A DNA stretch of 64,000 nt from Halichondria panicea (taxonomy: Eukaryota > Porifera > Demospongiae > Suberitida > Halichondriidae), in the NCBI RefSeq assembly GCF_963675165.1, contig NC_087377.1:13760198-13824197 (forward strand). Reading direction: 5' to 3'. Position numbers and translations under genes: made by a program. Below, one piece after another: positions 1 to 64,000 of the stretch. A model generated the notes under the pieces. The model was not told the DNA's origin. It worked only from the letters and a program-made list of their open reading frames with translations, and made no database searches. Position 1 is the first letter of the stretch; the number at the start of each line of letters is the position of its first letter.

Positions 1-339
1 GGACTTAGAATTGGTAATCAGTGGTTGAAATGAGCTACATGTACATGTATATTCTATAGTTGCTCAACATGTTACTATTACATGTATTATGTCAATCAAC
101 CAACACTAGCGGAGACTAAGTTTCTTGATAAACATTAATTAAGTGATAAAAAAATTCTTGGGTAAAAAGTGAATTGAGAGGAAACAACCTATCTTGAATA
201 AAACTTTCCTGACATGTTAAACATGTAAGCTGACAATTAAATGATTGTGGCTAAAATCTGGGGTAAACTAACAAAAATGATTTCATGTATTGAGAGTTTA
301 TTCTTGTACTAAAAATAGTTTTAATTCCGTACCACACAC

Positions 340-1968
340 CTAGTGCTTGGTGTAGTGCTTAGAAGGGAGTGGAGGTGCCGGGGGTTCGTTGTTAGGGGCT
401 GGTTTAGGGGGACGGGCTGGAACTATCTCAATAGTTCTGCATGGGAAAAGTGATCAAGATAAGAACCGTTAACACTACTAGATGATACAAGGGTAAAGTT
501 ATGATGACAGAACCACAGTTTATAATTATTTGTATAGCTCAAACATGGGAGACACGTACATGTATTCGATGCATCTGTGGACCCATTATCCCAACCTATA
601 CCAACCTATACGGACACCTCACCCTTTCGTTGGATTAAGGTTTACCTATAAAAACTTCGATTGCTGACTACCATACAATTGCATTGGTAGTTATACATGG
701 AAGCATGTTTTGTGGCACTCAACTTACAGTTTAGGAGGACGTGAGGGAGGCAGTGCCTTTGGTAATCCGAGACCGTCATCTGTCATGGTGGGGGATCGAG
801 AGGGGAGGGGAGGGGGAGGGGCTCGGTCGTACTTGTACACGGTACTTGGTACTGCCTTCATGTTCAACTCCACTGGGAGGCGACCTGTGAGTGAGTGTGA
901 CGAGTGGGGTAGTGTGGGTCATAATCATACTGTAGGGTGTATTTTGCTCCAGCAATTAAACTACTTGGATCGAGTTAACAGCTGTTAAACATACAGAGAC
1001 TCATTTTGGTAAACAGGGAAGCATAATTATTATGTTGTATACCACAGTTCTCAATTTCTCAATGAATGGAGAGAAGAGCAAGAATGTGGCTTGTTGTAAA
1101 GTGAAGCAGTGTTGTGTCTAGTGGTTGGGTAGTTAGGACAAAACACAATACTGCCCACACAATCAAGGGAAGCCAGGTGTGGGCCCTTGGGATAAGTGGA
1201 TACATATGTACATACATGATGTACATGTACAAGTACATGATTATAATGATAATGACCTTTTGTGATGGCAGTTTAGAGATCGAGCTAAGGTAATTTGAGT
1301 ACAACATTGTGACTGTCAATTAGAAAGGCTATTAGGGTTGCTTAAACATAGGTATAGCAATAACAACAACATGCTTTTCCAACAACATACAGTCGATTGT
1401 GAGTATTAAACATGTGTACGGACACAATGACAGACCACTATTACAGCAACACACATGAAACCACTACTTACCAGTATTATAGATATTCAGGAGTTCTTGC
1501 GACAGTTGCTCTTCCCCGATATTATGGAGATAACCAGCCAGCTCCCTCCAGGTTGGTCGCCCAGAACAGTTTCTCATCCACTGGTCGATCACCTCCGTTA
1601 GACATCCACTATGGTTGACTCCACATGAATCCTCGATCTAAAATGAGATATTTGAGTGAGTTACACCAACAATAGATCGGCACTTCTATTTGTACGATTA
1701 AGGTGTGACCAGACAATGGGTTAATTATAGACTGTTATTGTTATCAACTTTCATCATTTAAAAAAACAACACATTCCTTCACACCACGTACAGAACAATG
1801 ATTGACCCTTGATAGATTTAAGATTAGTAAGTACCTGCTCAATCATTGTTTCAGGCACCCTCATAGTCTCAGCCAGCTCCCTCCATTTGTGTTCCATTGA
1901 CCTGATCTGGACCAAGGCCTGGTCAATGTCCAGGAGCTTGTCCACATCAGGCAGGGCTGGGGCTGAGG

Positions 1969-2011
<43 letters not shown>

Positions 2012-5000
2012 TGTGACCTCGCTAATGCAAAGAGGCCACCTAAAACATAATTATTTCAGTAGGCTATGCTTCAGGGCAGCACTACAATTAGGCCACCTGT
2101 CACTGGAGGAAGCAATGAATGCTATACACTTTCTAACACCCAAGCCATGAATACATTGAGGGGATTCTACAGCTATCTTGCTGCCAAACTCATGATCAGT
2201 GTGTGAATCCACATGACAAGGTTAGCTCTCAATCACCCATTGCCTTAAAAGGTAAGGGTAAAACCAGAAGCTGTAAACTTGACAGGTTATCAAAGAACCA
2301 CTTCCACTGGTTCCAGAAGAAGTGTGCTGTAATGTTGTCTGTTCCTGGTAGTTTTGATTAGGATGCTTCTATCTTGTCTTTCCAAGTGTTGTTTTGCCTG
2401 TCTAACAGGAACAGACAACAACACTATATACAGCTGAATCGGAAAAAATGGGATCTCGCTAGATATCTCTAACTACCAGGAACGGATGCACTATGGTACA
2501 GTCTAACATATCTGGTATCAAAATCGTTAACAATGACTCAAAGCCTATCACACAAACAGACTCACCTGTTGGGCTGGTGGGGAGGGTGGCTGCTTTGGCT
2601 TGCTTCCTACTGGTGGCAGCAACATCCACAGTGGCGTAGGTCACCTGATGTTGGTCCACTGTGGTAGTTGTGTTGCCTTTCTTGTGGGGATGGCTGGAGC
2701 TAAGGGCAGCATAGACCACTGGCTCCACTGTAGCCTGGGGTGTCGGGAAACAAACAGAGTCAAGAATATCTTTCAGACAGATCTGTGAAGCAGGATATTG
2801 CGGTTATTGGTGTACATGCACCACAGGACAAATCTACACAAACCGTTTCTTTATGAACCAAAGATGATTTGAAAGTAGTAGTTATAATGCCCACATATAC
2901 AGACACCCATTAGTCATGTTGACTGCCACTGAACACACTCACCACATTGCCGAGCTGACCATAGCCGGGTAGCCTCTGAGCATCCTGTACAAAGAGTGGA
3001 GTTAAATGATTGAGTGAAGACAAGTATGATATACCTGTCCAGTGTTCATCACACTGTATCCCTCTTCATTGACGGCTATTTTCTGTGTGACATAACAAGA
3101 ACAGTCATCATTGCAGCATCATAATGTGTGTGCTGACGAGGTTGTGCTATACCTTATCACTGTTGATGGTGACCTCATCATAGGTGAGGGAAGCAGGATT
3201 CTGTGAAGCAGGATTCTGTGAGGTGATGCAATAAGCTAATGCACAAAATACATCAATACTCACCAAGTCATGAGTGATCCTATTGTAACCTTCTTCATCT
3301 GCTGCTGGAGGCTGATACTGTGTTACAAACAGGTAGTGAGTAAAAAAATCATACCATATAGAGATAACTAACCTTCTTTGAGCTATTCTTAGGCCCGTCA
3401 TGTCGTAGTTCACTGTATTCCCCCTGTAATAAAATGTACAGTTCATAACAATACACAGAGACTACACACGTTACGCTTACATCAAACTTATGATCCATTT
3501 CTATACTATCATTTGATTTGAGCCTCACACTCTCTGTGAAAAAACACACTAATAGTTATGTTTTAGTTTTAGTTTGTCAACTCACCTTTTCTCCTTCTCC
3601 TGAGAACCACCAACAGCAGCACTATCACAATTATAAGCGACACAACAACTAGAGCACCTACAACACCTCCAGCTACGAAGTTTGCAACAGTTGGAGCTGT
3701 CACACCTATTAGGCCATTTTACAGCATACAGGCATTGAAACACAAATGAACTTACACTCCAACTGAGCCGGGTCAGGATCCCAGAGACCAGAATTGTTAC
3801 AAGTGACAGTCGCTGCACCCACCAGTGAGAAGTCAGGATCACATTGGAAGGTAATGACTGAGCCCTCGGTTAGGTTAGTGTGCGTGTTGAGTAAAGTTCC
3901 ATTGAGGGGAGGGGCAGGCAGGACACAGGAAACTGGGTACCCGAGATAATGGATTAACGTAGATAAAGAAGCCACTTACTAGGTTCAATTCTGCAAATAA
4001 TTTCCCCCGGGATCCTGTCCCACTTTCCTGTAGCTAGACAGGTGACAATAATTATGCCCTCAGGGAACAGCCCATCGTTACACTGAATGGTCACATGAGT
4101 ACCGGGTATAGTTGGTACTAAATGACCACTGATGGTGCCATTCCTTGGTGAGGGTAGTAGTGAAGCCATGCAGTTCATTGGAGGGGCTGGAGATAAAGAT
4201 AAACTTCCATACAACCAAGAACTTAACTCACGAGTTGTGGGAGGAGGTGTGGTTGGTGATCCACTACAATCAAAAGTCTCAGGGTCTGGACTCCACATCA
4301 GTTCATCATCACATGTCACCATTGTAACAGGATTTTCATACCCAGAGACACATTGGATGATTACTGTTGATTCTTGTAATCTGTTGGAGACTGGTCCAAA
4401 AGCTACATTCGTGAGATTGGTCAGTACAGGACAGCCGCCTGGGTAAGAGGGAATTGTTAGCATGTGATAATGTTGTCAACTCACCAATCCTAAAGTTGTA
4501 CTCAGCAGTTGTACTGTTCCCAGCACAGTTGGTAGCCACAACACTGACAGTGTAGTCCACATTGTATTGAGCAGTCACAGTGACAGAGGTGGATGTGAGG
4601 ACAGTAGCAGAGAGCTGGGCCGGAGGTAAGACGGTCACTGTGTAGGTGAGGTCATCTCTACCACCAGTCTCAGTAGGAGGGTCCCACAGTACAGATACAC
4701 TAACTGCATCGGCTGAGCTGCTCAGAATGGAGTGTCTGATGGAAGGTGGTCTTGGTAGATCTATATGTAACTTATTGAATACAGACAATAGACGAGGCAC
4801 TAACTGCAACTCACCAACCAATCGGATTGTTGAAGATCCTATAGTGATTAGAGTAGGCACAATACCCACACAGGACACAGTGGTCCCATTCTCTGCTGTT
4901 CTTGACAGAGTAGACGTTAAAGTAGTGTCGTTGAATGCAATCAGTGTCACAGTGTAACCTGATACAACATTGGCTACATTGAGACCAGAGGTGGAGAGGA

Positions 5001-5315
5001 CAGTGATTGGACGAGTTGTATCTGACGGTTCCCATCTCAAGAAATCTCCAGGAGCAGTGCAGGTGAAAGTGACTGTTTCCATTGGACATGGTCTCTCCAC
5101 ACTCACTGAATATTGGGCTGAAGAAATACAAATAATTATGTGATTATAATAGAGATTAGACTAGCTGTTTTATGTATACTATACTGTAAGTACTAGAAGG
5201 CACTGAGATATGAAAACAAAGTCGAGAAAAGCTTTTTGGATTCTATATGCTTAGTAGACTTACCATAGACAACACTATGGAAACACAATAAAACCATGAA
5301 CAAGGTTAAAAACAT
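340..5315 (-). CDS. Receptor A: Ig-FN3-sushi x3-TM, ITIM-like tail, death domain, proline-rich end
   Basis: Spliced model, 18 exons (minus): 5315-5264, 5117-4815, 4760-4485, 4438-4232, 4186-3980, 3932-3756, 3705-3586, 3533-3481, 3423-3373, 3317-3264, 3200-3153 (or from 3215), 3082-3035, 2984-2943, 2734-2566, 1968-1835, 1637-1472, 884-728, 436-340. All introns are GT-AG; the sum is 2361 nt, giving 786 aa. Order: 17-residue hydrophobic signal exon; Ig-like exon (TFTC...TVSC); FN3 exon; three sushi exons; TM (ALVVVSLIIVIVLLLVV) followed by RRRRK; tyrosine motifs YSEL, YNRI, LTYDEV, YSVM, YGQL, VVYAAL and VTYATV; a death domain split over two exons (HKWRELAETM...TWRELAGYL); then PPPPLP and PARPPKP motifs. 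Domain names follow cysteine and tryptophan spacing. ITIM, PI3K-type YxxM and death-domain meanings are family knowledge; partners are unknown. No lesion seen. Paralogue of A' at 44592. Confidence 0.85.
2943..3423 (-). other. Cassette of phase-0 mini-exons, one tyrosine motif each (gene A)
   Basis: Five consecutive exons of 51, 54, 48, 48 and 42 nt begin and end in phase 0. Each encodes a single tyrosine motif: YSEL, YNRI, LTYDEV, YSVM and YGQL. Any of them could be skipped without shifting the frame. The same five-exon set, also phase 0, is in A' at 46573-47024. Confidence 0.8.
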
Positions 5316-5547
5316 CTTTAACTTTAAGATCGACTCTCGTTTTGAGCTAAATTTGCAGATCATTAATTAAAAAGCGAAAACTCGGCCATGACGCGGGCCA
5401 CGCCTCTTCTAGGTAAATATGATGGGCGTGACATCCTGCATGCTGGAGTAGTATTTTTATACCTGGGCCTTTTTATAGTACCGTACCGCCGCGCCCAGAT
5501 TAGCTAGCTAGCTAGAGCCCCAAGTACCATACCAAAGCAAAGCGGAT
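5316..5547. promoter_or_regulatory. Short bidirectional promoter between A and B
   Basis: Only 232 bp separate the divergent start codons of A (minus) and B (plus). The spacer holds TATA-like T-rich stretches near 5452-5478 and a short GCTA repeat near 5504-5514. The same spacer is present, inverted, between B' and A' but is split there by a 1.57-kb transposon. A shared promoter is inferred from the spacing; no start site can be seen. Confidence 0.5.
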
Positions 5548-8500
5548 ATGTCTAGATCTAGATCTTTGTTGGTAAGTGGTCCGCGTTTTCTATACGGAGT
5601 TGATATTATTTTAAATGATCATTTTCCACTCCCAGATTTCATTGACTGGATCAGTGGTACTTTTAGGATGGTGCTTCATTGTTGATGTGTCTAGTCAAGA
5701 GATCACCTTAGTATCGTCTCTTCAGGCAACAAACAGGACATATGTTTGTCCTGATGAGATTGCTACGTATGTTTGCAGAGGTGGTGGAAATGCGATTGAC
5801 CTATTTGCACCACCATTTATTTCTTCAAACAATCCTATATCATACGTGTTAGGAGACGTTCTAGGAACTGAATTTGTCACAGGCCCAATTTTGACCAACC
5901 TTACTTCGACGGCAGATTCCATAATGATAGCGAACATTATAGTGCAAAATTCTACTTTGCAACAGTTTTCAATTAACTGTGCAGTACGCTCACCTCTCCA
6001 AGAAATTGAAACCCTGTACAGACTTTCAGGTAACAGTCCACACTCGGTACTTATAAGGCTAGTGATAAAAAGGAGTAGTAGAATCAGTCTTTCCGCTATT
6101 ATTATTATTCCGCTATTTTATTATTATGTACCGTAATTGATGTAATTACAGCACAAACGTGAGCATCAGCATAATTTTAGGTCCTAAAAGAAGCACATAC
6201 CGTTGCTGGAATTATTTTTTCTGGCGCTTATAAAAAGTGCTTTTCTAACCCATATCTATATACCATAATTTAGGCACCACTTGGGCTGAACGTAATTTTT
6301 TTTAGTAGAAGTGGAATTATTTAGCAGAAAGGGGGGCAACCTAGCTGGGCTTTGCCCAAAAATTTTTGGTGAAAGCCACACCCCTTTAATTAGTCGCGGT
6401 TGAATTTCACTTCCTGTCATCAGCAATCAGTGGAGGCTAGATTCTAGAAGTTTATTGTGAGTTTAAGCAGAAATTAAAGAGTAATCTCTGGTTTAATGAT
6501 TCTTGGTCTTGCCACATGGACCCAATATTGCATACTTGTGGCCAAAATTAATGTGAGCATGCAATCACACCCACTCATTCTCAGATTCTGCAATGCCCCA
6601 CCCATATTTGTTTGCACATGCGTGTAACTGTTATTACCCAGAGACACAAAGAACTTAGCTAGCTGAGACAGATTGGTAAGTACAGATCAGAAAAAGGGGA
6701 GGCATTTGCCCCCTTTGCCACCCCCTGGCTACACCACTGATCAATATAGCTTTTCGAGGGTATAAATGTTTATCTTTTCGCTGATTAAGCATGCATGTAC
6801 CGCGAACATTTATACCCACGAATTTAATGTCGCATGCACGCATGCTGCAGAAAGGCTTTGAACGGTCATTCCACAAAAGTTTATACCCTCGAAATATACC
6901 CGCTGCACGGTCTAGTCACACTAATTCTACTCTCTTGTCTCCAATTTAGAGCGTCCTTTGGATGTGAGTTCTCAAGAAATAAATCCAAATCCCGCCGATA
7001 GTACTGTGCAAGTTACTTGGATGCAAGCACTTGGAAATTATGATCTTAGTTATTATACGGTGCAGCTTTTTGAGAATAATGCTGCAACTCGGTCGACTGT
7101 TGTTCCTGCAGAAAGCAACCTAATAGCAGTATTCTCTGTACCTCCAAATGTGCAAGTCCGTGCAAGGATAACAGTGACCTCTAAATGTGCCCAGACAAGC
7201 ACTGGAGTTTCCACCAGCAACATAACTACCACAAGTGTAACTCAATTGCAAGGTAAATTATTGTAAAGTGATATCATTCATATAGCATAACTAGAGTGCA
7301 AACCCCTCGGGTTGTGACATGATTATAACAATGTAGTAAGTAACAATGTAGTAAGTATGACTGAGCTGTCTAGCACACAGCAACTCGCTTGATGTAAAAG
7401 AATATGAGCTACAATGATGGTGCATGGTACACATGCACTGTGGACTAGAGGAGGTACGACACGTGTGCCTCGATTAGGCTGATTACCTCTGCAATAACGT
7501 TGAGCGTGGGCGGATAATCGAGGCATAATTACGCCCACGATCAAGGTCAAGGTTATTGCAGAGGCAATTGGCTAGCCTAATCGTACCTTCTCTGACTGGA
7601 CTATGCTCACAGTGAAGCTGGAGTCTTGAGAACATGACCATATTTCTCAAGACTCCAGCTTCACTGTGAGCATAGAAGCGGTATCCAGAGTCAGCAAAGA
7701 AGCCTCCCGAGACAACAAACCAGTCACAATTCTATTTTTTTTTGCTTCAGTGACCCTTTTCCATTGTTCCTGGTACGGGATCATTTCAGCTGTAAATACG
7801 TAGGCCTGCCTCGAATAAAGGACGGGTGTATAATAGCTGCTAACGTGTAAAGTTCAAGCTTCTTCGACAACGAAGCTTTAACAACAGTATTAAAACTAAT
7901 AACTTGTTGTGTGAAGGCTATCCATGCTGTAAACGCAGACCTATGGCATCCAGGTGAGTAGATTCATGTACGTGTCACAAACAGACAAACTAGAGCACTG
8001 AATTTAGTGCAAACCCTCGGCTGGTGCCATGATTATAAGATTTTAAGAGTATAGTGCATGCATGTAGCAACTCAAGAGCAATAAAACTAAACCAGACTGG
8101 AGAGGCATGCATGCTGAGAACAGTAGTACATGAGGCATGCATCGTGGAAACCTGGCCATGGAGTCTTAGAGAATATGGCTCCTGCCAGGCTGCTGCATAG
8201 ATAAAAGAGCTACTGGGAGTATTATAGGATCGATCCAGAGTCAGTCAACAACCAGTCACAATTAGAGTTTTCTACTTTAGTGACCCTATTCCATTGTTCC
8301 TGGTACAGGATCACTTCAGCTTCAAATACGTAGTCTATCACGTGTAGCTAAGCTGCCAATGTGCAAGTTCAAGCTTCTTAGCTTTTGCTCGACAAAGAAG
8401 CTTTAATATCAAAATCTGCCACTATTTATATTGTTGTATGAAGGCTATCCATGCTGTAAACGCAGCGCTGTGGTACCCATGTGAGTAGATGTACCTGTGA

Positions 8501-10563
8501 CAAACAAACAAACCAACAGACCAACGGACTACTATATCCGTGGCCGCCCACGAGGGCCTCGGGTAACAAACTAGAGCACTGAAGTGCTAACCCTTGGCCG
8601 TTGACATAAATAACTAGAGCACTAAAGTGCAAACCGTCGGCTGGTGACATGAAACCAGAAGAGTGATATAATGCAGTGCATAATTATAGTGATGTTGTTA
8701 TCATGTATGACTTAATTGTCTAGCACAGCAACTCAGGAGCAATAAAACTAATAGACTGCATGGAGGCATGCTGAAACATTTGAGAACAGGTAGTGGTACT
8801 ATAGATATATGCACTGTGGATTAGAATCACAGCAAAGAAGCATGGAGTCTCAGAGAAGTATGGCTCCAGGTCCTGCATGGAGTAGGATCCCAGTCAGCTA
8901 ACATGGCTAAGCAGCAGGAGCTATAATTTAAGCTTTCTACTTTAGTGCCCCTGTTCCATTGTTCCTGGTATATACAGCTTTCTACTTTAGTGACCCTGTT
9001 CCATTGCTCCTGGTACAGGATCACTTCAGTTATATAACGCATGTGCCAAGTTCTGTTCAAGCTACATTTTGCTCGCTTTTACTAAACAACGAAGCTTTCA
9101 AGCTACATTTTGCTCGCTTTTACTAGACAACGAAGCTTTAACACCGAAAGCTGCAAGTACTAACTTGTTGTGTGGAGGCTACCCATGCTGTAAACGCAGT
9201 GCTAGAGCATCCAGGTAAACAGACTCAGTCACAAGCTTCTTAGCTTTTGATTTGACAACAAAGGTTTAATATCAAATTCTGCCAGTATTAAAACTAATAT
9301 TGTTGTATGAAGACTATCCATGCTGTAAACGCAGTGCTATGGCATCCAGGTGAGTAGATTCACCTGTCACAAACAAACTAACAAACAAACAAACCAAACG
9401 ACTACTATAACCCGTGGCCGCCCACGCGCCTCGGGTTAATAAAGATGTACAGGTGTATGGCTATAAAGCAGCAAGTAACAGGAGCTATAATTTTAGCTTT
9501 CTACTTGAGTGACCCTGTTCCATTATTCCTGGTACAGGATCACTTCAGCTATAAGTTTTAGTGGTACATGAGGCATGCACGCTAGTCTAGGATCACAGCA
9601 AAGAAGCCTGGAGTCTCAGAGAAGTATGGCTCCTGGTCCCAGATTCAGCTATCAGAGCAACAAACCAATCACGATTCTTGTAAATACAAAGGGTACCTCG
9701 AATAATGGCTGCGTGTAGTTAACTAGCTGCCAACGTGCAAGTTCAAGCTTCTTTGTTTTTGCTCACTTTTATTCGACAACGAAACCATTGTTAAAACTAA
9801 TAACTTGTTGTATGAAGGCTATCCTGCTATAAACGCAGTGCTATGGCATCCAGGTAAGTAGACCCAGAAATTACAAACAGACAAACCAAACGACTGCTAC
9901 CTTAATGTTACTATTATAGACGGGTAGTAATTTTAGCGTTTTCAGATTTTTCTCTGTTTTTAGGGTACTAATTTTGGCGGATTTGTAGCAAATTCATTAC
10001 CACAATATATCTCAAAAGATGTACAAGTATGAGTCTTAAGGTTGAATGGAAAGTTTGGAGCCAGATACAGATGAAGAAAGGGCTAAGCTTGCTTAGCGTA
10101 GTCTCAAAAGTACATATAAAAAGTACATTAAAATAAAAAAAATTTTTTTTTTATCATAATTTTTAATTGTGTTTTATTATTAGCGCATACTTAATTTAGC
10201 GTTAATTACAAATTCGCTAAAATTAGTACCCGTTTACAATAGTAACAATATACCCGTCGCCGCCCACGTGCGCCTCAGGTAAATATAATCATACTCTGGC
10301 TCATGTTTTGTGGTAATAATTATATATTTTTACAGACGACACCTAGTTGGGCGGAGTCCAACCAACGCTGCGCTCTGGGTTGGGTGTCAGTACATGTAGC
10401 AGTTTTGTTCTGCTGGTATGAATATTGTTTAATCTTAAGTGGCTGACAACCGCATGGTTCAGGGGTGTGTGATAATTATAACAATAAGAATTTGAATACT
10501 ATTGTCTAGCTGAGCTATATTTATGCCTCGAGGCGTAGCCGCACGAGGGATACGGTAAAGCTG

Positions 10564-10621
<58 letters not shown>

Positions 10622-11684
10622 TGTCTGTCTGTCTGTGTGTCTGAATAATATCCAAAATCCAGATTCTCCTGGCAGAGTCATCTTTTTCTTGAGAGCCACA
10701 AAACACTACCATAATTATAACAATATAGATAACAATATGCATGTGCATGTACACAGGTCTTTTCTTCTCAATAGATATTATATACACTGAACTGATCTTG
10801 GAAGCAATTTTTCTTCTTGAGGTCCTGGTAAGCCACATAATACAATAGATAACAACAATATATGCATGTAAATAAGTCTTTTCTTCTCAGTGAGTTTATA
10901 TTGATAAGCTAACTTTAATGTAAAATTCATTAGAAACTACTATAACACTTTTGAGCGAAAGCATAACATGGCGAGAGGCATATGGCATATAGCAAGCGCA
11001 CGCTTGCAACACTCGTTGTTTTGGAATTCATGGAAGACCTCAGAACTCTTAGAGAAAGTAGAAGAATACTGTATGTAGCCTGTAATACAAGATTTAGTAC
11101 AGGCAGAAATAAACTTGTTCATAATAGGAAGACATCTAGCACAAGGAGAGGTACAACCAGCTATACTATATACCCCAAGGCTTCTGGAGAAGCTTTTCGA
11201 AAACCAAAGGCACTTAGTACAACAAAACTTAAAACAAAGACAAGTCCTTTTAATGCAAAGATGCTACTCTGTTGAATCTTCATTCATAGATGCTAAGATA
11301 GACTATGCTAGTACCTTTTTCTGCATTCTCTGGAAAAATACAGTGACCCAGCTCGCCTTTTCAGCTAAATTGAGATTTGGTTGGTTGAAATTGTTTCCCA
11401 CTCGAACAGAGGCTGATTGGGCTGCAAATTTATTGCATTGGAGCAAAACTGCTACATGTACTGATACCCAACCATGAGCGCAGTTGGTTGGACTCTACCC
11501 AACTAGATGACACCATAATATAATTATTATTTACTTTACGTTATTCATGAGAAGTTTTATGTCTTCTTTTTATGCAGATAATACACTAGAAAACGTGTTC
11601 CTGGGACTTCTTTCAGCAGCAACATTTATCTTGGCAATAGTTGTGATTGTACTAGGTGTATGCCTCTGCACTAAAAACTGTTGA
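5548..11684 (+). CDS. Receptor B: Ig-like + FN3 + TM with almost no cytoplasmic tail
   Basis: Four-exon model: 5548-5571, 5636-6029, 6950-7252, 11578-11684; 828 nt in one frame, 275 aa. Exon 1 is only 24 nt (MSRSRSLL) and splices in phase 0 to a hydrophobic stretch (ISLTGSVVLLGWCFIV), together a good signal peptide; this is preferred over the unspliced ATG at 5615. Exon 2 is Ig-like, with cysteines in TYVCPD, TYVCRG and SINCAV. Exon 3 is FN3-like (VQVTWMQAL...VRARITVTSKC). Exon 4 is a TM (LLSAATFILAIVVIVLGVCL) followed by CTKNC and stop. The tail has no tyrosine or death motif, so it could be a decoy, a ligand or an adaptor-coupled partner of A. Intron 3 (4.3 kb) is full of repeats. The join to the last exon is the least certain part. 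Confidence 0.7.
7452..7590. repeat. Foldback MITE in B intron 3
   Basis: Imperfect inverted repeat: the left end, reading GGTACGAC through a region ending CTGCAATAAC, is complemented at the right end from GTTATTGCAG to AATCGTACC. Arms are roughly 45-50 bp with small indels. No coding content. Confidence 0.6.
7601..7675. repeat. Perfect 30-bp hairpin, 15-nt loop
   Basis: Bases 7601-7630 are the exact reverse complement of 7646-7675, separated by 15 nt. It sits beside a foldback MITE inside intron 3 of gene B. It could be a fresh inverted duplication or a small-RNA hairpin; the sequence does not decide between them. Confidence 0.75.
7676..9906. repeat. Degenerate tandem repeat array in B intron 3
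   Basis: About five diverged copies of a several-hundred-bp unit. Each unit combines the blocks AGCAAAGAAGCCTGGAGTC, TGACCCTGTTCCATTGTTCC, AAGCTTCTTAGCTTTTGCTC and GGCTATCCATGCTGTAAACG. The last block recurs near 7918, 8446, 9178, 9314 and 9816. A solitary partial unit lies at about 23160-23530. No open frame runs through it. Confidence 0.7.
9907..10246. repeat. MITE with about 32-bp terminal inverted repeats
   Basis: The left end (GTTACTATTATAGACGGGTA...) is the near-exact inverse of the right end (...TACCCGTTTACAATAGTAAC). The 340-bp element is AT-rich and noncoding. Confidence 0.65.
10336..11514. mobile_element. 1.2-kb TIR element in B intron 3
   Basis: The ends share an imperfect inverted repeat of about 30 bp around TAGTTGGGCGGAGTCCAACC (left) and its complement (right, 11481-11507). 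Inside are a (GT)n tract (10565-10620) and two overlapping open frames on plus, 10982-11275 (97 aa) and 11115-11477 (120 aa), that resemble no family I know. The same terminal motif (AGTTGGGCGGAGCCCGACC) ends the elements at 12760 and 27645, so they form a family. Probably non-autonomous. Confidence 0.55.
10640..10985. repeat. Interspersed repeat also present inverted at 63230-63600
   Basis: The segment with CTTTTTCTTGAGAGCCACAA and CTTTTCTTCTCAGTGAG recurs on the opposite strand at about 63230-63600. It is noncoding and lies within the left part of the 10336 element. Confidence 0.55.
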
Positions 11685-12759
11685 TATCACTGAGTGTCTT
11701 TTCAGTGTTGTATACTGTTTGTTTTATTACACTTAGAATTACACTTAGAATTTAGTATGTAGGAGCTGAACATTCTTTTTGTGCTGTATATACGTCAGTG
11801 TTGTATACTGTGTGTTTTATTAGAGTGTATGATTGATGAACATGTGTATAAAAATATTTTTCGTGTCAATTCATTGAGGGTCGAGAAATGCGTAGTTGAA
11901 AATGTAGTATAAACAGTACTAGTCAAGAGAGATGTGAGCACAAAATAAGCCACATTTTGTGTATTACATCCAACAGATGTCCTCCTCAATGCATCGTTCA
12001 GATCAGTCGTGCACTTGAATTCTGTGTGGTATGAAAAATATACTTCATTACGGGTAAAAAATAGTGTTTATATAATGAGGAATTGCCTGACCGGACCAGC
12101 TGTATACACTTAGCCCATTTTAGAGAAGCTCGACTAACCTATACCTAGCTTAATTAGTGCCTGTATAAGTGGAAGAAAACTGGTGATGTTACTCGTATAA
12201 AGTGTGTTTATCAATACTGACCCAACAATAATTATACCCAACATGACGAGCGACAGGTTGATCTCTGTTATTTTCCACAGTTAGTGAGCTTTTAAATGTT
12301 AGCAGCAGTGGGGGACAGCCATTTATTATTGTGGCTGTGGACCAGGTGTACTTGCAAAGATTGCAATAACATCTAAACCAGCGAGCTGGAAATTAAATTA
12401 GAATCAAGACAGCGAGACCAGTGACAGTGACAAAGAGACAGAAGTCATGACTGCCCTGGAGTATAATAATTATGACCAATTGATAGATATGCAAACGTGA
12501 CTGAATGTCTAGCCATAGATAATGGTTTAACTATGCTTTTTGTATTGTTTACATCATATTTATGACATATTTACAATGTATCTAGTACGCTGCATGACAA
12601 ATTGTTTTGGAGGGAATAGACTACACTTACAAAACTCTGCATGCACTTATAGCTTAACACATTGGAACAGATCTACATAGTTTAAAATTGTGTCCCGGCC
12701 GTAACAGACTAGCTACTCCATGTGAAAGCCAAAATTATGTTCACAGTAATGGCAATTTT
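11685..12759. other. B downstream region; no gene seen
   Basis: AT-rich sequence after the stop of B. It contains a short local duplication (GTGTTGTATACTGT near 11705 and 11800). No convincing exon, RNA or transposon ends recognised. Confidence 0.4.
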
Positions 12760-14010
12760 AGCTAGTTGGGCAGAGCCCGACCGTTGTCATAAAATTTTAG
12801 GCCCCCATGAGACTGCATGGGCCCCCCCGGGCCTAGAATTTTAACATTCTAGCCCCCCCCATTAACAGCGCAACATAGCAGTAATTATGAGCATTGAATG
12901 TGTATTCTCAAAAGTACAACAACATAATAATACAGTATTTACAGTCTATGCAGTGCCATGCAGTTGCTGAATGAAGCTCTCCTCACACGCACACATTTCA
13001 TGCAACTGGTCGACCGGTTGGTCACAGCCATCACAGCATCATTCCATGAATCAGGTCTCATTCAGCACGAAGCACATAGGGGCCAACTGTCCCGAATTGG
13101 TCAGCCAGATTACTGCTATTCATATATCCCGGATTTTCAAGGTTGTTGCTGCTTCTGAGCAGCTGGGTTACTCCAAAAACCTTATATCAAGCCTGGACTA
13201 CTAGAATCTTCAAACAATGAGCTGAGATAGTGATGCTATATACTGGAGCATATCCACAACAATTTACATCGATCTAGGAAAACATATGGAAGAAGATATG
13301 AATTGTTGTCTTTGCACTGAAAATCGTGCTTTATAAATAATTATTGTGAATTTACTAAATTTCGCCTTCTTTGGCAGCCAGCTGTTCGGGGGATAATGCT
13401 ACCATGTTTTGTCCTGCTGGGAAAGTTGGAATGGCGAAGCTAGCATGAAGTTGCAAATAATTTTATGGTGATAGCTATGCACAACATCGATTGTCTTACA
13501 TGCAGGCAGATCCAACATTGCAGAGCTGCATCAAAGCATTTGACTCTTATATATAGGTATATAAGCATGACTTGAAGGTAAATCTTCCTTCACTTTGAAT
13601 TCCATGAGAGCTAACATTTTTGCTAACATTTTTGCTAGTACTTTTATACAGAGTCTTTGCATGCATGTCTCTTTGTAGCCTCGATTCCAGGCCGCTTGTG
13701 AAGGAGGCTATAGTCTCTTTGATGCTTTGTCAACTAATAGAGCTAACCTTACCATAATAATTATTATATCTCTTTGACTTTGCTTATCTTTGTTCTATCG
13801 TGCAGAAAAGGATAGCAGAAAAGAGGGGGCGTAATCTCACAGTTGGGGGCCTCGAATTTTAACAGAATGGACCCCCTGGGGGGCCTAAACTGTTAACATT
13901 CTAGGCCCGGGGGGCCCAAAATATTAAAATTCTAGGCCCTAGGGGGTGTAAACATGGGGGGGCCCAACATTTTATGACACCGTCCCTGACGGAACGCCCC
14001 ATGTGATGCT
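12760..14010. mobile_element. TIR element with GGGCCC-rich ends
   Basis: The left end (GGGCAGAGCCCGACCGTTGT followed by CATAAAATTTTAGGCCCCC) is complemented by the right end near 13940-14005 (GGGGGGCCCAACATTTTATG followed by ACACCGTCCCTGACGG). Subterminal blocks of TTCTAGGCCC type repeat at both ends. Internal overlapping frames at 12958-13204 are not recognisable. Boundaries are approximate. Confidence 0.5.
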
Positions 14011-15160
14011 AGGTAAATGCAGTGTGTGACGTCACACCCTCTGGTTGGAGGCGAGTTGCGCTCAAGAAAGTGCACAATGATCACTATATCTGCTTATTTT
14101 TCTCGTAGGGGGCCTAAAAGAGAAATTCAAAGCAATCAGGCATCATGCACACATACACCCAGCACTACTGATAGCTACATGCAGCTGCTATGTTAGTGCC
14201 GAGCTTTCTTTTATTCAGCTTGATTTCTCTGAAAAAACACCAAATTGTCAGTTTGTGTACCTCTATCTCCAATATGAAATAATTTTATATAAAACGTACG
14301 TTTCACAGAATTAAAGTGTGTTTAATGCATGGAACAAAGTATATTTTCCAGCTCTCAATGCAGTGAAGTAGTGGCAGCACCATGAAACGTTTGTCCGAAG
14401 TCCAGAAAGTTTGCGTACCTCTCCTGCTCTTACTGTACATGGTAATCTAGTTTGAAGTGCTCTAAGACACAGTTTAGGTATTAGAAAGTGGAACACAAGT
14501 ATCTTTATCTGTATTGTGTGATCGAAGAGATATATATGGCATTTGAAGGACTTGGGAACAGACCTGTTATGGTTTGTAGAGAGTACTGACACCCCCTTTG
14601 GAGCTCACTTCCTCATCACTTTGCATAAGCAGCTCTCAGCATGAAAATTAGGAGGTGGGGCTGGACATTAGGCCACTCCAAATGAGACTGTAGTTTCCCG
14701 TCCAACTCGTGCTTGTTGTGCCACAAATCCGAAAATCCGAAATGCCTAGAAAATAGGAAATGAAGAGCATTATGGGTGTGGCACTGTGGGTGTGTCTGGA
14801 ATTCGCACTCATATAATTGAAAGGCGTGTGTGTGTGTGCGTAACACTATAGTGTCATCTTATAAGAACCATAATGACAAGAGCAATTAGTTCTATTCCAA
14901 CACTTGTGCTGTATATGCTGCCCCAAGCTAGATCTACCACTGAGTATATATAGTTGATGAGCTGTCAGCCTGGTGTTTCATTATCGGCCATGTGAGCTGC
15001 ATAATCCATTTCAGTCTGCTGTCAATGCCGGCTGAAGAGGAGGCCCATGTAAGTCCATGCACATTGATTTATACTTTAGTACACTTCACAATCTTGCAGC
15101 TGTAGATCTGAAGAGATGAGTCATTATAATTTTATTACCGGATTTTCTGAATCTGAAGCT
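14011..15160. repeat. Repeat-derived spacer, no gene
   Basis: Contains a block beginning GGCCACTCCAAATGA at about 14671 that matches the ends of the MITE at 39684. The open frames here (14311-14592 and 14616-14846, minus) have no recognisable similarity. Confidence 0.4.
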
Positions 15161-15398
15161 GTAACCTCGAGACCAGCCTTTCGTATCTGAAAGAACGCCT
15201 GGTCAAGTTCCAATGTGCAACTTGTCTAGCTGAGTCAGCCTTTTACAGTATCATAATGATATTCATGGGTAATACACCTTGTGCGGGCAATTATCGGTCC
15301 AAAAAATTCCTGTATTCTAATACACTAGAACGAGTGCTACATTGGAACTTGACCAGGCGTTCTTTCAGATAACGAACGGCTGGTCTCGAGGCTGTACT
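15161..15398. repeat. MITE with about 55-bp inverted ends
   Basis: The left end (CCTCGAGACCAGCC...GAACGCCTGGTCAAGTTCC) is complemented at 15334-15395 (GGAACTTGACCAGGCGTTC...GGCTGGTCTCGAGG). It ends about 150 bp upstream of pseudogene C. Confidence 0.7.
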
Positions 15399-15548
15399 GA
15401 AGCTGGCCCACAGCAAAATGTACCAATATCAACAACTGGAGAGTACTAGATATATACACAGGCGCGCATCATTATAATTATGCAACTATAATTATTATAT
15501 CAGTGCCCATAATTATTTTAATGCTTTAATTTGTATACGTATATAAAG

Positions 15549-16841
15549 CCCAATATTCAGTGAGTGTGGAGAGACCATGTCCAATGGAAACAGTCACTTT
15601 CACCTGCACTGCTCCTGGAGATTCTTTGAGATGGGTACCATCAGATGTTTCTCGCATCACTATCCGTCCTACAACCTCTGGTCTCAATGTACCACTATGC
15701 CTCAACCAGGTTACACTGTGACACTGATTGCATTCAATGACACTACACTAACATCTACTCTGTCAAGAACAGCAGAGAATGGGATCACTGTGTCCTATGT
15801 GGGGGGATTTGTGAACTCACTGCTTACTCTGACCACTATAGGATCTTCAATGATCCAATTGGTTGGTGAGTTGCAGTTAGTGCCTCGTCTATTGTCTGTA
15901 TATGCACTAAGTTACATAATTAGATCCACCAGGACCACCGTCTACCATCAGACACTCCACTCTGAGTAGCTCAGCCGATGAAGTTAGTGTATCTTGTATC
16001 TGTACAGTGGGACCCTCCTACTGAGACTGGTGGTAGAGATGACCTCACCTACACAGTGACCATCTCACCTCCGGCCCAGCTCTCTGCTACTGTCCTCACA
16101 TCAACCTCCGTCACTGTGACTGCTCAATACAATGTGGACTACACTGTCAGTGTTGTGGCTATCAACTGTGCTGGGAACAGTACAACAGCTGGGTACAACT
16201 TTAGGATTGATGAGTTTTATTATTTTTTACACACAGTGTCGACTTCCTCTCAGGTGGCTGTCCTGTGTTGACTAACCTTGTGAATGGATCATTTGCACCA
16301 CTCTCCAGCGGATCAACAGTAACTATAAAGTGTGATGCTGGATATGTGTCTGCATGCTATTGCTATGGTGACACGCGAGGGCAGTACATTGATATGGAGT
16401 CCAGAACCTGAGGCTATTGAGTGTACATCACTAACCACAACTCGTGAGTTGAGTTAGTACGTCTTAGTTGTATTGATAATTATAGTGTTTATCCTCTCTG
16501 TGTTAATTATTCATTACACAGTCACTCCAATAAACTGCACGGCTCCACTATCCCCACCACTTGAACCACCTACAGCTGCTCCTTGTAATTGTGCCAGCCT
16601 ATCTGCAGCTGTCTCCATCAGTGTGGTTGTCATGGCAATTGTATTCACAATAATAGGATTATTTGTGGGACTCTTGATAATGTATTTGTTCATGCATAAG
16701 AAGAATGTGTACTCCCCGTCACCTAAAGAGCAAGCTAACGTAGGACCCACTACACCAGCTGGTCCTGTTTATGAGGAGGTGTCACCCAAAGAGGAGATTG
16801 AACTGAACACTAACCAGGCGTATGGACCAGTAGGACTGTGA
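15549..16841 (+). pseudogene. Receptor C, short-tailed paralogue, decayed
   Basis: Homologous to D in order: Ig exon (15549-15865), FN3 exon, first sushi exon, then the TM/tail exon ending at 16841. Lesions relative to D: a 2-bp insertion just before the GYTVTLI segment of the Ig exon; the second Ig cysteine changed to tyrosine (TVSYVG); a 5-bp insertion in the FN3 exon near 16000; frameshift and loss of a cysteine codon in the sushi exon near 16350; and deletion of most of the second sushi exon, whose first bases are joined to the tail exon at about 16560. No signal-peptide exon is seen upstream. The TM and the YEEV...YGPV tail remain open. Tail-to-tail with the HEAT relic at 18260-20075. 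Confidence 0.8.
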
Positions 16842-18240
16842 AACTTTTGGTAATTTTCATCAACAGTTAATTAATGTAGATGTACATGTAAACAATTAAT
16901 ATAGCACTACATCCGTTCATTATCAACAACTTAAACAATGTAAACAATAACATTGTTCATTAAAAAGCTACTATAGTCTACATGTTTTGTATCAAAAGTA
17001 GTAAATTCAAAGAAGTTATAATAATAATTATTATTATGCAGCCAATATGTAAATGATAGAAGCATGTGGCATAAAGTTAGGCAGCTGTATAAAGATTATA
17101 ACTAAATAAAAGACACTGTTTAGTGTCTACAATGGGGTTTTAGAAGCCTCGGAATCCTAAAGGCACTGCCTGAGTGCAGTAAGGGTGGTACAACAAAGTG
17201 CCTGGGGTGTTTCCCATGGACACCAACAAAAGTGTGTCAAACTCATTTAGATACTAGTATGCGTGCGCAATCTCTCTTACACGGCTTCTACAGAAACCGT
17301 GATAAAAGCAAGCATAAAGTAAAAGCTGTGAACGCTATGTCAAACCTTCAAAGAAACTCCACACAATCTCAACATGCAACATTAAAACAGCCACTCCCAC
17401 TCTCTATATGTAGTACACGGTTACCACCTCTGAGGTACTTCTCACATATAAAAGTTAGACACTGTTTTGGAGGTGTCGATATGCATGGGATATAGAAAGA
17501 AGCCCAAAGTCACTGTTTTAGTATCCCGAGCGTAACAAGTGGCTGAGGGATTCTAAATCACATGAACACTGACAAAACGATGTCTCTAGATACTAGTGCG
17601 CATGTGCAAACCTTGACTACAATACAGCAAGTTTACTTTGCTTGAAAACAGCTAGGATACTTCTAAATCACATCGACACCGACAAAAAGATGTCTAACTC
17701 ATTTAGATACTATAGTGCGCATGCGCAAACCTTGCCTTGAGGCTTGACAACAGGATACTAAGTACGGTAAGTTGCAGGCCGGACTACTAAGTCCCACAGT
17801 AGACACTATTTTGGGGGTATCTATGGGATTTAGAAAGAAGCCCAAAGGCACTGTTTTAGTATCCCGAGTGTAGCGAGGGTACTACAAGTGGCTGAAGGCT
17901 TCTAAATCACATGAACACCGACAAAACAATGTCTCTAGATACTAGTGCGCATGTGCAAACCTTGACTACAATACAGCAAGTTTACTTTGCTTGACAACAG
18001 CTAGGATACTTAAGTTGCAGGTATACTAATTAAGTCCCACAGTATACCTCCTCTGAGGCACTTCTCCATGTATTTCCCATGTACAGTTAGGTACGTCTTA
18101 TCAACTAATGTCTAACGTCTAATATGCATACACGTACAAAGGAATCCTGAAAGACATTTGACAGTTGTCCTATAAGCTTTGAGTTGTTGGCCTAAGTCAT
18201 AAGCCTAAGTCATGTAGCTACGTATATATACAGATATTAT
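16842..18240. repeat. Cluster of foldback MITEs between C and the HEAT relic
   Basis: Three or more copies of a roughly 130-bp foldback repeat (ends AGACACTGTTTTGGAGGTGT / ACACCGACAAAACAATGTCT), for example 17457-17585 and 17804-17935, with palindromic centres around AGTATCCCGAG. The family also occurs at 32905-33020, 39420-39551, 40021-40152 and 62212-62350. The segment as a whole matches 32560-33290 in inverse orientation. Confidence 0.7.
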
Positions 18241-18259
18241 TCAAAGACTCACATTGGAT

Positions 18260-20075
18260 TGTGTTGTTCTATTCTCTCTCCGAGGATCATCCTCCCCAGC
18301 AGCTGACAGAGTGAGGTCAAACAGTACACTCAAGGGGAGAGTGCACCAGGCATTGTCACTGCTCTGTGGGGGGGAGTATGCAGATATCTTGAATAGCTTA
18401 AATGTAGGACAGAGAAGCATTGAAAGCACTCAAAGAATTAAGTTGGATATACACGTAGTCACAGTACAATTTACGATAATGTTAATTACGTGGAATCTAC
18501 TTCGAAAGTTTCTTAAAGCACGTGTCAACTTTTGAGAAAATTTAGGTGATCTAGCTGGCTAAGAAATTTCAACCCAACCTATTGATAGTACAACATATAT
18601 ACATCACTAAAGCAATTTTATAGACTTAGAGAGCATAGGGTCACCAGAGGACATCCGACATGTGTGTACGAATAATTACAAGTGCTATAGTGTATTTTTT
18701 GGATGACGCAATGACATCAATGCACTGAACTTATAGTGATTCATACACGCATGTCGGACCTCCTCTGAGGTCATACTGAATGATACAACGAGTATCCTTT
18801 TATCACCCATCTTACCAGTTTGAGCAGTGTCTCTAGGAGGTTGAGGTGTTGAGGGTATAGTGTCTGTGTTGTAGTGTCTCAGCACAAAGGGGGAGGAGGG
18901 AGGACACTCGGTCACCACACCCACTCACACCACTCAGCTCTCCCAGCAGGAGAATGAAACTGGAGAGGGATACAAGATTAGATTTGGTTAAAACTGCTAT
19001 TATGTATAATTATTATACTCTGCAGTGCCTTGATTTACATCACAACACACAACACATTCATAAGCTCACTTGAGGATTCTCTTGTGTACACTGGCCCACA
19101 TTTATCTACCACAACATCTACAAAAACACGCACCCTTATCACAAACATGCACCTTGTACATGTACATAATTATAAGCTAGCATACCTTTATCCCATACCC
19201 CACTACACCATAAAGCTCCACACATCGTCATGGAAACACTACAACAGTACCACTCACCAGTCGTTTTCAGACAATCCTTCACCTGTGTGTGTGTGCGCGT
19301 GTGTGTGTGTGCGTGTGTGGGTGGGTGGGTGGGTGGGGTTGAATTGTTAGCTGTAATGTGTAAACATAATTATGTGTGCTACTGAACACATGATATCGGA
19401 CTTTAGGGGATATAGATTACACAGGCATTATCACATGCATGACCACTCACCCACCTTAGTGCCCAGCTCTGCAGTACAGATGCAGACTGCCTCTCTCTCA
19501 CTGCATGATTGGCCGCCTGACTCTGGGAGATGTAGAACTCCACCTGCACAAACACACATTAACATCACAACAAGATCGAGACTGTTGCAATAACATACTA
19601 CGATACATAGCATTGTTCTAATTAATAACTATAATTATTGAAAATTGTGGGCTAACCTACTACTAATTAAACGATTGCACTGTCAGAATCGATTAAAATA
19701 CAGCTATTTGACTCGCCAAAAAGTGTCGTTTTAACGGAACACACCATCCATGGAAACAATCTACCATATAGCCGGTCACACATTCGTAGTTGAGCAATAT
19801 TTAGTCAGTTTGTGGGATGCATTTTCTTGGCTCTGAGATATATGTAAACCTACCTGCACAGACACATCACAGGTAGCAGCTTGTAGCCATTAGATCTACA
19901 CATGCCAATATCTAATGTACTGACTGCATAGCCTAACAGATAATCAGGAGTTCCTTTGCCAGTTGCTCCTCTCCGATCTTACTATGGTCTGCCAACTCCC
20001 TCCAGGTTGGTGGTTCTTCCAGAGCAACTCTTAAGACTTTGTCATCCATTAGCCAATCATTTCAGCCAAGCAGCT
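18260..20075 (-). pseudogene. HEAT-like / death-domain gene relic, copy i
   Basis: Minus-strand exon remnants in order. About 20070-19925: death-domain second half (TWRELADHSKIGEEQL) with TAA in place of a glutamine codon. About 19550-19464: HEAT-like helix exon (VEFYISQSQAANHAVRE) with a 2-bp insertion. About 19285-19255: the VKDCLK exon. About 18960-18815: LLLGELSGVSGCGDRVSSLL, with a 2-bp insertion. About 18375-18260: exon ending LLGRMILGERIEQHNPM. Armadillo/HEAT assignment rests on the amphipathic, leucine-rich helices; the protein family was not identified. Head-to-head with D; mirror of copies iii and iv. Confidence 0.65.
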
Positions 20076-20687
20076 GAAAAAAACAAAGGGTAAAGCTTCA
20101 TTACACAATAAACATCAAGTGAGACAAGTGTACTACCGTATAGCGGGTAATTTTCGGGGGACAAAATATTCGTCGTTCAGCAATATTGAGACATTTCGTG
20201 GGTAATATTTTCATGGTAGCTGCCAGGTAAAGGTAGGCAAGGTCGCTTCATTCGTGGGCAAAATATTCGTGGTCAGACCTCCAACCACGAAAACCACGAA
20301 TATTTTGCCCCACGAAAATTACACGCTATACGGTTTATAGCTCTGATAAAGGGTCATCATACAATGATGGACATAATTATTATAAGAACTGATATTAATT
20401 CAAGATGCTGTATTTCTGAGCACAATTACACAGCATGCTTAGAAAAAATACAAAGAAATTTTTTTAGAAAGTGTAAATAAGGCATGTAAGGCCGCCCATC
20501 GGAGTAGAATCTACTCGTTTGGTTGAGTATCATTCATGTTTATGAAAACAGGAAGTGTAATTAAAAGAAGCTATGATATCATAGATAATAGATCCTATGA
20601 TAAATAAAGAAAGTGAACAAAGAGAAGTTGTCTAGTCAGCAATCACATTGAAATGCAACCTTCTGACCATCAGGAAATAAATAAGAG
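20076..20687. promoter_or_regulatory. Spacer between HEAT relic i and D, conserved at F
   Basis: Bases about 20490-20687 closely match the inverse of about 36001-36200 upstream of F, consistent with a retained 5' regulatory region of the short-tailed receptors. A MITE (about 20135-20334, ends ACCGTATAGCGGGTAATTTT / complement) is inserted here and is absent upstream of F. Confidence 0.5.
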
Positions 20688-22295
20688 ATGACACTAATAG
20701 AGATAAAGCTCATTAGAGTTCTTCTGATTTGCTTTCTGGCTGGCTTCAGCACTGGTAAGACTGACTATTCAATTATAGATTTCCTTACATTGCTGCACGT
20801 TTCATAAAGCACAATATTCAGTGAGTGTGGAGAGACCATGTCCAATGGAAACAGTCACTTTCACCTGCACTGCTCCTGGAGATTTCTTGAGATGGGAACC
20901 GTCAGATGCAACTCGTCCAATCGCTGTCCGCTCCACCTCTGATCTCAATGTAGCCAGTGTTGTATCAGGTTACACTGTGACACTGATTGCATTCAACGAC
21001 ACTACTTTAACGTCTACTCTGTCAAGAACAGCAAAGAATGGGACCACTGTGTCCTGTGTGGGTATTGTGCCTACTCTAACCACTATAGGATCTTCAACAA
21101 TCCGATTGGTTGGTGAGTTGCAGTTAGTATCTCGTCTATTGTCTGTATTCAATAAGTTACATATAGATCTACCAAGACCACCTTCCATCAGACACTCCAT
21201 TCTGAGCAGCTCATCCAATGAAGTCAGTGTATCTGTACAGTGGGACCCTCCTACTGAGACTGGTGGTAGAGATGACCTCACCTACACAGTTACCATCTCA
21301 CCTCCGGCCCAGCTCTCTGCTACTGTCCTCACATCCACCTCTGTCACTGTGACTGCTCAATACAATGTGGACTACACTGTCAGTGTTGTGGCTACTAATT
21401 GTGCTGGGAACAGTACGGCAGCTGAGTACAACTTTAGGATTGGTGAGTTTTATTTTTGACACACAGTGTCAACTCCTCCTCAGGCAATTACTGTCCTGTG
21501 TTGACCAACCCCATGAATGGAGTGTTTGGACCAACCACCAACAGTTTGCCAGGATCCACGGTAACCATCCAGTGTGATGCTGGGTATGTGTCTACTGTTA
21601 CAATGGTGACATGTGAGGGTACACTCATGTGGAGTCCAGACCCTGAGGCTATTGAGTGTACATCACTAACCACACCTACTCCCACAACTCGTGAGTTAAG
21701 CTCGTGGCTGTATGGATAATTAATGCAATATTTATTCAATATTAATTCTTCACACAGTCCCCCCTCCAATGAATTGCACAGCTTCACTACCCCCACCACG
21801 AAATGGCACCATCAGTGGTCATTCAGTACCAGCTATTCCCGGTACGCGAGTGGCCTTTCAGTGTGACTATGGGCTGTTCCCTGAGGGCATAATGACTGCC
21901 ACCTGTCTAGCTACAGGAGAGTGGGACAGGAACATGGGGGAGATTGTCTGCAGAGGCAAGTGTATTCATACACTTGCTTGTAATAATACTTTTCTCTTAA
22001 ACCACCTACAGCTGCTCTTTGTAATTGCGCCAGCCTATCTGATGGGAGTCGATTTGATGCAGCTGTCTCCATCAGTGTGGTTGTCACGACAGCTCTATTC
22101 ACAGTCATTGGATTGTTGATGGGACTCTTGATAATGTATTTGCTCATGCGTAAGAAGGCGGCGTACTCCCTGTCAGCTGAAGGTCAAGCTAATGTAGGAC
22201 CCACTGTACCAGCTGGTCCTGTTTATGAGGAGGTGTCACCTAAAGAGGAGATTGAACTGAACACTAACCAGGCGTATGGACCAGTAGGACTGTGA
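20688..22295 (+). CDS. Receptor D: Ig-FN3-sushi x2-TM, short YEEV/YGPV tail
   Basis: Six exons: 20688-20754, 20810-21112, 21167-21442, 21484-21690, 21758-21955, 22012-22295; 1335 nt in one frame, 444 aa. The signal peptide (KLIRVLLICFLAGFST) is on exon 1. Ig (TFTC...TVSC), FN3 (VQWDPPTETGGRDDLTYTV) and two sushi exons follow in phase 1. The fifth intron uses a GC donor (AG|GCAAGT). TM: ALFTVIGLLMGLLIMYLLM, then RKK and a 50-residue tail with YSLS, VYEEV and AYGPV. VYEEV resembles the pYEEI ligand preferred by Src-family SH2 domains (family knowledge). There is no death domain. Ectodomain nearly identical in places to A and A', so D is their short-tailed partner. No lesion seen. Confidence 0.85.
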
Positions 22296-22513
22296 AACTT
22301 TTGTTAATGTGCATGCATGCTCATGCACGATTTTGACAACTTAAGAACAAATGTATACAGCAAGATTTGTTCATTAAAAGCCACTACATCTTTTATACTA
22401 CTAAAAACGAAGCTATATTAAACGAGTGGTGCAAGCTGCGCTGTGCTAATGCCTCTCGCCATGTTTTGCTTCGCTTAAAATGTATTAGAGTGTTATAATT
22501 ATGTCACACTCAA

Positions 22514-22586
22514 ATACAAAACAAACTAATACCTCTTTTATAATCATACAATATGATTATAGAAGAGGTATTAGTTTGCTTTGTAT
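22514..22586. repeat. 35-bp hairpin with 3-nt loop downstream of D
   Basis: 22514-22548 pairs with 22552-22586. The only two mismatches are T opposite G, which would be G-U pairs in RNA transcribed from the plus strand. Could be a very short MITE or an RNA hairpin. Confidence 0.7.
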
Positions 22587-22599
22587 GCTGTTAAGTTAT

Positions 22600-22960
22600 C
22601 ATTATACCTTGGTGCGTATGCGCAAGCGAGGTATATGCGGTATTGTGTTTGTGTGTGTAGACTACTACAGCTGCTCAAGGATCAATGAAGTGCAAGTAAG
22701 AGTTTCTATAGGCTTCTAGCAACGTTTTCTTGGATTCTGATTTGTGGATTTGCAAAATAATGCTTCATTCTCGAGTTATGCCTACTTGGAATGCCATTGC
22801 AGCCTTTTCAGAAGAGTGCGTAGCAAAAGAGTGTTGCTACTCTACTTAGTAATTAGCGCTGCACTAAAATGCTAGCTATTAGTAGCTGCAAGAGTGATAA
22901 GAGAGCTGCAAGGCTATTCATTTTAGACTTTGTATTTTTGGCATCCTCAATCATGATTGA
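22600..22960. repeat. Interspersed repeat, four copies in the window
   Basis: Blocks such as TTGAAT/GCATTCCAAGTAG-type sequence, GTTGCTACTCTACTTA and CTATAGGCTTCTAG recur at about 47560-47890 (same strand) and, inverted, at about 62850-63190 and 63720-64000. Noncoding. Confidence 0.65.
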
Positions 22961-23900
22961 TCATTTCCCACTCCCTGAGCTTCCCTGTGTAGTGGCCAGA
23001 TGTAAAAATGTTCATCATGATAATCATATCTATTAGCAACCGCACACTCGGGCTACACCCTCGTGTTCGGGAGGTTTACTGTCATAAACCCCCAGTGCTT
23101 TCATCATTGTTGACAATGAACCGGAGCTTAATCAAAACAGAGGTCTATCTGATGGCTTGGTGAAATAGAGCACTAAAGTGCTAACCCTTGGCTGTTGACA
23201 TGAATCTATACAAACCTGAATACAAACCTGAGGAGTGTTACACAATAAATGCTTATGTATGTATGAGCATAAAAGCTTTCTAGTAAGCAGCAAGTAATAG
23301 GAGCAATAAAATTAAAGGAACGCTGAAACTTTTGAGAACTGCATTTTAGTAGTGCATGAGACATGCACTACTAAAACTATAGGATCATATCAAAGTTAAT
23401 AAGAAGCCTGGAGTCTTAGAAGTTCTGGGGCTAAAGAATAAACTACAATTCTAGCTTTCTACTTTAGGGACCCTGTTCCATTGCTCCTGGTAAAGGATCA
23501 CTTCAGCTGAAAATACGCACCTCGATTAAAGGCCACGTATATTCATAATACATGTACACGTGAAAGTGTCTTTGATTATAACGATATTCATAATCGATTA
23601 ATGACATCTGTTAATCCGGAAATTTCATACATTCGAATGGAGTCTGGTCCCGCTCTATTCCGATTAGCAAGGGTCTACTGTATTAATTTAAAACAGTCCG
23701 CGCGCACCTCCTCATGCACTCTCTTTATGCAGTACACGATTACCACCTCTGAAGTACTTATCACACGTAGATCAATTATGGGACTATAATTATGCGTACA
23801 TATACAAAGGACTCCTGAATAACACAATATACGACTTAATATAGGTACATGCAGTCGTCCTAGGCTTTGAGTTGTTAGCTTATAAGTCATGTAGCTACGT
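22961..23900. repeat. Repeat-rich spacer between D and HEAT relic ii
   Basis: Contains one partial unit of the gene-B intron array (about 23160-23530) and part of the foldback-family flank. No exon recognised. Confidence 0.45.
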
Positions 23901-23904
23901 AGAT

Positions 23905-24000
23905 ATTATTCAACGACTCACATTGGATTGTATTGTTCTATTCTCCCTCTGAGGATCATTCTCTCCAGCAGCTGACAGAGTGAGGTGAGACAGCTCAGTG
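23905..24000 (-). pseudogene. HEAT-like exon relic, copy ii
   Basis: A single minus-strand exon remnant whose frame reads LLERMILRGRIEQYNPM and ends in a GTGAGT donor. It matches the last exon of copies i, iii and v. The other exons of this copy are missing. It lies upstream of, and divergent from, pseudogene E, repeating the D/HEAT arrangement. Confidence 0.6.
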
Positions 24001-24366
24001 GGTGTGTGTGGATACATGTAAATAACTGGAGTACATTATCAATGTTGAATTGCAGCAAGAAGTACATGCACAAACAGAAAGTGTTTTGGAGCAAACTTGT
24101 ATGATATTGTAAATAAAATGGCTTCTAGAGTTATAATAACTCACCAGTCCATAAAATATGGGGAGTCCAGGAACAGCTCGAGGTGTCTCTTGAATACTCT
24201 CTTATATACCCAGCAACTTGGTAAACATGGGCAACTGTGGACACAGAGAGAGGGAAAGTGTTAGAGCAACATTGAACACATGCATTCAAGATACCGTAGT
24301 CATAGTACACAAGACTGACCATTCAATTATTATAGATTTCCTTACATTGCTGCATGTTTCATAAAG

Positions 24367-25680
24367 CCCAATATTCAGTGAGTGTGGAGAGACTATGTCC
24401 AATGGAAACAGTCACTTTCACTTGCACTGCTCCTGGAGATTCCTCGAGATGGGTGTCTTCAGATAGTACTAGCATCAGTATCCTCTCCACCTCTGATCTC
24501 AACGTACCCATTGTTGTATCAGGTTACACTGTGACACTGATTGCAGTTGATAACACTGCTTTGACATCTACTCTGTCAAGAACAGCAGAGAATGGGATCA
24601 CTGTGTCTTGTGTGGACCCACTGCCTACTTTATATACTATAGGATCTTCAACAATCCAATTGGTTGGTGAGTTGCAGTTAGTGTCTCGTCTATTGTCTGT
24701 ATATATACAATAAATTACATATAGATCCACCAGGATCATCGTCTACCATCAGACACTCCATTCTGAGTAGCTCAGCAGATGAAGTCAGTGTATCTGTGCA
24801 GTGGGACCCTCCTACTGAGACTGGTGGCAGAGATGACCTCACCTACACAGTGATCATCTCACCTCTGGCCCAGCTCTCTGCTACTGTCCTCACATCCACC
24901 TCTGTCACTGTGACTGCTCAATACGATGTGGACTACACTGTCAGTGTTGTGGCTACCAACTGTGCTGGGAACAGTACAACTGCTGACTTACAACTATAGG
25001 ATTGGTGAGTATTATTATTATGACACAAATTGTCAACTTCTTCTCAGGTAAATGTCCTGTGTTGACCAACCCCGTGAATGGAGCCTTTGGACCAGTCTCT
25101 ATAGCAGATTACCAGGATCCACAGTAACCATCCAGTGTGACACTGGATATATGTCTGCTGTTACTATAGGGTTACATGTGAAGATACACTGATGTGGAGT
25201 CCAGACCCTGAGGCTATTGAGTGTACATCACTAACCACACCTACTCCCACAACTCGTGAGTTAAGCTCTTGGTTGTGAAATAAATATGTTAATCATTACA
25301 CAGCTCCTCCAATAAACTGCACAGCTTCACTACCCTCACCATGGAATGGTATTATCAGTGATCATTCAGTACCAGCTATTCCCGGTACACAAGTTACCCT
25401 CCAGTGTGACGATTCGTGGACTTGCCATGGAGACAGGAATGAAGAACCTCGGCAGTAGCGAGCGGGTGATCCTATATATCACTGGGACTTTTGATTCACT
25501 GCTACATGATCATCTCTAGGTGGCAGTGCTGCTACCTTTGGAGGAGGTGTTGTTGGAGGTGTTGTTGGCGGTCTGTGTGTGCATGGTGGTACTGCACTAT
25601 TGTTGTAGAGCTCTGCATAGTTTCACCAAGAAAAGAGTTTATAGGTACATGTACATTTCGTGGTGTTCTCTGACTCCAGT
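24367..25680 (+). pseudogene. Receptor E, decayed paralogue lacking its signal-peptide exon
   Basis: The Ig exon 24367-24666 is fully open. The sequence before it matches intron 1 of D, but exon 1 is gone. The FN3 exon (24725-25004) has a 1-bp insertion near 24985 that brings a TAG into frame. The first sushi exon (about 25048-25255) has small insertions near 25098 and 25165. The second sushi exon (about 25303-25412) breaks off after its second cysteine region. A glycine/valine-rich stretch at about 25520-25600 resembles the TM exons of A and A' but has no open tail. Confidence 0.75.
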
Positions 25681-25689
25681 CAACCTTTT

Positions 25690-26440
25690 ATTTGTCATTA
25701 TGACAAGTGCATGAGGCAATGATCTGTCAAAAGTGATTGAGATTGTGTAATGACTATCTTGTCTTAGAGGCCACACTGAGTTGGAGTCGAATCAGGTTTA
25801 AAAGAATCAAAACGGGTATCGGCATATTATTATATTATGTATATGCGGAGTAGCTATAGCTACTTAATTGCACTGAATTGTTTGTTTGCATTCATCTCTA
25901 TTGTCAACAGTTTGCTTTCAAAAGAATGTATCCTTTATGATCACAGCAGCTGGCTAAACAAACACCAACAGATTACATTCTCCTCAGCCCATAAAGTAAG
26001 CAATTTAGCATATATTTCATTAACGATCTTTACTTTGACGTCAGAGCTATAAAACCACTGTCCTGGTAGGTCCCATCTACATGGTAGATCTAGGTCCCAT
26101 CTGCATGGAGAGGTATCAGACTAGATCTATTATAATTATCAAGAGTTTGTATGTCACATTTTGCTTTTGCTAATTATTTGCCCTGTTAATATTTAATAAT
26201 TATTGTGAACTTTTTGTTGAGCATCTTCTGTTTATAGCAGTGATGGTTGCATGTCTCTCAGGTAGGAGGTATGAATGCATGACAAGATTGTACTTGTGTG
26301 ATTGAAGCTGTTCCATTTGCATTGATATTGAGAGTTTAATAGTAGATCCTCAGCAGAGTCTGGGTTAATGTCAGTACAAAGTACAATCCGCGGCTTCCGG
26401 TTCTGAAGTTGGTAGAAGGGACACATTTAATTGGACCTGG
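25690..26440. other. No gene recognised
   Basis: AT-rich sequence with a small direct repeat around AGGTCCCATCTACATGG (26069-26110). No convincing exon or transposon ends. Confidence 0.35.
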
Positions 26441-26589
26441 AGTGATCATGTTTGAGGCTGATGGTGGAATTAACTCTGACGTCCACTCTCATCAACTTCA
26501 GTGAGATGAAGTCAGTGTCTGTACGTACTGCATGCATGCATAATTATATAATAGCAATGTTACCTGTACGGCTGTACTGCTACCAATTA

Positions 26590-27420
26590 TTACAGTTGCA
26601 TGCAATACAGCAGACAATCTCTGTTGCTGGTGAGTATATTAACACACAGACTTTTGTTGCACATGCTGCTGATTGCATGTATAGGTAATTCAACCTCTCC
26701 ATTAAACCCAAGAATATCATATCCCCCACTCAAAACCAGCTCAGCTCCCTCCTCTATACTGGTGGTGTGTCTGTCAGCTATATCCTCGTTATTTCTCAAA
26801 CACCTCTCTCCGGATCACTATAGTCACCGTGGAGACCACCTCGGCACAGTTCAATATCTCCAACATTCCCTGTTGGACATGACCATCAGACATGACCATC
26901 AGACATGACCATCAGAGCAGTTAACTGTGCAATAGCCGTGACAACATGCATGGTGATGATCCGTTCTATTGATTAGTTCATATTATAGTTGTGCTCGTTC
27001 CTAATAATTTTGTTTTTCTAATGCAGTTACCTGCCCCTCCAACCCCAACACCTGCGAACAGAGTGACCATCAATGGTGCTCCTCCACTGCCTGCACTATA
27101 GTGTTATAGGATCAACTACTGATCGAGCTTCACTTGCAATGGAGAGACGGTAACAGCAACTTGAATGCATTTAAGAGTGTTCGACGATGGTCACCTGACC
27201 TCACCACTTACGTCTGAATCTCAAGTATATAAGGTTCAATCGCTGTCACTGTAATTACTAGTCCCCTCGTCTCAGATCTCACCTGTGGCTCTCCTGTTGC
27301 ACCGTTTAGAGGTAGTGTGGATGTTCGTGTTGGGACACCACCCTTCTCACTGGGTTCTCAGGTCACCTATACCACTGTGTCGAGGGACTGTTCTTCCCTG
27401 ATGATGTAAGGACCAGCACA
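26590..27420 (+). pseudogene. Relic of another sushi-containing receptor
   Basis: Fragments with receptor-like splice edges: a possible FN3-type piece (about 26685-26900) and a sushi-like piece (27281-27415) reading LTCGSPVAPFRGSVDV and, in a shifted frame, HCVEGLFFPDD. The frameshift near 27370 and the missing flanking exons show it is broken. It differs clearly from the A-F family. Weakly supported. Confidence 0.4.
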
Positions 27421-27644
27421 TGCATTTGATAAAACAGTAATAATTGATGGCAACGAGGGATCCATTCGTTTGGGAGAACTTTCCTCCAATTTACTTGACG
27501 GTGTGAAGTGTAAAATGTGCCCACCATATCTCTGAAGAAGCATTCCACATCTCACATCTTCAGTTGTGGAAGCTCTTGAATGTTTGATATCTCCTCAGTG
27601 CAAGTGAGAGAGATCTTTATGGCAGTTCACTCCTGTGTACCCAT

Positions 27645-27966
27645 GGTTAGGCTTAGTTGGGCGGAGCCCGACCGTCCCTGACGGGAGGTCGGGTTTCAAG
27701 CCTATGTCAGGATTTGTCTTGCTGAATTATGTAACACGCTGATAAGCAGCTATGAATAATCATTTTATTCTATGAATAATATTATTCTGAAGTGGGGTGT
27801 TAACCAATTTTACCTTGTTTGAGGTTGCACAACCGGACGTGACACAGACCACAGTAGAAATGCTGCAATCTGATTGGGCTGCAACTATAGTTGCAGCAAA
27901 GACAAATCCTGACATGAAACCCTACCTCCCGTCAGGGACGGTCGGGCTCCGCCCAACTAGGTTAGG
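27645..27966. repeat. MITE with about 70-bp inverted ends
   Basis: Left end: TTAGTTGGGCGGAGCCCGAC, then CGTCCCTGACGGGAGGT and GACAAATCC-type sequence in complement. The right end (27895-27966) is its inverse, ending GTCGGGCTCCGCCCAACTAG. Internal sequence is AT-rich and noncoding. Same end motif as the 10336 and 12760 elements. Confidence 0.75.
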
Positions 27967-28267
27967 CTCTTGAATCCCCCCAGGTAGGAAGGGCGGCTAA
28001 TTCATGAGACTGGCATGCAATTAACACAACGGCAATTAGAGACCTGATTAGCAAAGGTTAAGTGCTTCGCACCTCCTCTGCGGTGTGATTGTTGCTTATC
28101 CATTCTGAAGCGGTTACTAAATCTACCCACCGTAGTACAGAATGTGTATATTAGTTGACTGATGCTTACCATTTACAAACCTTTCGTACTGCCTATTGTT
28201 TATTGGCGCTTGATATGATAATTATGATAGTCTAAGAGAGGTTTTCCTTTTGTTTGGAGGTTGTATA

Positions 28268-28816
28268 CAGTACTTTTCAAGTAGGTTGAATCATTCAAAG
28301 TTGAATGTTGAAGTGAGTACTCACACCACTAAACCACAAAACAAAGCTGATCATGATTATGATCTACCCACAAGCTTCATAATTATGTACAAATGTATGT
28401 GTATCTTTGCTTGAACTTCTCCTAAGTAAGTGCCTAGATTTTCAAAGAGTATCTGTAGCACTGTTACGGATTCAACATAGGATGAGGACCATGCCTTTGC
28501 TACTTTGGCTCGACATCTCCACTTCTCCCGAACAAATGCTCTATTCTTTTACAGTACTTTTGCTGATGTACATTAATTCTCTTACTTGGTTTGCTTAAGT
28601 AGTGTAGCAACACTCTGCACCTCAAGTCATTTGAATATGCATCTAGATGAACACCCACACATGTAGTCAGTGCTGTGTATTATCATGATGGACATCATCA
28701 CACTGACAGGCTGTGACAGCCACCTATACAGTTGTATCAGCTTTGTGGTTTAGTGGTGTGAGTACTCACTTCAACATTCAACTTGGAATGATATTCAACC
28801 TACTTGAAAAGTACTG
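28268..28816. mobile_element. TA-flanked MITE (Tc1/mariner type) in HEAT copy iii
   Basis: The 549-bp element begins CAGTACTTTTCAAGTAGGTT and ends with the inverse; arms are about 70-75 bp. The paralogous copy at 38580-38610 has the uninterrupted site GGTTGTATAGTTTGAG, which gives exact borders and a TA target duplication. TA plus CAGT ends is typical of Tc1/mariner-derived MITEs. Confidence 0.85.
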
Positions 28817-30289
28817 TAGTTTGAGTAGGAGAATTCAGGGACGGAAGCACTGTCCTTATTATTACAGTGTCCCTTTCTCTGAAGGTTTTTTGTTCATTGT
28901 TCCACTGTACTTCACTATCTCTCCCCCCCCCCCCCTCAGGTACTATGTGGCTGAGGGTGTGAGGCTCTACTCTCAGAAGACCTGGAGGGTGCAGCTGGTA
29001 GAGCAGCACATCCACAAAGTGGTGAGTGGGTGATTGGAACACAAATGTGGACCTAGCCAAATCCAGCAGTACAAATTTGTTAGTTGAGATCTCTATCATT
29101 ATTGCAATAGCTAAATTAAAGTACCATAATTATATGCTTGATCAGGAGCCGCGGCTACTAAATGTTTCATTTTGCTGGAAGAGGAACTATAGGCTACAAT
29201 TCGAGAGAGGCCACTGTGAGCAGCGTTTATTAATTCAAAAACCTTAGTTTGTCATCAAAAGTTCTTTTCACCTGCATAAACTTGAACTCTGCCATGAGAA
29301 AGTCTTTGTGAAGCACTAACAAGCTGCTACCTGTACCTAGTAGCTACATACATATAGCTAGCTGCTAGTATTAATAATTTTTGGCTACCACGTGCAGAAA
29401 TGCTAGAGTAAAAGTTCACTGAGGCTACTATTTGAGAGCGGCTACTAAATGTTACATTTTGCTAGCAAGGGAAGCTACTACCGTACGGGTAGAAAATTGA
29501 GGGTGTAAATTTTCGTGCAATTCAATATTTGGAAAATTTCGCGGGTAGTAAATTTCGTGGAGTTAGGGTGGTGTCACTATCTCGCATGCGTAAACAAAGC
29601 CTTTCACGGGTTTTAATTTTCGTGTTCTGCAGCCACCCATGAAAAACGCGAAATTAAAAACACCTCGAAATTTTCTACCCATACGGTATTTGAGTGCGGC
29701 CTTTATACAAGAGCGGCCTCTGATCGAGCATATACGGTATCTTGTTTGTTAAGGTGATGTGTCTGTGCAGGTAAGCTTACATATCTCAGAGCCACGAAAA
29801 TGCATCCCACAAACTGACTAAATATTGCTCAACTATGAATGTGTGACCAGCTATAATTATGGTAGATTGTTTCCATGGACAGCGTGTTTAGTTAAAACGA
29901 CACTTTTTGGCGAGTCAAATAGCTGTATTTTAATCGATTCTGACGGTGCAATCGTTTAATTAGCAGTAGGTTAGCTCACAATTTTCAATATAATTATAGT
30001 TATTAAGTAGAACAATGCTATGTATCGTAGTATGTTATTGCAACAGTCTCAATCTTGTTGTGATGTTGATGTATGTGCAGGTGGACTTCTACATCTTCCA
30101 GAGTCAGGGGGCCAATCATGCAGTGAGGGAGGCAGTCTGCATCTGTACTGCAGAGCTAGGCACTAAGGTGGGTGGGTGGTCATGTGATAGTGCCTGTGTA
30201 ATCTATATCCCCTAAAGTCCGATATCATGTGTTCAGTAGCATACATAATTATGTTTACACATTACAGCTCAACAATTCAACCCCCCCCA

Positions 30290-30295
30290 CACACT

Positions 30296-30393
<98 letters not shown>

Positions 30394-30438
30394 CACACAC
30401 ACACACACACGCACACACACGCACACACACACACACAG
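30290..30438. repeat. (CA)n microsatellite abutting a 3' splice site
   Basis: About 140 bp of CA repeat with CG interruptions ends in CACACAG directly at the VKDCLK exon. It yields spurious Thr-His frames. Confidence 0.9.
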
Positions 30439-30567
30439 GTGAAGGATTGTCTGAAAATGACTGGTGAGTGGTACTGTTGTAGTGTTTCCATGATGATGTG
30501 TGGAGCTTTATGGTGTAGTGGGGTATGGGATAAAGGTATGCTAGCTTATAATTATGTCATGTACAAG

Positions 30568-31672
30568 TAGCCTCGACTCCAGCCCCTTGAATAGTGGGCC
30601 TGGTATTTACTGTTGGTGCGTGGGTGGACAATTAATTTATTATTTACCGTATTTTATCTCATTGAACGTTAAAACGGTATTTTATCTTATTGTGATAAAG
30701 AACAGAAAAAAGAAAAAGAAGAGGCTATACCTCTCTGTATATACTGTAGACAGAAACAGCTAAGTAAAACATCAGCTCTGTAGATTTATTCATTAACTTG
30801 AGGCTCGGATCGGATACACACTCAGGCGACAAGTTAATCTCATAAGAAATTAGTTAAACCTGTGGGTAAAAAATAAATGTTGATAAGTACAGTGGCTGTG
30901 ACGTAACATAATGTGAGGACTACTTATTGATTTACACAATAGATTTACCATTGAAAGCACTATTCATTAATACACACTCAAGCAACAAGTCCGGATACAC
31001 ACTCAAGCAACAAGTCCCTCGGATCGGATACACACAAGTCCCTCGGATTGTAAACACATTCAGGCCACACAGTTCTCGGATCAGATACCACGTACTTACT
31101 CTGTGACCAATTTTCGGCAAATGTCACAACAATACTTCCTTCCAGAGAGAATGGCACTGAACGTCGAACAGACACACCAACACTTTGAAGATGGCTTCAC
31201 TCAGAGAAACAAGAGGAGAAATCACCATCACAACACTTCTTTCAGAGAGAGGTGCACTGGTCCTGTCAAGCTTCACATCAATCAAGAAAGGGAGTGTCTG
31301 GAAAGCAGATGGACTTGCTCTGGGACTTGCCATAGCCGGTCGGTACGGTACCCACATAAACACCAGCGTACAGACACTTCAACGCCTCCAGCTGCTTGTC
31401 TTTCAAGACTAGACCTGGTTTTCCAACACAGGATAACGCGTACGCGAGAGCAGAAGAGAAGGTAGCAGCCAATACACAACTTGGACTAAATTTCTTTTTT
31501 TCAATGACATCATTATAAATGAAACGGATATCAATGTTTTACAAACTAATGCGGAATAAGAATACTGATAAATATACTGCAATTTACGATTACCCAGATT
31601 CTGGGTAATTCTGGTGCATGCGTAAACAGTGTATACCAGGCCGCCTTTCTCAGCGGCTTGGAATCGAGGCTA
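30568..31672. mobile_element. Element with 9-bp target duplication carrying a helicase fragment
   Basis: Ends TAGCCTCGACTCCAG / ...TGGAATCGAGGCTA form an inverted repeat. Direct repeats ATGTACAAG at 30559-30567 and 31673-31681 flank it, and copy i (about 19150-19170, minus) has a single ATGTACAAG at the empty site. Size 1105 bp. A 9-bp duplication points to a Mutator-like transposon. The interior holds a minus-strand RecQ-like helicase fragment rather than a transposase, so it resembles a non-autonomous gene-capturing element. Confidence 0.75.
31124..31472 (-). pseudogene. RecQ/DEAD-type helicase N-terminal fragment
   Basis: Minus frame reads LKDKQLEALKCLYAG, then VPTGYGKS, a Walker A motif in the context usual for RecQ-like helicases (Q-rich segment about 20 residues upstream). 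It is frameshifted soon after the Walker A and has no DEAH box or helicase C-terminal half. It is carried inside the 30568 element; a related fragment lies at 50265-50400. Confidence 0.6.
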
Positions 31673-32559
31673 ATGTACAAGGTGCATGTTCGTGATAAGG
31701 GTATGTGTTTTGTAGATGTTGTGGTAGATAAATGTGGGCCAGTGTACACAAGAGAATTCTCAAGTGAGCTTATGAATGTGTTGTGATGTAAATAAAGGCA
31801 CTGCAGAGTATAATAATTATACGTAATAGCAGTTTTAACTAAATCTAATCTTGTATCCCCCTCCAGTTTCATTCTCCTGCTGGGAGAGCTGAGTGGTGTG
31901 AGTGGGTGTAGTGACCGAGTGTCCTCCCTCCTCTCCCTCTGTGCTGAGACACTACGACACAGACACTACCCTCAACACATCAACCTCCTGGAGACACTGC
32001 TCAAACTGGTGAGATGGGTGATAAAAGGATACTCATTGTGTCATTCAGTAATACATGCGTGCAAGAATCACTAAAACTTCAGTGCATTAATGTCATTGTG
32101 TGATAACGTCCAGGCCAAAGTATACACTAGCACTTGTAATTATTCGTGCATGTATGTCGGGCCTCCTCTGGTGGTGACCCTATGCTCTGTAAGTTATAAA
32201 GTTAATTTAGTGATGTATTGTTGTATTATCGATAGCGTGGGTTGAAATTTCTTAGACAGCTAGATCACCTAAATTTCCTCAAAAGCTGACACTGTCAGAA
32301 ACTTTTGAAGTATATTCCACATAACATTTTCTTGTATTTGTGTAATTGTACTGTGCATGACTGCACGTATCTAACTTCTTTGAGTGTGCTGTTTCAATAT
32401 TGTGATAATGCAAATGTACATACTCGTTGTATCTCCCCCCCACAGAGCAGTGACAATGCCTGGTGCAATATGCTGGAGTGGACTGTCTCACCTCACTCTG
32501 TCAGCTGCTGCGGAGATTGATCTTTAGCGGGAGAATAGAATAACACAATCCAATGTGAG

Positions 32560-33290
32560 TCTTTGAATAATATCTGTATACGTAGCTACATGACTAGGCT
32601 TGTATAACCAATAATGTTATGACTAACAACTCAAAGCCTATTAAGTCAACTTTCAAATCATATATAGTGTCATTCAGGATTCCTTTGTACATGTATGCAT
32701 ATTAGACGTTAGACACTAGTTGATAATCTATAACTGTACATGGAAAGTACATGGGAAAAGTACCTCAGATGAGGTATACTGTGGGACTTAGTGTACATGC
32801 AACTTACTTAGTATCCTGTTGCATGTCAAGCAAAGTAAACTTGTTGTATTGTAGTCAAGCCTCAAGGCAAGGTTTGCGCATGCGCACTAGTATCTAAATG
32901 AGTTAGACATTGTTTTGTCGGTTCCATATGATTTAGAAGCCCTCAGCCACTTGTAGTACTAAAACAGTGCCTTTGGGCTTCTTTCTAAATCCCATAGACA
33001 CCTCCAAAACAGTGTCTGTTATTTAGTTCTATACAGCTGCCTAATTATTTTAACTCTATGCCACATGCTTTTATCATTTACATATTGGCTGCAGGTACAT
33101 ATATTGAACTGCATAATTATTATTATTTTAGCTTCTTTGAATTTACTTATTTTGATACAAACATGTATGGTGGCTTTTTAATGAACATATGTTACTGTTT
33201 ACATTGTTCCTAATGAACGGATGTAGTGCTATAATAATTGTATACATGTACATCTACATTAATTATAACTGTTGATGAAAATTACCAGAA
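32560..33290. repeat. Spacer between HEAT iii and F, inverse of 16860-18240
   Basis: Contains a foldback-family MITE (about 32905-33020) and the AT-rich tail shared with the downstream side of C. No gene. Confidence 0.6.
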
Positions 33291-33293
33291 GTT

Positions 33294-33512
33294 TCACAGT
33301 CCTAATGGTCCATACGCCTGGTTTGTATTGAGTTCAATCTCTTCTTTGGGAGACACCTCCTCATAAACAGGACCAGCTGGTACAGTGGGTCCTACATTAG
33401 CTTGTCCATCAGCTGCCGGGGAGTACATTGCCTTTTTACGCATGAACAAATACATTATCAAGAGTCCTATCAGCAATCCAATGATTGGAAATCGAACTGC
33501 TGTGACAACCAC
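33294..33512 (-). pseudogene. Extra TM/tail exon downstream of F
   Basis: A second TM/tail open frame (FPIIGLLIGLLIMYLFM, RKK, VYEEV, AYGPL) ends in TGA at 33294. The 5' part of the exon, including an in-phase acceptor, has been replaced by unrelated sequence: the only nearby AG (TACTATCAG) would join in the wrong phase for gene F. It looks like the 3' remnant of another short-tailed receptor, though the open frame allows it to be an alternative last exon. Confidence 0.55.
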
Positions 33513-33727
33513 ACTGATAGTACCAGAGTGTCCACCCCAGCAGTATGCCTATATACGGATGGCCCGGGTCACATTGCCGTTATGCTTTCGCCTGTTTTCT
33601 TGTTTCCACACTTTTTGGTGAGGCCAATTCTATACCAACTTTCCACAGTAATAATAAATCATACAGAAGTTATATTTTAACCGTTAGTTATGCCTGTGGG
33701 AATCACTGTATTATAGTCTTATAAGTT

Positions 33728-36000
33728 TTACAGTCCCACTGGTCCATACGCCTGGTTAGTGTTGAGTTCAATCTCCTCTTTGGGTGACACCTCCTCATAA
33801 ACAGGACCAGCTGGCTGTGCAGTGGGTCTTACGTTAGCTTGCTCTTTAGCTGCAGGGGAGTACACTGCCGTCTTTTTACGAGAGCAAAGGTGCATCACTA
33901 AGAGTCCAGCGAGAAACCCAATGACTGTGAAAGCAACTGCAGTGACAACCACACTGATAGAAAGAATCTCTCTGGTAAATAGGATGAGTGACTGAACTGT
34001 GGGTGGGAGGAGGAAAATTAAAAGCAAACAGTGAAATCCATTCAACAATGGTAGGGCATGCATCACAAGAGACTATATAGCTTAATTGTCATGATCATAG
34101 AAGGTTCTTGTATCAGCTAGTTACTACAGTATAATATACTCATGTGCATGTACGTACAACTTCTAGATATACACTCCAACAGAGCTGGGTCAGGATCCCA
34201 GAGACCGGAGTTGTTACAAGTGGCAGTCGCTGCACCCACCAGTGAGAACCCAGGATCACATTGAAAGGCAATGACTGAACCCTCAATTAGGTTAGTGTTC
34301 TGAGAGTTGGTGTTGAGTAAAGCTCCATTGAGTGGAGGGGCAGGTAAGGCACAAGAAACTGGAATATGATCGTAGTAAAAATGGAAAGTTACGCTCATTT
34401 GAATTTTTAGAAATTCATGTAAATTGAGTAAACCATAAACCAGGTAACTTACTAGACTCATTTCTGCAGACGATCTTCCCCGGGATCTTGTCCCACTCTC
34501 CTGTAGCTAGACAGGTGACAATCATAATGCCCTCAGGGAACAGTCCATCGTCACACTGGAAGGTCACACGTGTACCGGGAATAGCTGGTATTGAATGACC
34601 ACTGATGGTGCCATTCTGGGGTGGCGATAGTGGAACCATGCACTTCATTGGAGCTGCATGTGAGGGGAAAAATAATATTAAGTTTCAAGAACTCAACTCA
34701 CGAGTTGTGGGAGGGAGTGTGGGTAGTGATGTACACTCAATAGCCTCAGGGTTGGGACTCCACATTAGTGTACCCTGACATGTCACCATAGCAACAGGAG
34801 ATACATACCCAACGTTACATTGGATGGTTACTATGGATCCTGGCAATCTGCTTGAAACAGGTCCAAACGCTCCATTCATGGGGTCGATTAACACAGGACA
34901 ATTGCCTGAGAGGGAATCAGCACTGTATGTCAAAATAATATGAACGATTGTTGACTCACTGATCCTAAAGTTGTAATCAGCTGTTGTACTGCTCCCAGCA
35001 CAGTTGCTGGCCACAACACTGATAGTGTAGTCCACATTGTATTGAGCAGTCACAGTGACAGAGGTGGATGTGAGGACAGTAGCAGAGAGCTGGGCCGGAG
35101 GTGAGATGGTCACTGTGTAGGTGAGGTCATCTCTACCACCAGTCTCAGTAGGAGGGCCCCACTGTACAGACACACTGACTTCATGGGCTGAGCTGCTTGA
35201 AGGGGAGTGTTTAATGGTGGACGGTGGTCCTGGTGGTCCTGGTGGATCTACGTAACAAGGAGCACATAAAAAATACGTCTATCTACGGGGATCACATTTC
35301 GTAAACACCGCATTTCCATATATGCGCGATATGCAGACTCACTATAAGTGGTTAAATCACTATACATGCACGTGTTATACGCAATACAGCGCTGCGGTTT
35401 GCAAGTCACTTATATAGTTACTTCCATAAAGGAATCACCGGCAATTACGAAACATGAACCTCAAGTATACGTTGAAGTTAGATGCTCCTTCTCTTATTTT
35501 ATGGTCTCCTGAGGTATAACTTAGTGTATATACACTATTATACAGACAATAGATGAGACACTAACTGCAACTCACCAACCAATCGGATTGTTGAAGATCC
35601 TATAGTGATTAGAGTAGGCACAATACCCACACAGGACACAGTGGTCCCATTCTCTGCTGTTCTTGACAGAGTAGACGTTAAAGTAGTGTTGTTGAATGCA
35701 ATCAGTGTCACAGTGTAACCTGATACAACATTGGCTACATTGAGATCAGAGGTGGAGCGAACAGCGATTGTGCGAGTTGCATCTGACGGTTCCCATCTCA
35801 AGGAATCTCCAGCAGCAGTGCAGGTGAAAGTGACTGTTTCCATTGGACATGGTCTCTCCACACTCACTGAATATTGTGCTTTATGAAGCGTGCAGCATTG
35901 TAAGGAAATCTATAATTGAATACTCAGTCTTACCAGTGCTGAAGCCAGCCAGAACGCAAATCAGAAGAACTCTAATGAGCTTTATCTCTATTAGTGTCAT
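33728..36000 (-). CDS. Receptor F: Ig-FN3-sushi x3-TM, short YEEV/YGPV tail
   Basis: Seven exons (minus): 36000-35934, 35878-35576, 35247-34960, 34905-34702, 34653-34453, 34358-34158, 33996-33728; 1533 nt in one frame, 510 aa. The signal exon is nearly identical to that of D (KLIRVLLICVLAGFST). Ig, FN3 (with an extra GPP-coding 9-bp repeat near its start) and three sushi exons follow. For the last sushi exon the donor GTACGT at 34157 is chosen because it keeps the final cysteine; a GTATAT donor 15 nt earlier would lose it. TM (AFTVIGFLAGLLVMHLC), then RKK, YSPA, VYEEV and AYGPV. Stop TAA. Differs from D by having the third sushi module. No lesion seen. Confidence 0.8.
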
Positions 36001-36340
36001 CTCTTATTTAATTCCTGATGGTCTCTCAGAAGGTTGCATTTCAATGTGATTAATGACTAGACAACTTCTCTTTGTTCACTTCCTTTATTTATCATATAGG
36101 CTCTATTATCTATGATATCATAGCTTCTTTTATAATTACACTTCCTGTTTTCGTAAACATGAATAATACTCAATCAAACGAGTACTCCGGTGGGCGGCCT
36201 TACATACCTTATTTACACTTGCTATTTATTTTTTTGGCCTAAGCATGCTGTGTAAATTGTGCTAATATAACCCCTTTATCAGAGCTAGTACACTTGTCTC
36301 ACTTGATGTTGATTGTGTAGTGAACCTTTACCCTTTGTTT
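36001..36340. promoter_or_regulatory. Spacer between F and HEAT copy iv, conserved at D
   Basis: About 340 bp between divergent genes, matching the inverse of the region upstream of D and lacking the MITE found there. A candidate shared promoter. The conserved part includes the palindromic-looking stretch CTATGATATCATAG. Confidence 0.5.
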
Positions 36341-36344
36341 TTTT

Positions 36345-38816
36345 CAGCTGCTTGGCTGAAATGATTGGCTAATGGATAACAAAGAGTTGCTCTGGAGGGA
36401 GTTGGCAGACCACAGTAAGATCAGAGAGGAGCAACTGGCAAAGGAACTCCTGACTATCTGTGAGGCCAAGCAGTGTACACTAAACATACATGTACCCAGT
36501 AAGAAACTGTGACAGTATTATGGGACCTAGCTAGCCGGCTGTGGTTTTATTTTGTAATTTAGTCTGTTACATTGTATGCTGATGTAATTACCATTGTTTT
36601 GTCACACCTACTATTTTTCTTCTAATTACAGTGCCTACTAAAAATTATGATTTTTCAGTGGCGCACAAATTTAATAGAACAAGAAAAAACTATAATTCCA
36701 GTTTGGCGCTTATATTAGAGTCTGATACAAGCTAACATACATGACTGTACATACTTGTACATGGTAAGCACCCAGGGTGTCATACAGGATTTTGAAGTAG
36801 AGGGGGGGAAATAAGAAAAGTAACCAGAAAATGTTGCTAAAAAAAGGTCAACTGTTATTTCAATACCCAGCTATGGACACTCCAGTCATCATTGAAAGGG
36901 GGGGGATATCCCCCCTTTCCCCCCTGTATGACACCCTGGCACCACAGTAGAGTACATGCCCTTGAATCTTATTGATTCACCTGCATGCATGAATCATCCT
37001 TGATTTCTTTATAAGTTGTCGTTATCTTTTATTTATTGACTGAGTTACTAACCCCCCCCTACACACACCTTGCAATGTTTCATAGGTGTACCATCATATC
37101 CATTAACACTATAATTATTGTTGGTGTATATCTAGCATTTCCATGCTGAGGTGTATTTCATGCTCTGAAGAAGATGAGGTTACAGCATTTAAAAAAAGCT
37201 TTGTGGTCACCCATTTTCATACAGGCAGTTTGACCAGCCCAAAGCCCCCAAAACATGTACTTAAATCACCTCTTTATTACGATCACTGTTAGTCTAGAGG
37301 TTCCACTGTGTCAAGCTATTATATACCCACCTGTTATATCCCCTCCCCCCTGCAGCTACGAGGGAGTTCCTGGTCCACCTCCCCTCAGAGGAGAGACAAC
37401 CACACCTATCCACACTGCTGCCAGCCATGAGGTAATATAATGGCTGTAGGTTGTATGACCCTTTATCAAAATTATGACCCTAAATTGTTGTCTCACGTAA
37501 TGTTTATTGTATAGCAGATCTTTACCGTCTGTTTTTTGGCTCAGTGTGATTATTACTTGTCCACTCTAGAGTCTTTACCAAAAGTGGGGACTGATTCTTA
37601 GATCTTGCTACATTTATTTCCTTGTTTACTTTCATGTACCTTCAGTAGCTCAAAGAGTGGTTTCCTCTAAACTGACCAATTCCTCATCGTAGAGTCTCAT
37701 GACTAACAGCACTGCTCATGATTAATTAGTGGTATAGCTCAGTATAATTCAGTAATCCAACCCCCCCGGCCTGTACTGATCATGTGAGGTGTACTAGCTG
37801 TTGATGTTGTCAAGATTGTTACTTGTTTGCTCATTGTTTCCTCTGTATGTGGAGAAAAGTCGTGCTCATTATTCTTACGTTGTGAAAACAACTTACACTA
37901 CACATACCTATTAAGACACCTTTGACTGTATTATGGGACCTAACTGGCTGCATGTGGTTTTACTTTGTAATCCTGTTACATTGTGCTGATGTGATTACCA
38001 TTGTTTGGTCACACCATAAACTTTATAGTTGCAAAGTATGAGTATAGGTGCTAGTAATTAATCATACTACCCACTTTAATCTCTTTTTCTTCTAGACCAC
38101 TAGATTGAAGATGCGTGTTTCAATAACAATGCTGGATGCTTAATGGGAGTGATTGACCAATGGATGAATGATCAACATGGAAGGAGCTGACCGATCATCT
38201 CAGTAAGATCTGGTCTTGACTAGCTACGAGCTAGATTGGAAGTAAGTACGTGAATTAGTACGTGAATTAGTGCTATAAAAGCTTGAAACACTCTCATCCG
38301 TTAAATAATTATATATACCCATCTAATAACCGTTGTAGGTTGTGTGACCTTTACCAAAGCTATATATCACTTATTGTAAAGTGGATCTTTACCGTCTGTT
38401 TGGGCTCGGTGTGATTGTTGCTTATCCATTCTGAAGCCGTTACCAAATCTACCCACCGTAGTACAGAATGTGTATATTAGTTGACTGATGCTTACTATTT
38501 ACAAACCTTTCGTACTGCCTATTGTTTATTGGCGCTTGATATGATAATTATGATAGTCTAAGAGAGGTTTTCCTTTTGTTTGGAGGTTGTATAGTTTGAG
38601 TAGGAAAATTCAGGGACGGAAGCACTGTCCTCAGTACAGTACAGTATCCCTTTTCTCTGAAGGTTCTTTGTTCATTGTTCCACTGTATTTCACTATCTCT
38701 CCCTCCCCCTCAGGTACTATGTGGCTGAGGGTGTGAGGCTCTACTCTCAGGAGACCTGGAGGGTGGTCACACAGACCAGGGGAGTGCAGCTGGTCGAGCA
38801 GCACGTCGATAAAGTG
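36345..38816 (+). pseudogene. HEAT-like / death-domain gene relic, copy iv
   Basis: In order: death-domain half-exon at about 36350-36470 (WRELADHSKIREEQL), with the same in-frame TAA as copy i; proline-rich exon at about 37356-37431 (EGVPGPPPLRGETTT) ending in a GTAATA donor; a second death-domain half-exon at about 38097-38208 (CLMGVIDQWM...WKELTDHL), frameshifted in the middle; and exon 38714-38816 (YYVAEGVRLYSQETWR, then VQLVEQHVDKV), intact. The next exon is interrupted at about 38940 by a MITE. The rest of the gene is absent. Confidence 0.6.
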
Positions 38817-39206
38817 GTGAGTGGTTGATTAGAACACAAATGTGGACGATGTATTTCTGCAGCAAAAATTGGTTAAATTAGCTCTATCATTATTGCAATA
38901 ACTGTATCTTGTTGTGATGTTGATGTGTCTGTGCAGGTAGACTTACGTATCCCAGAGCCACGAAAATGCATCCCACGAATTGTTAATAAATTATTGCTCA
39001 GCTACGAATGTTTTGAACCCCGTAAATTACCGGCTATACGGTAGAGTGTTTCCATGGACGGTGTGTTTAGTTAAAACGACACTCTTTGGCGGGTCAAATG
39101 TTGTATTTTAGGATCGATTTCTGAAAGTACAATCATTATGCCTCGAGGCGTAGCTGCACGAGGGATACGGTAAAGCTGACTGTGTGTCCGGGCTTCATCA
39201 ACTTCA

Positions 39207-40160
39207 GTCACTTAGATCATGTTTGTCATAAATACTGCAATCTGATTGGTTAGAGGAAATGTTCTATCCAATTTAGAAAATCATGTACTTCAATAGAAAA
39301 TCATGTACTTCAATAGAAAATCATGTACTTCACTTAGAAAATCATGTAGCAAAGATTAGATAAGAACATTCAAATCTGATTGGCTAAATACTCATGGTTG
39401 CTATGATCTAAAATGCTTAGACACTGTTTAGGAAGTTTCCACATGATTTAGAAGTCCTCAGGGCTAGTAGAACCCTCACTGCGTTCGGGATACTACAAAC
39501 AGCCCTTTGGGCTTCTAAATCATGTAGAAACTTCCTAAACAGTGTCTAACTATTATTTAGATCATGTTTATCATAAATACTGCAATCTGATTGGTTAGAG
39601 GAAATGTTCTATCCAATTTAGAAAATCATGTACTTCAATAGAAAATCATGTACTTCACTTAGAAAATCATGTAGCAAAGATTAGGCCACTCCAAGTGATA
39701 CTCTGGTTTCTGGTCCTGAAGTTTTTCTAATTGCATGCGGGCGGGCGGCTTTTCTCATTATGTCATTATCAATTTCACCTTATGAATCTCATTATTTTTC
39801 AAATGAATATCATTATCACACTATTTTGTACCGCATGGACCATTCTGCGCATGCGTAGTAGAAATAATGAGATAGAAATCCAATAATGAGATAGAAATCC
39901 AAGAATAAAATCTGATGCGGGCGGTGGACCAGAAACCAGAATATCACTTGGAGTGGCCTTAGATAAGAACATTCAAATCTGATTGGCTAAATACTCATGG
40001 TTGCTATGATCTAAAATGCTTAGACACTGTTTAGGAAGTTTCCACATGATTTAGAAGTCCTCAGGGCTAGTAGAACCCTCACTGTGTTCGGGATACTACA
40101 ACCAGCCCTTTGGGCTTCTAAATCATGTAGAAACTTCCTAAACAGTGTCTAACTATTATA
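39207..40160. repeat. Local tandem duplication carrying foldback MITEs
   Basis: A unit with the block AGAAAATCATGTACTTCA and a foldback MITE is present twice (about 39210-39551 and 39560-40152). The foldbacks at 39420-39551 and 40021-40152 are almost identical. The second unit is split by the 39684 MITE. Confidence 0.75.
39684..39958. mobile_element. TTA-flanked MITE (PIF/Harbinger type)
   Basis: 275 bp; ends GGCCACTCCAAGTGATACTC / inverse, arms about 33 bp. Direct repeats TTA at 39681-39683 and 39959-39961. The neighbouring duplicate near 39357 has the empty site GATTAGATAAG. A 3-bp T-A target and GGCC ends are typical of PIF/Harbinger MITEs. Confidence 0.85.
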
Positions 40161-40269
40161 TAGAATTTACAGGCCCCACCCATAATTATTAATTGAGGTG
40201 TGCGTTTTTTAGGAGACACATAAGGTGTGATTCACACCTCTGTGCACGTGTATTAATACTTGACTGGTA

Positions 40270-40578
40270 GCTAGCTAGCTAGCTATTCATCCCTGGGTTC
40301 TCAAGTATCCAGTAACATCCCTTTTATCGACAACAGCTTTAGTAAACAAGTTGCTAATCAACTTCCTAGAGAATGGGACATTGATATTGATGGGATCGGG
40401 AAAGATAAGAGACCGAGTCAAGCTCAAGAAACTTCAATAGAGCTCATCACCAGACAAAGTATGTTAATAGATCTATGTTGCTACAATTGTTTAAATCTAT
40501 ATCATAATATCATTACAGAACTGACATATTTTGAAAGAAGGAAGACAGCACAGCCCTCGGTCTCAGATCTTAAATAAA
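40270..40578 (+). CDS. Unrecognised two-exon 3' gene end
   Basis: An open stretch at about 40270-40459 reads NIPFIDNSFSKQV...NQLPREWDIDIDG...ETSIELITRQ and ends in a GTATGT donor. A second exon at 40520-40578 continues in frame (LTYFERRKTAQPSVSDLK) to TAA. Codon use and the spliced frame look genuine, but no start or upstream exon was found and no family is recognised. May be a partial gene or a relic. Confidence 0.35.
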
Positions 40579-41104
40579 TGTTCCTTCTTTGAAACTTCAC
40601 GAAGTGGTAGGTTCTAAACTTCTATGACTTCGACTATTCTTACCTGTCGTTAGCAAGTTTATCACACATCTGATTCCTCTATGCAGGCCTATTCATGAAC
40701 CGAGTTCAAGAGAATCGTCAGTATTGAAAAAAGATGTGAGTGTCCAATCGATCATTAATGGAGAACTGGGACTCATGGATTATTGCATATTCTAAGTTGG
40801 AGATGGCGACAAGGTAAAAATTGATAGCGAGGTTCTTCAGATGATATCAAGGTTAGCTTCGATTTGGCTTTTACAAAATAGCTGACTGTACTTTTCTATG
40901 TATGCGCATGTAGGTATTCCGTCAATTCAAATAATTAAAGAGTTTTTGAAGACTTATCTATTTTGTACATGTACGAATGCATATAAGGTAAATCCTTAAG
41001 GTTGTGTGTTGCTCTTATAATAATTATGTGAATGTGTCAAACGTTTGTTCGGTAAAAATTAACATTCTCCATGCTTGTGACTTGGTGTTTTGTTTTCTGT
41101 GCAG

Positions 41105-41216
41105 AATTCAGACGATCTTTGTGCCAGACCAGTACAGACTGTATTTTCTGTGTGATGTTGAACAAGATCCAACGTGCGAGCTAAGTGTATTCTTTGGACT
41201 CAACGAACAAAATTGA
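41105..41216 (+). CDS. Unrecognised terminal exon
   Basis: After a TGTGCAG acceptor at 41104 the frame reads IQTIFVPDQYRLYFLCDVEQ, then DPTCELSVFFGLNEQN and TGA. Beta-rich and well formed, but no upstream partner could be joined. It may belong with the 40270 exons by alternative splicing or be a relic. Confidence 0.3.
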
Positions 41217-41339
41217 ACCCTTTGGCACATGTATAATTATAATCTCATTTTAGTGCTGCTATGATGTTTTGTTTCTTTGCTGCTATACTTTTGTGGATGT
41301 GTTTTAAGCTGTGATCAATTTGAATGGTGAATGCATGTT

Positions 41340-41509
41340 TTATGCATACTATACACCCTATAGAGGTGTAATTGAGTACACCTTATACAGAGATATATAC
41401 ACCTTCAAGGTGTAAATATTGAGCATGTAGTTTACACCCTAGGGGGTAGTTTTTAAAGCGTATGTAGTACCCATTTTGGGGTGTACATATACACCCCTGT
41501 TTTAACAGT
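41340..41509. repeat. Cluster of short ACACCC / GGGTGT inverted motifs
   Basis: Several copies of ACACCCTA, AGGTGTA and GGGTGTA in both orientations within 170 bp, directly at the inner end of the right arm of the large inverted duplication. It may be part of a decayed MITE. Confidence 0.45.
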
Positions 41510-42325
41510 GTATAAATGTTCGCGGTACATGCATGCTTAATCAGCGAAAACAATAAACATTTATACCCTCGAAAAGCTATATTGATCAGTGGCGTAGCCA
41601 GGGGGTGGCAAAGGGGGCAAATGCCTCCCCTTTTTCTGGATCTCTACTTACCAATCTGTCTCAGCTAGCTAAGTTCTTTGTGTCTCTGGGTAATAACAGT
41701 TACACGCATGTGTAAACAAATATGGGTGGGGCATTGCAGAATCTGAGAATGAGTGGGTGTGATTGCATGCTCACATTAATTTTGGCCACAAGTATGCAAT
41801 ATTGGGTCCATGTGGCAAGACCAAGAATCATTAAACCAGAGATTATACTCTTCAATTTCTGCTTAAACTCACAATAACTTCTAGAATCTAGCCTCCACTG
41901 ATTGCTGATGACAGGAAGTGAAATTCAACCGCGACTAATTAAAGAGGTGTGGCTTTCACCAAAAATTTTGGGCAAAGCCCAGCTAGGTTGCCCCCCTTTC
42001 TGCTAAATAATTCCACTTCTGAGTGCCACATCTTTTAGAGTACTAAAAAATTGCGTTCAGCCCAAGTGGCGCTTAAATTATGGTATATAGATATGGGTTA
42101 GAAGTGTGAAGGAAGCACTTTTTATAAGCGCCAGAAAAAATAATTCCAGCAACGGTATGTGCTTCTTTTAGGACCTAAAATTATGCTGATGCTCACGTTG
42201 GTGCTGTAATTACATCAATTACGGTACATAATAATAAAATAGCGGAATAATAATAATAGCGGAAAGACTGATTCTACTACTCCTCTTTATCACTAGCCTT
42301 ATAAGTACCGAGTGAGGACTGTTAC

Positions 42326-42809
42326 CTGAAAGTCTGTACAGGGTTTCAATTTCTTGGAGAGGTGAGCGTACTGCATAGTTATAATTGAAAACTGTTGCAA
42401 AGTAGAATTTTGCACTATAATGTTCGCTATCATTATGGAATCTGCCGTCGAAGTAAGGTTGGTCAAAATTGGGCCTGTGACAAATTCAGTTCCTAGAACG
42501 TCTCCTAACACGTATGATATAGGATTGTTTGAAGAAATAAATAGTGTTGCAAATAGGTCAATCGCATTTCCACCACCTCTGCAAACATACGTAGCAATCT
42601 CATCAGGACAAACATATGTCCTGTTTGTTGCCTGAAGAGACGATACTAAAGTGATCTCTTGACTAGACACATCAACAATGAAGCACCATCCTAAAAGTAC
42701 CACTGATCCAGTCAATGAAATCTGGGAGTGGAAAATGATCATTTAAAATAATATCAACTCCGTATAGAAAACGCGGACCACTTACCAACAAAGATCTAGA
42801 TCTAGACAT
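42326..42809 (-). pseudogene. Receptor B', truncated copy of B
   Basis: Exon 1 (42809-42786) and exon 2 (42721-42326) are nearly identical to those of B. A 2-bp insertion near 42380 shifts the frame and removes the Ig cysteine of SINCAV. The duplication ends inside the next intron (about 41510), so the FN3 and TM exons are absent. A short secreted fragment could still be translated, but no receptor. Confidence 0.8.
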
Positions 42810-42894
42810 ATCCGCTTTGCTTTGGTATGGTACTTGGGCTCTAGCTAGCTAGCTAATCTGGGCGCGGCGGTACGGTACGGTACTATAAAAAGGC

Positions 42895-44461
42895 CCGGTG
42901 TCAGAGGAATGAATGACTCCCCGGTGTGAGTGACCCCCCGGTCATTCCTGCCTAAGGTACAGGTGTGAAGGACTCCCCCAGGATCTAGGAGTGAATGACT
43001 CCCTATGCACATGCCCGCCAATGTGACTAGTATATTGTAGAATAAAGAGCCAGGATAAAGAGCAAGGTTAGTAGCAAGGTGACAGCTGGAATGTAGACCT
43101 ATGCATGTGAATGAAGAGCAAGGTGGCAAGGTTAATATGGGAAAGAACTGGGGCCAAGTGCTGAGCTGCAAATCGCCCAAATGTACAAACACACAATAAG
43201 TTGTTACTATGACTGTCTGTCTGTGGCCTTTATTCAGCAGCATATACAGTGGCAGCAACAACTGTAGTCAGGGGCGTAGGCAGGAATTTGAGGAAGGGGG
43301 GGCTGAGCTGTTAGGGTGCGCGAAATTTTTCGGTGACCGGAAGCCACACACCCTAATTAATGACTCATTGCGCATGTGCAAGAAATAGCCACACCTTGCT
43401 TCAATTAAAATACTGCTAAAGCTAGCTAGCTAGCCGTAGCTATAGCTAGCTTAGTTGCACTAAAGAATCAAAGTTACTAGTATAGTATAGCTAGCTCTTG
43501 GACATGCTGTTTGTCTGCCACTAATCTATACCAGTAATTCCCAGGCTAAAGATTCATCAGAGAAGGTGGGGCTCTTAGTGTAGTTTTTGCAGAGAAAGGG
43601 GGGGCTCCAGCCCCCAAAGCCCTCCCCCTCCCTACGCCCCTGGTAGTTTATTTGCTATTGCCCTACCACAAATTGCAAGGAGACAATTATTTGGATCACA
43701 TCATCCCAAAATGAGGCACCACCTTGTACGTTGTTTTGAATGAAAAACTGAAGAAGATTTTTGAAGTCAAAAGAACTAAATAGCCACAAGAGACCAGAGA
43801 GATTTTCTAGCATTGTGATTACTATAATTATACTGCCCTTGTCTCCACCCTGACTCTTACAATGAAATGATACAGTGTGATACGTGCAACTCGTGGTATC
43901 ATTATACGTATTAAAGTATCTCCACTAGCAGCTATAGCTAGTTGTAGATATAAATAGAATTTTAGGCTTTCGTTATCTTCCACTGCTGTTTTTGTTTTCA
44001 TAATAAAAATTATTATTTGCACTGTATTGTTTTTGTTTTTCGTGCACTGTAATAATTATTGTGGTGGATGTTGTTGTTTCAAAATTATATTACTTTACAG
44101 TTGATGTGAAAATGTTAACGGAGTGTTTGACTAAGTGAAGTACAATAGTTAATTAAGGAACAGCTATAGACAAAAAAAACTATCACTTGTAACAGGTCTC
44201 TCACAGATATATAACAGTCTTGAACTTATTGTAATATGTATAATTATAGCTGTATGGTGCAGTCTTTTGAGGTCTGGATGTACTTAGTAGCCCTGGACCT
44301 CCGCTGAAATCTCTCCAAGTTAAATTTGGGGGGGGAGTCATTTGTGACTAGGAGTCAGTGACCGGGGAGGTCATTTATTCCTAGGCATGAGTGACCGGGG
44401 GTCACTGGTGACTAGACCGGGAGTCATTATTTAGGGGAGTCACTCACGCCTATGACACCGG
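42895..44461. mobile_element. 1.57-kb TIR element in the A'/B' promoter spacer
   Basis: Ends CCGGTGTCA / TGACACCGG, with many subterminal GAATGACTCCCC-type repeats in both orientations. The left-arm counterpart (near 5463) has the uninterrupted sequence, so the insertion followed the duplication. No clear target duplication. No transposase recognised; the interior frame 42845-43261 is not similar to anything known to me. A smaller element (43271-43641, ends AGGGGCGTAGGCAG / CTACGCCCCTG) is nested inside. Confidence 0.75.
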
Positions 44462-44591
44462 TATAAAAACACTACTCCAGCATGCAGGATGTCACGCCCA
44501 TCATATTTACCTAGAAGAGGCGTGGCCCGCGTCATGGCCGAGTTTTCGCTTTTTAATTAATGATCTGCAAATTTAGCTCTTAAAGTTAAAG

Positions 44592-47500
44592 ATGTTTTTA
44601 ACCTTGTTCATGGTTTTATTGTGTTTCCATAGTGTTGTCTATGGTAAGTCTACTAAGCATATAGAATCCAAAAAGCTTTTCTCGACTTTGTTTTCATATC
44701 TCAGTGCCTTCTAGTACTTACAGTATAGTATACATAAAACAGCTAGTCTAATCTCTATTATAATCACATAATTATTTGTATTTCTTCAGCCCAATATTCA
44801 GTGAGTGTGGAGAGACCATGTCCAATGGAAACAGTCACTTTCACCTGCACTGCTGCTGGAGATTTCTTGAGATGGGAACCGTCAGATGTGACTCGCACGA
44901 TCGCTGTCCGCTCCACCTCTGATCTCAATGTAGCCAGTGTTGTATCAGGTTACACTGTGACACTGATTGCATTCAACGACACTACTTTAACGTCTACTCT
45001 GTCAAGAACAGCAAAGAATGGGACCACTGTGTCCTGTGTGGGTATTGTGCCTACTCTAACCACTATAGGATCTTCAACAATCCGATTGGTTGGTGAGTTG
45101 CAGTTAGTGTCTCGTCTATTGTCTGTATACAATAAGTTACATAGATCTACCAGGACCACCTTCCACCATCAGACACTCCATTCCGAGCAGCTCATCCATT
45201 GAAGTCAGTGTATCTGTACAGTGGAACCCTCCTACTGAGACTAGTGGTAGAGATGACCTCACATACACAGTGACCATCTCAACTCCAGCCCAGCTCTCTG
45301 ATACTGTCCTCACATCCACCTCTATCACTGTGATTGCTCAATACAATGTGAACTACACTGTCAGTGTTGTGGCTACCAATTGTGCTGGGAACAGTACAAC
45401 CGCTGAGTACAGCTTTACAATTGGTGAGTCGACATCGTCTTTAAACATGCAGTAAACTACATTATTATACTGTTTCTGATTCCTTTGCAGGAGGCTGTCC
45501 TGTGTTGACCAACCCCATGAATGGAGCCTTTGGATCAGTCTCCAGCAGATTACTAGGATCCACAGTAACCATCCAGTGTGATGTTGGGTATGTATCTGTT
45601 GTTACTAGTGTGACATGTGAGGGTTCACTGATGTGGAGTCCAGACCCTGAGGCTATTGAGTGTACATCACTACCCACGCTCTCTCCCACAACTCGTGAGT
45701 TAAGCTCTTGGTTATACAAAAAAATTAATTATTTTTTCACCTCACAGCTCCAATGAACTGCACAGCTTCACTATCCTCACCACAGAATGGCACTATCAGT
45801 AATCATTCAGTACCAGCTACTCCTGGTACAAAAGTGACCTTTCAGTGTGACGATGGACTGTTCCCTGAGGGCATAATGACTGCCACCTGTCTAGCTACAG
45901 GAGGGTGGGACAAGATCCCGGCGGAGATCGTCTGCAGAAATGAGTCTAGTAATTTAATTAACCTTTTTGCTTTGAGCTCAAAGCTTAAATTTATTCGTTC
46001 CATTTTACTACAATTGTATATTCCTTGTACTCAGTTTCGTGTGTCCTGCCTGTCCCTCCACTCAATGGAACATTACTCAACACCAACTCTCTGAACACTA
46101 ACCCAGTCGAGGGCTCGGTCATTACCTTCCAGTGTGATCCTGGGTTCTCACCGGTGGGTGCAGTGACTGTCACTTGTAACAACTCTGGTCTCTGGGATCC
46201 TGACCCGACTCTGTTGGAGTGTAAGTTCTGTGTATGCATGCATGTACATGTAACAGTGATGTATAATGGCCTATAGGTGTGGCAGCTCCAACTGTTACTG
46301 GTGGGAATGATGCTGCTATAGCTGGAGGTGTTGCTGGTGGCATAATGGTCGCTTTACTTGTCATTTTGTTGATAATAATTATCTTATTGGTGGTTCTCAG
46401 AAAGAAAAAAGGTGAGTTGACTAATTCTCTGGTACAAAAACTGATAGTTGTTTTTCTCAGAGATTGTGAGGCATAAATCAAATGACAGTATAGAAATGGA
46501 TCATAAGTTTGATGTAAGCGTAACGTGTGTAGTCTCTGTGTATTGTTATGAGCCATGCCTTTTATTATACAGGTGGAATACAGTGCACTACGACACAATG
46601 GGCCTACAAAGAAGGTTAGTTTTCTTGACTCGTTTTTCACTCACTAACTCTTTAATGCAGTACCAGCCTCCAGCAGCGGACGAAGAAGGTTACAATAGAA
46701 TCACTCATAATGTGGTGAGTATCAACGTATTGTGTGCATTAGCTAAGTATTGCATCACCTCACAGAATCCTGCTTCCCTCACCTATGATGAGGTCACCAT
46801 CAATAGTGATAAGGTGTATAGTATAACCTCATCAGCACACACATTATGATGCTGCAATGATGACCATTCTTATAATTAATACAGAAAATAGCGGTCAATG
46901 AAGAGGGATACAGCGTGATGGACACTGGACAGGTATATGAAACTCGTCTTGACTTAATCATTTAACTCCACTGTTTGTATAGGGTGCTCAGAAGATGCCC
47001 GGCTATGGCCAGCTCGGCAATGTGGTGAGTGTGTGTGTGTGTGTGTACAGCCGTTAGTGAGACTATTGTGACTAATGGGTGTTGTTCGTTCAGTGGCATT
47101 ATAACTACTATTTTAAAGTTAAACAAATCATCTTGGTAACAAAGAAACTGTTTGTGTAGTGTTATTAGATGTGGCCTGTGTGGTGCATTAATATATACAT
47201 TGCTTTACTGCAATATCCTAGCTGCTTTGCATTGTACAGATCTGTAACAAAAACTGTACACTCTATAATTACAAGTAAGGCTATTCTTTACTCTTTCGTT
47301 TCCCGACACCCCAGGCAACAGTGGAGCCGGTAATCTATGCTGCCCTTAGCACTAGCCAACCCCGCAAGAAAGGGGCTGCCGCTGTGGACCATCATCAGGT
47401 GACCTACGCCACTGTGGATAGTGATGCTACCATGCAACAGGAAGCTAAGGCTGCCATCCTCCCAAGAGGTGAGTATGCTTGCGTAATTTTATGATTCATT

Positions 47501-50500
47501 GTTCATCATTGGACATGTGCACAGCAGCATAATTATATGTTATCTGCTGGTGTGTGTTTCACTTTGTGTGTCACTTTGTGTGTCTGTCTGTGTAGACTGC
47601 TATTAATTATAGCTGCTCAATAGTCAATGAGTTGTGATGGAAATTAGGTACCGTTCTAAAGAAGGAATAAACATTAGTGATCACCTAAACCCATATTCCA
47701 GTACAAGCACTTCTTTGTATTTAAATTGGTGGACTTGCGCAAATAATACTTCGTTCTCGAGTTGTACCTATTTAAAGCGCGATTGCAGTCTTTTCAGAAT
47801 ACTGCGTAGCAAAACTTGTCCATGAAGTGTTGCTACTCTACTTACTTGTTCTCTGCACTAGAACGCTAGCTATTGATAGCTGAAAGAGCGTTAAGCTTTG
47901 GCGCAGGCACCAGCACCCGTGGTGCTTTCATTTTGATAGATAATTGCATGCACAAAGAGTATGTTTATTTGTGTACTATGATGCGTCCGTTCCTGGTAGT
48001 TTTGATTTAGAAATATCTATAGTGATCGAGTCATGAGTTTTCCCATTTTGAAATCTAGTGTTGTCTGTTCCTGGTAGTGATGTCCCTAGTGAGTTATGAG
48101 TTCTTCCCATATTGTATGATTAAGAAGAAGTGTGCTTAAATATTTATATGTTGTCTGTTCCTGGTAGTTTTGATTAGGAACTTAGGAAGTTCCTATCTTG
48201 TCTTCCCTAGTGTTTGTTTTGTCTGTCTGTTCCTGGGTGTTGTACATCACCTCATTTCATCAGCTGATTAGGAGACAGTGGGAAAAACACAAGTGCATGA
48301 TCCTTGATAAGCTGTCAGCTGTATGGCTTCTGGTTTTACCCTTATGGTTGGAGTGTTGTGAGTTGTACATGTAGCTTTCATTGGTTCTGGCTTGTACTGC
48401 CCTTTGCAGCTCACTTGGAAGTGTAGGGCAAATGATCAATTGCAAAAAACCACTTGAGATAAGTGTAACAGTTTACATAAGTAAACCACAATACTATATA
48501 GACCAGATCTTTACGTTTTGTTGTTGTAGTTTTTCACGCTATTTGTTGTAGCTCACATAAGCTTACGTGAAGTTTTGGCAAACAGTATTACTGTAAAATG
48601 CAAAAAACCACTTTCAATGTAACAGTTTACAGCTAAACCACAACTTGGCCAAATCTCTATCTACAAGTACTCAGTTTGGGCTGTAGGAGTAGCTTGATTA
48701 CGAAATAAACTGCCTGTTCGTCTAGCTATTGTTGACTGAGAAACAGCCTGCTGCTGAACCAGTCTCCAATTCTCTGCCACAATGACATAGTACGCCACTT
48801 AACTCCTCTTGATAAGGATTAGTTTTTCATGGTTACCCAACCAGTAGTTTATGCTGAATACTGTACTAGGTATAGCTAGAGATCTATATATCCACATAAA
48901 GATCTGAATCCAACATTTTAACTTTGTCCCTTGTTCTATAGTATTGTGGTTTACTTGTGTAAACTGTTACACTTATCTCAAGTGGTGTTTTGCAATTTAC
49001 TATTTGCTCCAAACTTCCAAGTGAGCTGCAAAGGGCAGTAGTGCTGCCCTGAAGCTGTAGCATTGCCTACTGCTGTTTTAACAGTTAGTGCAGATACTAT
49101 TTTAATAATTATCATTTATAGTTTTCATTAGTGTTCAGCTTATGAGTTTTTGTTTCATTCTCACTCTCACTCTCTCTCTCTCAACACACACACACACTCT
49201 CACACACACACACACACTCACACACACACACACTCACACACACTTACACACGCACACGCACACGCACACACACAGCCTCAGCCCCGGCTGATGTGGACAA
49301 GCTCCTGGACATTGACCAGGCCTTGGTGCAGATCAGGTCAATGAAACACAAATGGAGGGAGCTGGCTGAGACTATGAGGGTGCCAGAAACAATGATTGAA
49401 CAGGTACGTACTCGAATCCATCAAGGGTCAAGTCAGGAGTACATGACATGCACATGTACAGTACATGTAGTGTACATACATACATGACTACGTGGTGTGA
49501 AGGAATGTGTTGTTTACATAGATAAAGTAGAAGTGCAATCTATTGTTGATCTGCTACTCACTCATTTTAGATCGAGGATTCATGTGGAATCAACCATGGT
49601 GGCTGTCTAACGGAGGTGATCGACCAGTGGATGAGGAGTTGCTCTGGGCGACCAACCTGGAGGGAGCTGGCTGATCATCTCCATAATATTGGAGAGGAGC
49701 AATTGTCACAAGAACTCATGACTATCTACGATACTGGTGAGTAGTGGTTTCACGTGTGTTGCTTGAAGTGTGACCCTGCTACATGTATATGAAGTCATAA
49801 TGATTATTGTTTGCTGTCTGATAGATTATGGTTTGCTCCTGACAGTAACTAGCCTCGACCCCTGGCCGATCCGTCTCCAATTGAACGCTAGGTCGCCTAC
49901 TAGGCCTGGTATTGATTGTATTTGGGCGTGATCTGGGCGTGGTTTTTTAATACATAAAACAAATTGACTCGTGGTACAACAAAAAATGAATCCTCCAACA
50001 GTGGTCTTCAACAACAGCCTCTGGGGCAGTATACAGCAGGAAATACTTCCCAAAAGACACTTCTTTGGCAGTGGCAACCAAATCTTTGTCAATTCCTTTA
50101 TTGCTACTGCACTGAGGATGGCAGCAGAAACACCTCTATTGTTTAAGACTCCTGATCTGGTCAATCATGAGTCTCATGATGAGAGATACAAGGGGAGAGA
50201 CAATTAACAAGAACAACACTTTTGTCAACAGGAGGAGCCTTGGTCCTACCTAGCTTGTAGTCCATTAAAAAGGGTAGCAACTGATATAGCAGAGAGACTT
50301 GCCATACCCCGTTGGGAACCAGATAAACACGTCCCTTCCCTCAAACAGGAGCTTGAGAGCCTGCATGGGCCTGTTCTGCCATGAGAGTGAGGCCATCTTG
50401 CTTCAAACAAGACAACGAGTTGCATGCCATAGCTAGCTAGCTATAAATTGAGAACATGACACGGAGCTAAATTACTGTAACTTTTACGGGAGTAAAATGC

Positions 50501-50966
50501 CTCTACGTACACCTTTAGTATTACAGAAAAAAAGCAGGAAACAAAATGTAAAGAATCACTGCTTTCGTTTCCGGTTCCTGCCACGCCCAGATACAATCAA
50601 TACCAGGCCGTATTTTTCAACTTCGTTCTATTAAAAAAAAATCGGCTTGGGACCGAGGCTATAGTAATGCATGAGAATATTCATAGACAGTAACATAATA
50701 GCTTTCACTAATAAAATAATGTTGTTGTATTAATTAGAGAGCTGTATATGGTGTGTGTATGGTGTGCTTAGAACAGAGATCTTTGCTAAAGGATTATAGT
50801 TCTACAACAAGGTTTATTTACTCCATGCATACTGGCTCTAACTACAATTTAAAAATGACATACATGTAGTGACACACACATACACACACACACACACACT
50901 CACACTCACACACACTCACACTCACACACACTCACACTCACACACACTCACACTCACACACACACA

Positions 50967-51015
<49 letters not shown>

Positions 51016-51523
51016 ACACACTCACAGGTCGTCTCCCAGTGGAGTTGAACATGAAGGCAGTACCAAGTACCGTGTACAAGTACGACCGAGCCCCTCCCCC
51101 TCCCCTCCCCTCTCGAGCACCCACAACGACAGATGACGACCCCGGACTACCAAAGCTTCCCTCACGTCCTCCTAAAGCGTAAGTTGATTGAATGCACAAA
51201 CATTCTCCCATGTAACTTACCACTACAATAATTATTACAAAGTTGTTAATTGTGGGCAAACCTTAATCCAACGAAGGGATGGTGGTGTCAGTAGGTTAGG
51301 TTAATATCATTGTGCATCAAGTACACTCCCGTGTCGAGTGCTAGCTACAACTATATAATGTGCATCAAACAACACACTTTTAATTAGCTTAGCTACTTAA
51401 ACATTATTCCTTCCCCTATACAGAGCTGGTGCGGTAATGGTTCCAGCCCGTCCCCCTAAACCAGCCCATAACAATGAACCTCCGGTACCTGCACGCCCGT
51501 CCAAGCAATATGCGAAGCATTAG
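44592..51523 (+). CDS. Receptor A': Ig-FN3-sushi x3-TM, ITIM-like tail, death domain, proline-rich end
   Basis: Eighteen exons: 44592-44643, 44790-45092, 45145-45423, 45491-45694, 45748-45948, 46035-46220, 46277-46411, 46461-46513, 46573-46614, 46661-46714, 46766-46813, 46885-46932, 46983-47024, 47315-47468, 49276-49403, 49571-49736, 51028-51178, 51424-51523; 2346 nt, 781 aa, one frame. Signal MFLTLFMVLLCFHSVVY; Ig; FN3; three sushi; TM (GGIMVALLVILLIIIILLVVL) then RKKK. Tail: VEYSAL, YNRI, LTYDEV, YSVM, YGQL, VIYAAL and VTYATV; death domain (HKWRELAETM...CLTEVIDQWM...TWRELADHL); PPPPLP, PARPPKP and PVPARP. VEYSAL, LTYDEV, VIYAAL and VTYATV fit the ITIM consensus; YSVM fits the PI3K YxxM. Exon 5 has a weak donor (GTAATT). 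Paralogue of A; Ig exon closest to D. Function inferred: signalling receptor, possibly recognition. Confidence 0.85.
46573..47024 (+). other. Cassette of phase-0 mini-exons (gene A')
   Basis: Exons of 42, 54, 48, 48 and 42 nt, all phase 0-0, each with one tyrosine motif: VEYSAL, YNRI, LTYDEV, YSVM, YGQL. Introns of 46-71 bp separate them. Same layout as in A. Confidence 0.8.
48389..49040. repeat. MITE with about 100-bp inverted ends in A' intron 14
   Basis: 48389-48492 (ACTGCCCTTTGCAGCTCACT...AAACCACAATACT) is complemented by about 48940-49040. The interior is AT-rich and noncoding. A has no such insertion in the matching intron. Confidence 0.75.
49165..49275. repeat. (CA)n tract at the acceptor of A' exon 15
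   Basis: A CT/CA-rich microsatellite runs without a break into the CACAG acceptor at 49275. The same exon of A has a (GT)n/(CA)n tract (1969-2000) in the same place, so the arrangement predates the duplication. Confidence 0.85.
49850..50661. mobile_element. Element with helicase fragment in A' intron 16
   Basis: Ends TAGCCTCGACCCCTGG / ...TTGGGACCGAGGCTA resemble those of the 30568 element. Internally, about 50265-50400 on minus reads QALKLLFEGRDVFIWFPTGY then GKSLCYI, a RecQ-like Walker A segment, truncated after it by a stop. Possible decayed target duplication (ACAGTAAC/ATAGTAAT). Absent from the matching intron of A. Confidence 0.65.
50875..51027. repeat. CACACT minisatellite at the acceptor of A' exon 17
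   Basis: Repeats of ACTCACACTCACACACACT type followed by (CA)n lead directly into the CACAG acceptor at 51027. In A the same acceptor (885) has only a short CACTCAC remnant. Confidence 0.85.
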
Positions 51524-51930
51524 GTACTGGAGGTACTGGGTCATAACTTGTTAGTGCAAGAATCAACTCATATCCTTTAGGTGACATATTTTCATAGGTA
51601 GTAGCTGCTAGGTGTGTGGTAGAATACAACAAACATTTTAGTGCTAGTATAAGAATCAACTCAATACATGAACTCATTGACAAGCTTATTATCCCCCATA
51701 GTTTAGTCACAATCACTTAATTGTCAGCTTACATGTTTAACATGTTAAGAAAGTTTTAGGTTATTTCTCTCAATTCACAAACATTTTTTAATCGATCACT
51801 GCTTATATCAAGAACATTATTTTGTGTACATACAATTATAGTGTACTGTACATGTCTGCTGTCTGTTGGTTGATGGACATAATATTGCTGAGCAGTCAAC
51901 ATACCCTATGATGATATACATGTAGTATAA

Positions 51931-53495
51931 CCATTGATTACTGTGTTTCATATGCCTCCATTGATAAGTGTCCTCTGTTCTTGTGTGATGCATGTGTATA
52001 TATGTATCCACTATACATGTAAGACGCACAGTTCATGATCATGGCGTTATCATATTATTATTTCTAACTCTGGTTTGTTTCTATAGATATAAATTGTATA
52101 GGAATTCCTGTTTGCTATACTGTATACCCAGTTTAATATAATAATTATTATGGGTTAATCGTGTAGCCAATATCCTATTATAGTAGCTTTATTGGCCTGA
52201 GATTTGCTTGTCATTTCCTGTCTGCCTATGTCACTTCCTCTTATTATTGGGTGTGTCTGGAATTCACTGGGGAGCCCCTGCATTGGTGGGAAGCTTGGTT
52301 GCTTTTATGGCGTACTTTTAATGTTTCCGTAATGCATCGTTGGACTCTACACAGAAACTTAATAATAGAATGCTATATAATTATAACCTCTAATTATTCT
52401 TTATATGTACACGTACATGACAAGGCTTTCAGCACATGACAATCAACACACTTGACACAATGCCAACTGTCTATATACCGATGTTCTCTACATTAAGTGC
52501 TGTACATAGCATGTATCTATAGGTGGGCAGGCATGCACTAATGCATGTTGGTTTTCCCTGCTATGAAAGCAGTTAGTATGACCATGTTAGGTTATAAAGT
52601 GAACGTAAAGTCCGTTTACTTTCCTGCATGGTTGTTTATGCATGTGTTGCCAGCAGCTGTGTATAGGTGTATATAATAATGTATTGCACATGTTCACACG
52701 TACATTATAGCTATTTGCATAGAAATGTTGATGTTCAATACAATAGTTGTTGTCATTCTCTGGGATAGTTATTATAGGAAGATTATTGTCTGTTTGTGGT
52801 AGTTGGGGTATACTTATTTCAGAAAATAGTTTCTATAATAACATCAATTTTAATGGCTGGTGGTTTACCCTCTTTGAATGCTGTAAACACTTTAAGTGCA
52901 TTCATTTGCCTATGTGAAGGAGAGTAACTGCATCTAAGGACATTCATTAGTCTTCCTCCTTTCTATGAATTTTCATATTTCTAGGGCAGCTCTCCAGATG
53001 TCCAGCCACAATCTTTCAAATACCTAGGGGCCAACGGTGCCTAACAATTAAAAGGGTCATTTAGCAAAGTGAGAGACTGTGATAACAAAGCTATAGGGAG
53101 GGACGGGAAATAAATATTAAACACGCAATTTGTTTTGACTACCCTGACTATGATTATGGAGCATTGTGCATTAAGTCCCCTTAAACGTACACAGTATGCT
53201 CATGCATGGCTGCATGTTGACCTATATTTGCCTGTGGTAAGAGTCACTAGTAGTTAAGTGAGAGCTTAGGCCCTGATAAATTCTGCTGGGAATAATTTTA
53301 GCATAATAATTATGTCCAAAGGCATCAATGTTGACTCTTGGTAAAGATCATTTCATTAAGTTTTGCATAACGACGTCCTAATTCTGAAGGTGCATGATCA
53401 ATTCAGCAAGACAATAATTGTGTCAGTTGTTACGTTACTTCTTATAATAGACGTAAGATAGGCTTCACTCTTTACCTAATCAGCTTCAATAGTGT
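51931..53495. other. No gene recognised
   Basis: AT-rich sequence beyond the right arm. Only short, unconvincing open frames; no repeat ends identified. Confidence 0.4.
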
Positions 53496-56460
53496 CTAAG
53501 TTATAGATAGTACATGGGCATGAGGTATCTATGTGTTATAGTGTCCTATATCACGAGGGCTTTGCCCGAGGGATGAGGGACACTATAACCATAGATACCG
53601 AATGCACATGTGCTAACTGATTTAGATCCCACTTTTCATTGGCTGCCTCAGGCAAGAAGTGTATCTATAAAAGCAGCAAGCCTTAGCAACAGCTTTATTT
53701 TTGAAAATGTCCTGCTCTGACAAGCTAGTCTAGATGATTTCTGCTAAAAAAACCTTTGCATTGGCCTTGCTTCAACATTGAAATGGACAAACTAGTGACT
53801 CCACCTTGTGTAGGAAGCGCTCTGCAACAAATGAGCCCAGCCTCCTCTTTATCTGCACTCAAGCCCCACCCCAGCTCAAGCTTCTCAGTAAACTGTTCTG
53901 ATATGTACGGCTAGCTAGCAAGGAATAGCTTGCAGCAATGCTACAGTGCACTATCGTTCCCAAAAAGACACAGGAGTCTACTGCAATTTAAAACATGGCT
54001 GCAGGATAGAAACAGAAGTCAGGAGGACGAAGTTGACAAATGCTACAAGTTGAAGACATGCTTTCATGCTTGTGACAATGGACCCAGAACTGTTAAAATC
54101 ATTGGCTCTTAGTGTTCCTCGACAAGAAAAGATACTGGTGAACCCTACCATCAACTCAGCAAATGCTATAGAAACTGCATGGTAGTGAAAAAACTGAACA
54201 GCCATAGCTAATTATCATGCAGCTACAGCTTTATTATCATTTCTGTACATTCAAAAATAGTACTTGTACTTTATACCCTCAAGCTTATAATTCCCTGGGA
54301 AACTATGAGATTATGGCTCATAATTCCCTGCTAAACACACACAAGTGGGATCTAAAGTATATGTAGTACATATTCACTCGTGAACATACACAAGATGAAT
54401 AGCTGTGCTCATACCGGCACCATCATTATTTTGAACTTTACAGCAATTGTACAAAAAATAATTATTGGCTTGGTGCAAGACTACAACAAAAAAATAAGTA
54501 CAACCGTCTCTTTAGGTGAAACTGGTGCATCAAGATGGAAGTGATTTTTTTATCGATATATATAATTATATATACATGCATACTCAAATTTTGTTGAGGT
54601 GATCTTTCCATGATTATTATTGTCACTTGTGATGATAGAACTCCTTTAGATCCCATTTGAGTGTATTTAGCAGGGAACTATGAGCTATAGTACCGGTACT
54701 ATAGATTGCTCTGGGCTACAAACTACAAGATTGTACATTGTATTGTGATTTACAAGAAGATACACATGTAATAACATAAAAATTATTGTAGCTAGATGCT
54801 TTGTCTAGTAATATAATAACAGAACTAGAATGAAAGAGAGAAGCTCTAGTTTCTTTTTTTGGCTTTGTTCGAGAGTAGTAGGAGACGCTCGTTTTTTGGG
54901 CGGCAGTGTGCTGTGCTTTTTTGCTGCAAGGCTGGATGTATGGAAGTGCTGGGATTCTAGCTTTGGCTTCTTCCTAAAGTTCCTTTCGCTTTGTTCAAGA
55001 GTAGTAGTATAGGGCTTGTTTGCTGCAAATTATAGCTTAGGTGTCTTCCTTTCGCTTTGTGAGAGTAGTACGAGCCGCTTGTTTCTTGGGAAGTGTGCTG
55101 GGCTTGTTTGCTGCAAAACTGGGGGAGGAGCTGGATGTTTCCGTTTTGTGGGTGGAGCTAGGACTATAATTTTGTCCATCAACTGAGGTGGAGGAACAGG
55201 GTTGACTTGAATATATAGAGACCACAGATTTAGTAGAGACACAGAGATGCCAACTTCAGATATTAGTTTTCAAAAGAATAATGATGCAGTTGCTATAGGT
55301 TGGCTGTTTATATAGGTTGACTGTTGCTAAGCTAGTGCATTTCTAGTAGCCAATAGGTTTTGGGATCTAAATCAGTTAGAACATGTGCATTCGATATCTA
55401 TGGTTATAGTGTCCCTCATCCCTCGGGCTAAAGCCCTCGAGCTTTGGGACACTATAACACATAGATACCTCATGCCCATGTTCTAACTATAACATAGATC
55501 TCCCTGAGAGTTGGTATGATATAGGTATGTACCAATTAGTTATTATGACTTGGTGCCATCAATAATAATTATTGATACAAACGTGATATCTGTTCGATAT
55601 TTAGATCCCACTTGTGTGTGTTTAGCAGGGAATTATGAGCCATAATCTCATAGTTTCCCAGGGAATTATAAGCTTGAGGGTATAAAGTACAAGTACTATT
55701 TTTGAATGTACAGAAATGATAATAAAGCTGTAGCTGCATGATAATTAGCTATGGCTGTTCAGTTTTTTCACTACCATGCAGTTTCTATAGCATTTGCTGA
55801 GTTGATGGTAGGGTTCACCAGTATCTTTTCTTGTCGAGGAACACTAAGAGCCAATGATTTTAACAGTTCTGGGTCCATTGTCACAAGCATGAAAGCATGT
55901 CTTCAACTTGTAGCATTTGTCAACTTCGTCCTCCTGACTTCTGTTTCTATCCTGCAGCCATGTTTTAAATTGCAGTAGACTCCTGTGTCTTTTTGGGAAC
56001 GATAGTGCACTGTAGCATTGCTGCAAGCTATTCCTTGCTAGCTAGCCGTACATATCAGAACAGTTTACTGAGAAGCTTGAGCTGGGGTGGGGCTTGAGTG
56101 CAGATAAAGAGGAGGCTGGGCTCATTTGTTGCAGAGCGCTTCCTACACAAGGTGGAGTCACTAGTTTGTCCATTTCAATGTTGAAGCAAGGCCAATGCAA
56201 AGGTTTTTTTAGCAGAAATCATCTAGACTAGCTTGTCAGAGCAGGACATTTTCAAAAATAAAGCTGTTGCTAAGGCTTGCTGCTTTTATAGATACACTTC
56301 TTGCCTGAGGCAGCCAATGAAAAGTGGGATCTAAATCAGTTAGCACATGTGCATTCGGTATCTATGGTTATAGTGTCCCTCATCCCTCGGGCAAAGCCCT
56401 CGTGATATAGGACACTATAACACATAGATACCTCATGCCCATGTACTATCTATAACTTAG
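53496..56460. mobile_element. Long inverted-repeat (foldback) element, about 2.97 kb
   Basis: Bases 53496-54356 and 55600-56460 are near-identical inverse copies (861 bp each); a 60-aa and a 75-aa frame inside them (for example 53930-54112 and 55844-56026) translate identically. The ends start CTAAGTTATAGATAGTACAT. A third copy of the terminal module lies inside at about 55365-55500. The spacer has semi-tandem repeats around GCTTTGTTCGAGAGTAGTAG. No transposase recognised, so probably non-autonomous. Near-identity suggests recent origin or arm-to-arm conversion. Confidence 0.8.
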
Positions 56461-56689
56461 TAAGCCAGTACCACAAAGAGACTGTAATTCCCATGTTCCA
56501 CTGCAATAGCTTTAGGATCAGTGTCAAAAGCTTTCTTAAAATCTAAAAGTTCTCTAGCCTCATTTCCAAGGCAATACATCAGTACACTAACTTGAAATCG
56601 AGACTAGAGGACAGTTAGCCTCATACAGGTTCCCTGCATGAGACATTTTTCGTTTGTAACTCCTCTCGATCCGGTTCCTTTCCAATTAT

Positions 56690-58957
56690 CAGCCTCTGTG
56701 GTTACGAGAGATCGAGTTCCTGGTCCACCTCCCCACAGAGAAGAGACGACCCTTTATCAAATGATGGTTATAGATTGCATGACCCTTTATCCGACCTTGT
56801 CTCACTTGATGTTTATTGTGTAGTAGGTCTTTACCTGCTGTTTTTGTCGATGAGGCCCCCACGTGGAGGGAGCTGAGAGATCATCTCATGCTCAGTAAGA
56901 TTCTCTAAATAAGCGACACTTGGACATTTCTCCCATAATTATAGCACAAAGCTTATACATGTATTCATTTTTGTTGTGTACATTAAAACTCTACTTTTGC
57001 GAAATGTAATTATTATTTTTAAAAGTGTCGCTTTAAATTAAATCGAGGTTTTACGGTGCATGCACGTATACATACGTGTACCTACAGCGCAACCACAGTA
57101 TGCATGAATCATCCTTAATCGGTTCTTATTTTAGTTGTTCCCTTTTATTGGAGCTACCCCCCCCTCCCCTACACACTGTACAGTTATTAGAGCTATAATT
57201 GATGCTTCATGCTTAGTGTAGTGGGTCTTTACCGTCTGTTATGGCTTGTGTGATTATTGCTTATCCATTCAGAAGTCTTTACCAAATCTACCCACCCTAG
57301 CAGAATGTGCATATTGGTTGACAGATGCTTACCGTTTACAAACCTTTCAAACCTTTCAAATGGACTACTTTAAGATTAAGATACATGCATGTACATATCC
57401 TAATAATTTTAGCAGTCTCAATCTTGCTGTGCATGTGTGTGTGTGTGTGTGTGTGTGTAGGTGGACTTTTACATCTCCCATGCAGAGCCAGGCGGCCAAC
57501 CATGCAGTGAGAGAGGCATGCAGTCTGCATCTGTACTGCAGAGCTGGGCACTAAGATTGATGGATGGTCATGTGATAGTGCCTGTGTAACCTAAACTCAT
57601 TTTGGGGTATCATAATTTTTGGGGTCTCATAACTTTTCTAGCTTAGTAGCTAGCACACATAAGTATGTTTACACATTACAGCTCAGCAACCCCCCCCCCC
57701 CACACACACACACACACAGATGAAAGGATTGTCTAAGACCGTATGTGGGGACGACTGGTGAGTGTACTGGTGGAGTGTTTCCATTGCGATGTGTAGAGCT
57801 GTGATGTATAGTGGGGTATGGGATAAGGGTGTGCTAGTTGTGGTAAAGTTTTCGTGGTTGAACACTCAACCAAACAGTCAACTATAGCTATCCTAGTCTA
57901 ACGATTGACTTTGAATCAAATTACTGATAAAATAGCTAGCTGGGAGCTGTACTAAAGCATAATAGCTAGCTGGGTTCCATGGCACTCTGGGATCCCCCTC
58001 TGTGATCCGCCACTGCCTAAGAAAATGTTTACTCACTTCCTACATGTTGTTATTGCAGTATCAGCAGACAAAGAAGGCTACAACCAGAATCAGCCATGAT
58101 TAAATATTTTGGTGGGTATGATGTATTGTGCATGTGCAACACCAGGCAGGTACGGGAAACTTGTCTTGACTCAATCCTTTTCACTCCCTTCTATAGAGTG
58201 CTCAGAGGCTACCCGGCTATGACCAGCTCGGCAATGTGTGAGTGTGTGTGTGCGTGCGCGCGTGCGTGTGGCCAGCTTGGCAATTTGGTGAGTGTGTGTG
58301 TGTACAGTCATTAGTGAGAGTATTGTGACTAATGGTATTGGTTTAGGTTGGTATTGTAACTACTACTTTCAAGTTAAACAAATCACTCAAAGAACTGTTT
58401 GTGTAGATGTGTCCTGTGTGGTGCATTAATACAATGCTTTACCGCTTCACATTGTACAGATATGTAACGGAAAGGTATTCTTGACACTGTTTGTTTCTGC
58501 ATACACTCTGTCAGCTGCTGGGGAGAATTATCCTCAGAGGGAGAATATAGTCCAATGTGAGTCTTTGAATATTATCTACGTAGCCACATGACTTGGGCCA
58601 ACAACTCAAAGCCTAGGACGACTGCATGTATAATTATACGCATTATATTGTGTCGTTCAGAATTCCTTTGTACATGTATTTACGCCAGGTTACTGTTTCA
58701 ACGTACATTTCTACTCAATCTTTGATGTGATGTTAATGTGTGTGCAGGTGGACTTCTACATCTCCCAGAGCCGGGCAGCCAACCATGCAGGGAGAGAGGC
58801 AGCCTGCATCTGTACTGCAGAGCTGGGCACTAAGGTGAGTGGATGGTCATGTGATAATAACCTACATGTATATCCCCTAAAGTCCGATATCATGTGTTCA
58901 GTAGCACACATAATAATTATGTTCACACATTACAGCTCAACAATTCAACCCACCCCC

Positions 58958-59021
<64 letters not shown>

Positions 59022-60185
59022 AAGGATTGTCTGAAACCTTACGTGGGGACAGGTGAGCCTGTGAGCGTGCTGTTGTTGTTGTAGTGTTTCTATGACGATG
59101 TGTGGAGCTTTATGGTGTATAGTGGGATAAAGGTGACAAAGGTGTAATAGCATCAATATGCCCCACATTGACGTCCTTTTTTCAGAATGGTAGTAGCAAA
59201 AAATTATTTCTTGTTGTATTGTACATTTGTAACATAACTGAAGATTCAACATAATCTTCTTGATATGAAAGAGTCATTTAAAAGAGAAAAAACACATTCA
59301 GCAGCAGCAGAGGACCGTCCTATTTGTACCGAATTCACCAAATTCAAAATTTTAACCCTATTATGCCAGCATAATTTGCCAGGGCCTATTGTTGTGTATT
59401 GTAAATAGAGCTATAATAATTATGCACAATAGCAATTTAAACCAAATCTAATCTAGCTTATGCTCCCCCTCCAGTTTCCTTCTCCTGCTTGGAGAGCTGA
59501 GTGGTGTGAGTGGGTGTGGTGACCGAGTGTCCTCCCTCCTCCTCCTCTGTGCTGAGACACTACAACACAATCACTACCCTCAACACCTCAACCTCCTGGA
59601 GACACTGCTCAAACTGGTGAGATTGGTGATACATAAAAAGATTCAGTATGACCACAGAGGAGGTCTGACATGCGTGTAGGAATCACTATAGCTATAAGTT
59701 CAGTGCATTGACGTCATTGCGTGATAACATCCAGACCAAAAAATACACTAGCACTTGTATGCATGTCGGACGTCCTCTGGTGATGACCCTGTGCTCTCTA
59801 TGTCTATAAATTTACTTTAGTGTGATGCATGTTGTATTATCGATAGCATGGGTTGAAATTTCTTGGACAGCTAGATCACCTAAATTTCCTTAAAAGCTGA
59901 CGTAAGAAACTTTCTCCATAATAATTATTATACTTGTATTTGTGTAATTTTACTGTGACTATACATAACTTATTTGAGTGTGTTTCCTAATTTAAGCTAT
60001 TTCAATAGAATGATAATGAATCTACATACTCTACTTATTACATGTACCCCCCCCCCCCCCACCCACAGAGCAGTGACAATGCCCTGGTGGTGCAATATGC
60101 TGGAGTGGACTGTCTCACTTCACTCTGTCAGCTGCTGGGAGAATGATCCTCAGAGGGAGAATAGAACAGCACAATCCAATGTGAG
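56690..60185 (+). pseudogene. HEAT-like relic, copy v, mixed with receptor-tail exons
   Basis: In order: proline-rich exon (about 56698-56750, RDRVPGPPP); death-domain scrap (about 56855-56893, APTWRELRDHL); HEAT-like exon (57461-57553, frameshifted); VKDCLK scrap (about 57720); receptor tail exon 10 scrap (about 58062, ADKEGYNQNQ); receptor tail exon 13 scrap (about 58198-58238, RLPGYDQLGNV); HEAT last exon scrap (about 58510-58558); HEAT exon 58749-58835 (VDFYISQSRAANHAGREAA, open); VKDCLKPYVGT exon (about 59019-59051); 59476-59614 (LLLLGELSGVSG...LLETLLKL, open); last exon 60069-60180, with a 1-bp loss after CQLLG. Interpreted as overlapping duplicated pieces. Confidence 0.6.
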
Positions 60186-60272
60186 TCTTTGAATAATGTC
60201 TATATACGTAGCTACGTACATGACTTAAGCCAACAACTCAAAGCCTATAAGACAACTGTCAAATCATATATA

Positions 60273-60749
60273 CCGTATTCACCCGAATTACCGGGACACT
60301 CTATTCTAAGGGACACTTCGGACTTACGTAATTTTTTTCATTCTATATTAAGGAACAACGGGAAATGTAAATATTTTTAGACGTCCCGATCTAATTAGAA
60401 CGAAAAAGAGTATGTTAGCTCGATAGAGACTCAAAACTCTTAGAAACTCTCTGGATTCTACTCTCTGGCACCGTAATATGTCACTGACGGTTGAAGACAC
60501 CTTTGTAGACATGGAACCCGCGTACACAGCTTCTAAACTGCACGAAAGACATTTTAGCTGCAGAGCTAGCCTCGGCCTGGAATCGAGGCCTTGTACATAC
60601 CTTAAATGGGGAAATATTCGTTCTAATTACTACGGGACACCCTAATACAAGGGACACTTCGACTTTAACGTAATTTTTCTTGCTCTATTCCAAGGGACAC
60701 TGCAAGCCGTAATTATTTTTTTGTGTCCCGGTAATTCGGGTGAATACGG
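60273..60749. mobile_element. TA-flanked MITE, 477 bp
   Basis: Ends CCGTATTCACCCGAATTACC / inverse, arms about 27 bp with further subterminal GGGACAC repeats. TA at 60271-60272 and 60750-60751. The duplicate at 32655-32680 has the empty site CATATATAGTGTC. Confidence 0.85.
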
Positions 60750-60885
60750 TAGTGTCATTCAGGATTCCTTTGTACTATGTGTATGCATATCAGATCGACG
60801 TTTGCCACTAGTTGATAATTAAGACCTAATTGTTAAGTACATGGGAAAATGCCTCGGAGACGGTATACTATGGGACTTAGTGTAC

Positions 60886-62123
60886 CCATAGATAATAGAG
60901 CACAGAAAGGGATTGGAAACGTAATGATATTCATAGCATTCTTGGTTCATATGCGTGTCTCCATCACGTGACCAATTAATGGTGGGGATTTAATAGAGTT
61001 ACATGACAGGTGGCAATGGTTTAATATTCCTATGGCAAGCAGCAAGCTAGTCTCCAGGCGCAGGCTAGGCAGAAACAGTCACTGGTAGTACTGCAGCAAG
61101 TGAGCTTGATTACCAATATCTGTGGAAAAAAATTGTGGCAGTGCTTGCTCAGGGCCAGGGAGACTTATCTCAAACTGTGATCGATGTTTCAAGGTGCAGC
61201 TCAGGAGTTGGCCAAGATTGAAATAAATGAGAAGAACACCATTACTACTTTGTTCGATGTATGACGGCACTAATAAATATCTAGACTGGATGTCAGCAAG
61301 AGATGGAACCTGTGAACAATAGCAATAACAAAATTGTTACCATTAAGTTTACCTTTTCTGATAAGGAATCATTGTGATCATTGTGTATGTGTGCACTGTT
61401 GGGCTGGTTTTGAGCCTTCAAGACCCTAGTCGGTGCCTTTCAGCATTATTACATTTAATTTACCAAACGTAAACTGTCTATGTTCCATCAGTATTACCTA
61501 CACATACATACGTACATGTACATGCAGGACATTTTAATGTTGTGATCTCTCAGAGTATTTATATGTTAATCTTTATTAACCATGCATTTCTACAACCACT
61601 TCTTAGCAAATGAGACTCCTTAACACTTGTTCTTAATCATTTGCAAGGTCAGGAAAACTCCACACAGCAACCAATGATTCTGCACTGATTTACTGTTACA
61701 ACTGGTCCTTAAACATGTATTTGGACTAATCAACAAGACAGTGCAACACAGTGCTGTCAAATGAACCTACTCTTGTTTCTAAAAATGTACAAAAAACTTT
61801 AATAAAGTTCTAAAAACTCCACAAGTATAATATTATTGTAACACTTTGACTCTCTACTAACCTTTCTTCATAGAGGTTTTGCTGCAGAAAACAGAGATTT
61901 AACACTGGTATAGCACACATAAGATGATTGCGGGGGTGGCTACACAGTTTTGTGGTCTAAAGCAGATTCATAGCCATCCAATTGTCAAAAGAGTAGAATA
62001 GTAAACAAACAATTAACACTTGTAACCGCGAGACACGCATATGACACAGCTGCAAGATGTCACTACGTGGGTTGTATACTGGGTCACGTGAACGTTTCCA
62101 ATCCCTGTCTCTATTATCTATGG
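60886..62123. mobile_element. 1.24-kb TIR element with 5-bp target duplication
   Basis: Ends CCATAGATAATAGAG / inverse, continuing about 35 bp with small gaps. TGTAC flanks both sides (60881-60885, 62124-62128), and the duplicate near 32790 has one TGTAC. Internal minus frame 61079-61270 (63 aa, FNLGQLLSCTLKHRSQFEIS) is not recognised. Target length leaves the superfamily open. Confidence 0.7.
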
Positions 62124-64000
62124 TGTACCTATACAACTTACTTAGTATCCTAGTCAAGCATCGAGGCAAGCTAGGTTTGTGTGTGCGCACTGCGCACTGT
62201 AGTATCTAAATGAGTTAGACACTAGCTGTTTGTCGGTGTCTGTGTGATTTAGAAGCCCTCAGCCACTTATAGTACCCTCGCTACGATCGGGAGGCTAAAA
62301 CAGTGCCCTTGGGCATCTTTCTAAATCCCATAGACACCTCCAAAATATGAGTGTATAACTTTTATATGATCTACGTGTCACCATTGTGAGAAGTGCCTCA
62401 GAGGTGGTAATCATGTACTGCATAATATAGAGGGTGGGAGTAGTTGCATTTTGTGTAAACATTTTTTCATCTGCCAAACCACACCCAAAATGTCAGTAAT
62501 ACACTTACATTAAAAATCAGGTTTGGGGAAGCCAGAACTGACCAGTATGCGGAATAGCGTGTGGCTGCATATTGAGGTGACCTGGATTAGAGAGAGTCTG
62601 CTATATATAATAAAAGCACCGCGGGTGCTGATGCCTCGGTGGAGGTGCCAAAGCTACATAACATAAAGCTACTATATAGCTATAGCTAGCTTTTATACAC
62701 ACATTGATTATAATTATCATGATGAATTTTGCTGCATGCAGAATCCAGAATCACAGGGAAACTCAAAGAGTGGGTAATGATCGATGATGATTGTTGTTAA
62801 TAGCGATCGACGCCAAAAGTTCAAGTCTAATGGCTGCAATCAAGTCAGCAGAGCCTTGCAGCTCTCTTCTCACTCTTGCAGCTATCAATAGCTAGCGTTC
62901 TAGTGCAGAGCTAACTACTAAGTAGAGTAGCAACACTCGGTGAACAAGTTTTGCTACGGACTCTTCTGAAAAGGCTGCAATGGCATTCCAAGTAAGCAAA
63001 ACTAGGCATAACTCGAGAACAAAGCTTTATTTTGCAAATCCACAAATACCAAGCCAAGAAAACATGACTAGAAGCCTATAGAAACTCTTACTTGCACTTC
63101 ATTGATCCTTGAGCAGCTGAAACAGTCTACACACACAGACACACACACAGACACACAAACACGCTACCGTATACCTCGCTTGCGCATGCGCACCGAGGCA
63201 TAACTAGTGTTTAAGCTGGCGCTGTGCTAATGCCTCTCACCATGTTTTTGCTTTCGCTCAAAAGTATTAGAGTGTTATATTAGTTTCTATAATGAATTTC
63301 ATATTAAAGTTAGCTTATCTATATAAAGTCACTGAGAAGAAAAGACTTATTTACATGCATCTATTGTTATTATTTATTGTATTATGTGGCTTACCAGGAC
63401 CTCAAGAAAGAAGAAAATTGATTCTTCCAGGATCCGTAGTTCAGTGTATATAATATCTAAGAAGAAAAGACTTATGTACATACATATTGTTATCTATAAT
63501 TATTGTTATATTGGTAGTGTTTTGTGGCTTACCAGGCCCTCAAGACAAAAGATGATTCTGCCAGGAGGATCTGGATCTGGATCTTGGATATTATTTTCTC
63601 ATACATGGGGAATGAGCGAGCATGCGCATTACATCCACAGGAATAATTAAAGCAAAGAGATCAATTTCACAAATGGATACTGCTAGCTAGCTGTTTTAAC
63701 ATATATTTTCTGAGTATTGTAGCTAACAAAAAGCTAGCGCTTTAGTGCAAGGCTAACTCATATGTTGAATAGAAAGTTTGTGCGGACAGATGATGCTATA
63801 TATGAAAGATTCTGAAGAGACTGCAACAGCCTTCAATGTGAGTCAAACTAGCCATAACTCGAGAAAGAAGCTTTAGTTTGCTAATCCACAAATCAAAATC
63901 CAAGAGAACGTGGCTAGAAGCCTATAGAAACTGTTAGCTTTCGTCGCATTGCAACCGTTGAGCAGTTACAGCTGGAACAGACGCACACACGCACACACAC
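62124..64000. repeat. Repeat-rich right end, no gene
   Basis: Contains a foldback-family MITE (62212-62350), two inverted copies of the 22600 repeat (about 62850-63190 and 63720-64000, the second cut by the window edge) and the inverse of the 10640 repeat (about 63230-63600). No exon recognised. Confidence 0.55.

Follow-up and report, generated by a model that had tools for sequence, protein, structure and literature searches.

Putative ITIM-type receptors with a death domain in a clustered gene family of the sponge Halichondria panicea

The window analysed, a stretch of 64,000 nt on contig NC_087377.1 of the breadcrumb sponge Halichondria panicea, is the source of genes A and A′; the earlier note on this DNA had rightly assigned the receptor to a sponge. 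Gene A′ (44592..51523, + strand) was spliced in silico into 18 exons, with GT-AG sites throughout and one 781-aa frame. Its product differs from the public protein P0001 (LOC135348048 isoform X2, 780 aa) by a single Val at a tandem donor, the public protein being one residue shorter. Gene A (340..5315, − strand) was spliced into 18 GT-AG exons with one frame of 791 aa; its exon 11 acceptor is duplicated, and choosing the second copy yields 786 aa. These are the two intact 18-exon genes that had been described, with the length claimed for A′ and, depending on the exon 11 acceptor, either of two lengths for A. No public protein of its own was found for gene A among the matches listed in the whole-protein and A′-tail protein searches, and its model therefore rests on splice sites and homology.

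Both genes share one domain order: an Ig-like domain, FN3, three sushi domains, a transmembrane segment, an ITIM-type tail, a two-exon death domain and a PxxP end. In A′ (all on the + strand), exon 1 (44592..44643) encodes a hydrophobic start interpreted as a putative signal peptide, exon 2 (44790..45092) the Ig-like domain, exon 3 (45145..45423) FN3, exons 4–6 (45491..46220) the sushi domains and exon 7 (46277..46411) the transmembrane segment. The tail exons 8–14 (46461..47468) contain VEYSAL, YNRI, LTYDEV, YSVM, YGQL, VIYAAL and VTYATV, and are followed by the death domain (exons 15–16, 49276..49736) and a proline-rich, SH3-ligand-like end (exons 17–18, 51028..51523). In gene A (− strand), exons 1–13 lie at 2943..5315, and exons 14–18, carrying the last ITIM pair, the death domain (exons 15–16, 1472..1968) and the proline end, at 340..2734.

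The extracellular modules that had been named in the earlier note were upheld unevenly by the Pfam scan. The sushi match was significant (76.5 bits over three stretches in A′). FN3 stayed under the cut-off in A and A′, while the protein of the neighbouring gene C passed it (27.3 vs 25). No Ig family was matched in A or A′, so the Ig-like domain is without Pfam support, and a profile of this domain found no significant match in PDB (best CD3, E 0.18). The C..W..C pattern is retained in 9/9 aligned Ig-like domains, and in a predicted model of the paralogue P0014 the first domain is nine-stranded (block pLDDT 77–93). ZU5, thrombospondin and TNFR cysteine-rich repeats were absent from the Pfam results for A, A′ and the nine public death-tail proteins, A′ being among these.

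For the death domain, the PF00531 cut-off of 22.6 bits was reached neither by whole A′ (17.9 bits) nor by whole A (16.4 bits), but the A′ domain scanned by itself scored 23.7 bits, which gives HMM support to the two-exon death domain proposed earlier. The whole paralogues P0003 and P0004 pass (23.0 and 22.8 bits); whole P0027 and P0028 fall under the cut-off. All 11 aligned death domains match PF00531 at E ≤ 0.01, and a death-domain match at E ≤ 0.1 (best 5.6e-5) was obtained for 9/9 public death-tail proteins, A′ included. When a family profile was searched against PDB, FADD took the top 10 of 23 matches (E ≤ 1) with E values of 7e-6 to 5e-5; a single-sequence search gave E 0.42 only. The predicted model of P0014 has five helices of at least 10 residues in the death region (block pLDDT about 42–82; mean pLDDT of the model 60.5). 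A chance match was ruled out by the FADD profile matches together with the score of the A′ domain by itself and the matches in all nine public proteins. A separate neighbouring gene was likewise ruled out, as nine public proteins fuse the death exons to receptor exons. In a more distant relative (L052/L053, public protein P0029), an ITIM-type motif and a death domain occur twice in tandem.

Tails were scored for the ITIM consensus [ILVS]xYxx[ILV] in the cytoplasmic part. The A′ tail contains four such motifs (VEYSAL, LTYDEV, VIYAAL, VTYATV), as had been claimed, and the A tail three, with GEYSEL at the first position. Shuffled tails held a mean of 0.27–0.28 motifs; none of 20,000 reached four for A′, and three in A has P = 0.00185. 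At least two motifs were found in each of the 10 single-death-tail proteins (A, A′ and a further eight from public data, excluding the truncated P0019), whereas 0/16 short-tail relatives had even one in the last 60 residues (Fisher 1.9e-7, uncorrected for relatedness). In the same 10/10 tails, paired motifs stand 23–26 residues apart, the conserved pair being V[IV]YA[AV]L / VTYATV; VEYSAL is confined to A′ among 11 compared tails. The YxxM (YSVM) and the proline-rich ends were also located as reported. Between A and A′, dN/dS was 0.14 for the death exons, which indicates constraint, 0.33 for the tail, 0.52 for the proline end, 0.65 for sushi, 1.1 for FN3 and 1.4 for Ig; the excess of replacement changes in the Ig exon was not significant as a sign of positive selection (P = 1.0). 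Judging from these sequences, it is plausible that ITIM-type signalling is coupled to a death adaptor in one protein, and the conservation adds support.

Outside H. panicea, no relative of the A′ tail was found among public proteins at E ≤ 0.01 (10 proteins listed, 4421 candidates), nor was one of the tandem-death protein at E ≤ 10 (one protein, the best 8000 word-sharing candidates being scored). Since no outside relative with this tail was found, conservation here means conservation within one species. The whole-protein search (best 7998 candidates) returned 23 H. panicea proteins and two others, one from pigeon, both with precomputed sushi domains. Literature searches covering titles and abstract starts, with most subscription journals outside their scope, yielded no description of the cluster to which the genes belong.

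A and A′ are two of 15 death-tail loci, each defined by an ITIM exon free of interruptions and a death exon of nearly full length, which are spread with at least 150 short-tail copies over 3.7 Mb. The earlier reading, sound in its architecture, single frame, motifs and death domain, had overlooked this huge cluster with its second type of tail, and also UNC5 as a partly comparable receptor. Four relatives lie in the window: gene B (15547..16841, +), a more diverged short-tail relative; gene C (20812..22295, +), a short-tail relative corresponding to public protein P0015; gene D (33294..35909, −), a putative short-tail relative in which two exons are candidates for the TM/tail part; and gene E (24369..25413, +), an Ig-FN3-sushi relative with no tail exon nearby among the matches listed. 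An alternative short tail within A or A′ was considered and rejected, no short-tail match lying inside either gene among the best 150 of 288 candidates.

The Ig exon of A′ is closest to those of genes C and D, two neighbours in the window that carry the other tail (97% and 94%; DNA identity 98.0% and 97.0%, respectively). Its dS of 0.037 compares with 0.17–0.20 for exons 4–5 of gene C and 0.16–0.28 for exons 4–6 of gene D (from rounded counts, Fisher's test gives 0.004 and 0.0006); exon 6 against gene C (dS 1.5) was left out, not being a true counterpart. As in paired receptors, one cluster carries a near-identical binding domain on different tails and a conversion-like tract lies in the binding exon, for which gene conversion may be the process. 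The short-tail arm has no ITAM: in its common form, YEEV and AYGPV/L stand 13 residues apart, with V where the ITAM rule asks for L/I. No charged residue was seen by eye in the transmembrane segments of the short-tail proteins P0005, P0008 and P0015. A longer short-tail variant (31 matches) occurs also on C6 and at 16.5 and 17.6 Mb of C1, and the YEEV..AYG tails therefore form a wider module.

Gene A itself looks mosaic from its exon identities. Exons 1–6 and 8–12 group with A′; exon 7 has diverged too far for a DNA match to A′, and exon 13 fits both groups. Exons 14–18 follow loci among L041–L046, 0.15 to 2.35 Mb distant, with an apparent breakpoint near intron 13. Exon 15 is uninformative in this respect (95% to A′, 94–97% to L041–L046). 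Trees without the mosaic were not rejected in AU tests (p 0.20 and 0.21, not significant); the support for a mosaic comes from the identities of exons and introns.

On balance, and with moderate confidence, we favour the following explanation as a whole: both genes would encode type I receptors of a small death-domain branch within a large clustered H. panicea receptor family. The N-terminal Ig-like domain would bind a cell-surface or microbial ligand and the tail would be phosphorylated by Src-family kinases. The pair V[IV]YA[AV]L / VTYATV would then dock a tandem-SH2 phosphatase of the SHP type, the distal death domain would recruit a FADD-class adaptor and the proline-rich ends SH3 proteins, the phosphatase setting the threshold for the output of the death adaptor. 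Short-tail neighbours with a near-identical Ig domain could give an opposite or different signal, and the set would therefore work like paired receptors; gene conversion may keep the binding exon similar while recombination exchanges tails. Candidate partners were found in the genome: on C3, SH2, SH2 and PTP matches follow one another in this order and an open frame contains HCSAGIGRTG (a putative SHP-type phosphatase), while partial DED and death matches on C7 share a strand and are separated by 0.4 kb (a putative FADD-like adaptor).

The tail tyrosines might instead serve as general SH2/PI3K docking sites of activating or dependence receptors resembling UNC5, with killing or NF-kB signalling driven by the death domain. 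On this view ITIM likeness would not equal inhibition; 7 of the 8 tail tyrosines ahead of the death domain, those in ITIMs and others, fit Yxx[ILVM], and YxxM is present in 8/10 single-death tails. This we consider unlikely. By the spacing rule for docking of tandem-SH2 phosphatases, ITIM pairs 23–26 residues apart in all ten tails suit such an enzyme, and neither ZU5 nor thrombospondin appeared in the Pfam scans. On the side of UNC5, phosphorylated UNC5C, with its Ig and death domains, is stated in the available part of PMC6080411 to recruit SHP2. Far less probable still is that the tail exons are alternatively spliced, leaving death domain and ITIMs mostly in separate proteins, or that the genes are decaying copies. 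P0019 (at L049) does end after exon 15 and lacks exons 16–18; P0003, P0004, P0014, P0017 and P0026 lack some ectodomain or tail parts, several tail exons in the case of P0004 and P0014; and stop codons occur in several death-exon copies elsewhere and in the FN3 exon of L043. Against these stand the nine public proteins in which both parts are joined and the dN/dS of 0.14 in the death exons.

A further reading is about the ligand and partly coincides with the favoured explanation: the repertoire may sense microbes or resemble complement receptors, rather than act in allorecognition, with the shared Ig exons reflecting decoy/inhibitory pairing against microbes. We hold this possible, if short of probable. 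The sushi domains agree with it, and for sponge allorecognition itself another family, the aggregation factors, is reportedly proposed in the title of one paper. LPS-responsive H. panicea genes, not necessarily the present ones, whose products contain sushi, Ig or DEATH domains are mentioned in the part of PMC8242945 at hand, and CEACAM paired receptors are interpreted as pathogen-driven in the accessible text of PMC5112662. A more speculative reading, which we regard as doubtful, is that the 3.7-Mb cluster is a sponge histocompatibility complex. Its paired-receptor copies, numbering at least 165, would have an inhibitory arm with a death domain of its own; loss of a self-ligand would lift the phosphatase restraint and directly fire the death adaptor (a ‘missing-self kill switch’), binding and signalling halves being recombined along the cluster.

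With an ITIM tail and a death domain fused, a single molecule would unite inhibition and death signalling as a compact circuit. In this early-branching animal, the arrangement might help to tell self from non-self or to recognise microbes. If a sponge has an ITIM-type, paired-looking cluster, the convergence would reach one more phylum of early-branching animals, for which the cluster would provide concrete genes.

Among known systems, FADD/RIPK1-class death domains are the closest solved relatives by profile; proteins of that class are cytosolic, whereas the sponge domain belongs to a receptor, to whose tail it is fused. TNF-receptor death receptors differ in their cysteine-rich repeats, which the sponge proteins lack by Pfam, having sushi domains instead. 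To our knowledge, members of the Hydractinia Alr family have no sushi or death domain. Compared by description, this family is similar in being large and of the IgSF type: its 41 members belong to an allorecognition complex, and ITIM/ITAM motifs have been reported for it (PMC12065747, available part). The fester co-receptors (FcoR) of Botryllus, also compared by description, comprise 53 loci and are similar in an ectodomain that combines V-type Ig with sushi and in tails with ITIM and Yxx[ILV] motifs, but have two C2-type Ig domains; FN3 is unnamed in the available part of that review, in which the phrase ‘death domain’ does not occur (PMC12065747). UNC5 netrin receptors have an Ig ectodomain, a C-terminal death domain and phosphotyrosine-dependent SHP2 recruitment, but also, as far as the accessible text goes, thrombospondin and ZU5 domains (PMC6080411), in place of which the sponge proteins have sushi, FN3 and several ITIMs. 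Vertebrate paired receptors (CEACAM, Siglec-11/16 and CD300; KIR and SIRP by name) share clustered genes, a near-identical ligand-binding Ig exon on different tails with low dS there, and ITIM-type motifs on one arm (PMC5112662 in part; Siglec and CD300 from a search listing). They differ in that the sponge ITIM arm has a death domain, plus FN3 and sushi, and that its short-tail counterpart lacks an ITAM, the resemblance carrying no evidence of common descent. By analogy, the arrangement resembles that of vertebrate paired receptors and of tunicate and cnidarian allorecognition receptors, with a death domain added.

Both receptor genes were rebuilt exon by exon. Gene A' (44592-51523, plus strand) consisted of 18 exons with GT-AG introns in one open frame of 781 aa, the same result as in the earlier note. 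Gene A (5315-340, minus strand) likewise had 18 exons, GT-AG introns and one open frame, and its rebuilt length was 791 aa vs the 786 codons claimed before, a figure that arose from a duplicated acceptor in exon 11. Exons 2-8 started in phase 1 and exons 9-14 in phase 0. Apart from a single valine located at a tandem donor, A' was identical to the public entry P0001 ('uncharacterized protein LOC135348048 isoform X2 [Halichondria panicea]'), a prediction like all public models used here. No protein of gene A itself was present among the public matches listed in searches with the whole protein and the tail.

The Ig, FN3 and sushi modules proposed in the earlier note fared unequally. Sushi was recognized in A' by Pfam scan (76.5 bits). 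FN3 was under the Pfam cut-off in A and A' and over it in P0015, the protein of neighbouring gene C. No Ig family was matched in A or A' by Pfam, and an Ig-like domain profile compared with solved Ig domains gave nothing significant (best E 0.18). The first domain was called Ig-like from a C..W..C pattern conserved in the alignment and from the predicted model of paralogue P0014 (whole model: mean pLDDT 60.5, pTM 0.38), in which it had nine strands with block pLDDT 77-93. The A' death domain, scanned alone, scored 23.7 bits (cut-off 22.6), and a match at E <= 0.1 was obtained in all nine public death-tail proteins, A' included (best 5.6e-5). When a profile of 11 copies was searched against PDB, the ten best of 23 sequences were all FADD (E 7e-6 to 5e-5), and RIPK1 followed at 0.005; a single-sequence search reached E 0.42 only. 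In the P0014 model, the death-domain helices were of modest confidence (block pLDDT 42-82). Judged by these profile matches, the death domain claimed earlier is real.

Ahead of the death domain, A and A' each carried eight tyrosines, seven of them as Yxx[ILVM]. ITIM-consensus motifs numbered four in A', as noted before, and three in A, vs an average below 0.3 in shuffled tails. Among ten single-death tails (truncated P0019 omitted), LTYDEV or LTYNGV was conserved in nine and the final pair, V[IV]YA[AV]L / VTYATV, 23-26 residues apart, in all ten. VEYSAL occurred in A' alone, other tails having G at that position or lacking the exon. None of 16 short-tail relatives had an ITIM-consensus motif in the last 60 residues. 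The public model P0019 ends after exon 15; the genome at locus L049 (C1:13512500-13522400) retains matches to exons 16-18.

Between A and A', dN/dS was 0.14 for the death domain, 0.33 for the ITIM tail, 0.52 for the proline end, 0.61 around the transmembrane segment, 0.65 for sushi, 1.1 for FN3 and 1.4 for Ig. The contrast between death domain and Ig plus FN3 was significant (Fisher 0.004); a ratio above 1 for the Ig exon was not supported (P = 1.0).

Genome searches yielded 19 matches to ITIM exon 14 and 59 to death exon 16. Uninterrupted exon 14 and near-full-length exon 16 lay <= 7 kb apart at 15 loci (A, A' and 13 others with exon maps), all on chromosome C1 at 11.4-13.8 Mb. In one further pair, at 12.595 and 12.601 Mb, exon 14 was interrupted by a stop and exon 16 was incomplete. 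At L040, no receptor exon was found within the stretch examined, and L043 had a stop inside the FN3 exon. The FN3 exon was present in at least 150 copies (best 150 of 265 candidates; 147 on C1) and the short tail in at least 150 (best 150 of 288; all on C1, 11.25-14.93 Mb), both being lower bounds of copies and not counts of intact genes. Tails of YEEV...NEAYG type also occurred beyond the main cluster, at C6 1.1 Mb and C1 16.5 and 17.6 Mb, which suggests a general sponge tail module. A weak partial death-exon match (19939-20019, minus strand; E 8e-4) amid short-tail genes is perhaps a decayed copy. Separately from the receptor cluster, a dense death-domain cluster was located at C12:1.04-2.08 Mb (31 of 148 matches listed). 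No account of the C1 receptor cluster was found in a literature search.

Gene A looked like a mosaic. Its exons 1-6 and 8-12 were 79-100% identical to A', and intron 1 was 100% identical; for exon 7, no match to A' of sufficient length was obtained. The loci L041-L046 matched few of exons 1-12 (9, 11 and 12, at 73-84%). The short exon 13 was matched by both, and exon 15 was non-discriminating. Exon 14 was 91-94% identical to L041-L046 vs 77% to A', and exon 16 reached 99% with L041, 98% with L044, 89% with A' and 83-87% with the remaining four. Exons 17 and 18 were 96-100% identical to L042, L045 and L046, and 90% and 84% to A'. Most of L041-L046 could be aligned along the greater part of the introns from exon 14 to 17, compared with 27-173 bases for A'; for the final intron, such long alignments were given by L042, L045 and L046. 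The downstream half is thus a patchwork in its own right, with best partners at distances of 0.15 Mb (L046), 0.76 Mb (L044), 1.6 Mb (L042) and 2.35 Mb (L041).

Similarly, the Ig plus FN3 protein of A was 87% identical to A' and 28-30% to paralogues P0027/P0028, vs 83% to A' and 96% to P0028 over exon 14 plus death domain. A was grouped with L041 and L044 in the tail tree (99/99), where A' fell with L039 and L040 (99/98), and with A' and six others in the FN3 tree (100/100). AU tests of trees alternative to the mosaic were not significant (p 0.20, 0.21), and an assembly error at gene A is a possible source of the mosaic.

Beside A, a 95.8% inverted repeat (5461-6815 / 42899-41510) contains the beginning of a gene in divergent, head-to-head orientation (ORF at 5615, plus; 42742, minus), with which A may share a two-way promoter. 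Downstream, ORF 6925-7263 was weakly like Ig_ILCR1 (E 4e-5, under cut-off). A further inverted pair (53496-54360 / 56460-55597; 865 bases, 99.9% identical) is read as either a mobile element or an inverted duplication of recent date.

Genome-wide, the Ig exon of A' was nearest to those of the short-tail window genes C (97% protein, 98.0% DNA) and D (94%, 97.0%), with 91% for each of the next two, a C1 copy at 11.74 Mb and the exon of gene A. For both C and D, synonymous divergence from A' was 0.037 in this exon; FN3 gave 0.10 and 0.17, and sushi exons that could be compared gave 0.16-0.28. The region of similarity started two bases ahead of exon 2. With its YEEV and AYGPV/L motifs, the short tail does not constitute an ITAM; YEEV resembles the Src-family SH2 ligand pYEEI. 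Candidate gene D has two consecutive transmembrane/short-tail exons (33294-34072), which could be alternative. The identity and low synonymous divergence of the shared Ig exon follow the pattern of alike binding exons reported for paired receptors (PMC5112662).

By eye, loci L052 (C1 14.43 Mb) and L053 (C1 14.51 Mb) read as Ig-like, FN3-like, two sushi and transmembrane segments, followed by a unit of ITIM-type motif plus death domain that occurs twice in tandem. The public protein P0029 (822 aa), with the same layout and precomputed Pfam Death and Sushi matches, was 91% identical to the L052 tail and is apparently the L053 product. Within this genome, the combination of an ITIM-type motif with a death domain thus probably predates the A/A' group.

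Partner-type matches were present elsewhere. On C3, a span of under 1.8 kb carried SH2, SH2 and PTP matches, in that order and on a single strand, the first partial and flagged with one stop, the catalytic HCSAGIGRTG in open frame; this locus was read as a candidate SHP-type phosphatase. A large tyrosine-phosphatase cluster on C4, mainly at 0.04-2.6 Mb, accounted for most of the matches listed. On C7, partial DED (1623085-1623231) and death (1623677-1623814) matches on the same strand form a FADD-like candidate.

The analysis thus established the gene structures, the motifs, their constraint, the binding exon shared with short-tail genes, the patchwork of identities and the existence of partner-type matches. 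In the proposed working, the receptor would meet a ligand, its tail would be phosphorylated and would bind SHP-type and FADD-type proteins, and the tail would inhibit. Vertebrate paired receptors (PMC5112662), Botryllus FcoRs (PMC12065747) and Hydractinia Alr proteins (PMC11999971) are alike to the A/A' family in its proposed working, and UNC5 (PMC6080411) partially so; the likeness is one of working, kinship by descent not being claimed.
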